Positions 1 through 64,000 of a stretch of DNA of 64,000 bases are shown one piece after another. Position numbers and translations under genes: made by a program. Location of the stretch: assembly GCA_964019695.1 (NCBI GenBank), contig OZ026527.1:73557471-73621470 (forward strand). Direction: 5' to 3'. Within the stretch, counting starts at the first letter, position 1; each line of letters starts with the position of its first letter. The notes under the pieces were generated by a model, which was not told the origin of the DNA, made no database searches, and was given only the letters and a program-made list of their open reading frames with translations. Origin of the DNA: Loripinus fragilis (Eukaryota > Mollusca > Bivalvia > Lucinida > Lucinidae).

Positions 1-2650
1 CGGGGGAGAGAGTGAGGGATAGAGTGTGGGAGAGCGAGGGATAGAGAGAGTGTGGGAGAGCGAGGGATAGAGAGAGTGTGGGAGAGCGAGGGATAGAGAG
101 AGTGTGGGAGAGCGAGGGATAGAGAGAGTGTGGGAGAGTGAGGGATAGAGAGAGTGTGGGAGAGCGAGGGATAGAGAGTGTGGGAGAGCGAGGGATAGAG
201 AGTGTGGGAGAGCGAGGGATATAGAGAGAGTGGGAGAGCGAGGGATAGAGAGAGTGGGAGAGCGAGGGATAGAGAGAGTGGGAGAGTGAGGGAGAGAGAG
301 TGTGTGAGAGCGAGGGAGAGCGAAGGAGAGAGTGTGGGAGGGCGAGGGAGAGAGAGTGTGAGAGCGTGAGGCTGTGGGAGAGTGAGGGAGAAAGAGAGTG
401 TGGGAGAGCGTGAGGTTGTGGGAGAGAGTGTGGGAGAGCGAGAGTGTGTAAGAGAGAGTGTCTGTGTAGGAGAGAGAGGGTGTGTGGGAGAGACAGAGTG
501 TGGGAGAGACAGAGTGTGTGTGGGAGAGACAGAGTGTGGGAGAGACAGAGTGTGGGAGAGAGAGTGTGTGTGGGAGAGACAGAGTGTGGGAGAGACAGAG
601 TGTGGGAGAGCGAGGGAGAGAGAGAGTGTGGGAGAGCGTGAGGTTGTGGGAGAAACAGTGTGTGGGAGAGAGATTGTGGGAGAGCGAGGGAGATAGAGAG
701 TGTGGGAGAGTTTGAGGTTGTGGGGGAGCGAGAGAGTGTGATAGAGCGAGAAAGTGTGGGAGAGAGTGTGGGAAAGAGTGTGTGAGAGTGTTGGAGAGAT
801 GGGACAGAGAGTGTGCAGAGAGAGTGTGGGAGAGCGTGGAAGAGAGAGAGAGCATGGGAGAGTGTGGGAGAGTGATGGAGAGAGTGTGGGAGAGCGAGGG
901 AGAGAGAGAGTGTGGGAGAGCGAGAGAGAGAGTATGGGAGAGAGAGAGTTAGGATAGCTTGGGAGAGCGAGTGTGGGAGAGAGAGTGGGAGCGAGAGAGT
1001 TAGTGAGAGAGAGTGTGCGAGAGAGTGTGTGTAGGAGAGAGAGGGTGTGTGGGAGAGACAGAGAGTGTGTGGGAGAGAGAGAGTGTGTGTGGGAGGGAGA
1101 GTGTGGGAGAGAGTGTGTGAGAGAGGGGGAGAGTGTGTGGGAGAGTGAGTGGGAGAGTGTGTGTGTGTGGGAGAGTGGAAGAGAGTGTCTGGGAGAGAGT
1201 GGGAGAGAGAGAGAGTGTGGGAGAGAGTGGGAGAGAGTGTATGAGAGTGGGAGAGAGTGAGTGTGAGGTTGTGGGAGGGCGAGAGTGAGTGTGAGGTTGT
1301 GAGAGAGCGAGAGTGTGGGAGAGAGAGTGTGTGGGAGAAAGGGAGAGTGTGTGGGAGAGAGAGAGTATGGAGTGTGTGAGAGAGAGAGTGGGAGAGAGAG
1401 TGAGTGTTAGGTTGTGGGAGAGCAAGAGTGAGTGGGAGAGAGAGTGTGTGGGAGAGAGAGTGTGTGGGAGAGAGAGTGTGTGGGAGTGGGAGAGTGTGGG
1501 AGAGAGAGAGTGTGGGAGAGAGAATGTGTGTGGAAGAGAGTGTGTGGGAGAGAGCGTGAGAGAGCGAGAGAGTGGGGGAAGAGAGCGAGGGATAGAGTGT
1601 GGGAGAGCGAGGGATAGAGAGAGTGGGAGAGCGAGGGAGAGAGAGTGTGGGAGAGCGAGGGAGAGAGTGGGAGAGAGAGAGCGTGAGGCTGTGGGAGAGC
1701 GAGGGAGAAAGAGTGTGGGAGAGCGTGAGGTTGTGGGAGAGCGAGAGAGAGTGTGGGAGAGCGAGGAAGAGAGAGAGTGTGGGTGAGGTTGTGGGAGAGC
1801 GTGAGGTTGTGGGAGAGCGAGGGAGAGAGTGTGGGAGAGAGAGTGGGAGAGCGTGAGGTTGTGGGAGAGCGAGGGAGAGTGTGGGAGACCGTGAGGTTGT
1901 GGGAGAGAGAGTGTGGGAGAGAGAGTGTGGGAGAGAGAGTGTGGGAGAGCGAGGGAGAGAGAGAGTGGGAGAGCGTGAGGTTGTGGGAGAGTGTGTGGGA
2001 GAGCGAGGGATATAGAGAGTGTGGGAGAGTGTGAGGTTGTGGGAGAGCGAGAGAGTGTGATTGAGCGAGAAAGTGTGGGAGAGAGAGTGTTGGAAAGAGT
2101 GTGGGAGAGTGTGTGAAAGAGAGAGTGTTGGAGAGATGGGACAGAGTGTGCGGGAGAGAGTGTGGGAGAGCGTGGAAGAGAGAGAGCATGGGAGAGAGTG
2201 AGGGAGAGAGAGCGAGGGAGAGTGGGAGAGCGAGAGTGTGGGAGAGCGAGAGAGAGAGTGTGGGAGAGAGTTAGGATAGCTTGGGAGAGAGAGTGTGGGA
2301 GAGCTTTTGAGAGAGCGTGGGAGAGCTTTTGAGAGAGAGCGTGGGAGAGAGTGGGAGCGAGAGAGTGAGGGAGAAGAGTTAGTGAGAGAGAGTGTGGGAG
2401 AGAGTGTGTGAGAGGGTGTGTGAGAGAGTGTGTGTGGGAGAGAGATGGTGTGTGGGAGAGACAGTGTGTGGGAGAGAGAGTGTGTGTGGGAGAGAGACAG
2501 AGTGTGTGGGAGAGATATAGAGTGTGTGGGAGAGGGAGTGTGGGAGAGAGAGGGTGGGAGAGAGAGCGTGGGAGAGAGAGAGTTTGGGAGAGAGAGAGTT
2601 TGGGAGAGAGCGAGAGTGTGGGAGAGAGAGACCTTGGGAGAGCAAGAGCA
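1..2650. repeat. GA-rich minisatellite (purine on + strand)
   Basis: The whole stretch consists of variants of GTGGGAGAGCGAGGGAGAGA with insertions such as GTGAGGTTGTGGGAGAGC and GAGACAGAGTGTG. The + strand is almost free of C and T runs. The same array, reverse-complemented, lies at 49,190-50,740. A higher-order duplication is visible: about 715-1,090 repeats the order of blocks at about 2,035-2,430, including a GATGGGACAGAG block. The open frames here come from lack of stop codons in low-complexity DNA, not from coding. Confidence 0.95.
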
Positions 2651-3032
2651 GTGACAAAACTGCTCCATGCTTCTGTCTGGTCATTTTCTGTCACAACTTG
2701 TGAACAATAGTACCTAAATGTATGATGATAAGATAAAATTATATTAATAAAAGACTTACGTTTCCCCAAAAATCATCACATATTCCATATCGCAAAAATG
2801 GCTGCCAAGATTCGCGCACAACTTCAAAAACATCTCGCAAAATGCATGTGTGGCGGGTAAAATGAGCACAAGATCAATAGCCAATCAGACCTCGAATGCC
2901 CGACCAGCTGACCAAAGATTTGCCCAAGCAGAAATGAGCAAATGCTTTCAACAGTGAGACCAAAACTCAGGTCCCATGAAAACAGGCCCTCGCCATAGAT
3001 TAGCGTGGTATTTCCCGGCCAGCATCCCATAT
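2651..3032. other. Unique-looking arm DNA, no gene
   Basis: Ordinary non-repetitive sequence following the GA-rich array, mirrored at about 48,825-49,190 with few changes. A short frame on the minus strand (2,824-3,030) is preserved in the other arm over 68 codons, but it has no recognisable domain and lies in DNA that is conserved overall, so I do not call it a gene. Confidence 0.6.
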
Positions 3033-3100
3033 GGAGCCACTATGGGCCTGCAAGCGAAACGCCATCGAATGGCGTTTTGCTGGCGGGCCGATTAGTGGTC
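3033..3100. repeat. Hairpin element, about 68 bp
   Basis: A long self-complementary stretch: AAGCGAAACGCCAT and ATGGCGTTTTGCT face each other around a CGA loop, with outer arms pairing less well. A much more perfect relative lies at 54,593-54,660, and the mirror copy in the right arm is at about 48,757-48,826. It is a small dispersed hairpin family. Confidence 0.7.
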
Positions 3101-3206
3101 CGATTTTACGTGTTGACTGGGTTCATTATATGACATCATAGCCAAATACGTTGCGAAACAGCTGCGTGAAACCCTATATTTGCGACCTGGTAAAGTGTGA
3201 ACCCCA

Positions 3207-3222
3207 GGGGGGGGGGGGGGGG
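3207..3222 (+). repeat. Poly-G tract (16)
   Basis: An uninterrupted run of 16 G. The right arm has a shorter C run at about 48,640-48,651, so the two copies differ in length. Confidence 0.95.
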
Positions 3223-3654
3223 TTACTCTGATATTTCCATATAGGCTACATGTATACTTAGGCTCGAACCGTTTTTGAGGGCTCTAATTTTAAATATATT
3301 TTTAATGGTGAGGGGGGATCAGAAAAATGATATGGCGGGGTATGAAAATTTTTGTCTATATTTTGGGGAGGGGGAAAAACAAAAATTGTCCCGTTTTGGG
3401 GGGTCATTTCTATGCAATTTTGGGTCTTGTCTTAAGCTCAATGTACAAAATACAGAATGAAGATAGTTTGGGGGTTGCTAAAATTTCATTTTTATTTATC
3501 TATTTAGTTTTAAATTGAAAATGCGACAAGTTCGATGTGTTAATTCTTAAACCCTGCACGGATGGGAGTACGGGCTTCCCCCGCCCCTGGAGAATTACAA
3601 ATGGATTAGAAGTCCGATTCGAAGGCACTAGCCTACTCCCGTTCTATTGCAAAA

Positions 3655-3870
3655 AGCAAGCGAGTATAATCAGGAAATACCACGATCAGACACTGAATAC
3701 CATCCCACGGCACCATGAGGGAGAGCCACATAACATTTACATTAGCAAGACATCTGCAAGACAATAAAAGCAAAGCAACCAGCTCTGATAATTGCAAAAC
3801 TAGAATGGACACAGAAACAAAGACATAACCACCACAAACAATGGGAAGTACATTATTACAATAGATCAGC
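3655..3870 (+). repeat. Dispersed repeat family B, forward copy
   Basis: Recognised by GGAAATACCAC at the left, a middle block like GAGGGAGAGCCACA, and ATTGCAAAACTAGAATGGAC at the right. Related copies lie at 4,150-4,345 (reverse) and 36,165-36,345 (forward), with mirror copies at 40,475-40,675, 47,520-47,720 and 47,985-48,215. Length is about 200 bp. I see no coding or tRNA-like head, so the class is unknown. Confidence 0.7.
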
Positions 3871-4149
3871 AACAACAGAACCGCCGTCTTAGAACGGACA
3901 GCAGCCTAAGCCACCGGGGACTTAAAGGCATTTTACTGGTACCAAAGCACAAAACCTGTTAAGCTCGCATGGAAGATTCCTAACTATTGCAATTTTTTGT
4001 ATCATCATGGAGAAGCAATCAAATCAAATTAACATACAATGATGAAACAAAAAAGGCCTCACGACTCACAGATAGTCAGAGTTACAGAAAACCAAGTTGA
4101 GTCATGGTGGGCCCTGCTACAGATAAGCACCAGGCCGCGACTAACCAGA

Positions 4150-4345
4150 CGATTAAAGCTTTACGTTATGTTTTGTTGTGCACTACTGGTGTCCTTTCTA
4201 ATTTTGCAATCATTTTGAAGAAGAGAGAGCCATTTGGTTTTCTTTTCTGATTTGTCTTGTTACTGTGAATGTTCTGTGGCTCTTCCTCATGATGCTGTGG
4301 GTTCAGTGGTCTGCAGTGTATGATTGTGGTATTTCCCAATCTTTA
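4150..4345 (-). repeat. Dispersed repeat family B, reverse copy
   Basis: Reverse complement of the family: TTTGCAATCATTTTGAAGAAGAG, CTGTGGCTCTTCCTCATG and GATTGTGGTATTTCC correspond to the right, middle and left blocks of the 3,655-3,870 copy. The two copies face each other about 280 bp apart. Confidence 0.7.
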
Positions 4346-4843
4346 AAGCAAGATTATCAATCCGACTCGACCCGGACCAGCCGAAGAAAGTTTGGCTAAG
4401 GGAACAATGGGTTCTGCTCCGCCTACGCGAAACTGTTATACGCGTCATTAAAAACGTTAATACCAAAACCTGTAAAGGGGGCGATTTTAATTTTGTATTT
4501 TTTTATGGAGATGTTCATCGCTTCTCTTCCTATGGTGTAATCATTTTACAACATATTCGTTTTGCAAGAGTATGTTCATATGTTGATGACTTCAACAACA
4601 GAAACCAGTTTTTGACTTCTTAGTTATAGTCATGGCCCTTAGGGACAAAAAATAGGTCCCGTGCAAACTGTGTGCCAATTTATGGTGATCTATATCAAAA
4701 TCTTCAATGGGGTCGCCTTTAATTTGAAGGTGGTCACCCATTTCAAATCCGCGTCTAAGGCTAGTTATGACGTCATCAATATGGCGACCATAAATAGAAA
4801 TTGTTCATTAAAGCTATTAGACGGATGGCTGAGAATGGGTTTG

Positions 4844-4866
4844 CCCCCCCCCCCCCCCCCCCCCCC
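4844..4866 (+). repeat. Poly-C tract (23)
   Basis: A run of 23 C next to the first family A unit. The right-arm equivalent is a G run of about 12 at 46,991-47,002, so the tract differs in length between arms. Confidence 0.95.
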
Positions 4867-6130
4867 TAGGGAATTTTGCAGACATGTCCTATCTTGTAGA
4901 GAATTGAAAGCCGAGTCTTTTAAGAGATGTTTGCACTCTATGCTCCGGGGCGTTAGTCTGTAAGAGCCCGTAACATACGTTACTTAATCAAACTAAGAAA
5001 AGTAAATTGAAAGTTTGGGCTACAAATTAAAGACATTAAATATTTATTTTTTAAAATCATTACTATAGTCTGCATACTGGATATCTTAACTACGTATGAC
5101 AGCCATTTGAACAAAATTGCGGCTTCCTAAGGTGTCATATGCGTTACATAAATCAGATAACACATTAAAATTTGCAAGTGTGGCTAACAGCATTAACATT
5201 CACAATCTCTCTGTGTATTTTGCAAAATGTTTTTAACCCTCTCTGACTAGCTTATGCAATTGGCTAACAGAAAAATTAAAGTTTGTTTCCCTAGCTTAAA
5301 TATTTTTTCTGAAATAAGCAATTAAACAACTCTACCCCTACCCAGTCTTAAGGTGAGATGTTTGGTATTAAAACTAAAGTAAAAATAATTAAAAAATATT
5401 TGCAGTTGATGAATGTGTTTCATTGTTTGGGATTTATTTGCTTATATGAAAAGACTAATAAATCTGCAAGCTTGTTGCAATTTTTTTTAATATCAGAGGC
5501 TGTAACATATGTTACCTGATGTATTAAATTGGCAAGCTCATTCTCTTTACGTAAGATATGCCTAAAATGTTTAATCTCCTTGAGGGAATTTTGCAGACAT
5601 ATTCCTTCTTATGGTACAACTCGAGCTGCGTCGAATAAGGGATGTTTGCACTCTCTATGTTTGGGCGTTAGTCTGAAACAGCGTGTTACATGCGTTACTA
5701 TATCAAATAAAGGAAATGTAGTTTGAAAGTTTGAGCTAAAATTGTGAAAAAAAACTCGCAGCTGTTGGACAGCTAACATTGTTTAGGGATTTTAAACTGG
5801 CGCCTATGATAAAGACTTATAGATCTGCTAGTTGTCATCAAGTTTTAAAGATCAGAGAGCGTTATAAATGTTAGCGTGATGAGTAAAATCATCAAACAGT
5901 ATTTTGACATCAAGCTGAGTAAGGGCCTGCTCCATCCTAATCCCCTTTGGAATTCTGCAGACAAATTACATCTTATGTATCCATTCAATGTGCATTTAAT
6001 AAGAAATGTTTGCACTCTGTAAGTCAGGGCGTTAGCCTGTAACAGCTTGTTACATATGTTACTATATCAATTTGTGAATAAGAAGTTTGAATGTTTGAGC
6101 TACCAAAAGAAGACATTAAAATTATCTAAT
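4867..6130 (+). repeat. Family A, three forward units with palindromic motifs
   Basis: Three units begin near 4,867, 5,585 and 5,945 with GGGAATTTTGCAGACAT, then AAGAGATGTTTGCACTCT, GGGCGTTAGTCTG, and a 14-bp palindrome-like motif (4,970-4,983 GTAACATACGTTAC; 5,685-5,698 GTTACATGCGTTAC; 6,049-6,062 GTTACATATGTTAC). A further GTAACATATGTTAC at 5,502-5,515 sits between units. The units are clearly diverged from each other, much more than the two arms of the palindrome are, so this family is older than the inverted duplication. No coding potential seen. Confidence 0.8.
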
Positions 6131-6395
6131 AAATTGACATTCTTATAGTCTTTATACTGGATGTCTTTACTACATATGGAAGCTTCTTAACATTAATACG
6201 GCTAACTGTGTTGATATGTGCGTTACATGAACCTAATTATGATTTAAAAGCTATAATTGTGGCTATCGTCATGTAGTTAAACAACTACTATGACTTGGTT
6301 TCAAACTGTTTTATTAGATTTTACAAACATATACTCAATTGATGAATAGGAAAAACCAAGTTTGCTTTTCTATCTTAAATATATTGTCTTATAGG

Positions 6396-6720
6396 TTGGT
6401 TGGTTGGTTTTGTTGCTTTACGTCCCAAGTCAACAGCTATGGTCATTGCGGGACGGTCAGTTCACCTAACCACACTTTTTCCTGGGCAGGCTTGAACAAG
6501 CGGTTAACCAGTAATTTGTGCACATACTTTCGCTTGTAACTGACAGCAACCCTTCTTGAATAAATCAGCGGAAGGGAGGAGAATGACCGCAGAAATTATT
6601 TCATGATCAATCTCCACGAAAGTACGGGACCGGGCTGGGATCGAACTCGCGACCCCTGGATCTGCAGTCAGACACGCATCTGTAGCCAGACACGTTACCG
6701 ACTGCGCTACGCGGCCCGGT
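6396..6720 (-). mobile_element. tRNA-derived SINE inserted in left arm
   Basis: A 325-bp insertion between two copies of TTGTCTTATAGG (6,384-6,395 and 6,721-6,732). The right arm has one copy of that target (45,460-45,471) and no insert, so this is a true insertion. The minus strand starts with a tRNA-like head: GGGCCGCGTAGCGCAGTCGG (A-box region) and GGTCGCGAGTTCGATCCC (B box). The distal end is a (GGTT)n-like tail. The element is a SINE transcribed leftwards by RNA polymerase III if active. Confidence 0.9.
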
Positions 6721-7302
6721 TTGTCTTATAGGAGCTAATACACAGCCCTACTCCCAGTTTTACAGAGAAGCGAATTTTGTTATTACCGTTTAAGTAAAAC
6801 ACATGAAAGCGATAACAGCGTGTGGATATTTTTCATTTTCTTAGTCTGTCTTGCTCATATATCTACAAGATGTCATTAAGTTAAAGATCAGGACAATTAA
6901 TGTGTACTTATAAGTCTTTGGTGCCAAAATACTAGAAATTATATTCATTTCTGATTATCAAGCCCATGGACTGGTGTTACAGATGTTATCAATGACCTTT
7001 TGGACACATTTCCTAATACTGTGCATATAATGCTAAATATAGAGCCACAAATAGAAAAGATAGTTTTACAATTTTACAAGAAAATACAATAAATGAAATG
7101 GTCCAAACTATTTCTCATTGATTTAACACTCATGTTAAACGTTTGTCGTTGTCTGCTTCTGTGGTAATCATTATTATCACACGCCTCCTTGCAACTAGTA
7201 GAATCATCACACAATATTTCAATCATTTACTGTTATTCAATTTTACCACTAGTCCACTCAAAATTGATGAGCCATTATCAACTTTCCAATTTTGCCATTT
7301 AT

Positions 7303-7667
7303 ATTTTGCCAATATTTGCCCTTTCATGCAAACCAAATATCTATGTGTCTTGATCCACATCTGAATTAAGGGTGAGGTTGGCGCCGTTAAACCGGTTTAA
7401 GCCCTCCAGTAAAATATTTTACTGACCATTCCAAGGCGGTACTTCTTTTGTGGATCTTTTATGTTTTTGTTCTGTCTTGTGTTTGCTATGTTTTGTGCGC
7501 GTCTGTTTATATGTGCTTTTTGGTCACCTGCTGGGAAAGGGCTGACCTCTTGGCTCTCGTTTGTGGTGTCTTCTGTGAGTTTGTCACTTTCCCATTGGTA
7601 TCCTGGGTCAGGTGTGGTACTTGATTGTATCGATTCCTGATCTTTGCACCATTACTTACTTTGGAAC
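7303..7667 (+). mobile_element. V-SINE-like insertion in left arm
   Basis: The right arm runs straight from CCATTTAT to GGCTTGGAAC (about 44,885-44,900), whereas the left arm has about 365 extra bases here. The insert contains GGCGCCGTTAAACCGG, CCATTCCAAGGCGGTAC, GTCACCTGCTGGGAAAGGGC and ends near GATTCCTGATCTTTGC. The same 3' block recurs at 62,185-62,360, and its last part at 19,327-19,350. This layout is like V-SINE families described in bivalves. A clean target duplication is not visible; a few bases of the target were altered. Confidence 0.7.
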
Positions 7668-8369
7668 ATTTGGAAACTGATATGAATTCCTAATAGTGGG
7701 CTCTTTGAGTATGTATTTCAAGTGATACTTTACAAGTAGGAGAAAGACTAAAGCTTTACAAGGAGAAAACTATGCCATTAAGAGTAATGAGAACCTGGAC
7801 TGATGTACCTTGGTATTTCTGTGCTAAAGAATCTTATCTTAGCTGGTTAACTTTTATAAATGTAGCCTTTCCATACATGCAACCCACATATTTTCATCTA
7901 GTAATGTCTCTGCACTTATTATCTTTCCCCAAGCATTCAAAAACTTATTTGAAGTCTTAGTACTTCTTAAGTGCTGAAACCGAGGTAACTCTTTCCCTTC
8001 AGATAAACGAACTAGATGTATCACAGCAGGTAAAGCAATGAAAGGCAGGATGAACAGAGCGCAAATTAGACCCTTTCAATTCAATGATTCACTAAGTCTC
8101 TAAGATAAGAGCGCTTATTAAAGGATGTAACATATATAACTCGCCATAATAAATGAGCAAGGGCACTGTCGTGACATCCTTTTTGATTACACAGTCAGAG
8201 GCAAGTGTTTTCAATTTCAGTGTTTTCAATGGATTATGAAATGAGGCACCTTATCAACTTGTTTACTCTGTATAAATCTTCCTTAAGAGCATAATATAGA
8301 ACTACTGGTTATCCCTTTCTACCTATAGTCCACTTTCCTTCTTTTGAATGCAACAGCTAATGATATGGC
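7668..8369. other. Arm DNA with no recognised gene
   Basis: Conserved with the right arm at about 44,185-44,880. A short frame at 7,772-7,960 (+) is matched at 44,588-44,776 (-) with four amino-acid changes, but it resembles no family I know. A family A motif (GTAACATATATAAC, 8,127-8,140) followed by CCATAATAAATGAGCAAGG marks another family A end. Confidence 0.5.
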
Positions 8370-8790
8370 TGCAAAAACTGAGAAATCATAGGTTTTACAT
8401 TATTTTAAGACATGCTTCAATGTACTGACATCAGAAAAAACCCAACTGCAAACATAATTGATGGCAATGTCCAACTTCATATTCTTTCTCTTATACCAGA
8501 TAACTTTCAAGGTGTAATAGAAATTGTTTTAGACGGTCTGCCAAAACCATCAAGAGTCAACATTGTAACTAAAGAAAACTTATAAATTTCTTTGGGCGCA
8601 GCAAATTACTATTGATCTAAGACCCGAGGACTTGAGCACCAAAAGACTGGATAGGTTCCATGGCAAATGATGCAAAAAAGCAGCCTATCAAATTTCTGTT
8701 CAACCAATGTCAGAAATCAGAGGTACACGGTAGAGACATAGATTTTTGCAAAATCTGCTTTTGAAGAATGCTAAAAGGATTCAAGTTTGG
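8370..8790 (+). pseudogene. Decayed coding relic, transposon-associated family (uncertain)
   Basis: In one frame there is a run of about 60 codons ending at 8,583 with the pattern IIDGN, then a spacer, then LDGLPKPSRVNIV. In another frame, about 50 codons later, there is IKFLFNQCQKSE followed by GRDIDF. The order and spacing resemble a large repeated protein family of cnidarians and molluscs that has IDG, a RVDIV-like strand, a DNK-like segment and an HEEADT motif. The EEADT-like part (TDAEAAAVRLLL) is present only in the right arm at about 43,725-43,760. Stops and frameshifts make this a dead copy. Family naming is from memory and weak. Confidence 0.35.
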
Positions 8791-8989
8791 CTGAGTCAAG
8801 TTGTTTGACGCTAGCACTGGCCACACATACAAAGAAAATTAAGTCTTTTGATGGCTAAAGAGGAGGATCACACGAAATGCTTATAAGTGATGTTTGTCAC
8901 AATTACCAATTTTAAAAAGTAATCTTAATTAATGTAACACATATTACACCATACAAAGCTGTATATTTGTTAAAAAATCTTTTCTTAAG

Positions 8990-9557
8990 TGTCGCAGGTC
9001 TGACCGCCTGTCTGGCCTGTCAGTTGCGTGAGTTCGAATACTTCAAGGAACAACTGCAATAAATATGTAATATATATATTTATTTGACAATAATATAGCT
9101 TTATTTACAATTATGACAAGGTGTGCTGTACTGTGCAACACAGTATACACAGACATATATGTAGGTATGTAAGTAAGTCATATAATAATATGAAGGGACA
9201 CGGTATATATAGTGTCAACACACTGCATATACCATGTAGTCCGCCATTTTATCAAATTCCTTATTTACAAAATACAAAATACTAATAGCAAAATATGATA
9301 CACGTAAATGATTTCAATGTAGTGAATAATGAAAACATACCTGCAATAAATATGTAGGTATAAATATGTAATATATATATTTATTTGACAATAATATAGC
9401 TTTATTTACAATTATGACAAGGTGTGCTGTACTGTGCAACACAGTATACACAGACATATATGTAGGTATGTAAGTAAGTAACGGTTAGTTATGTAGAAGA
9501 AATAACTACAGCTACCTGCCTAAAGTGTACAGTGTGCTAGTATCCCCCCATATGACA
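8990..9557 (-). repeat. 3' LTR of the gypsy element
   Basis: 568 bp, matching 24,721-25,390. It lacks about 130 bp present in the other LTR; the junction (GTGCTA to GTATCCC) has a CTA on each side in the longer copy, suggesting a microhomology deletion. Each LTR contains an internal direct duplication of about 120 bp beginning AATAAATATGTAATATATAT (9,058 and 9,361 here), which includes AATAAA polyadenylation-type signals on the minus strand. Confidence 0.95.
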
Positions 9558-9570
9558 TATTTCCCCTCTG
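9558..9570 (-). promoter_or_regulatory. Polypurine tract of the gypsy element
   Basis: On the minus strand CAGAGGGGAAATA abuts the start of the 3' LTR (TGTCATATGG). This is the expected place and composition for the plus-strand primer of reverse transcription, and it fixes the orientation of the element as minus, in agreement with pol. Confidence 0.8.
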
Positions 9571-10930
9571 AGGGAAATGGCGTCCCGACATTTATCAAAT
9601 TCCAAAACGGTATGTAATGAATATCTTATTATTACACGGAAAAAATTATCTGCCATCATCTGTAACCATACAATGGAAATCAAAAGATCTCATGATCAGT
9701 ACATAATGGAAACACCAAGCATACTACATCACCACAGAAGTCCATTATCAAGTCATTGAAATAGCCTTAATAACTCATTGATATAGCATACAGATAAGGC
9801 CATAAGAGCTACCACTTGCCAGCATCCAAGAGATTGGGCTGTATCCCTACCTGACGTGTAGCCAACAAGTGAAACCCCACAGCCAAACCTGACTACCATA
9901 TGCAATGAATCTAAATATTTGCTAAGACTCTGGTCGTTCAACACATTGACAACAAACTTCTGGGTGATTATACACTCTGAATTAAGTTGGATATATAATA
10001 TGAAAACAACAAAGAGCAAGTGACTATGATCAGGATATGCCACAGTCACATAGAGCTGAAATGCTTGATTTTCCTGTAATAATAAGAATAATGTGAACTT
10101 TATGAATGAATATTACTAGGGCAGATCATATATCATCTGATGGAATATGTACATGTAATGAAAGATGGTCCTGTAAAGAATGAAATTGAAACACAGCCTA
10201 GTAAACATGGTTCCTGAAAATAACAGATTGTTACTGTAAACAGCTACCCTGTGCCATATCTTAAAATAAACAGCTTCAATTTTGGAACATATAGCTGAAA
10301 AACTCATGCATGTTAATATCAATTTGCTGTGAGCCTACAGAACCAAAATATAATGAAATGAAACACGATCTCCCTGTATGAAAACAAGTACTGGCTCATG
10401 ATATCTAGTTAACCTATTAAGATGAAAAGCAAGTCCTGAATCATGATATCTAGAGTACCTGTAAGAATAAAATACAATAAAAATGACAAGTACTGACAAT
10501 ACAAATTTACAAGCATATGAAATAATATCATGTACTACTTCATAATGGATTCCTAAAATAAATATAATTGATTGAATCCAATTAATGGCGCTGCACATCC
10601 CTAATAAAAGGCCAATCATCTGAAAACTCAAGACAATACGATGAGTAATGCTCTAGAGTCAACTCACTTTTAAATGTCCTGAAATTAATAAAATGATAAT
10701 CCATCTTTGGCTTGCCAGTAAATCTGAAAATGTAATGTCGGTACAGTGAAGTTCTTGTAAGCACACTTCGGTAGAAAGCAGTGCCACTGAGAAGAAAAAA
10801 AAATCCATTAAAATCAGTAGGTAAAATCACTATCAACCAGATGTAACATCTGGTGGATATGTAACTGAAAATAAAACATATTTACAATTAAAAGTCACTT
10901 CCGCTGTACCACTGTTGAAGTGAACAAAAT
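9571..10930 (-). other. 3' region between pol and the 3' LTR, no gene recognised
   Basis: About 1.36 kb. Several minus-strand frames of 60-98 codons occur, but none shows an envelope-like signal peptide, furin site or transmembrane pattern that I would trust. CATGATATCTAG occurs twice (about 10,397 and 10,442). A decayed env or simple 3' UTR are both possible. Confidence 0.5.
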
Positions 10931-11296
10931 TCATGAAAGAACCCAGCCATCTGATCTCATCCACTGAGGCTTCTTTCGGGTTCGCTGAGGCCTTCTTGGC
11001 CTATCCTCGTCATCTGAAGATGACTGTGAAGGGGAACCAGAAGACTCACGAAGTTCCTGAGCTCTGGTTGGTGGCAGCGCTGTGTCTCGAGGAAGAACAC
11101 CAGGATCATCAGGACCACGAAGCATGGGTATCACATAACATTTACCTGTGCCATCCAATTCCAAAGGCGCTTCCTTGCCTGAAGAATCGTCATTCTCAGA
11201 CAACAAAGAGTCTTCAGAGTTGGTACGCACTGCAGAGTCACAAGGGTCAATTTGACTTATAGCCTGATCCTGCTGATCATCCCCAACCACAACCAA
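10931..11296 (-). pseudogene. C-terminal tail of gypsy pol, out of frame
   Basis: A frame of about 120 codons rich in acidic residues and serine, ending with RRPQRTRKKPQW and DGWVLS. Such basic tails, with arginines and a WM-type end, are common at the C-terminus of metazoan gypsy polyproteins. It follows the main pol frame directly (pol ends at 11,314) and is separated from it by a stop and a one-base frame change near 11,315, so it is the detached end of the same polyprotein. Confidence 0.7.
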
Positions 11297-11313
11297 ACTA
11301 TCAGGATCCTCCT

Positions 11314-14160
11314 CTAAATTAAATCCTCCTCATCCAATCGAGGAAGGCCAACAAAAGGAAGAAGCAAAGTGCGATGAAGCAGCCTTGTCTTCTTTGCTCT
11401 TGAATTGTCCCGACGAACCGCATAAACTGGGATATCATCGTTAGGTTGACTTATAACGATGTATGGATCATGCTCCCATTTGTCCCCTATCTTATGCTTG
11501 CCTTTAACACTAACCTTTTGGACAAGCACCAGATCTCCCGGCATCAAAACAGAGCTCCTAGCTGTTTCATCATAATGATGTTTATAAACAGCCCCTGTTT
11601 TCTTAGCTTGCTCTTGAGCCTTCCTGTACGCAAAGTTTAGGCATTGCCTTAGTTTGCGCACATACTCTGTAGACTTAGTCGATGACAGAGTATCAGGAGT
11701 TATCCCAAGAAAGGCATCAATTGCAAGCCTTGGATGCCGCCCAAACATAATGAAGTATGGGGAAAATCCAGTGCTGTTGTGAAAAGTGGCGTTATAGGCA
11801 TGCACAAGAGTTGGAACATGTGACTTCCAATCACTTTTCTGGTACTCTTCAAGGGTTCCCAGCATCTTAAGCAGGGTCTGGTTGAATCTTTCAACCTGGC
11901 CATTTCCCATTGGATGATAGGGTGTTGTCCTTGACTTCTCCACTCTGGCAATCTGGCAAAGTTCCTTAATAAGGTGTGACTCAAAGTTTTGACCTTGATC
12001 ACTGTGAATTCTTGCAGGAGAGCCATAGTGTATGATGAAGTCATCAAACAACACCCGGGCTGTTGTTTTAGCCGTTTGATTCCGTGTGGGAATGGTCTGA
12101 GCGTACCAAGAAAAGTGATCAGTTATTACAAGGATGTTCTCGTGACCACCTTTTGATCTTTCGAGCGAAAGGTAGTCCAAGCACACAATCTCCATAGGTG
12201 AACTTGATGTTATATTCACCAATTCAGCACTTTTTCCACCAACAGCCTTCCGTCTAATACATCGGTCACAGGCCCTTACACTTTCTTTGACAAAGGCATC
12301 CATTCCAGGCCAGAAGAACCTCTGTTTAAACAGAGATGTTGTTCTGTCCCTTCCTTGATGTCCAAGGTCATCGTGTAGAGCCTGAAAAACCTCTTGACGG
12401 AAAACTGGTGGAAGAACTAGTTGCTGAAAGTCCTGTTCATTGATTGAGACCTTACGGTGGAGAACACACTGACTGACAAAGAGTTTATCCCACTCTCTAA
12501 GGTAACGGGCATCAACAGCCTGGTCTAAGGTCTGCTTAGCTGGAGCCTTAAAACCTGTTTCTACCTTATTGAGTATAAACCCGATGCATGGATCACTCAG
12601 TTGGGCTTTTCTCCAATCCTTGAACGTAAGTCCGTAGGTCTGCAGTAGCTGTTCTGGAATCTCAAGTATCTGCTTAGATACATGAGCAGGGGAAACAGCC
12701 AAGCTTTCAAACAATGAACAGTCCTTATCCATTACTAACAGAGAATGCGATATGGCCTTAAGCATGTCGGGAAAGATGGTCTTTACTTCCTGGGGATGCT
12801 TGCAGCGTGAAAGCCCATCAGCATCCGCATTCTTCTTCCCACTCCTGTATTTGTAACCACATCTCTGTCCCGTGGCATCAAGCTTGGCAGTAGTGAGAAC
12901 ATAGGTGAGAGGGTTATTATCCGTTATCACCTCAAACTGACTACCATAAAGATAGTCATGAAGTTTCTCACATACTGCCCACTTCAATGCCAGGAACTCA
13001 AGCTTATGAGCTGGGTAATTCCTCTCTGAAGGTTTCAGACTTCTGCTAGCATAAGCAATCACTCTCTCCTTATTGTCCTGGTTCTGATAAAGAACTGCAC
13101 CCAGCCCATTAACTGAGGCATCAGTATGGACCTTGAAAGGGAGAGAGTAATCAGCATATGCAAGCACAGGAGGGTTAGACAATCTGTCAATAATGGTCTC
13201 AAAGCTTTCCTGCTGTACAGGTGTCCATTTGAATGGGACCCTTTTTGGGGGTTTCTTCTTTCTGGCTTTCGGGTTTGTCACTTGACCTACCAACAAGTCA
13301 TTAAGTGGTCTAACTATAGATGCAAAACCCTTAATGAACCTGCGATAGTAACCCGCAAAGCCAAGAAAGCGTCTAACCTCACGGACAGAATTTGGAACGG
13401 GCCAGTTTTGTATAGCATCAATCTTGTTCGGATCTGTGTGGATACCCGCTTCTGACACCACATGACCAAGGTACAAAACCTTACGGCGAAACAGCTTACA
13501 TTTGACAGGCTTCAGCTTAAGGTTATGGTCTTGCAGACGCGCAAAGACAGCTTGCAATCGCTCCAGATGCTCCTCAAAGGTGGTTGAAAAGATGATGATG
13601 TCATCAAGATAAATGAGACAATCTCTAAGATTGAGATCACCCATGCATCTTTCCATCAGCCTCTGAAAAGTCGCTGGAGCGTGACAAAGACCAAAAGGCA
13701 TTCTATTACATTCGTAGAATCCGAGTGAGCCTACTTGGAAGGCTGTCTTGGCTTTATCTGCTTCCTTAACTTCCACCTGCCAGTAGCCACTTTTCAGGTC
13801 CAATGTACTAAAATACTTTGCACCTGCAAGCAACTGCAAAGTATCATCGACTCTGGGGATGGCATATGCATCTTTTACAGTTCGCTGGTTAAGTTTCCTG
13901 TAATCTATGCAGAAACGGATTGAGCCATCCTTTTTCCGTGCAATTACCACATTGGAACTGAATGGGCTTTTGGAGGGTCTGATTGCTCCGGCCTCAATCA
14001 TCTCATTTAGGTGTTCCCTGACCTCCTGAATAAGAGCAGGTGGGATACGCCTATATGGATCTTTGAAAGGGTCCTCATTCTCCAGCTGGATTTCATGCTC
14101 TACTAAATTTGTACAGCCAAGGTCAGTAGGACCTTTAGAAAAGATATTCTGCCATTTGTT
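11314..14160 (-). pseudogene. pol: Gypsy pol: reverse transcriptase, RNase H, integrase
   Basis: The longest intact part begins at a Met at 14,001 (895 codons), but the frame continues upstream to about 14,150 with RT N-terminal sequence (PYRRIPP), so 14,001 is not the true start. From that Met: RT core with LDLKSGYWQV near 68-77 and the YLDD catalytic motif at 131-134; RNase H from about 290 (HTDAS) to 400; zinc-binding H543, H548, C578, C581; integrase DDE as D609, D668, E704; then a GPY/F-like module near DKWEHDPYIV. All catalytic residues are present. Compared with relatives, a dozen or so residues are missing between TGQR and KYRSGK at the end of RNase H, an apparent in-frame deletion. 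The upstream junction with protease is frameshifted and the C-terminus is cut by a stop. Confidence 0.93.
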
Positions 14161-15044
14161 AAAATAATTCTGACTTTATGCTTCTGCTCTTCAGTAAGAA
14201 CAGATGCATCAAGATCAACTTCAGGTTGATCATCATCATCATCATCACCATCATCAACAATTCGTTGTTGCTTGATGTTCACAGTGTCAGAGTTGTCAGA
14301 TGGTTGTGCTACTGATGGTGATCTGAGCACTTTCACCTCATGTAAGTCACATAAATTTGACTTAGGTGGAATTTTTAAAGTTCTGGCAGACATACTGCAT
14401 ATCCTTACTAGGACTCTTGATGTTTTCCCAGGATTTGTGAGGCTGACAACTCTTGGACAAACTGTTGCTTTAGATGTGGAATTACCATCCATCTGTTCTG
14501 TTATGGCCGACTCTACATGCTGTTTCTTTCTAACCAGTCCTGTTACTGTTTTGATCTCCATTGGTTGGAGAGTAACATGTGTAGTGGATTTAACAACTCC
14601 TACACTGTTATTAGCAACTGATGAAAATGCTAACTGCCAAGTATGTGGCACATTACATGATTCTAGATTGCGTTCTTTTAGACGCGATATTATATTTGTG
14701 CCAACAATAACAGGTACTTTTTCATGATAGTCTATTGTTGGAACAACTAACATTGGAAAAGGTGGATAATCTTCCTGGTTCTCACTGAATGTACTTTGTA
14801 CATCAACGGCTACATAGCCTATATATTGCAGAGACTGGCCATCTGCACATTTAACGTCCAACTCCAACTCATCCAGATTTCTTACTTCTGGTACAGGGTT
14901 TAGATATTTCAAGTATCCCTCACTAATTGTACTTATCTGAGAACCAGTATCGACTAAACTCATTGTTCTAACTCCATTTATTAATATCTCACTTATATTC
15001 TCATGCCCCACTAAAGCATGTAATATATCTTGATTTGGGCGCAA
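14103..15044 (-). pseudogene. Gypsy aspartic protease region
   Basis: A 313-codon frame. The active-site triad is LVDTGSQ with D32-T33-G34, followed by an ADG block (CADGQSLQYIGY) and a flap-like region, and by IVGTNII near residues 114-120, the normal order of a retropepsin. It ends in EEQKHKVRIIL, a sequence type that normally leads into RT, but the frame then shifts near 14,130-14,165 so that RT continues in another frame. A polyaspartate stretch (DDDDDDD) lies in the linker. The protease would cut the gag-pol polyprotein in the particle. The break means this copy cannot make a full polyprotein unless frameshifting is programmed, for which I see no clear signal. Confidence 0.88.
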
Positions 15045-15217
15045 ATTAGCTGTTTGCTTGCCTCTAGTTTGCCCAACAACAGAGGCACCTACTTGTTTAA
15101 AGTATCCTTCTTAGAGCTTTCAGTATCCTTCTTATTCCTATTAGCATTATCATTAGGATGCTCTTGCTGATTTGCTGTATTTGATCTCTGGTTGTTATTG
15201 TTATAATTAGGGTGACG

Positions 15218-16015
15218 TCATCTATTTCTTTTAGAATTCAATTGTTTCTCAATCTTCTCTAATCTCCTGAAAACATCTTTTAGCGCACTAGTATTTGGAT
15301 CTAGCTGTAGTGGCTGATGTTGTGCTTGAGGTTCTGTTTTTACTTCTACCTTTTTCTCAGGAGCTGGAGTATTAATGGCAACCTTACTGGTTGTGTTCTT
15401 TTCAGCTGAAGGTTTCAAACTCCAATACTCTTCTGACCTTACTTTTGTTTTTAAATTGTCAAAATCTTTTAACTGGTCATAATAAACTCTTGTTGCATTC
15501 TGCAACTCTTTGTTGTACAAATTGCGCCAGAACCTTGTTCTTAACATTTCATCTTTCTGTCCTTCACTTATCTGTCCCTTTTCAATGCCTCTCTGGACTA
15601 CTTCTTCCAATCTCAAACCCCACATTGTAACACTCTCAGTGGGCTGTTGGGATGAAGTGTAAAACTCTGCGAGTACACTTTCACCACTGGCAACATTCCC
15701 AAAAACATTTTGTAATTTTTCTATAAGTTCTTGGCTTGTCACCGAAGAACCAAGTGTTACTATAGCTCTTTTAGCTGGAACTTTTAGAGAGTTTCTGATG
15801 CACAGGGCCACAATGTAATCAGGATATGCACCTGATTGGATCAAACATTGTATCTCTAACTTCCAATCCTCAAAGGAACACTCGTTTTGCACAGGCTCCA
15901 TGCCAGAAAATGGTGTTATATATGGCTTGACAAAATGTGTAACCTCAGCTTCCTTCTGTATGGTTACTTTGTCTATTGCCTCACTTGGCAAGCCTGATTG
16001 TATTTGCTTTCTCAA
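15218..16015 (-). pseudogene. gag: Gypsy gag capsid domain (PNMA/Ty3 type)
   Basis: A 265-codon frame containing ITPFSGMEP, CSFEDWKLEI, IRNSLKVPAKR and FYTSSQQPTESVTMWGLRLEE, the sequence order of the retrotransposon capsid fold shared with PNMA proteins. The C-terminal part is lysine-rich with a heptad-like LKDVFRRLEKIEKQL. Downstream, 15,045-15,217 encodes an Asn-rich stretch where a CCHC zinc knuckle is expected; I see no CX2CX4HX4C. The frame is separated from upstream gag sequence by a stop near 16,030 and from protease by a stop near 15,085. It forms particle shells in intact relatives. Confidence 0.85.
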
Positions 16016-16036
16016 GCCTTCTTCTTTTTCTAAAAG

Positions 16037-17634
16037 TTACCCTTCCATTTTCTTGAGATATTCTTCTTTTCTACTTAATTCTTTTTCTCTATTTGCTGTT
16101 TCATTAGCAATACTACGCAAGTGATCTTTCTCTTTTTCTATTTCCTGTAGTTCTTGTTGTCTTATTAATAGATGGTATTGCTCATCTTCTAACAATTTAA
16201 CTTCATCTTCTGTTTCATTTTGATCATTAGCGGAGTTGAAGTGTGCTTCCATTTTCAGCATCCGCTCTTCTAAATCTCTGAGTTTATTCTCTCTCTTTCT
16301 TAGTTCATCTTCTTTATGTCTATTCAAGATAAGCAATTGTCTATTTTCTCTGATTTCTTCTAACTTTTGCCTTTCTAATTCTCTGAGATACGAATAACTT
16401 CTTTCCTCCTCTAGCTTAATTTTGTACTTTGCTACTTGCAGCTCCTCATAATACTATCTTGGATAGTTGTCATAACCATCATCATACTTATAAGGATGAG
16501 GGTTTATCCTTCTAGGATACTCTTTGTACCCTGACAAACCCATAGAATCTCCAAATGGGTTTTCATAGAATGCTCTATATGGAGGTTCTCTAAAGCCTAC
16601 ACTTGCATTTGGCGTGTTTCGCCCATATACTCCTACTTCATCCCTCTCTCTATCTCTAACATAATCTCTTTTCAAATCCATCATCCTCTTATATTCATCA
16701 GATGGCATTTGCATAGGATCAGTTATGTTGACTTTCTTTCCCTTCCATCCATTAAATGTAATGACTCTCTTTTATTTTCATGCTTTGAAAATCTACTATC
16801 AGGCATTTCAGGATGTTAGAGATCATTTCTGGTATCAGTTGTTTGTGTTTCTTTAATCACACTTGGTGTGTCTGCATAGTCAACTGAATGCTTGAAGTCA
16901 AGTCTTCTTTTAATTTGATCTGGATATTCCTTTCCAGAATTCAGATCATCTTCATAATCAGCAGTATTCTCTATATCCTTTCTAACAGGATGTTGAGGGT
17001 TCTGTTTTGTCATACTACTTGCAGACACCCCCTTCTGATTTTCAAAAGCAATTTCTTTTGAATTTGCTTTACCATCAACAGATATTCTAGTAGGAAATAA
17101 GCTATCTCCTTTCCTGGGCATTAGTGCTTTGCACTGCCATGCTATCAGACATACTGTGCACACCTGAGGTATTCTCTCCACTTGGCTGATTAATAGTGCT
17201 TTGCACTACCCTATCATCTGACAAATTATGGCTTCTATCGATACTCTGTCTCCTTTCGCAGACATTTGTGCTTTGCACTGATCTGCTATCAGACACACTG
17301 TGCACACCTGAAATATTATCTCCTCTTCTTTGAGCATTAGTGCTTTGCACTGCTCTGCTATCGGACATACCACTTCTTTGTTCCACACCTATGGAAGTAG
17401 TACTTGTCTCCTGTCTGCCACCATTATTTTCCAACCCCTCAGTCAATGCTGTACTCTTTATTTCAGCAGCTGATGTTTCTCTTGCTTGTCTCTGTCTGCG
17501 TAGAAACAGATCTCTCTGCTGTGAAAAATGTCCATCTGTTCTTGCAACTGCTGTCTGCTTATATTCTCCTCATTAAGTCGCTCTCTTCTTAATCTTCTGA
17601 TTTCACGTAATTCTGCGTCAGATTTGTTATCCAT
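16037..17634 (-). pseudogene. Long N-terminal gag extension, fragmented
   Basis: A chain of minus-strand frames in register along the element: start codon at 17,632-17,634, frameshift near 17,535, then 17,446-17,102, 17,181-16,816, 16,714-16,454 and 16,336-16,037. The first part is charged (REIRRLRRERL). The second holds four copies of a 24-residue repeat keyed by SDSRxVQSTN (VQST spaced exactly 24 apart). The third has a Tyr/Pro-rich stretch (YKYDDGYDNYPR). The last is a coiled coil (REKELSRKEEYLKKMEG). Together this is about 500 codons before the capsid, unusual for gypsy gag. It could be a separate upstream ORF rather than gag proper. Confidence 0.65.
17115..17400 (-). repeat. 72-bp coding tandem repeat, four copies
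   Basis: Within the gag extension, the peptide motif VQST occurs four times exactly 24 residues apart, so the DNA repeats every 72 bp. On the + strand the mark is AGTGCTTTGCACTG or TGTGCTTTGCACTG, itself a short palindrome (GTGCTTTGCAC). Confidence 0.8.
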
Positions 17635-17689
17635 CTTGATATATAATATCTATCTAGTTCTAAAAGAAAATAACTGGCTTGTCAACAAA

Positions 17690-17870
17690 GTGTGCAAATT
17701 TCTGAAAATAAAATTGTTTTGATATCTGAAAAAGAAAATCTATCTGAAAAATTGTCTGTTATGATATCTGAAATAGAACTAATATCTGAAAGAAAATGAT
17801 ATCAGAAAAGGAATGCTGAAATTTGATATCTGAAACAGAAAATTTATCTGAAAAAGACGACAAATAAAAA
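17690..17870 (-). repeat. Short tandem repeats upstream of gag
   Basis: At least six copies of GATATCTGAAA or TATCTGAAA spaced 20-35 bp apart, directly upstream of the gag-extension start on the minus strand. It is an A-rich degenerate array, placed where a leader would be. Confidence 0.75.
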
Positions 17871-18770
17871 TCTGCTCTGCAGATCCAAAGTGATGCTTAT
17901 ATAGCGTTTTGAAGCCACCATACAACGTATTAATGCTTAATGATAGAACAGTTTATCAGGGCTATGGCAAATACTGTCCACCGTACTCAGACACAGTACC
18001 ATTCAGACACCCAAAATGTAACGTTTTTCAAGATGGGTTTAACTACTCAGTGTATTAGAGAACACCTGTAAGCTTCCATAATTTATCAGGTTTAGTACAC
18101 AGCACATGCGTAGAAAATGGTAATACTAGCAATTGTCATCAAATCTGCATGTGCAGACTGGAATGGGCCAGTATATTATTCGCTACTATGGCGCAAATAA
18201 ATTGGGACGCATTACAAACATTAATTTGTGTGCGCAGACTCGCCTGGGCCTCTGAAAGATTACCACTCTAGACTAACCTCTTCAGTCTTCTTATAAAACA
18301 ACTTCCAGAAAGCAAACGCGCGACATGAAACACCATGAGTTGAAAAGAATATCTTGAAAGTTTCTAGCAAATTCAAGATATATTTTCCACCTGTATGTGG
18401 TATAAACGCTGCGAAAAGAAAGAAAATATCTCGCGAAATTATACACGAAATCGCCGTCACGTCGTGTTCTGCATACAAAACAAGTCACTTTTTACTGGGA
18501 AGATTTGTCTATCTTATAAAATAACCATAGTGACAGAATATTGGTTTTCAGGCTGACCTTCTGTAAATTAACTGAAATCAGGGGAAAGTACAAGACATTT
18601 ATCGCAGATAACTTATTCTGGACTCTTTGTTCAACAAGCAGTAATAGCATCTTTCATACGTTATCGTTGAAAGAATACATGATAGAATACAATAGGACAA
18701 TGAATGAAGCAGGGGAAATTATGAGGACCAGAAAAAAAATGCTAAGAGAGAAAAAAAAATATTTGCCGCC

Positions 18771-18790
18771 GCATGGACTCGAACCCTTGC
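18771..18790 (-). other. B-box-like tRNA remnant
   Basis: On the minus strand, GCAAGGGTTCGAGTCCATGC contains a perfect pol III B box (GGTTCGAGTCC). I do not find a convincing A box or clover-leaf around it, so it is at most a decayed SINE head. Confidence 0.45.
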
Positions 18791-19676
18791 CTATCGAACA
18801 AGTGGATCAAAAGACTACCTTCTACTGTTGTATATATCCCACGTGAAATTTACCACCCTAACATTTTACCTGTGCTCACCAGAGCGTAGCCCTTCTATCA
18901 AGCTGCGGTACTTCTAGCCAGAAAAAAACTAAGTCCGCAAATCAGTCAAAGTTGACAAAATCACCGTTTTGACAAATTTGAAATGTAATTAAACTCATCG
19001 CTCATAGTCAGTACTACACACTGTACAGAAAAACTTCCACGGGATGGATGTAAACAAACCATCTTATCAGCTCCATGAGTTCCACCAGTTCAAAGTGGGG
19101 TAAGATTAGTTCTGCTTGTTTATTCAAACGGGGGGTATATTAGTGGAGAGTCTATCAAATTACATTTACAGCAGCAGTTGAATTATTGAAAAAGAAAAGG
19201 GTCTTTGTTTAAGTGTGAGTTAAAGAGTCAGATAAGCCTGTTTAGCCAGTCAGTAGTATACATTCGGCTGTTTTAAGGCAATAAAAATTATTATCAAAAT
19301 TATGAATTGGTGAGAGAGCAGGCGTATGTATCGATTCCTGATCCTTGCCCTCTTTCTTTTATACTAGTTCAAGAAGCATTTTTCATCAAATCATTTTTAT
19401 AATAAAACTAAGCCTACTTGTACTTGTCCTCTGAAAACAATTGCGGTGGTCAAATACATATATTAAGGGGTCATCGGTCGCAAACAATTTATAAACTACA
19501 TATTAAATCTGTCGCAGATGGTTGTTTTTATTCAGCAAACACTGTAGTCCCTGATGATTTGTTTTCATCCTGGGTCAGTCCTATTTGCCAAGTCAACGTC
19601 AAGGCGTTAAACTTTACTTCACCGCACCGGGGCCCATATTTGTTTTTTATTGAACAATAGTGCAAACAATTTTTTC

Positions 19677-19699
19677 GGGGGGGGGGGGGGGGGGGGGGG
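19677..19699 (+). repeat. Poly-G tract (23)
   Basis: Uninterrupted run of 23 G inside the gypsy leader, the third long G/C homopolymer in the window. Confidence 0.95.
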
Positions 19700-20193
19700 T
19701 TAGGGGGTGCAATAAGTTTCCCCCAACCCAAACCTAACTTCATCCCGCTAGATTTGGTAGTTATAACCATATAGATTCATTTACTTTGACAAAACTGCAA
19801 ATTTTGTCACAGGGCAGTTCCACTCAAACAGAAAAGTCATACCAATTATATTATACATTTAGCTATAAATATTAAATATACAATGATGCCCATATCAGCA
19901 TGTGATATAAAAATTGCACACTTTCTTCAATCTGGAATTCCTGAACAATTCTCAAACTTTTTTATCATTGTAAAATGTGGCGTGGTATCTACTTACTGGA
20001 ATTAAAGACAAATGCGAATAATTTCTATGCACACCTTTCCTGCGTCTGGAAACGGGGAAAGTTGGTCTGGTCCTGTCTGTATTCTGATCAATATAGATTT
20101 CAGACACACTTATTTCAGATCGATGTTCCGACGTTATCTTGACAAAATAAAGTAACTAAAATGAGTCCTACTAGATCGTCTCAGCACCAAATA

Positions 20194-21200
20194 TATACCA
20201 TGCACAATAAGTTTAGCAATTGTTTTGTATGGGTGAGCCCATCCACATCAGATCTCAAGTTTCATTTGCTGTCATGTAGATACAAGCGCCGAACATCTGA
20301 CAAGAATTTTCATTAAAAAAAATATGGAAGGCCGTGCTAAAGTGACGTTAGATTTTAAGGCAAGCGGGTAACGTGGGTATTTCTGAACATTATGGGAAGC
20401 CAAAAACATTTTCAAGTGATTGTTTGGTCACTGAAACCAAAAAAAGCATACCAAATGTTGCAATTTTCTGAACTGTCTAGAGAAATAAAGGACCAAGTTT
20501 TCAAAATTTGACGTTTTTATTAATGCTTTTACGTTATCGCCTTTAAACGGTGTTTCTAGTCGGTTTTTCTTGAACCACATTGACAAGTGAAACTGTTTTA
20601 TGCCTTCCAACACATTCAGAAAAATAATGTTGAATGAAACATCTTCATGGCTATAGAGCACGAGCCGAAAGATAAAGTCTAACGTCACGATTATCTCGCA
20701 AATGCATTGCACTATTTTCCGGCAACTTAAGGTTTTAATCAACCATAAGATCAATTACATTGTAAGCCTATGCCATCTTTGTAAACTGAGTCTCTGTTGA
20801 ATTGGCACGCCAACTAACATTAGAAGTGTAATCAAATAATGACTACGTTTTGACGTCAAAGATGGCAGCTGATTTTGTCAGCATGAAATCTCTATCACAT
20901 CTGTCACACAGCCAATAGCTTTTATAGGCGTATGAGGAAGATGTAAGACCACCAAACAAAAATCACTTGCTTATAATTTTGCATTACTTACAACGGATGT
21001 CATTTTTGCTTACTGACCCCTCCTGCAATTCTTGCTCTCCCCAAATGTCTATTTAAAGGATGGCGCCCGTAAAATCGTGGTTTCATTTAGCCTAAGATCC
21101 TGTTCTCGTCATTGCATTTGAAATTGTTCGACATTGCACAAAGATGAGCATATAAAGATGCGATACATAAGAAATTGCTAAACTTATTGTGCATAGTATA
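20194..21200. mobile_element. Non-autonomous DNA transposon nested in gypsy leader
   Basis: Terminal inverted repeats of about 30 bp: the left end is TATACCATGCACAATAAG followed by TTTAGCAATT, and the complement of the right end is TATACTATGCACAATAAG followed by the same TTTAGCAATT. The interior has a second, weaker inverted pair (AAGTGACGTTAGA near 20,340; TCTAACGTCACG near 20,677) and no transposase. Length is about 1.0 kb. Superfamily unknown; TA-flanked ends would fit Tc1/mariner. Confidence 0.75.
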
Positions 21201-21204
21201 GATT

Positions 21205-21398
21205 TGTTTGATTTGATTCTTTACATCCCAGTCAACAATCTTTCAGTTACATCTGGACAGGTCTTCCTGGGTTGAATCAGTACTAAGCTAGGATTAATGT
21301 GTATTGCTCAAGGACACAACGCAGTGATGCCGATAAGGCTCAAACCTGGGGCCCTTAGGTCTCGAGTCAAGCACTCTACCACTGAGCTCCAAACCAAA
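21205..21398 (-). mobile_element. tRNA-derived SINE (same family as 60,770-60,964)
   Basis: Flanked by TATAGATT on both sides (21,197-21,204 and 21,399-21,406). On the minus strand a tRNA-like head has GCTCAGTGGTAGAGTGCTTG (A box) and a diverged B box. The body GTTTGATTTGATTCTTTACATCCC and CTTCCTGGGTTGAA matches the copy at 60,770-60,964 closely. It was inserted directly beside the right end of the DNA transposon above. Confidence 0.88.
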
Positions 21399-21535
21399 TA
21401 TAGATTAATAGATCAGGCAAAAACAAACGACGTACACAATTTTCAAGTTTTAACCCTGGTTACAAATCCGATATGGGCCGAGACTTGGATTGTATCTTCT
21501 ATATGTACGGGTATTTTGAGCCGCGCACAACTTTA

Positions 21536-21600
21536 TCTGGTGGCCTAGTGGTTAGCGTACTGGCCTACGAAATCAGAGGCCCCGTGTCGCACATATTTTC
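21536..21600 (+). other. tRNA-like sequence, degenerate
   Basis: TGGTGGCCTAGTGGTTAGCG is a good A-box region, and GGCCCCGTGTCGCAC is a poor B box. It looks like a decayed tRNA-headed SINE. No terminal CCA or clean acceptor stem is seen. Confidence 0.45.
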
Positions 21601-22171
21601 AGCGTGTTTTTTCTACTTCCCTTTTTAGCATTTTAATGCTGAATTGCTTCATAGAAAAGGGGCATCATCAAAATGGTCAACCTATGACTTTTTTATATAG
21701 AACTATGCATGAAACCTATGGGATAGGGTTAGGTTTGGCCCTCAGAAAGATAATAAGTTCGGTGACCCCATATTTTTTAGTGAATAGTCATGCTTTACCT
21801 ACTGTACCTGTTTATAAGAAAAATAGAATTGCCTCATTACTATGCATCTTTGAAACTACTATAAGCACAGTGACATATCCTTTTTTATTTCATGAATGGA
21901 TAGTCCATGCATAAAACAAACTGTATGCAAAGTATTGAACAGATTTCAACACGGGAAGTATTTAGTAACATATGTCCTTAAGTCATTTATTAGGAGACAA
22001 ATATTTATAGCTACAAGTATATGGTTAAAGATTATGGTATTGTTTGTCAAAATTGACCCGAGACATATGAATATTCAATGACCTTTTTACTCAGTCTTCA
22101 TGAATCTTCGTAAAAGTTTGATCTTTAGATTGTTGTACAATTACTAATCTGAATGAAATTAATCACAATTC

Positions 22172-22242
22172 CCCGATAGCCTAATGGATAATCGAGTGTT
22201 TTTAGCACTCAGAAGATGTGGGTTCGAGTCCAATAGCATTTA
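22172..22242 (+). other. tRNA-like sequence (Arg-like), SINE head or pseudo-tRNA
   Basis: CCCCGATAGCCTAATGGATA gives an A box and GTGGGTTCGAGTCC a perfect B box, at normal tRNA spacing, with a short T-rich run behind it. The acceptor ends do not pair well (CCCCGAT against CAATAGC), so this is probably a pseudo-tRNA or SINE head, not a working gene. Confidence 0.5.
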
Positions 22243-22499
22243 AGTATATTTTTTTTTCATTTTTTTTTATTTGCTAGTTACTTTGTCCTTATTCTTGGTT
22301 TTGTGCACAACTGGATACATTTATTTGAATTTGGCATGCGTTTATGTAACAAATACAGCACCGTTAACAATTTCAATAAGCCTGCATGTAATTAACTCTT
22401 TGCACGCTGAATATTTTTTGAGACTTTTGTTATCATCTGCTGATATGACTTTAAATCAAAATTAACTTTATCGAAAATTCTTACAGGAACGCTATCAGA

Positions 22500-22575
22500 G
22501 TGTCAAATGGTCTGTATCCAGATCAGAACCGACGTTCTGTTGGTACTGAACTGGGTCCAAACTCTTTGCAAATGT
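22500..22575. repeat. GATCAG hairpin repeat
   Basis: Contains CTATCAGAGTGTCAAATGG, then GATCAGAACCGACGTTCTG and GGTACTGAACTGGGTCCAAA, an imperfect hairpin of the family seen at 60,010-60,165. It ends with TGCAAATGTTATCAGC. Confidence 0.7.
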
Positions 22576-22727
22576 TATCAGCTGGCAAACTTAGGGAATG
22601 ATGAATACAAAAGCGGCTAAATACAAATGAAAGATGTCAAGCTCATCACAAGATGATATAAAATATACGACCAATATTGACTTCAAAGAGAAAGAAGTCT
22701 GATAATTATATAAAAAAAAGGTTCCTT

Positions 22728-22792
22728 TCAAGTTTCGATCCAGGTATGCTTGATTTGTAATTAGTTGTCTAACCACTAGGCTATCAGACCAT
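22728..22792 (-). other. tRNA-like sequence, minus strand
   Basis: On the minus strand TGATAGCCTAGTGGTTAGAC is an A-box region and CTGGATCGAAACTTG a B-box-like end, with about 30 bp between. It is the fifth tRNA-like block in the gypsy leader. Acceptor pairing is not convincing. Confidence 0.45.
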
Positions 22793-22799
22793 TTGCATT

Positions 22800-23570
22800 A
22801 ACGAATTGACATTATCTTTATATTCTCTATAAAAGCGTGACCAAGATCGGAGTACTCCACGAAAACGCACGGATATCACGAAGATTTGGGCGAAAATTAA
22901 TCAGTCTAAGGTCAATTTTGGTAGACTATACTGGTCTTGTTCTCACTGATGTCCCTAAGGACACTCGCAAGCTTGTGTCCTTCAATGCCCCAACCCAAAT
23001 TAAAAATAAACTCAAGTAATAATGGGGTAAATAAATCCGGAGTTTGAGTGGCCTTAGCTGTAAAACTGCAGAATAATGTCAAACCCACAAACAATTCAAT
23101 TTTACTACAAATAAATGTATTATGTCCATAATTAAATAATCGCTACATTCAGTAAGTAGCCGTAAGGGAAGCCCTTACAGAGGTTTTGGGTAACAAGGAA
23201 AAGGGGCATGGGAACAAAGGTCAATATTTTGAGACAAACAGGGAACAAAGGCAATATGGGCACCGGGAGTATAAGAAAATACCCTTTTGGATTGAGGGCA
23301 CAGGGAACGAACCAAATAAATTTAGGGTAATAAAGGAACGGCTACCTGACACAGATAAGTGAGCAGTGAGCAATGGAAATGCAAATTCACTTAACCAATA
23401 CTTGCAAACAAATAAAAATTAAAAAAAAATCTTACACAATTGTTAAACATTACTTTGCTGAACTTTATATAACTTTCCTGGGAAATGTTTATATTTAGTT
23501 TTGTGTGATTATGCACCTGTAAATCTTTGCATACTGGCGATTAGTTGTCTAAACTTCTTTCTGGAATACC
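22800..23570. other. No feature recognised
   Basis: AT-rich leader sequence. A stretch at 23,160-23,340 is G-rich (GGGAACAAAGG repeated about three times), and I see no gene. Confidence 0.5.
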
Positions 23571-23655
23571 ACCAGAATGTCAAACAGTTTTGATCCAGAT
23601 AAGACCCAGCATTTTGTCAGGCCTGATCTGGATCCAAACTACTTGCAAATGTTTT
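23571..23655. repeat. GATCAG hairpin repeat
   Basis: CCAGAATGTCAAACAG, then TTTTGATCCAGATAAGACCC and GGCCTGATCTGGATCCAAAC as facing arms, then TTGCAAATG. Same family as 22,500 and 60,010. Confidence 0.75.
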
Positions 23656-24700
23656 CAACAGAAGAAACAAACAGGTAAATGCCAGAAAATCTTTCAGTGG
23701 TTTGGTCAGTGTTCACTCAATGGATTGAAAGTGGCTATCCATTCACTGGTAATATAAACATCAAGAGATATTTATGAGAGTTGTAAAAATAATTTGATGT
23801 AAAACACAGATTTATTGCCTTCCACAGGTCCAGAATCCTTTGGTTTGGCCAATATTTACAGTGCGCAATGTGAAGTACTGTAGTGGGACGTTTGAACAAG
23901 ATTTGGGTAACACAAGATAAGCGAAAAGTAATGACATGGGCCGTATTATTATGGGCTGCACGGGATTTTCTGGAGGAGTCTATTGGATATTTTGGGAGGG
24001 GGAGGTATATGTATGCTACAACAACCTACATAGTCTACACAGATCCTATCGCTATATATAGATGTGGAGTTAGATGTTAGTTGTGCATATTGATTGATGA
24101 GAAAAAATGATCGATGAATGAAGCCTAATTTAAAATAAACAAAAGATGAATGCTGTACACAAAAAATAGCTCATGTCATGTACAAGAATGGGATGTGTCC
24201 AAATCAGACAATGTAAACAATTACTCTAATTTAGCGTAAGTGTTGACATTGTGAATGAAAGGGACTATTCCAGCTGATCAGATCGACTGAGTAAATCGAT
24301 TATTTGAAAATTGACATACTTTAAAAGAAACATTCCATTCAGTAAATACATGAAATGACTGCAAGGTAAATAAACCATCCTACCGTATTACACATAATAA
24401 TCCGTGTATATATCCAAAATAAACACTAACACAATATAAACACACTAAAACACTGATCATGCAATATGATCACCGCGCACTGTTTGTATCTCTCTCCGTG
24501 TAGATCAACAACTGTGGGCCCACAAATAAACATGATCGTAGACACAGGTCAGAAATCTCAACAGATATGCACATATACACCGGTAATCCAAGGAATTCCT
24601 GAACAACAAATCGTGACGTCACTTCATCTTCAGGGAAATACCATAGGACTTCTATAAAGCTGTCATCATACCATCAACATCAGCGTTGCTTTATCACTGA
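23656..24700. other. Gypsy leader next to the 5' LTR, no gene
   Basis: No coding region supported. A perfect CRE palindrome TGACGTCA lies at 24,614-24,621, about 100 bp inside the 5' LTR. It may be chance. Confidence 0.45.
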
Positions 24701-24701
24701 A

Positions 24702-24719
24702 GTACCACACTGGCCACCA
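24702..24719 (-). promoter_or_regulatory. Primer-binding site candidate of the gypsy element
   Basis: On the minus strand, the 5' LTR ends GCGACA and is followed after one base by TGGTGGCCAGTGTGGTAC. A TGG start just inside the LTR is what is expected for pairing with the CCA end of a tRNA primer. I cannot say which tRNA. Confidence 0.6.
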
Positions 24720-24720
24720 T

Positions 24721-25390
24721 TGTCGCAGGTCTGACCGCCTGTCTGGCCTGTCAGTTGCGTGAGTTCGAATACTTCAAGGAACAACTGCAATAAATATGTA
24801 ATATATATATTTATTTGACAATAATATAGCTTTATTTACAATTATGACAAGGTGTGCTGTACTGTGCAACACAGTATACACAGACATATATGTAGGTATG
24901 TAAGTAAGTCATATAATAATATGAAGGGACACGGTATATATAGTGTCAACACACTGCATATACCGTGTAGTCCGCCATTTTATCAAATTCCTTATTTACA
25001 AAATACAAAATACTAATAGCAAAATATGATACACGTAAATGATTTCAATGAAGTGAATAATGAAAACAAACCTGCAATAAATATGTAAACAATAATATAG
25101 CTTTATTTACAATTATGACAAGGTGTGCTGTACTGTGCAACACAGTATACACAGACATAAATGTAGGTATGTAAGTAAGTAACGGTCAGTTATGTAGAAG
25201 AAATAACTACAGCTACCTGCCTAAAGTGTACAGTGTGCTACCAAATGCACACACTACCTAACTAACTACCTAAATGGTACATAACTAACTACTGCTTACT
25301 CCTATATCTACAATGTAAATATTAAAGCTATGGGGCCAGGCCTTGGGTTAATGGGATATAGGAAATCTAGTATCCCTCCCCCCTATGACA
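24721..25390 (-). repeat. 5' LTR of the gypsy element
   Basis: 670 bp, the longer LTR. It shares TGTCGCAGG and CTATGACA ends with 8,990-9,557. It holds about 130 bp (from CCAAATGCAC to GGAAATCTA) that the other LTR has lost, and lacks about 25 bp of the second internal repeat. Minus-strand transcription would start here. Confidence 0.95.
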
Positions 25391-25499
25391 TAAGTATCAA
25401 AGGTATTCAGCATGCAAACTACATGAATAATTCAAATAAATAGATAGTTTTATGTCTTCTTTCTGTTTCTCAGACTTTCAATTCATTTATTCTTAAATT

Positions 25500-25635
25500 G
25501 ATATCGTAACATACGTATCACACCATTACAGACTAACCCCCTAGTTAATAGAGTGCAAACATCTCTTATTTGGTGCAGCTTGAATTGTTCTTTAAGGTAG
25601 GATATGTCTGCACAATTCCCAAAGGGGTGGAGAGG
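25500..25635 (-). repeat. Family A unit, reverse
   Basis: GTAACATACGTATC (25,506-25,519), then GTGCAAACATCTCTTATT and GGATATGTCTGCACAATTCCC, which is the family A order reversed. The mirror copy is at 43,135-43,260. Confidence 0.75.
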
Positions 25636-25796
25636 AACAGGGTTGTACTCAGTTTGCAGTCATAATACAATGCCATGATTCTACTGGTTGTGATGAAATG
25701 GGTGATTATTTTGCAATAGAAGCAGACACAATGATAGACATTGTGAGGGTGACTTGAATAAAGATTGTTTTTGAATAATTTTATTTAATAGGAATA

Positions 25797-26840
25797 CAGT
25801 CGAACTTCGTTGGCTCGAACTCGTCGGGACCGTCGGTGCGAGTTCGACCCATCCATGTGTTCGAGCGATACCAAGCCTGACAATTTTCAAGTTGGTTCAT
25901 GTGTACTTTATGCCATCACAGACATCACGTTTTTTATCGACCAAAGTTGCAAAGCGGACGTGACACATGTCACTGATCACAAACCCTTTGCATGCTAGAG
26001 TTAAAATGATAAGCCGCCTGTGTTAGCATATGAACCTGTTGAAAGTAAATACATTTATCAGCATGCGCATATGCGCAGGCTGATCAATGCATTTGCTATC
26101 GAGTAAGCTGTACTGGTTTTTTTTCTTCTAGTGGGTGAATGTTACTGTTTATGTGTCGCTACAGTTTATGTGCAGTTGTTTATCGTTTCCTTAAGAACAA
26201 TAAAAGAAAAAAACAAACAAGTTTGTTTCTTATTATTTATTCACAATGTGCAAGTTTCAATAAACACCAGCGAATAAAAACATGAAAAAATGACAAACTC
26301 CTCAGGATGTTTACAATAAAGACGCGGATCGGACTGTACCGCCGCACAATCCGATGCCTGTCTTTATCCAGCCAGGTGTGTTTAACTCATTTTAGCACGC
26401 GAATTCTTGATTACAAAACATCTCATTAATTGTCTTTAATCATTTTCGGCCGCCCTACTAAGTGGTGACAAGTGAGAACTTACTCAAATCTTTTATCTGG
26501 TTAATTGCCGCTAATTGCTTAATAGGTTCGGCTGGTCAGTTAGTCAACCCAAGGGTGAAATCATCATTGTCACGGAGCGCTTATGGAAATAATAATGAAC
26601 TTAAATCAAGCGTGTGACTGATTCATGTAAAGAAATATTTGGTTCGAGCCATCATAGCGGTTTAGCATGAAAAATCGCCCTGCGGACCGTGCTTTGAGTT
26701 CGAGAGTTCGAGCCATCGCTGTTCGAGCCATGGGTGTATTTTAACATTAAATGTATAGGGAGTTTGCCGGGACCGACGAACGAGTTTGAGGGATCCCTGG
26801 TGTTCGAGACAGGCGAGTTCGAGCGACCAAAGTTCGACTG
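25797..26840. mobile_element. pogo/Tigger-like non-autonomous DNA transposon
   Basis: A 1,044-bp insertion with ends CAGTCGAACTTCGTTGGCTC and, on the other strand, CAGTCGAACTTTGGTCGCTC, duplicated TA on both sides (25,795-25,796; 26,841-26,842). The right arm has the empty site with one TA at 42,965-42,966. CAGTCGAAC-type ends and TA targets are typical of pogo-like elements. Several further GTTCGAGC blocks lie inside both ends as subterminal repeats. No transposase frame survives, so it would need one in trans. Confidence 0.88.
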
Positions 26841-26842
26841 TA

Positions 26843-28027
26843 TTTATTAAATTGTGTCATTTAAATGAGAACTATTATTTTCTATCTATATGTCTATATA
26901 TTTTGATATTATAGGCATTAGGAAATATGTGATTAAAAAGGTTATATATAACATAGGTAACACAATTCTAAGGGCTTGTTATCAGCAATGACTGTAATTA
27001 CTAAGACTAAGGCACCAGAGGCTAGAGATTAATAGGAAAACATGTGAAATACGGTATTTTTCTGAAATATCATCTCTTACTTCCAAGAAAATTTCCTAGC
27101 TCATTCATTATGCCATGTAACATACGTTACATACTTTAATAAGTGCTCTGATCCTGATGTAAAACTTGCAAATGTATGATTCTTTATTGCATTAGCATGA
27201 CAGTGCCAAAAATGTAAGATATCCACGAGCGTCAAATATTTTCATATATTTTTCTTCAATAATAGATACCAAAATTGGATACTTAAAATTGGGGGTAGGG
27301 TTGTTTAATAGCTCATATAAAACAATGTATTTAAGATAGAAAAGCAAACTTTGTTTTTTTCTATTAGTCAAACGAGTACTTTAGTAAACTAAGATTAAAA
27401 ACACTTGTAAAAATGCACGAATCGTCTGTAAAATGAATGATGTTAGTCATGATTTCAACTTTCAAAGGGAAATTTAATCTATGTAACGAATATAACACCA
27501 TTGAAGGCTGTAATTTTGTTTAAAATGCTGCTTTTATGTAGCTTAGGCATCCAGCTTGCAACCTACATAAGAAATTTGAATAATTAGATGGTTTAATGTC
27601 TTCTTTCTGTAGCTCAAACTTTCATTTTGATTTTTTCCTTAGTTTGTTACAGTAACATATGTAACAGGCTGTCAGAGACTAACGCCCCGGAGCACAGAGT
27701 GCAAACATCTCTTAAAAGATGCGGCTTGAAATTTTCTTCAAGATAGGATATGTCTGCAAAATTCCCTAGGTGGGGAGGAGGGAGCAGGACCTTTTTTAGC
27801 TCAAAGTCTATATAGTTTGTATTGGTAAAGTCGTATTAAACCAACACAAAGTATTTCTTTAACAAAATATCATGTATTTTAAACACATGATGGTTAAGTC
27901 AATGTTTTATGTGACTTTGATAATAAATCATTTCTCGATAACTATAATTTTCATGCAAAATACCGTATATTTAACATAAGCATGATAAATACCCAGCTTA
28001 TCAGTAGACCAGAAAAGGTGTGTGTAT
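26843..28027. other. Arm DNA, family A unit and remnants
   Basis: Matches 41,784-42,964 in reverse. It includes family A motifs GTAACATACGTTAC (27,117-27,130) and GTAACATATGTAAC (27,652-27,665), the latter followed by GTGCAAACATCTCTTAAAAG and GGATATGTCTGCAAAATTCCC, a reverse family A unit. No gene. Confidence 0.65.
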
Positions 28028-28031
28028 TTAA

Positions 28032-28397
28032 AGCTGCATACTCTGTAACTATGACCATTTTTCGAAAAAATTTATTTTCTTTTTAAATCATTTGTAAAAG
28101 GTGAATTAAGTTATGTTTTCACAATAAATCTGTTCACTAGAGCGGAAAACTGCACGGAAAAGTGAATTATCCTATAAAACAGGTGTGTTTTACTCGTGTC
28201 GATAATTATTTGCGTCCCTCCAATAATTATAGACAGTTGATTTTAATATAAATGCTGTTGTTTCGATACTGATACTTTGTTAAGATTTACGAAATTGGTA
28301 AAATGTATACCTGAATTTTAGTTTTTTTACTGTGTTCTTGAAAAATAGAAACATTAGTTCTAAAATTAAAAGATCAAAAGTTACAGACTATGCAGCT
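28032..28397. mobile_element. TTAA-flanked MITE, 366 bp
   Basis: Ends AGCTGCATACTCTGTAACT and, on the complementary strand, AGCTGCATAGTCTGTAACT (18 of 19 identical), between TTAA copies at 28,028-28,031 and 28,398-28,401. The right arm has a single TTAA at 41,780-41,783. Non-coding. TTAA targets suggest a piggyBac-type transposase, but the tips do not look like classic piggyBac ends. Confidence 0.88.
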
Positions 28398-28440
28398 TTA
28401 AGATAACCAAAACACATAATAGGTTTGTTCTCGTAAAACT

Positions 28441-28720
28441 TGTTGTAAAAATGAATACATAATAAATAGGGCGATGGGGCGTCCGCTGTAATGATACATA
28501 ATACAGTTACATTGTGATTCAGTGACTTACCTTCTAAAGAGGTGTCGGTGTTCCCACACTGAGTTCTGTCCTCTGAATGCCGCTCAGTTCTCCTACTTGG
28601 CGGGCTTTCGTTGCCTTCAGTCCGTGCGTCTTCTGATTGGCTGATTCATAACATGTTATTTCCACTGCGCCCTCTATTATCGCTGGGTTACACTAAATGT
28701 CGAAATGTCTTTTTACCACA
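28441..28720 (-). repeat. 3' LTR of the non-coding LTR element
   Basis: 280 bp. From TGATTCAGTGACTTACC to the end it is nearly identical to the other LTR (two substitutions noticed). The first 65 bp or so (U5 end on the minus strand) are quite different from the other LTR. Confidence 0.9.
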
Positions 28721-28734
28721 CTCTTCCTCCTTTT
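28721..28734 (-). promoter_or_regulatory. Polypurine tract candidate
   Basis: Minus strand AAAAGGAGGAAGAG lies directly before the LTR start TGTGGTAAAAA, a typical PPT position, and gives the element its minus orientation. Confidence 0.75.
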
Positions 28735-29449
28735 GAAAAACTAATGCTCACATTTAATATCTGTTATAAAATCCACCCCCTTGGCCTGGGTTTTTAAATC
28801 CTTTCTTAAAGTCTATGTAGAAAAAAATGTGCCTTAAAGTCTTTTGAAAAGCACTATGTCCTATTTTATGAAATCCACCCCCTTGATTTATATATGTTGG
28901 AGCAGTGTAAATACACTATAATTGAACAATTTAATATATATATACATAATCACAACATAACAAGACAACATCCATTCCGGAGATGTTCTGGTTGTGTGAG
29001 AGCATTCCGGGTAAGGAGAGATTTCGCATACAGAATACAGTATTCCTGTATTGGACAGTTTTCTGCCTCGAATACAGCAATACGGCATTTGTGGACAACC
29101 TAAATATAAACCTGGAATATCCTCAGCACCAAAACATCTCGAGCCATATTGTATGTTCATGCATGCATGTAACAAACATGCACACATGTCCATACACTAT
29201 CGCTCACTCCAAAAGAGTTCCATAAATAGAAATAAATTTACATGTACTTCTTTGGTGTGGCATTACACCTTTAGACATACAATTAAAACAAATAACATAA
29301 ATTGACAATTTTGACTTGATATCCAAGATATCATATTAAAGCAAAGTGATGGTCCCCTCCCCCTCAAAATATAAATTCTCTCCATGGGCACTCCTAGTAT
29401 CCATGATGGAAATTTTCTTAAAACCCCATTAGTATTCTCTGCGACAATA

Positions 29450-30247
29450 TATACTCAACTACAAAAGAAACCCATCAGTCACTTCTCGGGGCAATTATGG
29501 AAAACAGAATGAAGAAATATAAATATATTGATACCATATTCCTTAACAATCAGTTCTGCAGCAATTCACTGAATAATGTAACGGTTTTACTTAAATCCAT
29601 TAATGCTGTACGCCAGTGTACAGACAAGGGGTCATTTTCAAAAATGACAAGTTTTCGCTGGAGAATTGATATCTCAATCTCGTCCAATTCAGTTCAGTGA
29701 ATTAGATTCGTCGAGAAACCGACATGACTCCCTCCTGCAGCAATAAATGCATCATAACGAGGTCGAATTGAAAGCACGTGACGTCGCACAACATTCTTGG
29801 GAATCAGAGCCCATTCTTAATGCAGAGCAACCTGAAGCTGTCGAAGAGTCCGAAGTTGCACTGAACGATCCCAGATGCATCGCCAGAGCGCATCCCACAG
29901 CTGCTCTATTGGACTCAGATCAGGGCTTACTAAACTATCGCGGTTTGTTTTGGCTTCCACACACACTCGATGGCCTCGTCTCCGTTTATTGTACGAAGTG
30001 AACTGATTTAGACGAGAACTCGAGTGAAAACCAATTGTCTGAAACTTGTCATTTTTAGAAATGACCCCTTGTCTATACCTTGGCGTAGTGCATGGACGGG
30101 TTAAAGTAAAACTGTTACATTACTCAATATTTTGATGCATAATTGATTATTAAAGAATATGGTATAAAATATATTTTCATTTTATCAATTATTTTTCTAT
30201 AATTCCCCAAAAATGTAACTGATGAGTTTCTTTTGTAGTTGAGTATA
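29450..30247 (-). mobile_element. Tc1/mariner-type deletion derivative nested in the LTR element
   Basis: Long matching ends: TATACTCAACTACAAAAGAA at the left and its complement at the right, about 30 bp with one mismatch, with TA at both borders. The interior keeps the 3' part of a transposase gene (next entry). About 800 bp, half the size of a full Tc1 element. Confidence 0.8.
29735..29940 (-). pseudogene. Tc1-type transposase, C-terminal fragment
   Basis: Read on the minus strand, the frame gives PDLSPIEQLWDALWR and then SVQLRTLRQLQVAL, the classic Tc1 region DxNPIExLW around the last catalytic acidic residue (E in PIEQLW). The N-terminal DNA-binding half and the first two catalytic aspartates are missing. 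It is a dead remnant. Confidence 0.8.
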
Positions 30248-30249
30248 TT

Positions 30250-32661
<2,412 letters not shown>

Positions 32662-33930
32662 CCAAAATAAAGTTCAGACACCTATGATAAAAATTCACAT
32701 AGTTCCATAATTGCATGGGACTGAAACCAATATGAATTTTTTGACGATTGAAAATGAAAGCAATTTTATGAATGTCAAGGTTTGGCAAATAACATACAAC
32801 TACAAAGAGATATTATGCAAATCTCCAAAAATGGACATAAAAATATTGCCATTAAATGAATAAAATTATGAAGCAATAAATGCGAGTCTAGAGCTGGCCA
32901 ATGTCATACAACTCAGATCGCTGAGCTCTTATGACACGTCCAAAGCAGACACTCAAAAGATTGCAAGAAAATGATGTTGAAAATTGAAGTGAAAAGAAGT
33001 TAACTTTTCATCATGTAAAGGTTTGTCAGGTCAATATAAAATTAGTTATGGGTGGTATGTATGTGCGCACACCCTTTACTAACTTAAAAAAAAATGTTGG
33101 GGAAAAGGGGATAATAAAACATACTTACACAAATATCTTTATAGCATTGGTATTATACATCATTTCTTCACCAGCTGTGGGTCTTCACCAATGAAAAATC
33201 GCGCGAATATGCATGCTAACGCGAAATTGAAAGGCAGGCACGCATACACGCGAAAATAAGATGGGATAAAGTACGAGAACTGGGTCATGGTGACCACAAA
33301 TACCAAATAACAGGACTATGATTGCAGTTACAGATATATGGATAATATCAAATTATACTTATAAAACCTATCTGAGCCCCATCGCGCAATTTGCAATAAC
33401 GACATACCAAATATGACACGATATGCAAGACAACATGGGCAATAAATAAAACAACAAGACAAATACATATTTTAATCAAATAAGCATTCAATCATGGCAA
33501 ATTGTTCAATGGTACAGAATGAGGCCTTAATATACGTGATTATCAAGCGACTTCATGTAAATACACGTTATCTGGAATAGCGTCGCGGTAAAATTGACGC
33601 GATGCTGAAAAATGAAGACATATTCAAATACATATGGGGCATATGGGAGGGTCCCTACATTTTATTAATAAAAAAATAATGCAGACTAGCGTGATATGCA
33701 AAAATAAAAAATGCAGACAAGAATGCGCACAAATGCCAAAACGGCATACATGAGTCTAGTACATTACGCACCTGAAATAGATATATACGGACAAATGCTC
33801 AAAAACGGACGTTATACATTCAAATAACCTATGCAGAAATCAAACATTTTATGCAAAAAATAAAGCGAGACCGCACGCAGTGAGCACATAAAAGAAACCA
33901 TAAATAATGCAGGAATATTCAAGCGAAACC

Positions 33931-34309
33931 GCTATATGCAAGGGAACTGCCAAATAGAAACATCAGAGCGGACCTGGGGTACTTTTGGCCTTTGGTGAAA
34001 ACATTGCATTGGGTAACATTGGGTAATTTCGACGACACGGTAAGTGTAAACAAAAGAAGGTTACCGGAACTTCTTTTGTCTAATAACCTTTACATAAAAT
34101 ACATATTACGGACGGAAGTCGCTATATGCAAGGGAACTGCCAAATAGAAACATCAGAGCGGACCTGGGGTACTTTTGGCCTTTGGTGAAAACATTGCATT
34201 GGGTAACATTGGGTAATTCCGACGACACGGTAAGTGTAAACAAAAGAAGGTTACCGGAACTTCTTTTGTCTAATAACCTTTACATAAAATACATATTACG
34301 GACGGAAGT
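33931..34309 (+). repeat. 190-bp tandem duplication
   Basis: GCTATATGCAAGGGAACTGC starts both at 33,931 and 34,121. The two copies differ by a single base noticed (AATTTCGACG against AATTCCGACG), so the duplication is recent. It contains GGTTACCGGAAC. Confidence 0.93.
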
Positions 34310-34690
34310 AAAACAACAGAACGAAGGTAGGACATATTTCAACGGAAATTTGCAAAATCTAGCGAAACAATTCAAACGTTCATTAAAATTCAAAGCGAAA
34401 TATCAATTCACGATGTCAACGGCAATATCAGATATGCAAATAAAATGGCGGATGAATACACGGAATAGTCCATTATAGAATATGCAAATGACGGACAAAT
34501 TCGCGAAAAATTTCAACGCTAAAACTAAAACGGGGTTATCATGTTCAAGTAAAATGCATTTTCAAATTATAGAATTTCAAATCCAAATTCGAATACAGGG
34601 GACATATCGAAAAAGATCAAAGTAACAAAATTTCATAAGGCCGGGCCACCCGCGAAAAAATGCAAAAAGCACATGGCTAATTTGCAAGCC

Positions 34691-34709
34691 GATTTACCGC
34701 AGTCGCCAG
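34691..34709 (-). promoter_or_regulatory. Primer-binding site candidate of the non-coding LTR element
   Basis: On the minus strand, the 5' LTR end TTTACAACA is followed by AC and then TGGCGACTGCGGTAAA. A TGGCGAC start resembles arginine-tRNA primer sites, but the match to a specific tRNA is not established. Confidence 0.5.
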
Positions 34710-34710
34710 T

Positions 34711-34983
34711 TGTTGTAAAAATGGGATGGCCTGTGGTATTAACCACTGTTATAATACATAAATATATAACTACATGGTGATTCAGTGACTTACCTTCTAA
34801 AGAGGTGTCGGTGTTCCCACACTGAGTTCTGTCGTCTGAATGCCGCTCAGTTCTCCTACTTGGCGGGCTTTCGTTGCCTTCAGTCCGTGCGTCTTCTGAT
34901 TGGCTGATTCATAACATGTTATTTCCACTGCGCCCTCTATTATCGCTGGGTTACACTAAATGTCGAAAAGTCTTTTTACCACA
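34711..34983 (-). repeat. 5' LTR of the non-coding LTR element
   Basis: 273 bp with ends TGTTGTAAAAA and TTTTTACCACA. Shares about 210 bp with 28,441-28,720; the U5 end differs (GGGATGGCCTGTGG here). Confidence 0.9.
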
Positions 34984-35334
34984 AACTTATGCTTATGTTG
35001 TTCATTAGAATCGCCAAATTGAGAAATAATAATAAAATATCCCATAATAATCATCAAATATGCAGCTTAACTGTCCAACTGTTGGTATTTGCGCTATCAA
35101 CAGAACGAACAATACATTGATTCGTGATCATTTATATCAAGACAATACTAGTATGATTCGATTCTTTTCACAACGAATTTTATTCTGCATTGATGCATGT
35201 TTATTTCTCTGTATCATATGCCCAGATCTTAAGGTGTTGGGGTCAAGACCCAACCTCCATTTTCCAGCATAAATATTTTCAAAAGTTTAAATTTCTCGGG
35301 GCCCACCTTTAGACTGATGGCTGCTAATGTTTTT

Positions 35335-35520
35335 GCTCCCCACTAGGAAATTTCGCAAACTTATCCTATCTTAAAGGGAATTTCAGGCTGTGTCTTTTAA
35401 GGGATTTTTACTTTCTGTACGCCTGGGTATAAGTCTCTGAGAGACTGTTACATATGTTATCATAGGTCTATTAAATTAAGAAAAAAGAAACTTAAAAAAT
35501 TTAAGCTACAGAAAGAAGGC
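35335..35520 (+). repeat. Family A unit, forward
   Basis: GGAAATTTCGCAAACTTATCC, then AGGGATTTTTACTTTCTG, and GTTACATATGTTAT (35,447-35,460). A second motif, GTAACATATGTTGC at 35,984-35,997, is followed by ATGGCATAATAAATGG. Mirror copy at 41,225-41,400. Confidence 0.75.
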
Positions 35521-36164
35521 TTTAAACTGTCTAATTATTTAAATTACTCATACAGTCTGCATGCTGGCTACTTTAGCTAAATATAAAAGCTTTTGGAGCA
35601 AAATTACAGCTACCTACTGTGTTATGAGTATTACTTTAATTAGATTACCCTTTAAAATTGTGACCAATAACATTTACTTTTATAGCTGATCTGTGCTTTT
35701 TTTTCAAAATAATTTGATTATTTTGTACTTACATACTCATTTGGCCTAGTGAAAAACCAAAGTTTGCATTTCTACTTTAAATGTATTGTATTATATGAGC
35801 AATTAAACAACCCATACACCCAGTTTTAAGGAGCCAAATCTGGTAGGTATTATGTAAATAATTTATATAACACATTCCTGCTGCTGGGTATCTTACATAT
35901 TTGGGAATGTCTTGCTCATATAATAAAGAATTCTATAGATTTTGCAGGTTTAAGAACACCATCGAAGAAACTTGTTAAAGGCCGTAACATATGTTGCATG
36001 GCATAATAAATGGACAAGAACATTAACTTGATGTAAGAGATGACATTTCTGGCAAAAATGAATATATTTCACATGTTTTCCTGTAAGTATCTAGCCTCTG
36101 GTGCCTAAATCTTAGGCATTTATTCATTGGTGAGTATTAAAAATAGTAAGTGAGTATGATAAGG

Positions 36165-36345
36165 AAATACCACAATCACTTACCACAGACAACCCCATGG
36201 CACTGCGAGGAATAGCCACTCAACCATCACGAAACACCAGGAAGACAAATTAAGCAAAACAACCAGCTCTCTCTCTTCCCCACCAAGATGATTGCAATAC
36301 TAGAATGGACATAAAATAACGTACAACAAAACATAGAACAATTCG
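36165..36345 (+). repeat. Dispersed repeat family B, forward copy
   Basis: GGAAATACCACAATCAC, a middle GAGGAATAGCCACTC, and ATTGCAATACTAGAATGGAC. Same order as 3,655-3,870. Mirror at 40,475-40,675. Confidence 0.7.
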
Positions 36346-38164
36346 GTTGCCTAGCAACAACATATTGAAGTTGAAAAGACAACAAGTTTTATATGCAATG
36401 AAGCATGCAGGTTCATTCTATATATGTATGATGTGTCTGTCAGAAGTGCCAAACCCAGTCAAAATATATTAACCACCTCTTGATTATTTTAGACTGACCC
36501 TCGTACTTTAATAATGTATTGACAGTTTTGTTAAAGTGTATTATTTTTGCATTATTTCAGTCATTTAGACCTAGTCTAACAGTCAAACATTGTTTTATAT
36601 AAGATATTGTATTAAACATGCCAAATAAGAACATTTAATATCATTGATACATATATTACATCTTATTAATTCTGTACAGATTTCAAATAACCGAAAAGAT
36701 TATAACTAGCAATGCAAAAAATAAATCAAATAAACCAAAACATTTGACATTGGTACTTATAGCAATAACAGGTCATGAAGGCTCAGTCGCTTATGTGCAA
36801 ATTTGTTGACTGCCCAGAGCCTTTGCTACTCGCATACACAAAGTGTGGATGGAGAGAAAGGCTCAGACCAGACTTTAGAAGCTAGCCCACTGCGTGAGCA
36901 TGATCAATTAAAAGATTAAAAGACGCATTTGCTGATATGTACCAAACTCTCAATAGCTGGTCAAATCTTCATTTAAGCATTTATAAATTGAAATAAAAGA
37001 GCTCAACATATATTTTATCTAATGTCAATGAAATTTGGACTTTTGCTACTAGCTGTCAGATAAGACAACATTTAGTATACTATATGATACACAAATATAA
37101 TACAAATGACAATAGAGACAGTCAGAGATTTATATTGGTTTCAATGTGACAGAAATATGATTTCTTTTGGAAATTATTGAAAAAATGACACGTAGAAAAT
37201 TAGGTATACACTAACCTTTCCCATACTTTCTTAACATTGCACCTAAATATACAAATAGCACTAGCCTTTATTGTGTTGCTGACTATGTTAACAGTTAACT
37301 GGGTACGCAAAATAGTTGACCGATTTTAAATAACTGTATGGCTTAATTTTATTTCTCTTCTGAAAATATTACAAAAGTTAAAATTCACCATAACTTAGCA
37401 CCTTGGGCTCAATTTTATATAGAGGATCTTACACAAGTGGTCATTTCATATGAAATATATTAAATGAGCCTTTGGCGAGTTTAATTAATTTAAAATGAAA
37501 TGACCACGAGTGTAAGATTCTGATAAACATAATATGAACTTTCAAATGCAATTTTTATCGCCTTCAAAGTTTGTTAATTTAATGAAAATTTGCATTGTTG
37601 TGACAGACTTTGTTATGACTTTACTTGATCCCGCCAAAAGTGTCATGTAACATGTGGTCATAACATAATTTATGACATGACGTTATTCACTGAATAACAG
37701 TAACGTCATATGATAAACTGTCTAAGACAACAGTTTGAAAAACATTGGACCTCATGACATATTTTATATGGCTATATATGTTACTTTAGCAAATTTTGAT
37801 AGAACATAAGAATGTACCTTTATTCAGCTGTTACTTATAAGGTATAATTTTCTTTCAAACTATAATGGGGCAAATCAACTGCACTATTTTGTTGCTCAGT
37901 ATTTTTTCTATGCTGTTCGTTTGAAGTTTTTATTGCTATACATTTTCGGTTATCTACTGCTGTGGTCAGAGGAGATATTAGTGATAGTGTTTATTTTCTT
38001 ATTAAAAGTAAATCTTATCTTGTTTTACAAACAATGTAATATTTATACTGCAAAACTCATCACTAGAATCATAATTCTACAATGAAATAATTGTAAAAAA
38101 GCAGAACCTAGTGGGAGTGTTTTTCAATACCGTTTTAAACTAATACAATATAATTAAATCTCCC
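36346..38164. other. Inner left arm, no gene recognised
   Basis: Well conserved with 38,690-40,470. A frame of about 60 codons in the right arm (39,835-40,020, minus) reads TQSVDGEKGSDQTLEASPLR; its left-arm equivalent (about 36,800-37,000) has a stop. I cannot place it in a family. Confidence 0.5.
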
Positions 38165-38680
38165 AAGCTTTTGAGCAATCCATAGCATGCTTATCAGTCT
38201 TTCTAGAGTCACTCCCTGGTTTGATACCGTTTGCAATTTTGTGACACGCTGGGTGAACTTTAGAGAAAACCATTTGCATAAACATAAACTGCAATTATCT
38301 GACTACAATATTTAGAAGTATTTTGACCAAAATATAATGTATTTCTATTATTATTTACATTTTTTTTCATTTTGACTTTGAAAAGTTCAAGACCAAAAAT
38401 TGTAAATATATATTTTTCTACCAGAAATGTGTACATTTTGGGCGAAAATACTTCTAAATATTGCAGTCAGATAATTGTAGTTCATATTCATGCAACTGTA
38501 GCTGTACGTTGGGGTGTAAAGTGATCTATGTGAGATGTATAAAGTATTCATACAACAACGTGGCCAAAGGTATTTGTCTCCTTCATAAAAGGCATTTTTT
38601 GTTTATACAGGAAAAAATCATGCAAGTAAGAGCTTTTGAAAGATATATCCCCGTAAGTGCTTCTTGGGAGATTTTATAAT
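38165..38680. other. Palindrome centre with asymmetric blocks
   Basis: Outward arms lose similarity at 38,165 (left, after TCTCCCAAG) and 38,678 (right), giving unmatched blocks of about 120 bp (left) and 195 bp (right). Matching then resumes at 38,283-38,324 with 38,444-38,483 (TATTTAGAAGTATTTT facing AAAATACTTCTAAATA), and weakly to the very centre, TTGAA-AAG-TTCAA, at 38,378-38,390. Confidence 0.85.
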
Positions 38681-40474
38681 ATTGTATTAGTTTAAAACGG
38701 TATCGAAAAACACACCCACTAGGTTCTACTTTTTTACAATTATTTCATTGTAGAATTATGATTCTAGTGATGAGTTTTGCAGTATAAATATAACATTGTT
38801 TGTAAAACAAGATAAGATTTACTTTTAATAAGAAAATAAACACTATCACTAATATCTCCTCTGACCACAGCAGTAGATAACCGAAAATGTACAGCAATAA
38901 AAACTTCAAACGAACAGCATAGAAAAAATACTGAGCAACAAAATAGTGCAGTTGATTTGCCCCATTATAGTTTGAAAGAAAATTATACCTTATAAGTAAC
39001 AGCTGAATAAAGGTACATTCTTATGTTCTATCAAAATTTGCTAAAGTAACATATATAGCCATATAAAATATGTCATGAGGTCCAATGTTTTCCAAACTGT
39101 TGTCTTAGACAGTTTATCATATGACGTTACTGTTATTCAGTGAATAACGTCATGTCATAAATTATGTTATGACCACACGTTACGTGACACTTTTGGCGGG
39201 ATCAAGTAAAGTCATAACAAAGTCCGTTACAACAATGCAAATTTTCATTAAATAAACAAACTTTGAAGGCGATAAAAATTGCATTTGAAAGTTCATATTA
39301 TGTTTATCAGAATCTTACACTCGTGGTCATTTCATTTTAAATTAATTAAACTCGCCAAAGGCTCATCTAATATATTTCATATGAAATGATCACTTGTGTA
39401 AGATCCTCTATATAAAATTGAGCCCAAGGTGCTAAGTTATGGTGAATTTTAACTTTTGTAATATTTTTCAGAAGAGAAATAAAATTAAGCCATACAGTTA
39501 TTTAAAATCGGTCAACTATTTTGCGTACCCAGTTAACTTTTAACATAGTCAGCAACACAATAAAGGCTAGTGCTATTTGTATATTTAGGTGCAATGTTAA
39601 GAAAGTATGGGAAAGTTTAGTGTATACCTAATTTTCTACGTGTCATTTTTTCAATAATTTCCAAAAGAAATCATATTTCTGTCACATTGAAACCAAAATA
39701 AATCTATGACTGTCTCTATTGTCATTTGTATTATATGTGTGTATCATATAGTATACTAAATGTTGTCTTATCTGACAGCTAGTAGCAAAAGTCCAAATTT
39801 CATTGACATTAGATAAAATATATAATGAGCTCTTTTATTTTAATTTATAAATGCTTAAATGAAGATTTGACCAGCTATTGAGAGTTTGGTGCATATCAGC
39901 AAATGTGTCTTTTAATTGATCATGCTCACGCAGTGGGCTAGCTTCTAAAGTCTGGTCTGAGCCTTTCTCTCCATCCACACTTTGTGTATGCGAGTAGCAA
40001 AGGCTCTGGGCAGTCAACAAATTTGCACATAAGCGACTGAGCCTTCATGACCTGTTATTGCTATAAGTACCAATGTCAAATGTTTTGGTTTATTTGATTT
40101 ATTTTTTGCATTGCTAGTTATAATCTTTTCGGTTATTTGAAATCTGTACAGAATTAATAAGATGTAATATATGTATCAATGATATTAAATGTTCTTATTT
40201 GGCATGTTTAATACAATATTTTATATAAAACAATGTTTCACTGTTAGACTAGGTCTAAATGACTGAAATAATGCAGAAATAATACACTTTAACAAAACTG
40301 CCAATACATTATTAAAGTATGAGGGTCAGTCTAAAATAATCAAGAGGTGGTTAATATATTTTGACTGGGTTTGGCACTTCTGACAGACACATAATACATA
40401 TATAGAATGAACCTAAATGCTTCATTGCATATAAAACTTGTCTTTTCAACTTCAATATGTTGTTGCTAGGCAAC

Positions 40475-40675
40475 CGAATTGTTCTATGTTTTGTTGTACG
40501 TTATTTTATGTCCACTCTAGTATTGCAATCATCTTGGTGGGGAAGAGAGAGCTGGTTGTTTTGCTTAATTTGTCTACCTGGTGTTTCGTGATGGTTGAGT
40601 GGCTATTCCTCGCAGTGGCATGGGGTTGTCTGCGGTAAGTGATTGTGGTATTTCCTTATCATACTCACTTACTAT
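40475..40675 (-). repeat. Dispersed repeat family B (mirror copy)
   Basis: Mirror of 36,165-36,345; ends with GATTGTGGTATTTCC. Confidence 0.7.
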
Positions 40676-41224
40676 TTTAAATACTCACCAATGAATAAAC
40701 GCCTAAGATTTAGGCACCAGAGGCTAGATACTTACAGGAGAACATGTGAAATATATTCATTTTTTCCAGAAATGTCATCTCTTACATCAAGTTAATGTTC
40801 TTGTCCATTTATTATGCCATGCAACATATGTTATGGCCTTAAACAAGTTTCTTCGATGGTGTTCTTAAACCTGCAAAATCTATAGAATTCTTTATTATAT
40901 GAGCAAGACAATCCCAAATATGTAAGATACCCAGCAGCAGGAATGTGTTATATAAATTATTTACATAATACCTACCAGATTTGGCTCCTTAAAACTGGAT
41001 GTATGGGTTGTTTAATTGCCCATATAATACAATACATTTAAAGTAGAAATGCAAAAGGGTAATCTAATTAAAGTAATACTCATAACACAGTAGGTAGCTG
41101 TAATTTTGCTCCAAAGGCTTTTATATTTAGCTAAAGTAGCCAGCATACAGACTATATGAGTAATTTAAATAATCAGACAGTTTAAAGCCTTCTTTCTGTA
41201 GCTTAAATTTTTTAAGTTTCTTTT

Positions 41225-41400
41225 TTCTTAATTTAATAGACCTATGATAACATATGTAACAGGCTCTCAAAGACTAATACCCAGGCGTACAGAAATACCC
41301 AGGCGTACAGAAAGCAAAAATCTCTTAAAAGACACAGCCTGAAATTCCCTTTAAGATAGGATAAGTTTGCGAAATTCCCTAGTGGGGAGCAAAAACTCTA
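41225..41400 (-). repeat. Family A unit (mirror copy)
   Basis: Mirror of 35,335-35,520, with GATAACATATGTAAC near 41,246-41,260 and GATAAGTTTGCGAAATTCCC. Confidence 0.75.
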
Positions 41401-42034
41401 GCAGCCATCAGTCTTAAGGTGGGCCCCGAGAAATTTAAACTTTTGAAAATATTTATGCTGGAAAATGGAGGTTGGGTCTTGACCCCAACACCTTAAGATC
41501 TGGGCAAATGATACAAACAGGGAAATAAACATGCATCAATGCAGAATAAAATTCGTTGTGAAAAGAATCGAATCATACTAGTATTGTCTTGATATAAATG
41601 ATCACGAATCAATGTATTGTTCGTTCTGTTGATAGCGCAAATACCAACAGTTGGACAGTTAAGCTGCATATTGATGATTATTATGGGATATTTTATTATT
41701 AATTCTCAATTAGGCGATTCTAATGAACAACATAAGCATAAGTTTTACGAGAACAGACCTATTATGTGTTTTGGTTATCTTAAATACACACACCTTTTCT
41801 GGTCTACTGATAAGCTGGGTATTTATCATGTTTATGTTAAATATACGGTATTTTGCATGAAAATTATAGTTATCGAGAAATGATTTATTATCAAAGTCAC
41901 ATAAAACATTGACTTAACCATCATGTGTTTAAAATACATGATATTGTGTTAAAGAAATAATTTGTGTTGGTTTAATACGACTTTACCAATACAAACTATA
42001 TAGACTTTGAGCTAAAAAAGGTCCTGCTCCCCCC

Positions 42035-42200
42035 CCCCTAGGGAATTTTGCAGACATATCCTATCTTGAAGAAAATTTCAAGCCGCATCTTTTAAGAGAT
42101 GTTTGCACTCTGTGCTCCAGGGCGTTAGTCTCTGACAGCCTGTTACATATGTTACTGTAACAAACTAAGGAAAAAATCAAAATGAAAGTTTGAGCTACAG
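42035..42200 (+). repeat. Family A unit (mirror copy)
   Basis: GGGAATTTTGCAGACATATC, AAGAGATGTTTGCACTCTG, GGCGTTAGTCTCTGACAG and GTTACATATGTTAC (42,142-42,155). A second motif near 42,677-42,690 is followed by ATGGCATAATGAATGAGC. Confidence 0.8.
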
Positions 42201-43134
42201 AAAGAAGACATTAAACCATCTAATTATTCAAATTTCTTATGTAGTTTGCAAGCTGGATGCCTAAGCTACATAAAAGCAGCATTTTAAACAAAATAACAGC
42301 CTTCAATGGTGTTTTATGCGTAACATAGATTAAATTTCCCTTTGAAAGTTGAAATCATGACTAACATAATTCATTTTACAGACGATTTGTGCATTTTTAC
42401 AAGTGTTTTTAATCTTAGTTTAATAAAGTACTTATTTGACTAATAGAAAAAAACAAAGTTTGATTTTCTATCTCAAATACATTGTTTTATATGAGCTATT
42501 AAACAACCCTACCTCCAATTTTAAGTATCCAATTTTGGTATCTATTATTGAAGAAAAATATATGAAAATATTTGACGCTCGTGGATATCTTACATTTTTG
42601 GCACTTTCTTGCTAATGCAATAAAGAATCATACATTTGCAAGTTTGACATCAGGATCAGAGCACATATTAAAGTATTTAACGTATGTTACATGGCATAAT
42701 GAATGAGCTAGGAAATTTTCTTGGAAGTAAGGGATGATATTTCAGAAAAATACCGTATTTCACATGTTTTCCTATTAATCTCTAGCCTCTGGTGCCTTAG
42801 TCTTAGTAATTACAGTCATTGCTGATAACAAGCCCTTGGAATTGTGTTACCTATGTTATATATAACCTTTTTAATGACATATTTCCTAATGCCTATAATA
42901 TCAAAATATATAGACATATAGATAGAAAATAATAGTTCTCATTTAAATGACACAATTTAATAAATATTCCTATTAAATAAAATTATTCAAAAACAATCTT
43001 TATTCAAGTCACCCTCACAATGTCTATCATTGTGGCTGCTTCTATTGCAAAATAATCACCCATTTCATCACAACCAGTAGAATCATGGCATTGTATTATG
43101 ACTGCAAACTGAGCACAACCCTGTTCCTCTCCAC

Positions 43135-43300
43135 CCCTTTGGGAATTGTGCAGACATATCCTACCTTAAAGAACAATTCAAGCTGCATCAAATTAGAGAT
43201 GTTTGCACTCTATTAACTTGGGGGTTAGCCTGTAATGGTGTGATACGTATGTTACCATATCAATTTAAAAATAAATGAATTGAAAGTCTGAGAAACAGAA
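43135..43300 (+). repeat. Family A unit (mirror copy)
   Basis: GGGAATTGTGCAGACATATC, GATGTTTGCACTCTATT and GATACGTATGTTAC (43,242-43,255). Mirror of 25,500-25,635. Confidence 0.75.
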
Positions 43301-43574
43301 AGAAGACATAAAACTATCTATTTATTTGAATTATTCATGTAGTTTGCATGCTGAATACCTTTGATACTTAAGAAAAGATTTTTTAACAAATATACAGCTT
43401 CCTATGGTGTAATATGTGTTACATTAATTAAGATTACTTCTTAAAATTGGTAATTGTGACAAACATTACTTATAAGCATTTCGTGTGATCCTCCTCTTTA
43501 GCCATCAAAAGACTTAATTTTCTTTGTATGTGTGGCCAGTGCTAGCGTCAAAAAACTTGACTCAGCCAAACTTG

Positions 43575-44165
43575 AATCCTTTTAGCATTCTTCAAAAGCA
43601 GAAACAGCATGTCAGTGTCATGGGATCAAACACCTGATTAAATATGGGTTTAATGCCATTTCACATATATGCATACAATGGAGTATGACTCTGGTATATA
43701 TCTCTTCCTGTGAAGTGGCAAGAGCAATCTAACTGCAGCTGCCTCTGCATCCGTGCTAGTCAAATGATAACTTTGCTCTGATTTTGCAAAAATCTATGTC
43801 TCTACCGTGTACCTCTAAGAATACTTTAAGATTTCTGACATTGGTTGAACAGAAATTTGATAGGCTGCTTTTTTGCATCATTTGCCATGGAACCTATCCA
43901 GTCTTTTGGTGCTCAAGTCCTCAGGTCTTAGATCAAAAGTAATTTGCTGCGCCCAAAGAAATTTATAAGTTTTCTTTAGTTACAATGTTGACCCTTGATG
44001 GTTTTGGCAGACCGTCTGAAACAATTTCTGTTACACATTGAAAGTTATCTGGTATAAGAGAAAGAATATGAAGTTGGACATTGCCATCAATTATGTTTGC
44101 AGTTGGTTGTTTTTTGATGTCAGTACATTGAAGCATGTCTTAAAATAATGTAAAACCTATGATTT
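43575..44165 (-). pseudogene. Decayed coding relic, longer copy (uncertain)
   Basis: Mirror of 8,370-8,790 but with about 195 extra bases. In the extra part the minus strand reads TDAEAAAVRLLLPLHRK followed by YTRVIL, resembling an HEEADTRLLLHA-type motif that sits after the segment seen in the left arm. This suggests the left arm lost the piece, rather than the right gaining it. Stops and frameshifts remain throughout. The family is a repeated, probably transposon-linked, protein of marine invertebrates; identification is tentative. Confidence 0.35.
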
Positions 44166-45759
44166 CTCAGTTTTTGCAGCCATATCATTAGCTGTTGCAT
44201 TCAAAAGAAGGAAAGTGGACTATAGGTAGAATGGGATAACCAGTAGTTCTATATTATGCTCTTAAGGAAGATTTATACAGAGTAAACAAGTTGATAAGGT
44301 GCCTCATTTCATAATCCATTGAAAACACTGAAATTGAAAACACTTGCCTCTGACTGTGTAATCAAAAAGGATGTCACGACAGTGCCCTTGCTCATTTATT
44401 ATGGCGAGTTATATATGTTACATCCTTTAATAAGCGCTCTTATCTTAGAAACTTAGTGAATCATTGAATTGAAAGGGTCTAATTTGCGCTCTGTTCATCC
44501 TGCATTTCATTGCTTTACCTGCTGTGATACATCTAGTTCGTTTATCTGAAGGGAAAGAGTTACCTCGGTTTCAGCACTTAAGAAGTACTAAGACTTCAAA
44601 TAAGTTTTTGAATGCTTGGGGAAAGATAATAAGTGCAGAGACATTATTAGATGAAAATATGTGGGTTGCATGTTTGGAAAGGCTACATTTATAAAAGTTA
44701 ACCAGCTAAGATATGATTCTTTATCACAGAAATACCAAGGTACATCAGTCCAGGTTCTCATTGCTCTTAATGGCACAGTTTTCTCCTCGTAAAGCTTTAG
44801 TCTTTCTCCTACTTGTAAAGTATCACTTGAAATACATACTCAAAGAGCCCACTATTAGGAATTCATATCAGTTCCAAATGTTCCAAGCCATAAATGGCAA
44901 AATTGGAAAGTTGATAATGGCTCATCAATTTCGAGTGGACTGGTGGTAAAATTGAATAACAGTAAATGATTGAAATATTGTGTGATGATTCTACTAGTTG
45001 CAAGGAGGCGTGTGATAATAATGATTACCACAGAAGCAGACAACGACAAACGTTTAACATGAGTGTTAAATCGATGAGAAATAGTTTGGACCATTTCATT
45101 TATTGTATTTTCTTGTAAAAATGTAAAACTATCTTTTCTATTTGTGGCTCTATATTTAGCATTATATGCACAGTATTAGGAAATGTGTCCAAAAGGTCAT
45201 TGATAACATCTGTAACACCAGTCCATGGGCTTGATAATCAGAAAAGAATATAATTTCTAGTATTTTGGCACCAAAGACTTATAAGTACACATTAATTGTC
45301 CTGATCTTTAACTTAATGACATCTTGTAGATATATGAGCAAGACAGACTAAGAAAATGAAAAATATCCACACGCTGTAATCGCTTTCATGTGTTTTACTT
45401 AAACGGTAATAACAAAATTCGCTTCTCTGTAAAACTGGGAGAAGGGCTGTGTATTAGCTCCTATAAGACAATATATTTAAGATAGAAAAGCAAACTTGGT
45501 TTTTCCTATTCATCAATTGAGTATATGTTTGTAAAATCTAATAAAACAGTTTGAAACCAAGTCAAAGTAGTTGTTTAACTACATGACGATAGCCACAATT
45601 ATAGCTTTTAAATTATAATTAGGTTCATGTAACGCACATAACAACACAGTTAGCCATATTAATGTTAAGCAGCTTCCATATGTAGTTAAGACATCCAGTA
45701 TAAAGACTATAAGAATGTCAATTTATTAGATAATTTTAATGTCTTCTTTTGGTAGCTCA

Positions 45760-46995
45760 AACATTCAAATTTCTTATTCACAAATTGATATAGTAACATA
45801 TGTAACAAGCTGTTACAGGCTAACGCCCCGACTTACAAAGTGCAAACATTTCTTATTTAATGCACCTTGAATGGTTACATAAGATGTAATTTGTCTGCAG
45901 AATTCCAAAGGGGATTAGGATGGAGCAGGCCCTTACTCAGCTTGATGTCAAAATACTGTTTGATGATTTTACTCATCACGCTAACATTTGTAACGCTCTC
46001 TGATCTTTAAAACTTGATGACAACTAGCAGATCTATAAGTCTTTATCATAGGCGCCAGTTTAAAATCCCTAAACAATGTTAGCTGTCCAACAGCTGCGAG
46101 TTTTTTTCACAATTTTAGCTCAAACTTTCAAACTACATTTCCTTTATTTGATATAGTAACGCATGTAACACGCTGTTTCAGACTAACGCCCAAACATAGA
46201 GAGTGCAAACATCCCTTATTCGATGCAGCTCGAGTTGTACCATAAGAAGGAATATGTCTGCAAAATTCCCTCGAGGAGATTAAAACATTTTAGGCATATC
46301 TTACGTAAAGAGAATGAGCTTGCCAATTTAATACATCATGTAACATATGTTACAGGCTCTGATACTAAAAAAAATCGCAACAAACTTGCAGATTTATGAG
46401 TCTTTTCATATAAGCAAATAAATCCCAAACAATGAAACACATTCATCAACTGCAAATATTTTTTAACTATTTTTACTTTAGTTTTAATACCAAACATCTC
46501 ACCTTAAGACTGGGTAGGGGTAGGGTTGTTTAATTGCTTATTTCAGCAAAAAATATTTAAGCTAGGGAAACAAACTTTAATTTTTCTGTTAGCCAATTGC
46601 ATAAACTAGTCAGAGAGGGTTAAAAACATTTTGCAAAATACACAGAGAGATTGTAAATGTTAATGATGTTAGCCACACTTGCAAATTTTAATGGGTTATC
46701 TGATTTATGTAACGCATATGACACCTTAGGAAGCCGCAATTTTGTTCAAATGGCTGTCATACGTAGTTAAGATATTCAGTATGCAGACTATAGTAATGAT
46801 TTTAAAAAATAAATATTTAAATGTCTTTAATTTGTAGCCCAAACTTTCTATTTACTTTTCTTAGTTTGATTAAGTAACGTATGTTACGGGCTCTTACAGA
46901 CTAATGCCCCGGAGCACAGAGTGCAAACATCTCTTAAAAGACTCGGCTTTCAATTCTCTACAAGATAGGACATGTCTGCAAAATTCCCTAGGGGG
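45760..46995 (-). repeat. Family A, three reverse units (mirror copies)
   Basis: Mirrors 4,867-6,130. Motifs GTAACATATGTAAC (45,793-45,806), GTAACGCATGTAAC (46,156-46,169), GTAACATATGTTAC (46,340-46,353) and GTAACGTATGTTAC (46,874-46,887), three of them followed by GCAAACAT and by TGTCTGCA(G/A)AATTCC. Confidence 0.8.
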
Positions 46996-47519
46996 GGGGG
47001 GGTGCAAACCCATTCTCAGCCATCCGTCTAATAGCTTAAATGAACAATTTCTATTTATGGTCGCCATATTGATGACGTCATAACTAGCCTCAGACGCGGA
47101 TTTAAAATGGGTGACCACCTTCAAATTAAAGGCGACCCCATTGAAGATTTTGATATAGGTCACCATAAATCGGCACACAATTTGCACGGGACCTATTTTT
47201 TGTCCCTAAGGGTCCTGACTATAACTTAGAAGTCAAAAGCTGGTTTCTGTTGTTGAAGTCATCAACTTATGAACATACTCTTGCAAAACGAATATGTTGT
47301 AAAATGATTACACCATAGGAAGAGAAGCGATGAACATCTCTATAAAAAAAAATACAAAATTAAAATCGCCCCCTTTACAGGTTTTGGTATTAACGTTTAA
47401 AATGACGCGTATAACAGTTTCGCGTAGGCGGAGCAGAACCCATTGTTCCCTTAGCCAAACTTTCTTCGGCTTGTCCGGGTCAAGTCGGATTGATAATCTG
47501 GCTTTAAAGATTGGGAAAT

Positions 47520-48215
47520 ACCACAATCATACACTGCAGACCACTGAACCCACAGCATCATGAGGAAGAGCCACAGAACATTCACAGTAACAAGACATCC
47601 ACAAGACAAATCAAAGAAAAGCAAACAGCTCTCTCTTCTTCTTCAAAATGATTGCAAAATTAGAAAGGACGCCAAGTAGTACACAACAAAAATTAACGTA
47701 AAGCTTTAATCGTCTGGTTAGTCCCGGCCTGGTGCTTATCTGTAGCAGGGCCCACCATGACTCAACTTGGTTTTCTGTAACTCTGACTATCTGTGAGTCG
47801 TGAGGCCTTTTTTGTTTCATCATAGTATGTTAATTTGATTTGATTGCTTCTCCATGATGATACAAAAAATTGCAATAGTTAGGAATCTTCCATGCCAGCT
47901 TAACATGTTTTGTGCTTTGGTACCAGTAAAATGCCTTTAAGCCCCCGGTGGCTTAGGCTGCTGTCCGTTCTAAGACGGCGGTTCTGTTGTTGCTGATCTA
48001 TTGTAATAATGTACTTCCCATTGTTTGTGGTGGTTATGTCTTTGTTTCTGTGTCCATTATAGTTTTGCAATCATCAGAGCTTGTTGCTTTGCTTTTATTG
48101 TCTTGCAGATGTCTTGCTAATGTAAATGTTCTGTGGCTCTCCCTCATGGTGCCGTGGGATGGTATTCAGTGTCTGATGGTGGTATTTCCTGATTATACTC
48201 GCTTGCTTTTTGCAA
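47520..48215. repeat. Dispersed repeat family B, facing pair (mirror)
   Basis: Mirror of 3,655-4,345: one copy at 47,520-47,720 (GGAAATACCACAATC at its left end) and one at about 47,985-48,215 (ending GGTGGTATTTCCTGATT). Confidence 0.7.
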
Positions 48216-48756
48216 TAGAACGGGAGTAGGCTAGTGCCTTCGAATCAGACTCTAATCCATTTGTAAATCTCCAGGGACGGGGGAAGCCCGTACTCCCATC
48301 CTTGCAGGGTTTAAGAATTAACATATCGAACTTGTCGCATTTTCAATTTAAAAATAAATAGATAAATAAAAATGAAATTTTAGCAACCCCCAAACTATCC
48401 CCATTATGTATTTTGTACATTGAACTTAAGACAAGACCCAAAATTTCATAGAAATGACCCCCCAAAACGGGACAATTTTTGTTTTTCCCCCTCCCTAAAA
48501 TATAGACAAAAATTTTCATACCCCGCCATATCATTTTTCTGATCCCCCCTCACCATTAAAAATATATTTAAAATTTGAGCCCTCAAAAACGGTTCGAGCC
48601 TAAGTATACATGTAGTCTATATGGAAATATCAGAGTAAACCCCCCCCCCCCTGGGGTTCACACCTTACCAGGTCGCAAATATAGGGTTTCACGCAGCTGT
48701 TTCGCAACGTATTTGGCTACGATGTCATATAATGAACCCAGTCAACACGTAAAATC

Positions 48757-48826
48757 GGACCACTAATCGGCCCGCCAGCAAAACCCCATTCGATTGCGTT
48801 TCGCTTGCAAGCCCATAGTGGCTCGA
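48757..48826. repeat. Hairpin element (mirror copy)
   Basis: ATCGGACCACTAATCGGCCC to GCCCATAGTGGCTCGA, the mirror of 3,033-3,100, with a few changes (AAAACCCCATTCGATTGCGTT at the loop). Confidence 0.7.
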
Positions 48827-49189
48827 CATGGGATGCTGGCTGGGAAATACCACGCTAATCTATGGCGAGGGCCTGTTTTCATGGGACCTGAGTTTTTGTC
48901 TCACTGTTGAAAGCATTTGCTCATTTCTGCTTGGGCAAATCTTTGGTCAGCTGGTCGGGCATTCGAGGTCTGATTGGCTATTGATCTTGTGCTCATTTTA
49001 CCCGCCACACATGCATTTTGCAAGATGTTTTTGAAGTTGTGCGCGAATCTTGGCAGCCATTTTTGCGATATGGAATATGTGATGATTTTTGGGGAAACGT
49101 AAGTCTTTTATTAATATAATTTTATCTTATGATCATACATTCAGGTACTATTGTTCACAAGTTGTGACAGAAAATGACCAGACAGAAGC

Positions 49190-50740
49190 ATGGAGCAGTT
49201 TTGTCACTGCTCTTGCTCTCCCACGCTCTCCCTCTCTCCCACGTTCTCGCTCTCTCCCAAGGTCTCTCTCTCTCTCTCCCACACTCTCGCTCTCTCCCAA
49301 ACTCTCTCTCTCCCACGCTCTCCCTCTCCCACACTCCCTCTCCCACACTCCCTCTCCCACACACTCCCTCTCCCACACACTCTATCTCTCTCCCACACAC
49401 TCTGTCTCTCTCCCACACACTGTCTCTCTCCCACACACTCTGTCTCTCCTACACACACTCTCTCTCTCCCCCACACACTCTCTCTCCCACACTCTGTCTC
49501 TCCAACACACACTCTCTCTCCCACACTCTGTCTCTCCCACACATTCTCTGTCTCTCCCACACACCCTCTCTCTCCCACACACACACTCTCTCTCACACTC
49601 TCTCCCACACTCTCTCACTCCCACTCTCTCTCTCAAAAGCTCTCCCACACTCTCAAAGCTCTCCCACACTCTCTCTCAAAAGCTCTCCTAACTCTCTCTC
49701 TCCCACACTCTCTCCCACTCTCTCCCTCGCTCTCCCACACTCTCTCTCTCCCTCGCTTTCTCTCCCTCGCTCTCCCACTTTCTCTCTCCCTCGCTTTCTC
49801 TCCCTTGCTCTCCCATGCTCTCTTTTCCACGCTCTCCCACACTCTCTCCCGCACACTCTCTCTCCCATCTCTCCAACACTCTCTCTTTCACACACTCTCT
49901 CCCACACACTTTTTCCCACACGCTCTCGCTCTCCCACACTTTCTCGCTCTCCCACACTCTCTCGCTCTCCCACAACCTCACGCTCTCCCACACTCTCTGT
50001 CCCTCGCTCTCCCACACTCTCTCTCCCTCACTCTCCCACACTCTCTCACCCACAACCTCACGCTCTCCCACACTCTCTCTCGCTCACCCACTCTCTCTCC
50101 TTCGCTCTCCCACACTCTCCCTCGCTCTCCCACAACCTCACCAACACTCTCTCCCAACCACGCTCTCCCACACTCTCTCGCTCTGCCACAACCTCACGCT
50201 CTCCCACACTCTCTCTCTCCCTCGCTCTCCCACACTCTCTCTTCCTCGCTCTCCCACACTCACTCACTCCCTCGCTCTCCCACAACCTCACGCACTCCCA
50301 CACTCTTTCTCCCTCGCTCTACCACAGCCTCACACTCTCCCACTCTCTCACGCTCCCACACTCTCTCTCCCTCGTTCCTCACTCTATCCCTCGCTCTCCC
50401 ACACTTCTCTATCCCTCGCTCTCCCACACTCTCTATCCCCCGCTCTCCCACACACTCTCTCCCACACTCTCTCACAACCTCACGCTCTCTCTCCAACACA
50501 CACTCGCTCTCCCACACACTCTCGCTCTCCCACAAACTCACACTCTCCCACACTCACTCTCCCACTCTCCCACACTCTCTCTCTCCCACACACTCTCTTC
50601 CACTCTCTCCCACACTCTCTCCCACACACACGCTCTCTCCCACACACTCTCTCTCCCACTCACTTTCTCTCCAACTCTTCCACACACTCTCTCCCACTCA
50701 CTCTCCCACAACCTCACACTCTCTCCCACACTCTCTCCCT
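49190..50740. repeat. CT-rich minisatellite (mirror of the left end)
   Basis: Blocks CTCTCCCACACTCTCTCTC, CCCACAACCTCACGCTCTC and CTATCCCTCGCTCTCCCAC in the reverse order of 1,260-2,640. Only one copy of the CCATCTCTCC-containing block is present (near 49,865), against two in the left array. Confidence 0.93.
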
Positions 50741-52305
50741 CCCACACTCTCTCTCTCCCTCACACACTCTCTCTCTCTCTCCCTCACACACTCTCTCTCT
50801 CTCTCCCTCACACACTCTCTCTCCCTCACACACTCTCTCTCTCTCTCCCTCACACACTCTCTCTCTCTCTCCCTCACAGACTCTCCCTCTCTCCCTCACA
50901 CACTGTCTCCCTCACACACTCTCCCTCTCTCCCTCACACACTCTCCCTCTCTCTCTCCCTCACACACTCTCTCTCTCTCCCTCACACACTCTCTCTCTCT
51001 CCCTCACACACTCTCTCTCTCTCTCCCTCACACACTCTCTCTCTCTCTCCCTCACACACTCTCTCTCTCTCTCCCTCACACACATCTCTCTCTCTCTCCC
51101 TCACACACTCTCTCTCTCTCCCTCACACACTCTCTCTCTCTCCCTCACACACTCTCTCTCTCTCCCTCACACACTCTCTCTCTCTCCCTCACACACTCTC
51201 TCTCTCTCCCTCACACACTCTCTCTCTCTCTCTCCCTCACACTCTCTCTCTCTCCCTCACACACTCTCTCTCTCTCTCACACACTCTCTCTCTCTCTCTC
51301 CCTCACACACTCTCTCTCTCTCCCTCACACACTCTCTCTCTCTCTCTCCCTCACACTCTCTCTCCCTCACACACTCTCTCTCCCTCACACTCTCTCTCTC
51401 TCTCCCTCACACTCTCTCTCCCTCACACTCTCCCTCACACACTCTCTCTCTCTCTCTCCCTCACACACACTCTCTCTCTCTCCCTCACACACACTCTCTC
51501 TTTCTCTCCCTCACACACTCTCTCTCTCTCTCTCCCTCACACTCTCTCTCTCTCCCTCACACACTCTCTCTCTCTCTCCCTCACACACTCTCTCTCTCTC
51601 TCCCTCACACACTCTCTCTCTCTCTCCCTCACACACTCTCTCTCTCTCTCCCTCACACACTCTCTCTCTCTCTCCCTCACACACTCTCTCTCTCTCCCTC
51701 ACACACTCTCTCTCTCTCCCTCACACACTCTCTCTCTCTCCCTCACACACTCTCTCTCTCTCCCTCACACACTCTCTCTCTCTCTCCCTCACACACTCTC
51801 TCTCCCTCACACTCTCTCTCTCCCTCACACACTCTCTCTCTCTCTCTCTCCCTCACACACTCTCTCTCTCTCCCTCACACTCTCTCTCTCTCCCTCACAC
51901 TCTCTCTCTCTCCCTCACACTCTCTCTCTCTCTCCCTCACACTCTCTCTCTCTCTCTCACACTCTCTCTCTCTCCCTCACACACTCTCTCTCTCCCTCAC
52001 ACACTCTCTCTCTCTCTCTCCCTCACACACTCTCTCTCCCTCACACACTCTCTCTCTCTCTCTCCCTCACACACACTCTCTCTCTCTCTCCCTCACACAC
52101 ACTCTCTCTCTCTCTCCCTCACACACTCTCTCCCACACACTCTCTCTCTCCCACACACTCTCTCTCCCACACACTCTCTCTCTCCCACACACTCTCTCTC
52201 TCCCACACACTCTCTCTCTCCCACACACTCTCTCTCTCCCACACACTCTCTCTCCCCCACACACATTCTCTCCCCCACACACTCTCTCTCCCACACACCC
52301 TCCCC
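50741..52305. repeat. (CT)n-CCCTCACACA minisatellite
   Basis: Around 70 near-identical units of CTCTCTCTCTCCCTCACACA, changing at 52,125 into CCCACACACTCTCTCT. All three forward frames are free of stops over more than 3 kb here because no unit contains TAA, TAG or TGA on that strand. No match in the left array. Confidence 0.95.
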
Positions 52306-53029
52306 ACTTACCCTCCCGCCTCCCTCCCTCCCCACTTACCCTCCCGCCCTCCCCACTTACCCTCCCGCCCTCCCCACTTACCCTCCCGCCTCCCTCCCTC
52401 CCCACTTACCCTCCCCACTTACCCTCCCGCCTCCCTCCCTCCCCACTTACCCTCCCGCCTCCCTCCCCACTTACCCTCCCGCCCTCCCCACTTACCCTCC
52501 CGCCCTCCCCACTTACCCTCCCCACTTACCCTCCCGCCTGCCTCCCTCCCTCCCCACTTACCCTCCCGCCCTCCCCACTTACCCTCGCGCCTCCCTCCCT
52601 CCCCACTTACCCTCGCGCCTCCCTCCCTCCCCACTTACCCTCGCGCCTCCCTCCCCACTTACCCTCCCGCCTCCCTCCCCACTTACCCTCCCGCCTCCCT
52701 CCCTACTTACCCTCCCACCCGCCGCCCTCCCTGCCCACTTACCCTCGCGCCCGCCTCCCTACTTACCCTCCCGCCCTCCCCACTTACCCTCGCGCCCGCC
52801 TCCCACCTTACCCTCCCGCCTTCCTCCCTTCCCACTTACCCTCGCGCCCGCCTCCCTACTTACCCTCCCGCCTCCCTCCCTCCCTTCCCACTTACCCGCC
52901 GGCCCGCCTGCCTCCCTCCTCACTTACCCTCCTGCCCGCCGCCCTCCTTCTCTCCTCACTTACCCTCCCGCCTCCCTCCCCACTTACCCTCCCGTCTGCC
53001 TCCCTCCCCACTTACCCTCCAGCCCACCT
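52306..53029. repeat. C-rich minisatellite, G4-prone on the minus strand
   Basis: Variants of CCCTCCCCACTTACCCTCC and CGCCTCCCTCC, with short units of about 18 and 27 bp. The minus strand is a long series of GGG and GGGG runs one to seven bases apart, matching the usual G-quadruplex pattern many times over. Confidence 0.95.
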
Positions 53030-54200
53030 GAGAGGAGAAAGAGCAGGGAGAGGAGACAGAGAATGGAGAAGAGTAGGAGATAGAAGGAAGAGGAGAGAAT
53101 GGAGAGGAGATAGATCAGGGAGGAGACAGAGAATGGAGAAGATGGAGAGGAAAAATAGAAAATGGCGGAGAGATAGGGGAAGGAAAAGAAGGGAGATACA
53201 GAAGTAAGAGTATCTAGAGAAAGGATGAGAGGATAGCGGATAATGGAGGGGAGAGGAGTAGAAGAGAGACACAGATATTGGAGCAGAGATAAAGGAAGAG
53301 AAGAGAGAATTGAGAGAGGATATAAGAGAGATAATGGATAGGGGAAAGAAGGGATGGGAGAAATGGAGAACTGAGAGAAGGAATAGGAGAGAGAAGGGAG
53401 AAGTGAAATAGGGAGGAGAGAGCAGAAAACTGATAGGAGAGAAAGGACAGAGGGGAGAAGAGATACTAAGAAAGAGGAGAGAAAGGAGAGAGAATGGAGA
53501 AAAGAGAGATAGGAGAGGATAGAGAATGGAGAGGAAAAGACAAAAGACAGTAAAGAGAAGGGATGATAGGAGAGAAAATGGAGAGAAGTTAGAGAGGGGA
53601 GAAAGGGAGAGGAAAGAGGATGAAGATGAGACACAGAAGGGAGTGGAGAGAGAAAGACTGAGTGGATAGAGAATGGAGAGGAGAGTGAATAGAGAAGGGA
53701 AAGGGAGAGGTGAGAGAAGGGAGAAAAGAGAGAGGGGAGAGGAGAAGGGACAAAAGAGAGGAGAAAAAATGAAGATGAGATAAACAGAAGGGAGTGGATA
53801 ACGAAAGAATGAGTGGAGAGAAGAGAAGAAAAGAGAGGTAGAGAATGGAGAAAAGAGAAGGGAGAGGAGTGAGAGAGGAGAAAAATGTAGAGGAGAGACA
53901 GATGGGAGAGAACAGACAGAATGGGAGACAGAGAAAGTTGAAAGGAGAGAAAGGAATGGGGAGGAGAGAGAAGGGAGAAGAAAGTGAGAGAAGGGAGAAA
54001 AGAGAAGGTAGAAGAGAGTAAAGGGAGACTAGACGGAGGGGAGTGGATTGAGAGAGAGAGAAAGGATAAGAGGGGAGAGAAGTGAGAGAAGGGAAAAAGA
54101 GAGAAGGGAAAGGACAGAGAGAGAGAGAATGTAGAAGAGAAAAAGGGGAGAAGAGATAAAATGGAGAAGAGAGAATGGAGAGATGAGAGAGAGACACACA
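53030..54200. repeat. GA-rich degenerate repeat (purine on + strand)
   Basis: GAGAGGAGAAAGAG-type sequence without a fixed unit. The polarity is opposite to that of 49,190-53,029: pyrimidines on the + strand stop and purines start within a few bases of 53,030. The long minus-strand frames here are low-complexity. Confidence 0.9.
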
Positions 54201-54443
54201 GAAAGACAGACAAACACCCAAGAAATGAAGAGATTAATATGGAAGAGGGCAGGGAAACATTGAAACTCTAGCTGTCAATTTATTTTCTTAACTAATTCAT
54301 CTTAGTTACAATAAATGATTTGCTGAGGATATCAAACATATAGTAATATCAAACAAACAGTCTCCCTGATCAAACTCCTCCTCCAGTTACATGTGGATCT
54401 GTGACTATGTTGTTTACACATGCTGTTCCTGTATGAGGCATAT
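54201..54443. other. Intergenic, nothing recognised
   Basis: Unique-looking AT-rich DNA with no supported feature. Confidence 0.5.
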
Positions 54444-54766
54444 CATGGGCGGATCCAGAGGGGAGGACGGGGGATCCGGACCCCCCCCCCCCCCCCCCCC
54501 CCCCCGAAAATCACAAAAATATAGGATTTCTTAGCAAAACTTGTCCCGATCCCCTGAAAAATCACAAAGCTCCCAAGCCAGCATTCTATGTTGGGCCATC
54601 ATCGGCACACCAGTGAAATGCCATTCAAATGGCGTTTCGCTGGTGGGCCGATGATGGCCCGTTTATAGTAGCATTTGCTTCCTCCCTCCCCTCATCAACT
54701 AAAAAAAATGAAAAGAAAAACGTGGTAAAAGTCCCCCTCTGACAAAACTTCCTGGATCCGCGCATG
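54444..54766. mobile_element. GGATCC-ended MITE with hairpin core
   Basis: Ends CATGGGCGGATCCAGA and, on the other strand, CATGCGCGGATCCAGG, about 320 bp apart. Inside are a C25 tract (54,481-54,505) and a 68-bp hairpin (54,593-54,660). No coding region. The CATG at both tips may be a target duplication. Confidence 0.75.
54593..54660. repeat. Near-perfect 68-bp hairpin
   Basis: GGGCCATCATCGGC and GCCGATGATGGCCC are perfect outer arms. Inner arms CCAGTGAAATGCCAT and ATGGCGTTTCGCTGG pair except at two places, both of which become U-G wobbles in a + strand RNA. The loop is 3-4 bases. One internal mismatch. Confidence 0.88.
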
Positions 54767-55565
54767 CATATTTCGGGCTTTTTCTTATTTAAAGATATAT
54801 ACTTAGAGTACTGTCTTTCTCCCAGAGACACTTCTTTCAAGTTAGCACAACATGTTTTAGTAAATAGTTTAACCCTTTTTCAGCTATTCACATTAATTGC
54901 GGTCTGCTCTCTCTTCTGGGTATATACTTTGGTTGCCTTTATTGCAAACAATATACCCAGATCAGACTGCTCTTGGGGCCGTCTGATGATTGCTTTCACA
55001 TTAAAACTAGTTTGAAGTGCATTTGTATATATACAGTAGGCATAAAAAGCAGATGACATTTTCTGGACAAAAAATAACAGCAGGATATTTAAAAGCTTAT
55101 GAAATGTCTTGCATATCAATTACTTTCTTAACTCAATGTGAACTAATGTTCCCTGGACTTCCAATTAACGAGAGTCAATTGTATATAGGTCAGCATATGA
55201 GATGTTTATCCCATAGGAGTGTAAAGTCACTTTTAAAACATAAATATTCTCTCGGAGCTATCTAGTGGGGCTTAGAGGCATATATTTTGGCCTGAGCTTT
55301 CATCTAAGTCTCTCATTTGTGTGTGTCAGTGACAAAGGCTCGAGGAATTCTGTGTGATTTCTCAGACTGTTGAACCTTTGCTGCTCGTATATGAGATAAG
55401 TAATACAATCTCATAAGCTGGATCATGTAATGTAAATTAGGAAATTTTCTTGAGGGGTTTAGTTTCGTGAAAATAATATCCTCGCAAAATGTCAAAATCA
55501 GTCTGTCGTTGACGGATGTAGGTAATTCATGCCCCAGTCGCAAATTTGAAACATGGCAAATATGT
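54767..55565. other. Intergenic, hairpin-family remnant
   Basis: CCCAGATCAGACTGCTCTTG near 54,956 is half of a GATCAGAC hairpin repeat. No gene supported; a minus-strand frame of 76 codons (55,313-55,543) has no known domain. Confidence 0.5.
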
Positions 55566-56700
55566 CTTTTAACGCAATTCTAAGTTCAAGACCTCAAATA
55601 TGAATAACACAAACCAGACACCCCCTACATTTTTCAGATGGAAAACTTGTCTAAGTTCAACACTAGTCAAAAATGAGAAAATATTTATCAAATGTGCACA
55701 AATGAGAGGTGCACATCTTCAATGTGTGACCAATCATTATGCCAAGTTTGAAAATAAAGAAATGAAAACTGTTGGACTTACAGATTACACAAATCGGGCA
55801 TCATCTAAGCATTTTTACGGGGAAAAAAAAATAAGTTCAAGACCCCAAAAATGAAAAAAAAACAAGACCAAACTCTGCTCTGGACCTGCGTCGCCGGTGA
55901 GTATCTTCAATGTGTGAACAATCATTATGCAAAGTTTGAATATAAAGGAATGAAATATGTTTCAATTACAGATTACACACAAATAAACAATGTAAGCACT
56001 CCAAAGGCGGTGTAGACGTAATAATGTCTAAGTTCAACAATCCCAAAAATATTATCAAATGTGCACAAAATATAGGGTGCACATTTGACACAGGGTTCAA
56101 TGTGTGGGCAGTCATAACGTACTAAGTTTGAATATGAAGAAAAGAAAACTGCTGGAGTCACAGACACAACCTAAGCATTTCGGATTGATAAAATATCTAA
56201 TTTCAACAGCCCTAAAAAATAAGAAAATATTGATCAAATGTGCACAAAATAGAAGGTGCACATGTTCAATGTATGAATAAGCATTATGCAATGTTTGATA
56301 TTAAGGAATTAAAACTCATTGAGTTACAGATTACACAAACCAGTCACCCCCTAAGCATTTCTGATGGAAAAAATTTCTAAGTTCAATACCCGTAAAAACA
56401 TGTAAAAATATTTTTCAAATGTGCACAAAATAGGAGGTGCACATCTTCAATGTGTGAAAAATCATTATGTAAAGTTTGAAATTATATTTGAGTTACAGAT
56501 TACACAAACTAGGCACCCCAAAATAGTTGCGGTCAGACGAACGGATGGAGTGGACCCACTACTAGACCTGCTTTCACTAAAGCGCTGCACGTAAAAAATC
56601 ATGAAATGTGTACAAAATAGGAGGTGCACATCTTCAATGTGTAAACAATCATTATGCAAAGTTTGAACATAAACAAGAATTGGGCTGTCAGCAAGGCTTT
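55566..56700. repeat. Tandem array, unit about 180 bp (block 1)
   Basis: Six diverged units marked by GGTGCACATCTTCAATGTGT and TCATTATGCAAAGTTTGAA at about 55,710, 55,891, 56,088, 56,258, 56,436 and 56,621. Between them come CAGATTACACAAACCAG and AAATGTGCACAAAAT. Near 56,560-56,590 is ACTAGACCTGCTTTCACTAAAGCGCTGCACG, a hairpin that recurs at the ends of the other blocks (listed as separate parts: CTGCTTTCACT, AAAGCGCTGCA). Confidence 0.88.
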
Positions 56701-56959
56701 CAGTATACCCCCCCCCCCTACAATATTATGTTTCTCATTAAGTTCAGTATACCCCCCGCAATGTTATGTTCCTCATTAAGTTCTCTCAAAGCCTTAATTG
56801 ACCAAAATAAAACTTACCCAAATAAGATTTTCTACAGTTAAAAATAAGCAATGAACCTGTCCTCTAAACAAAAATGATACAAATGAAACCAGGTATTCAG
56901 CGCAATAATCCAAAATTGGCTAAGTTTAAAATGCTATAAAATTGTAAAAAAAAAGAAAT

Positions 56960-57620
56960 TAGCACCAAACTACATCATCCACATCTTCAATATCTCTGTA
57001 ACATGTTCACAAAGTATTGAAAGGTTAAGCTTTAAGCTCTAACAAAAGATGAGTTAATTTCACAAAGTATGCACTGTTAACCATCATTTTATACATGTAG
57101 ATGTAATGGTCCAAAAATGTCTAAGTTAAAAATCTTGTAGATTTATATATACGAAAAACATTTCATCAATTAACATCTTCAGCCTGCAAAGTATTAAAAT
57201 GATACACAAAAGGTGATTTCACAAAGTATGCACTATTAACAATCATGCAATATGTGCAGTCGTCGAGTATTGGCGAAGTTAAAAATCCTGTAAATTTATC
57301 AAAAATTAGTTTTTCATCATCAAACTTCCACATGCAAATCTTCAATAATGCAAAGTATTAAAAGGATACACTGAAAGCTCTAGGAATTGTTGATTTCACA
57401 ATAGTAGGCACTATCAGCCATAATTCAATATGAGTTGTGGTCGAGAATTGGCTAAGTTAAAAATGTTGTAAATTTATAAAAAAAAATATTTTTTCATCAT
57501 TAAACTTCCACATTGCAAATCTTCAATATGTCTGTAGCATACCTGCAAAGTATTAAAATGATACACTAAAAGCTCTAGGAGCAGTTGATTTCACAAAGTA
57601 TGCACTATTAGACATTTTGC
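56960..57620. repeat. Tandem array of a second unit, about 165-190 bp
   Basis: Four units marked by TTTCACAAAGTATGCACT(A/G)TTA at about 57,060, 57,226, 57,399 (diverged) and 57,593. Each has GCTAAGTTAAAAAT and CATCTTCAATATG-like blocks. Possibly a distant relative of the 180-bp unit, since both carry CATCTTCAAT. Confidence 0.8.
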
Positions 57621-57884
57621 AAACACCATACAGTTAGAACTATACAGTAAGAACTTCAAAGTGGAATAACTCTTTTAATACTACTACTTCAGCCCCTTTT
57701 TTTCCTACCAAACATGCTTTGTTTTTGGTTAAGGTCTGGTTCTAATTTGATAAGAATCGGACAAAAGCTACAGAAGTTATTCAACAAAAACCTTTAAATG
57801 TTGATGGAAAGACGGAATCACGGAAGGATGGACAGGCTGAGAACAGTATACCTGCCTAAACTACGTTTGTGGGGGGTATAAAGA

Positions 57885-58735
57885 ATGAAAACTGCTACAG
57901 ATTACACAAACCATATGACTCCTACCCATTTCAGATGGAAAAAATGTCTAAGTTCAACAACCATCCAAAATGAAAAAAATATTTATCAAATGTGCACAAA
58001 ATGAAAGGTGCCCATCTTCAATGAATGAACAATCATTATGCAAAGTTTGAAAACAAAGAAATGGAAGCTGTTGGGAGTTACAGATTACACAAACCAGACA
58101 CCATCTAAACATTTTACGGGGAAAATGCTAGTTCAAGACCCCAAAAATGAAAAAAAATCATGAAATGTGTACAAAATAGAAGGTGCACATCTTCAATGTG
58201 TGAACACTCATTATGCAACGCTTGAACATAAAAACGAAAACTGTAGGAGTTACAGGTTAAACAAACCAGACCCCCACCCCCCTATGCATTTCGGTTGGAA
58301 AAAATTTCGGATGGAAAAAATGTCTAAGTTCAACACCAGTCAAAAATGAGAAAATATTTATCAAATGTGCACAAAATGAAAATGTGCACAAAATGAGAGG
58401 TGCACATCTTCAATGTGTAAACAATCTTTATGCAAAGTTTGAAAATAAAGTTTGAGTTACAGATTACACAAACCAGACACCATCTAAGCATTTGTGGACG
58501 TAAAAATGTCTTAGTTCAACACCCCTAAAAATTGAGAAAATATTCATGAAATGTGCACAAAGTAAAAGGTGCACATCTTCAATATGTGAACCATCATTAT
58601 GCAATGTTTGAATAAACTTTTAGAATTGCAGATTACACAAACTAGTCACCCCAAAAGTGTTTTAGACGGACAGACAGACAGAGTAGTCCCAATACTAGAC
58701 CGGATTTCGCTAAAGCAAGGCAGGTAAAAAAGATG
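57885..58735. repeat. Tandem array, unit about 180 bp (block 2)
   Basis: Units at about 58,006, 58,179, 58,399 and 58,569 with the same marks as block 1, closing with CCGGATTTCGCTAAAGCAAGGC near 58,703-58,722. Confidence 0.88.
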
Positions 58736-59279
58736 ACTTATATAGTCTGTGACCTTGACCTTAAGGTCACATCCAGAGGATGGGATTGTGTTGATTAACA
58801 CTTAAGACCTTATTATCTGCCACCATTGAAACCATCAAAGGGTCTTCATTATAAGTTTCTAACACAAGTTTATTGTAAAAACTTTGACCATGTGGACTGA
58901 AGGACAATTAAACAAAATGACAGAAATGTGAAGACTATAAACCTCAACATACTCCATTTGCCAGGGTATTAACAGAGAACAGATTTGCATATGGAATCCT
59001 AGCATCCTATTCAGCCTCCTTACCATTCACTGACACTCATGGTTGCTCAAATGTGCTTTTGGATATTGTTGTCTGCTTTTTACATCTGCAGTATAAATTC
59101 AAATGCACTTTTCAGACAGCATTCGTGTTTCAGCTATTACTTCCATATGCTTTTAGCAGTTTACAAAGGCCAAATTTAAATCAGTCTCCACATTCGTAAC
59201 TAGATCATACGTAACATCATCCATTAAACATATTTAGCAAGTTTATGAAAAATTCAAAGAAAAGTTGACTACTAAACAC
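58736..59279. other. Intergenic, nothing recognised
   Basis: TGTGACCTTGACCTTAAGGTCA near 58,751 is a short palindrome-like stretch. No gene. Confidence 0.5.
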
Positions 59280-59535
59280 GATATGTATGTTGCTCAATGT
59301 GAAATGGATAATGAATGAACCCTTAACAAAAGTTGTCTGCTTTTCTCGAAGAAGCCTCTGTGGCAAACAGTGTGCACCCAGATCAGACTGCTCCTATAGG
59401 AGCAGTCTGTTCTGGGTCCAGGCTGTTTGCTTCTATACTTAATTCATCAGTAATGATAGGCAGTTATTTGCAGCAGACGACTTCAGCAGACTACATTTTC
59501 AGATGCATTTTTTACTTGGCGCTTTAAGGGTTAAT
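59280..59535. repeat. GATCAGACTGC hairpin repeat, best copy
   Basis: ACCCAGATCAGACTGCTCC and GGAGCAGTCTGTTCTGGGT face each other around TATA (about 59,368-59,413), with one mismatch in about 20 pairs. The flanks GTTGTCTGCTTTT and GACTACATTTTCAGATGC are shared with the related copies nearby. Confidence 0.85.
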
Positions 59536-59639
59536 AAGTCTTGGACTCTCATTTATCCTAAATCCACAGCAGCAGATTAATCACATTGGGTTTTTAGACA
59601 TTTGAATTTTAAAAAAAAGTTGGTAAGATTAAAGAATTT

Positions 59640-59765
59640 ATTAACCCATATGAGCCTAGGGGCCTTTTTGTGGGACATCGGCAAACAGTGCAAAACCAGA
59701 TCAGATGCCGCAAGATGCGGCGTCTGATCAGGTTCTCCACTTTTTGCTTACCGAAGTTTCTTTTA
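59640..59765. repeat. GATCAGATGCCGC hairpin repeat
   Basis: CCAGATCAGATGCCGCA and TGCGGCGTCTGATCAGG around AGA (about 59,686-59,733). Same outer core, different inner stem from the copy at 59,368. Confidence 0.85.
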
Positions 59766-60009
59766 GAATTTGAATAAAAAATGAAAAATATCACCAAACA
59801 ACCCTAAAATTGGAAATAGACTGGTGCAATTGACAAGGATGGGAAAATACAATTGACATAAATGAGTTAACTCAAAATGACTATTTTGTATTTCACTCAA
59901 AAGAACCATTTTAGGGAGAAAGAACTCATTTAAATAACTCTTTTGCCTACTGGGTATTTTTTCATGTGTTTTTGTCGTCTGCTGTTATTTTTCAAAATCT
60001 ACTTTTTTG

Positions 60010-60165
60010 AAAAATTCTTTCACAGGGGTACTATCAGAGTGTCAAACAATTTGGATTCAGATCAGGCCTGACATTATGTCTGGTCTGATCTGGGTCCAAA
60101 CTGTTTGCAAAAGTTATCAGCAGACGACACCTCACTGGCCACAACTGAGTAGGCATGGAGTTAAG
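60010..60165. repeat. GATCAG hairpin repeat
   Basis: TTTGGATTCAGATCAGGCC and GGTCTGATCTGGGTCCAAA around a short loop (about 60,048-60,100). Flanked by CTATCAGAGTGTCAAAC and TTGCAAAAGTTATCAGCAG. Confidence 0.85.
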
Positions 60166-60429
60166 TAATAATTTGATACGACAGAATGCAGAAGTAGATC
60201 TTCTGATCAGAATAATACAATATACCAGGTATGCAAAATTCACTTCCACTGAAGCAGGTCATTTGAGTTATCAGGGTGTGACTTAACTGTACAAAGGTTG
60301 ACAAGTATGACCATATCAATATACACAAGGATGCAAAAACTACAACAACAAAACAACAAAAATATGTTTGTCCTCTACCTCTTAAGATATACAGCCTCGA
60401 CCTGCAAAAACCTGTCTTCAGTGTTTGCC

Positions 60430-60490
60430 AGTAACAAAGAAGCTGATCAGACTGTGCATCGACACAGCCTGATCAGCACCTATGTTATTC
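60430..60490. repeat. GATCAGACTGTG hairpin repeat
   Basis: GCTGATCAGACTGTG and CACAGCCTGATCAGC around CATCGA (60,442-60,478). Confidence 0.8.
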
Positions 60491-60659
60491 ATTTATTGGA
60501 ATGTGTCATATCTAAACGCAATTTTTTTTCAATTTTTTAGCTAGGCTCTATAGCTGAGAAGAGGTTTGAGTCTGACACTTTGTTGAGAACCCAGAAAGAC
60601 GGTTTTGTTGCGTTGAGGCCAATATATCAATTCTCAATGAACAGCAAATTAACTCTTTG

Positions 60660-61020
60660 CTACTGGGTAATATTTCATGCCTCTCTGGTTGTCTGCTGAC
60701 TATTTTTCAAAATTGACTTTCAAAAAATTCTTTCAGGAACACTATCAGAGTGTCAAATGGTTTTGATCTTGTTTGATTTGATTCTTAACGTCCCATCAAC
60801 AATCTTTCAGTTATATAGGGACGAATCTTCCTGGGTTGAACCAGTACTAAGCTAGGATAAATGTGTCTTGCTCAAGGACCACAACGCAGTGACGCCGGTG
60901 AGGCTCGAACCCGCGGCCCTTCGGTCTCGAGTCAAGCACTCTACCACTGAGCCACTGCGCTCCCTGGTTTTGATCTAGATCAGGACCAACATTCTGTAGA
61001 CAAAAGTTTGCATTTGCTTA
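60660..61020. repeat. GATCAG hairpin repeat interrupted by a SINE
   Basis: The left flank runs from TTGACTTTCAAAAAATTC to CAAATGG at 60,760; the rest (GATCTAGATCAGGACCAACAT) resumes after the SINE at 60,965. Confidence 0.75.
60770..60964 (-). mobile_element. tRNA-derived SINE, well preserved
   Basis: Flanked by TGGTTTTGATCT on both sides (60,758-60,769 and 60,965-60,976). The minus strand begins GGGAGCGCAGTGGCTCAGTG (A box), then GGTAGAGTGCTTGACTCGAG and the B box GCGGGTTCGAGCC. Body GTTTGATTTGATTCTTAACG as in 21,205-21,398. It interrupts a hairpin repeat, so it is younger. Confidence 0.92.
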
Positions 61021-61344
61021 GAAAGCTAAAGTCCCTTTAATTTAACCCTTATCTTGCCGATATGTTGGTCATGAAAATATTGTCTGCTGATTATATCAGT
61101 TGCATATATTTCACTGCATGCACTCCAAAACACCTTTACCATAGATGCAAACACTATGAACCCTGATCAGATAGACTCTTAATACAAAGACAAGGCATTA
61201 ATACAACGTCTCCTTGATGTTATATCAAGGGATGTAATGCAGTCTAACTAAAGGAGCAGTCTAATCTGGGTCCATAATGTTTGCAATATATGGTATCAAA
61301 GTACATAATCAGATGAGATGGTAAATGACAACTGTCATAAATGG

Positions 61345-61810
61345 GGGGTCATAAGTTGGTCAAATTCCGTCCATTTGTTATCAAGATATTGAGCGGAAAC
61401 AAAGTTCTTATATCAATCAAGGGCTATCACTTTGTTACAAAGTTGCCAAAAATGAGAGTTAACAATACCGAACTAATCCTTGTCAATATCAATGCATAAA
61501 CAAAATTTGGTCAAATTCTGTTCATTTGTTCGAGGAAGGAAATACTGACATCCATCAAGGGCAATGACTCTGTTACAAATAAGCAGAAAATGACAGGTAA
61601 GAATCTCAACCTAGATCTTGTTAGTATAAATGCATGAAATTCTGTCCATTTGATCTCAAGATATTGAGCCATGTGAGAAAAATGATGCATACCTGAAACA
61701 ATCCCAACCTAGATCTTCTCATTATCAAAGCAATTTTAAAGCATATACATAATTTGGTAAAATTCTATCTATTTGTTCTCAAGATATTGAGCAGAAAACT
61801 TATGACAGAA
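61345..61810. repeat. Degenerate tandem repeats, about 130-160 bp
   Basis: TTCTGTCCATTTGTTCTCAAG plus ATATTGAGC-type blocks at about 61,365, 61,516, 61,631 and 61,759, with CAATCCCAACCTAGATCTT between. Poorly conserved. Confidence 0.65.
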
Positions 61811-62184
61811 GGACAGAATGATGGAATGATGAATGCCAAACCCAAATCCAATATTTGGAAGTGGGGCTTTATCACAAAAAATGTTTCAGTATTGATAATG
61901 ATAAAGGGAGATAATCAAATATGAATCAAGGACTGGAAACCCTTTCTTGCACGTTTCCACTTTTGAATTCCTTCAAGGGAGTGCAACCATGCTCTCATAT
62001 GACACACATTCTTGCCTAATATGTATGCCTACCAAGTATCATTAAAATATCTCTAAAAATTTATGGAGCACACACGCTTTCCACTTTTAAAGTTCATTCA
62101 GGGGAGATAATTCAAACATGAAGCAAGGGAGAGTAAACATGACTGCCCTCAACACACGTCTTGGCCTGCTATATATACCTATAA

Positions 62185-62365
62185 AATATATTAAAGGGTC
62201 TTGTCTGTTTCAGCCTTGTGATCACACCTGCTGGAAAAGGGCTGACCCATTGGCCCTCTTATGTGTGATGATGTTTCCTTATGTTTTTGTCACTTTACCA
62301 TATGGTGTCTTGGGTAAGGTGAGGTACTTGATTGCATTGATTCCTGATCTTTGTCTTCTTAATTT
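62185..62365 (+). mobile_element. V-SINE-like 3' fragment
   Basis: CACCTGCTGGAAAAGGGCTG, CATTGGCCCTCTTATGTG, GTCACTTTACCATATGG and TTGATTCCTGATCTTTG, the same order as in the insert at 7,303-7,667 and more complete at the 3' part. The 5' head is not recognisable. Confidence 0.7.
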
Positions 62366-62479
62366 TTATGAAGAGTACAAGGTTTCAATCTTAAAGTTGA
62401 ATCAAGGGAGATAAATTAAAACTGAAAGCAAGGGAGAGCAGCCATATCTGCATGAGATACACCATATTGATTACCAAAT

Positions 62480-63115
62480 ATCATCAAAACAAGACGAAAA
62501 TCTACTCTGGGCCTGTGTCAACGGTGCACATCTTCAATGTGTGAACATAATTACAATGAAGGTGAAGGTGTACATTTTCAATGTATGAACAATCATTATG
62601 CAAAGTTTAAATATTATACAATAAAAAATTGTTGGAGGTACAGATTACACAAACCAGACACCCTCCAAGCATTTAACGGAAAAAAATTCTGAGTTCAAGA
62701 CCCCAAAAATGAAAAAAATATTCATAAAATGTGTACAAAGTAGGAGGTGCAGATTTTCAATGTGTGAATAAGAATTATGCAAAGTTTAAAAATAAAGACA
62801 TGAAAACAGTTGGCAAGTTACAGATTACACGATTCAGACACCATCAAAGCATTTTGGATGAAAAAAAAGTTCAACACCCCTAAAACTTGAGAAAATATTC
62901 ATGAAATGTGCACAAAATAGTAGGTGCACATCTTCAATATGCCATTTTGCAAAGTATGAATATAAAGGAATGAAAACTTTTGGAGTTACAGATACACAAT
63001 CTAGGCACCCCAAAAGTGATGCAGATGGACAGACTGAAGGACAGATGGATGGAGGGAGTTGACCTATTACTAGACCTGCTTTGGCTAAAGTGACGCAGGC
63101 GATAATATCAAAGGG
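62480..63115. repeat. Tandem array, unit about 180 bp (block 3)
   Basis: Units at about 62,523, 62,566, 62,745 and 62,922 with the block 1 marks, closing with ACCTGCTTTGGCTAAAGTG and ACGCAGGC near 63,078-63,103. Confidence 0.85.
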
Positions 63116-63235
63116 TAAAAGAGCTATTGAGCACACAAAAAGGTTAATTTTGAAAAAAGAAATCCGCTGACAACAACAAATGCATGACAAATTACCTAGC
63201 ATGCAAAGAGTTAAGGAAAACATTTGGAAATAAGT

Positions 63236-63378
63236 CATGACGTGATTTCCAACAATGTGGCATGCAGCTTCCTTTTAAGTCTAGAAACTCCAAAAAATGT
63301 TTAGTCAGTAGCTTAACACTCATAGAATTTTCAAGAGACTAGCCACATACCACATTGTTGGAAATCTCATGTCACGGC
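63236..63378. mobile_element. Small fold-back MITE, about 140 bp
   Basis: TGATTTCCAACAATGTGGCA at the left is matched on the other strand by AGATTTCCAACAATGTGGTA at the right; outside are GTCATGACG and CATGTCACGG. No coding. Confidence 0.75.
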
Positions 63379-63689
63379 TCAAATACATCCTATCTTTGAT
63401 CTGTTCATTTGACAATGGCTTTAAATAACTTTGCGCAAACATATAGGCATTAATGCAAGAATATATCTTAAAACTAAGCATCAGTATATCGAAACATGCT
63501 ATAATATTTAGAATGAAAGCACTTTTCTACATTTTATTGTATAAACAATACATATTTGGCAAATACATGTACACACTAAGTGTTTAGAATATAAACATGT
63601 AAAACAACAGATAAAACTAGTGTTTATAACTTACACACCACTTTACAGTATACAACAATCAGAACAGAGAAGATACATCTACTGTTGTG

Positions 63690-63917
63690 CCAACCAAGAG
63701 TGACAGTGATGTCATATTTTGTTTACAATTGTTATGTAAAAACATTAACCTGTACATGTACACTCCACTTGAGGTAAAGCGAATCGATGGATCACTTGTG
63801 TATTAATCCTATCCTGCAGATAGGATTAACACACAAGTGATCTAATGATTATAAGTCCCTGATAACTTTGTTAACAAAATATGATGTCACTGTCACTCTT
63901 GGCTGGCAGGACAGTAT
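63690..63917. mobile_element. Fold-back element with nested palindrome
   Basis: Outer arms CCAAGAGTGACAGTGATGTC and its near-complement GATGTCACTGTCACTCTTGG, about 36 bp with few mismatches. The middle, 63,789-63,842, is a second palindrome: GATCACTTGTGT(A)TTAATCCTATC facing GATAGGATTAACACACAAGTGATC across CTGCA (shown as parts). Confidence 0.85.
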
Positions 63918-64000
63918 AAATCTAGTCATGTATATTAACACATTGCATGCTTTTGTTGACGTCTGCTAATTAACTTTTTTTCAAAAATTAACTTTTTTAA

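Follow-up and report, generated by a model that had tools for sequence, protein, structure and literature searches.

The window analysed here, a 64,000-nucleotide stretch of Loripinus fragilis DNA without any N, contains a giant imperfect palindrome, in which a left arm and a right arm match each other as reverse complements on either side of a central spacer (Table 1). The arms are collinear throughout, and the centre lies at 38,384.5 when taken from the central hairpin and at 38,415 when taken as the midpoint between the arm edges, in agreement with the palindrome near 38.4 kb proposed by the sequence-only reading. The extent given there needs revision. Both limits of the proposed span (1260–50740) fall within the outer arrays, and the match runs from base 3 of the window to 52,305. 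The arms, whose core was estimated there at about 12–13 kb, are unequal, with at least 13.6 kb on the right and at least 38.2 kb on the left. Because the match already starts at base 3, the window truncates the left arm. The unequal lengths are explained by extra segments in the left arm (about 325, 356, 16,401, 1,044, 366 and 6,541 bp), which total approximately 25 kb. Pieces of at least 200 bp were considered in the self-comparison, out of 697 rows, and array-to-array rows were excluded in a separate arm comparison. Five first-order Markov control sequences modelled on 2.65–49.2 kb gave no inverted BLAST hits at E ≤ 1e-10.

Table 1. Positions of the arms, spacer, repeats and arm-specific segments in the window.
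Feature	Position	Strand	Remarks
Left arm	1..38167	+	With about 25 kb of insertions; crosses the left edge of the window
Right arm	38663..52305	-	Outer end set by the array alignment that reaches the left edge of the window
Purine-rich tandem array	1..2650	+	Outer part of left arm
Pyrimidine-rich tandem array	49206..52305	-	Outer part of right arm; partner of 1–2650
SINE-like insertion, 325 bp	6396..6720		tRNA-like end by eye; 12-bp target-site duplication; right-arm site empty, 1 mismatch in 45
Left-arm-only segment, ~356 bp	7302..7657		Target-site duplication looked for, none found
Gypsy-type LTR retrotransposon, 16,401 bp	8990..25390	-	Target-site duplication TAAG(T); right-arm site empty
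1,044-bp insertion	25797..26840		Terminal inverted repeats, TA duplication; right-arm site empty
MITE-like insertion, 366 bp	28032..28397		Terminal inverted repeats, TTAA duplication; right-arm site empty
6.5-kb insertion (6,541 bp)	28442..34982		213-bp terminal direct repeats, 98.6% identical
Segment absent from right arm, ~110 bp	35652..35762		Contained in copies B, D and E of the older repeat
Central spacer, 495 bp	38168..38662		Without arm-like match
Central hairpin	38271..38498		Stems 38271–38365 and 38395–38498; 73.8% self-complementary over its length
Older 0.84-kb repeat copies	40682..47035		Both orientations, right arm, mirrored in left arm; 61–75% identical
Right-arm-only stretch, ~177 bp	43603..43779		Sole right-arm extra longer than 20 bp

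The core of the arms is 97.7% identical over 10,306 aligned positions, with the purine/pyrimidine arrays lying further out. With this identity and a 495-bp spacer, the structure can be classified by its sequence as a quasi-palindrome or inverted segmental duplication. The core divergence amounts to 240 substitutions in 10,306 positions (2.33%, plus 28 gap events), lower than the approximately 3% estimated earlier by hand, and an alignment extending into the centre gives 294 in 10,359 (2.84%); insertions and arrays are left out of these counts. The longest identical run between the arms is 303 bp. Mismatches are clustered (variance/mean 1.78), and none of 2,000 permutations reached this value (mean 0.97). 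This clustering could be mutational or could reflect short conversion tracts. Recent long-tract gene conversion between the arms is unsupported, because the longest mismatch-free gap (314) is not unusual (p = 0.13). Changes in three repeat copies, covering 2,160 sites, were polarised with the older repeat copies, and 26 fell in the left arm and 24 in the right (7 ambiguous); the rates of change in the two arms are equal in these copies.

Four of the left-arm insertions have an exact target-site duplication, and the right arm is empty at the corresponding positions. A fifth, the 6.5-kb insertion, is flanked by AAACTT as judged by eye; the exact-match script gave no target-site duplication for it. 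Judged by their termini and duplications, the small left-arm insertions are presumably pogo-, piggyBac-, MITE- and SINE-like elements. In two left-arm insertions the terminal repeats are less diverged than the arms, as expected for insertion after duplication: those of the 6.5-kb insertion are 98.6% identical over 213 bp, and those of another differ at 7 of 534 positions (1.3%). When cut wider to take in the flanks, the former show 10 mismatches in 227. The segment of about 110 bp missing from the right arm was probably deleted there, since copies B, D and E of the older repeat contain it.

The sequence-only reading described almost no spacer at the centre, and this does not hold: the 495 bp between the arm edges have no arm-like match. 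The hairpin within the spacer is separate from the arms and more diverged than they are (73.8% identical). The region 38261–38505 has a DNA fold z of −9.9. When 495-bp segments were scanned every 25 bp from 2.7 to 49 kb (1,852 in all), the top hairpin score of 53 was found at 38,373, a lead of one point over an AT microsatellite at 32.6 kb (52); next came a site at 29.8 kb within the 6.5-kb insertion (49). Ranked by BLAST bits (best hit per centre, hits of at least 30 columns), the central hairpin is third with 138, behind a repeat at 29449–30248 (296) and the AT microsatellite (159). The flanks of the hairpin, 38168–38270 (103 bp) and 38499–38662 (164 bp), gave no match. A 9-bp direct repeat, AGCTTTTGA, was noticed by eye close to both ends of the spacer and could be a target-site duplication; no terminal repeats matching it were seen.

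The older 0.84-kb repeat copies form imperfect palindromes of their own, with centres near 41.7 and 44.5 kb. We also considered whether the repeat units are coding, and rejected this because the mismatches between old copies lack a clear three-base periodicity and the ten ORFs examined had no Pfam match at E ≤ 0.01 (seven arm ORFs of 83–106 aa, one insertion ORF and two flank ORFs).

These features are probably best explained by a true fold-back inverted duplication that arose near the central hairpin and is being eroded by mutations and inserted transposons. At a break or stalled fork next to the hairpin, one strand would have folded back and copied the adjoining sequence of at least 13.6 kb in reverse, leaving the 495-bp single-copy loop as the spacer. 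The arms would since have drifted to their present divergence while transposons broke the symmetry, which should lower cruciform extrusion. The top score of the central hairpin in the segment scan and the balanced split of changes between the arms speak for this reading; the third place of the hairpin by BLAST bits and its lead of a single point speak against it. Priming exactly at the hairpin should also have left symmetric sequence on both sides of it. Because the spacer is not symmetric there, either the switch point lay elsewhere or the centre was rearranged later. We take the palindrome for a neutral relic, as no function was seen. If it exists as such in the animal, the locus would be a layered record of a germline inverted duplication caught in the act of losing its symmetry as transposons insert; the hairpin suspected of seeding it would still be present, older inverted duplications would lie inside, and a single locus would show the step from a fold-back to a stable duplication.

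Fold-back inverted duplications have been described in humans, where all 21 junctions that were sequenced are reported to have a spacer, of 766–70,466 bp (Hermetz et al. 2014, PMC3907307). According to the passages available from that report, the inverted copy lies beside the original and a spacer separates the two, as in the present palindrome, and the sharp arm edges around the spacer resemble the human junctions. In contrast, the human rearrangements in these passages are large and terminal, and many of them include deletions, whereas here 13.6 kb of right arm are visible and the length of the spacer falls below all 21 human values. In yeast, imperfect short inverted repeats can pair during single-strand fold-back, and only heterology above 25% is described as suppressing the instability (Ait Saada et al. 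2023, PMC10164571, in the part available). The central hairpin is likewise a short imperfect inverted repeat, with an overall divergence of 26%; the yeast system as described there differs in its engineered Alu repeats and dicentric products. Large inverted arms are shared with mammalian sex-chromosome palindromes, whose arms are kept more than 99% identical through gene conversion in the account consulted (PMC8981503); the present arms are below this level and interrupted by transposable elements, and both their 2.33% divergence and their longest identical run place them outside that type. None of the titles listed in a literature search concerned a large bivalve nuclear palindrome, although such a paper may exist.

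The sequence-only reading had suggested a true inverted duplication, and this is the likelier of two main readings. Its chief rival, possible but somewhat unlikely in our judgement, is an assembly artefact in which each arm is one parental haplotype of a single-copy locus, the two having been placed head to head by a chimeric read or graph error. The arm divergence is near the allele-level divergence of lucinids, as such a join predicts and to the disadvantage of the fold-back duplication: the published values available to us are 1.99% for Anodontia alba and 1.69% for Indoaustriella scarlatoi, although both are below 2.33%. The presence or absence of transposable elements between the arms is allelic in appearance, and the location of all five insertions with target-site duplications in the left arm likewise counts against a fold-back. 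A chimera with ends 495 bp apart would equally yield a single-copy spacer, and no outer end of the left arm is visible within the window. However, joined haplotypes would presumably need a read physically linking both in inverted order, and under random ligation it would be a coincidence for the turn to fall on a hairpin that ranks among the window's strongest. Passages on haplotypic duplications in assemblies (PMC12485333, PMC13033139) describe a similar pair of copies with allele-like divergence; these passages do not mention copies joined in inverted order at a hairpin within one contig. A palindrome produced by joined haplotypes would clearly illustrate how false palindromes can come from heterozygous bivalve genomes and would call for caution with similar finds. 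A hairpin artefact from a fold-back read of the same molecule (missed adapter) is disfavoured, because its arms should be identical near the centre, whereas the first mismatch is already at base 13 counted from the spacer and five occur in the first 75 bp.

Two further explanations carry much less weight. In one, the inverted duplication is real but its second arm was templated by the homologous chromosome, and the arms differed from birth. This would account jointly for the allele-level divergence and the one-sided insertions, but it has no positive evidence and is inseparable here from ordinary ageing; we consider it improbable. It is more improbable still, to the point of being hardly credible, that the arms are giant terminal inverted repeats of one large mobile element. 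Such an element would explain a spacer enclosed by inverted arms, but the entire spacer is only 495 bp, the seven arm ORFs yielded no domain match, and the arms are largely made up of old local repeats plus a simple array.

The older inverted repeats in each arm give a hint of recurrent inverted duplication. It is conceivable, though we consider it doubtful, that fold-back has recurred here as at a hotspot and left nested inverted duplications of at least two ages, each new hairpin helping to seed the next event. The layers would be, equally tentatively, the 0.84-kb units at 61–75% identity and afterwards the 97.7% identical duplication around 38.4 kb. In a hotspot of this kind, existing palindromes would give rise to further ones in a germline genome.

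The Gypsy-type element of the left arm has gag-like, protease-like, reverse transcriptase, RNase H and integrase domains, encoded in ORFs at 11314–16036. A search of genome contigs with its protein confirmed no relative. A bivalve source fits the relatives of its pol protein: among the 120 listed were eight named by their source as Candidatus Thiodiazotropha MAGs, which are likely to represent host DNA in the symbiont bins of lucinid clams.

Comparison of the window with itself, proposed by the sequence-only reading that had described a giant imperfect palindrome, gave inverted matches between the two halves that are collinear throughout both arms. With arrays and insertions excluded, the arms differ at 240 of 10,306 aligned positions (2.33%; 121 transitions and 119 transversions), with 28 gap events. 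No inverted hit arose in five Markov-random sequences that model the 2.65-49.2 kb region, and the window is free of N. Outward, the match runs on into simple arrays that are rich in purines on the left (1-2650) and in pyrimidines on the right (from 49206 on). Their alignment scores 1,087, versus 637-723 in three block-shuffled controls, and opposite 52,305 it reaches the left edge of the window.

Coordinates of matching pieces, insertions and repeat copies in the two arms
Feature	Position	Arm	Strand	Remark
Matching pieces	2650-6395, 6721-7318, 7661-8999, 25391-25796, 26841-28031, 28397-28441, 34970-38167	left		pair with 49206 down to 38663 (self-comparison)
Insertion with target-site duplication	6396-6720	left		right-arm site empty
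Insertion with target-site duplication	8990-25390	left		right-arm site empty
Insertion with target-site duplication	25797-26840	left		right-arm site empty
Insertion with target-site duplication	28032-28397	left		right-arm site empty
Private stretch	43603-43779	right		about 177 bp
0.84-kb unit	40682-41417	right	minus
0.84-kb unit	41999-42830	right	plus
0.84-kb unit	43127-43472	right	plus	partial
0.84-kb unit	44974-45967	right	minus
0.84-kb unit	46114-46278	right	minus
0.84-kb unit	46294-47035	right	minus

The arms are separated by 495 bp without arm-like matching. Inside this spacer, 38271-38498 is self-complementary at 73.8% identity; folded as DNA it has a z-score of -9.9, and the entire spacer has one of -6.2. 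When 1,852 segments of 495 bp were scanned every 25 bp across 2.7-49 kb, the top hairpin score, 53, fell at 38,373, followed by a score of 52 for an AT microsatellite at 32.6 kb and of 49 for an inverted repeat at 29.8 kb within an insertion. BLAST bits rank them differently (296 for 29449-30248, 159 for the microsatellite, and 138 for the central hairpin), and by both measures the palindrome turns on one of the window's strongest hairpins. The spacer's own score is 49, versus at most 30 in 500 Markov-random versions. The 103 bp on one side of the hairpin show no match to the 164 bp on the other; had a fold-back been primed right at the hairpin, these flanks would be expected to match.

Based on the spacer, the hairpin, the mismatches close to the spacer, the equal arm rates and published fold-back models, the palindrome is probably a true fold-back duplication. 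For human inverted duplications, PMC3907307 describes a model predicting that the original and inverted copies are separated by a spacer whose copy number is normal, reports such a spacer at 21 of 21 sequenced junctions (766-70,466 bp), and mentions 229-bp inverted repeats that were used to stimulate inverted duplication in hamster cells. According to PMC10164571, only heterology above 25% suppresses inverted-repeat instability in single-stranded yeast DNA; the central hairpin today lies at this border, and may have been better matched in the past.

A less likely account, still a serious one, is that two haplotypes were joined by assembly. The arm divergence is close to lucinid heterozygosity (1.99% in PMC13033139 and 1.69% in PMC11830101), the transposable-element differences between the arms are allele-like, and one lucinid assembly needed correction of many haplotypic duplications and misjoins, as described in PMC12485333. 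A true duplication is favored by the presence of a spacer, by the location of a hairpin at the turn, by five mismatches within 75 bp of the spacer, and by equal arm rates. A duplication copied from the homologue is improbable, and a giant mobile element more improbable still.

The equal rates come from three repeat copies (2,160 sites), in which changes polarised by older copies number 26 on the left and 24 on the right, with seven ambiguous, indicating that both arms evolve alike there. Arm mismatches are clustered, but with no identical run longer than 303 bp the arms give no indication that long tracts were converted recently.

Left-arm insertions measure about 325, 356, 16,401, 1,044, 366, and 6,541 bp. 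Three of the four tabulated empty sites are identical over 45 bp, and the other has one mismatch. An exact-match script found no target-site duplication at 28442-34982 or 7302-7657; by eye, AAACTT flanks 28442-34982 at both ends, bringing insertions with duplicated sites to five in the left arm and none in the right. About 110 bp absent from the right arm are present in copies B, D, and E of the older repeat, and were thus probably lost there. The largest insertion is Gypsy-type, with reverse transcriptase, RNase H, and integrase domains; between its two LTRs there are 7 differences in 534 aligned positions, with some uncertainty in the final few columns. The 6.5-kb insertion (28442-34982) ends in 213-bp repeats that share 98.6% identity, and both differences are below the arm divergence. 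The latter insertion also holds a two-copy 190-bp tandem repeat (33930-34309, 99% matches) and the inverted repeat 29449-30248, whose minus-strand ORF (29817-30119) had no Pfam match and contains a stretch that we take to resemble the end of a Tc1/mariner transposase.

Among the best 120 of 7,960 matches, identity to the Gypsy protein reaches 96%, and eight are named as Candidatus Thiodiazotropha MAGs (59-78%). Such a symbiont inhabits the lucinid Ctena decussata, according to PMC12485333, which together with these matches points to a bivalve source.

Older palindromes are nested in each arm, 40682-47035 being mirrored on the left. Inverted pairs of the 0.84-kb unit center at ~41.7 kb (61-74%) and ~44.5 kb (65%). 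A repeat model built from right-arm seed sequence gave 22 matches in the window. All lie within the arms, with a few ends extending up to ~20 bases beyond the border of an insertion; 54-64 kb has none. No clear coding periodicity is seen among the copies. They may reflect either an earlier fold-back at the locus or repeated landings of a dispersed repeat.

From the outer right arm into its flank, 49206-54267 is strongly strand-asymmetric, with the pyrimidine-rich array reaching ~53,030 and a purine-rich stretch then running to ~54.2 kb. ARAGORN called no tRNA at 60890-60961 (minus strand), where Rfam gives a tRNA-like match (30.4 bits, cut-off 29, E 0.024). Two 68-bp local hairpins of equal score, 88% self-complementary (54593-54660 and 59363-59430), are possibly copies of one small element.
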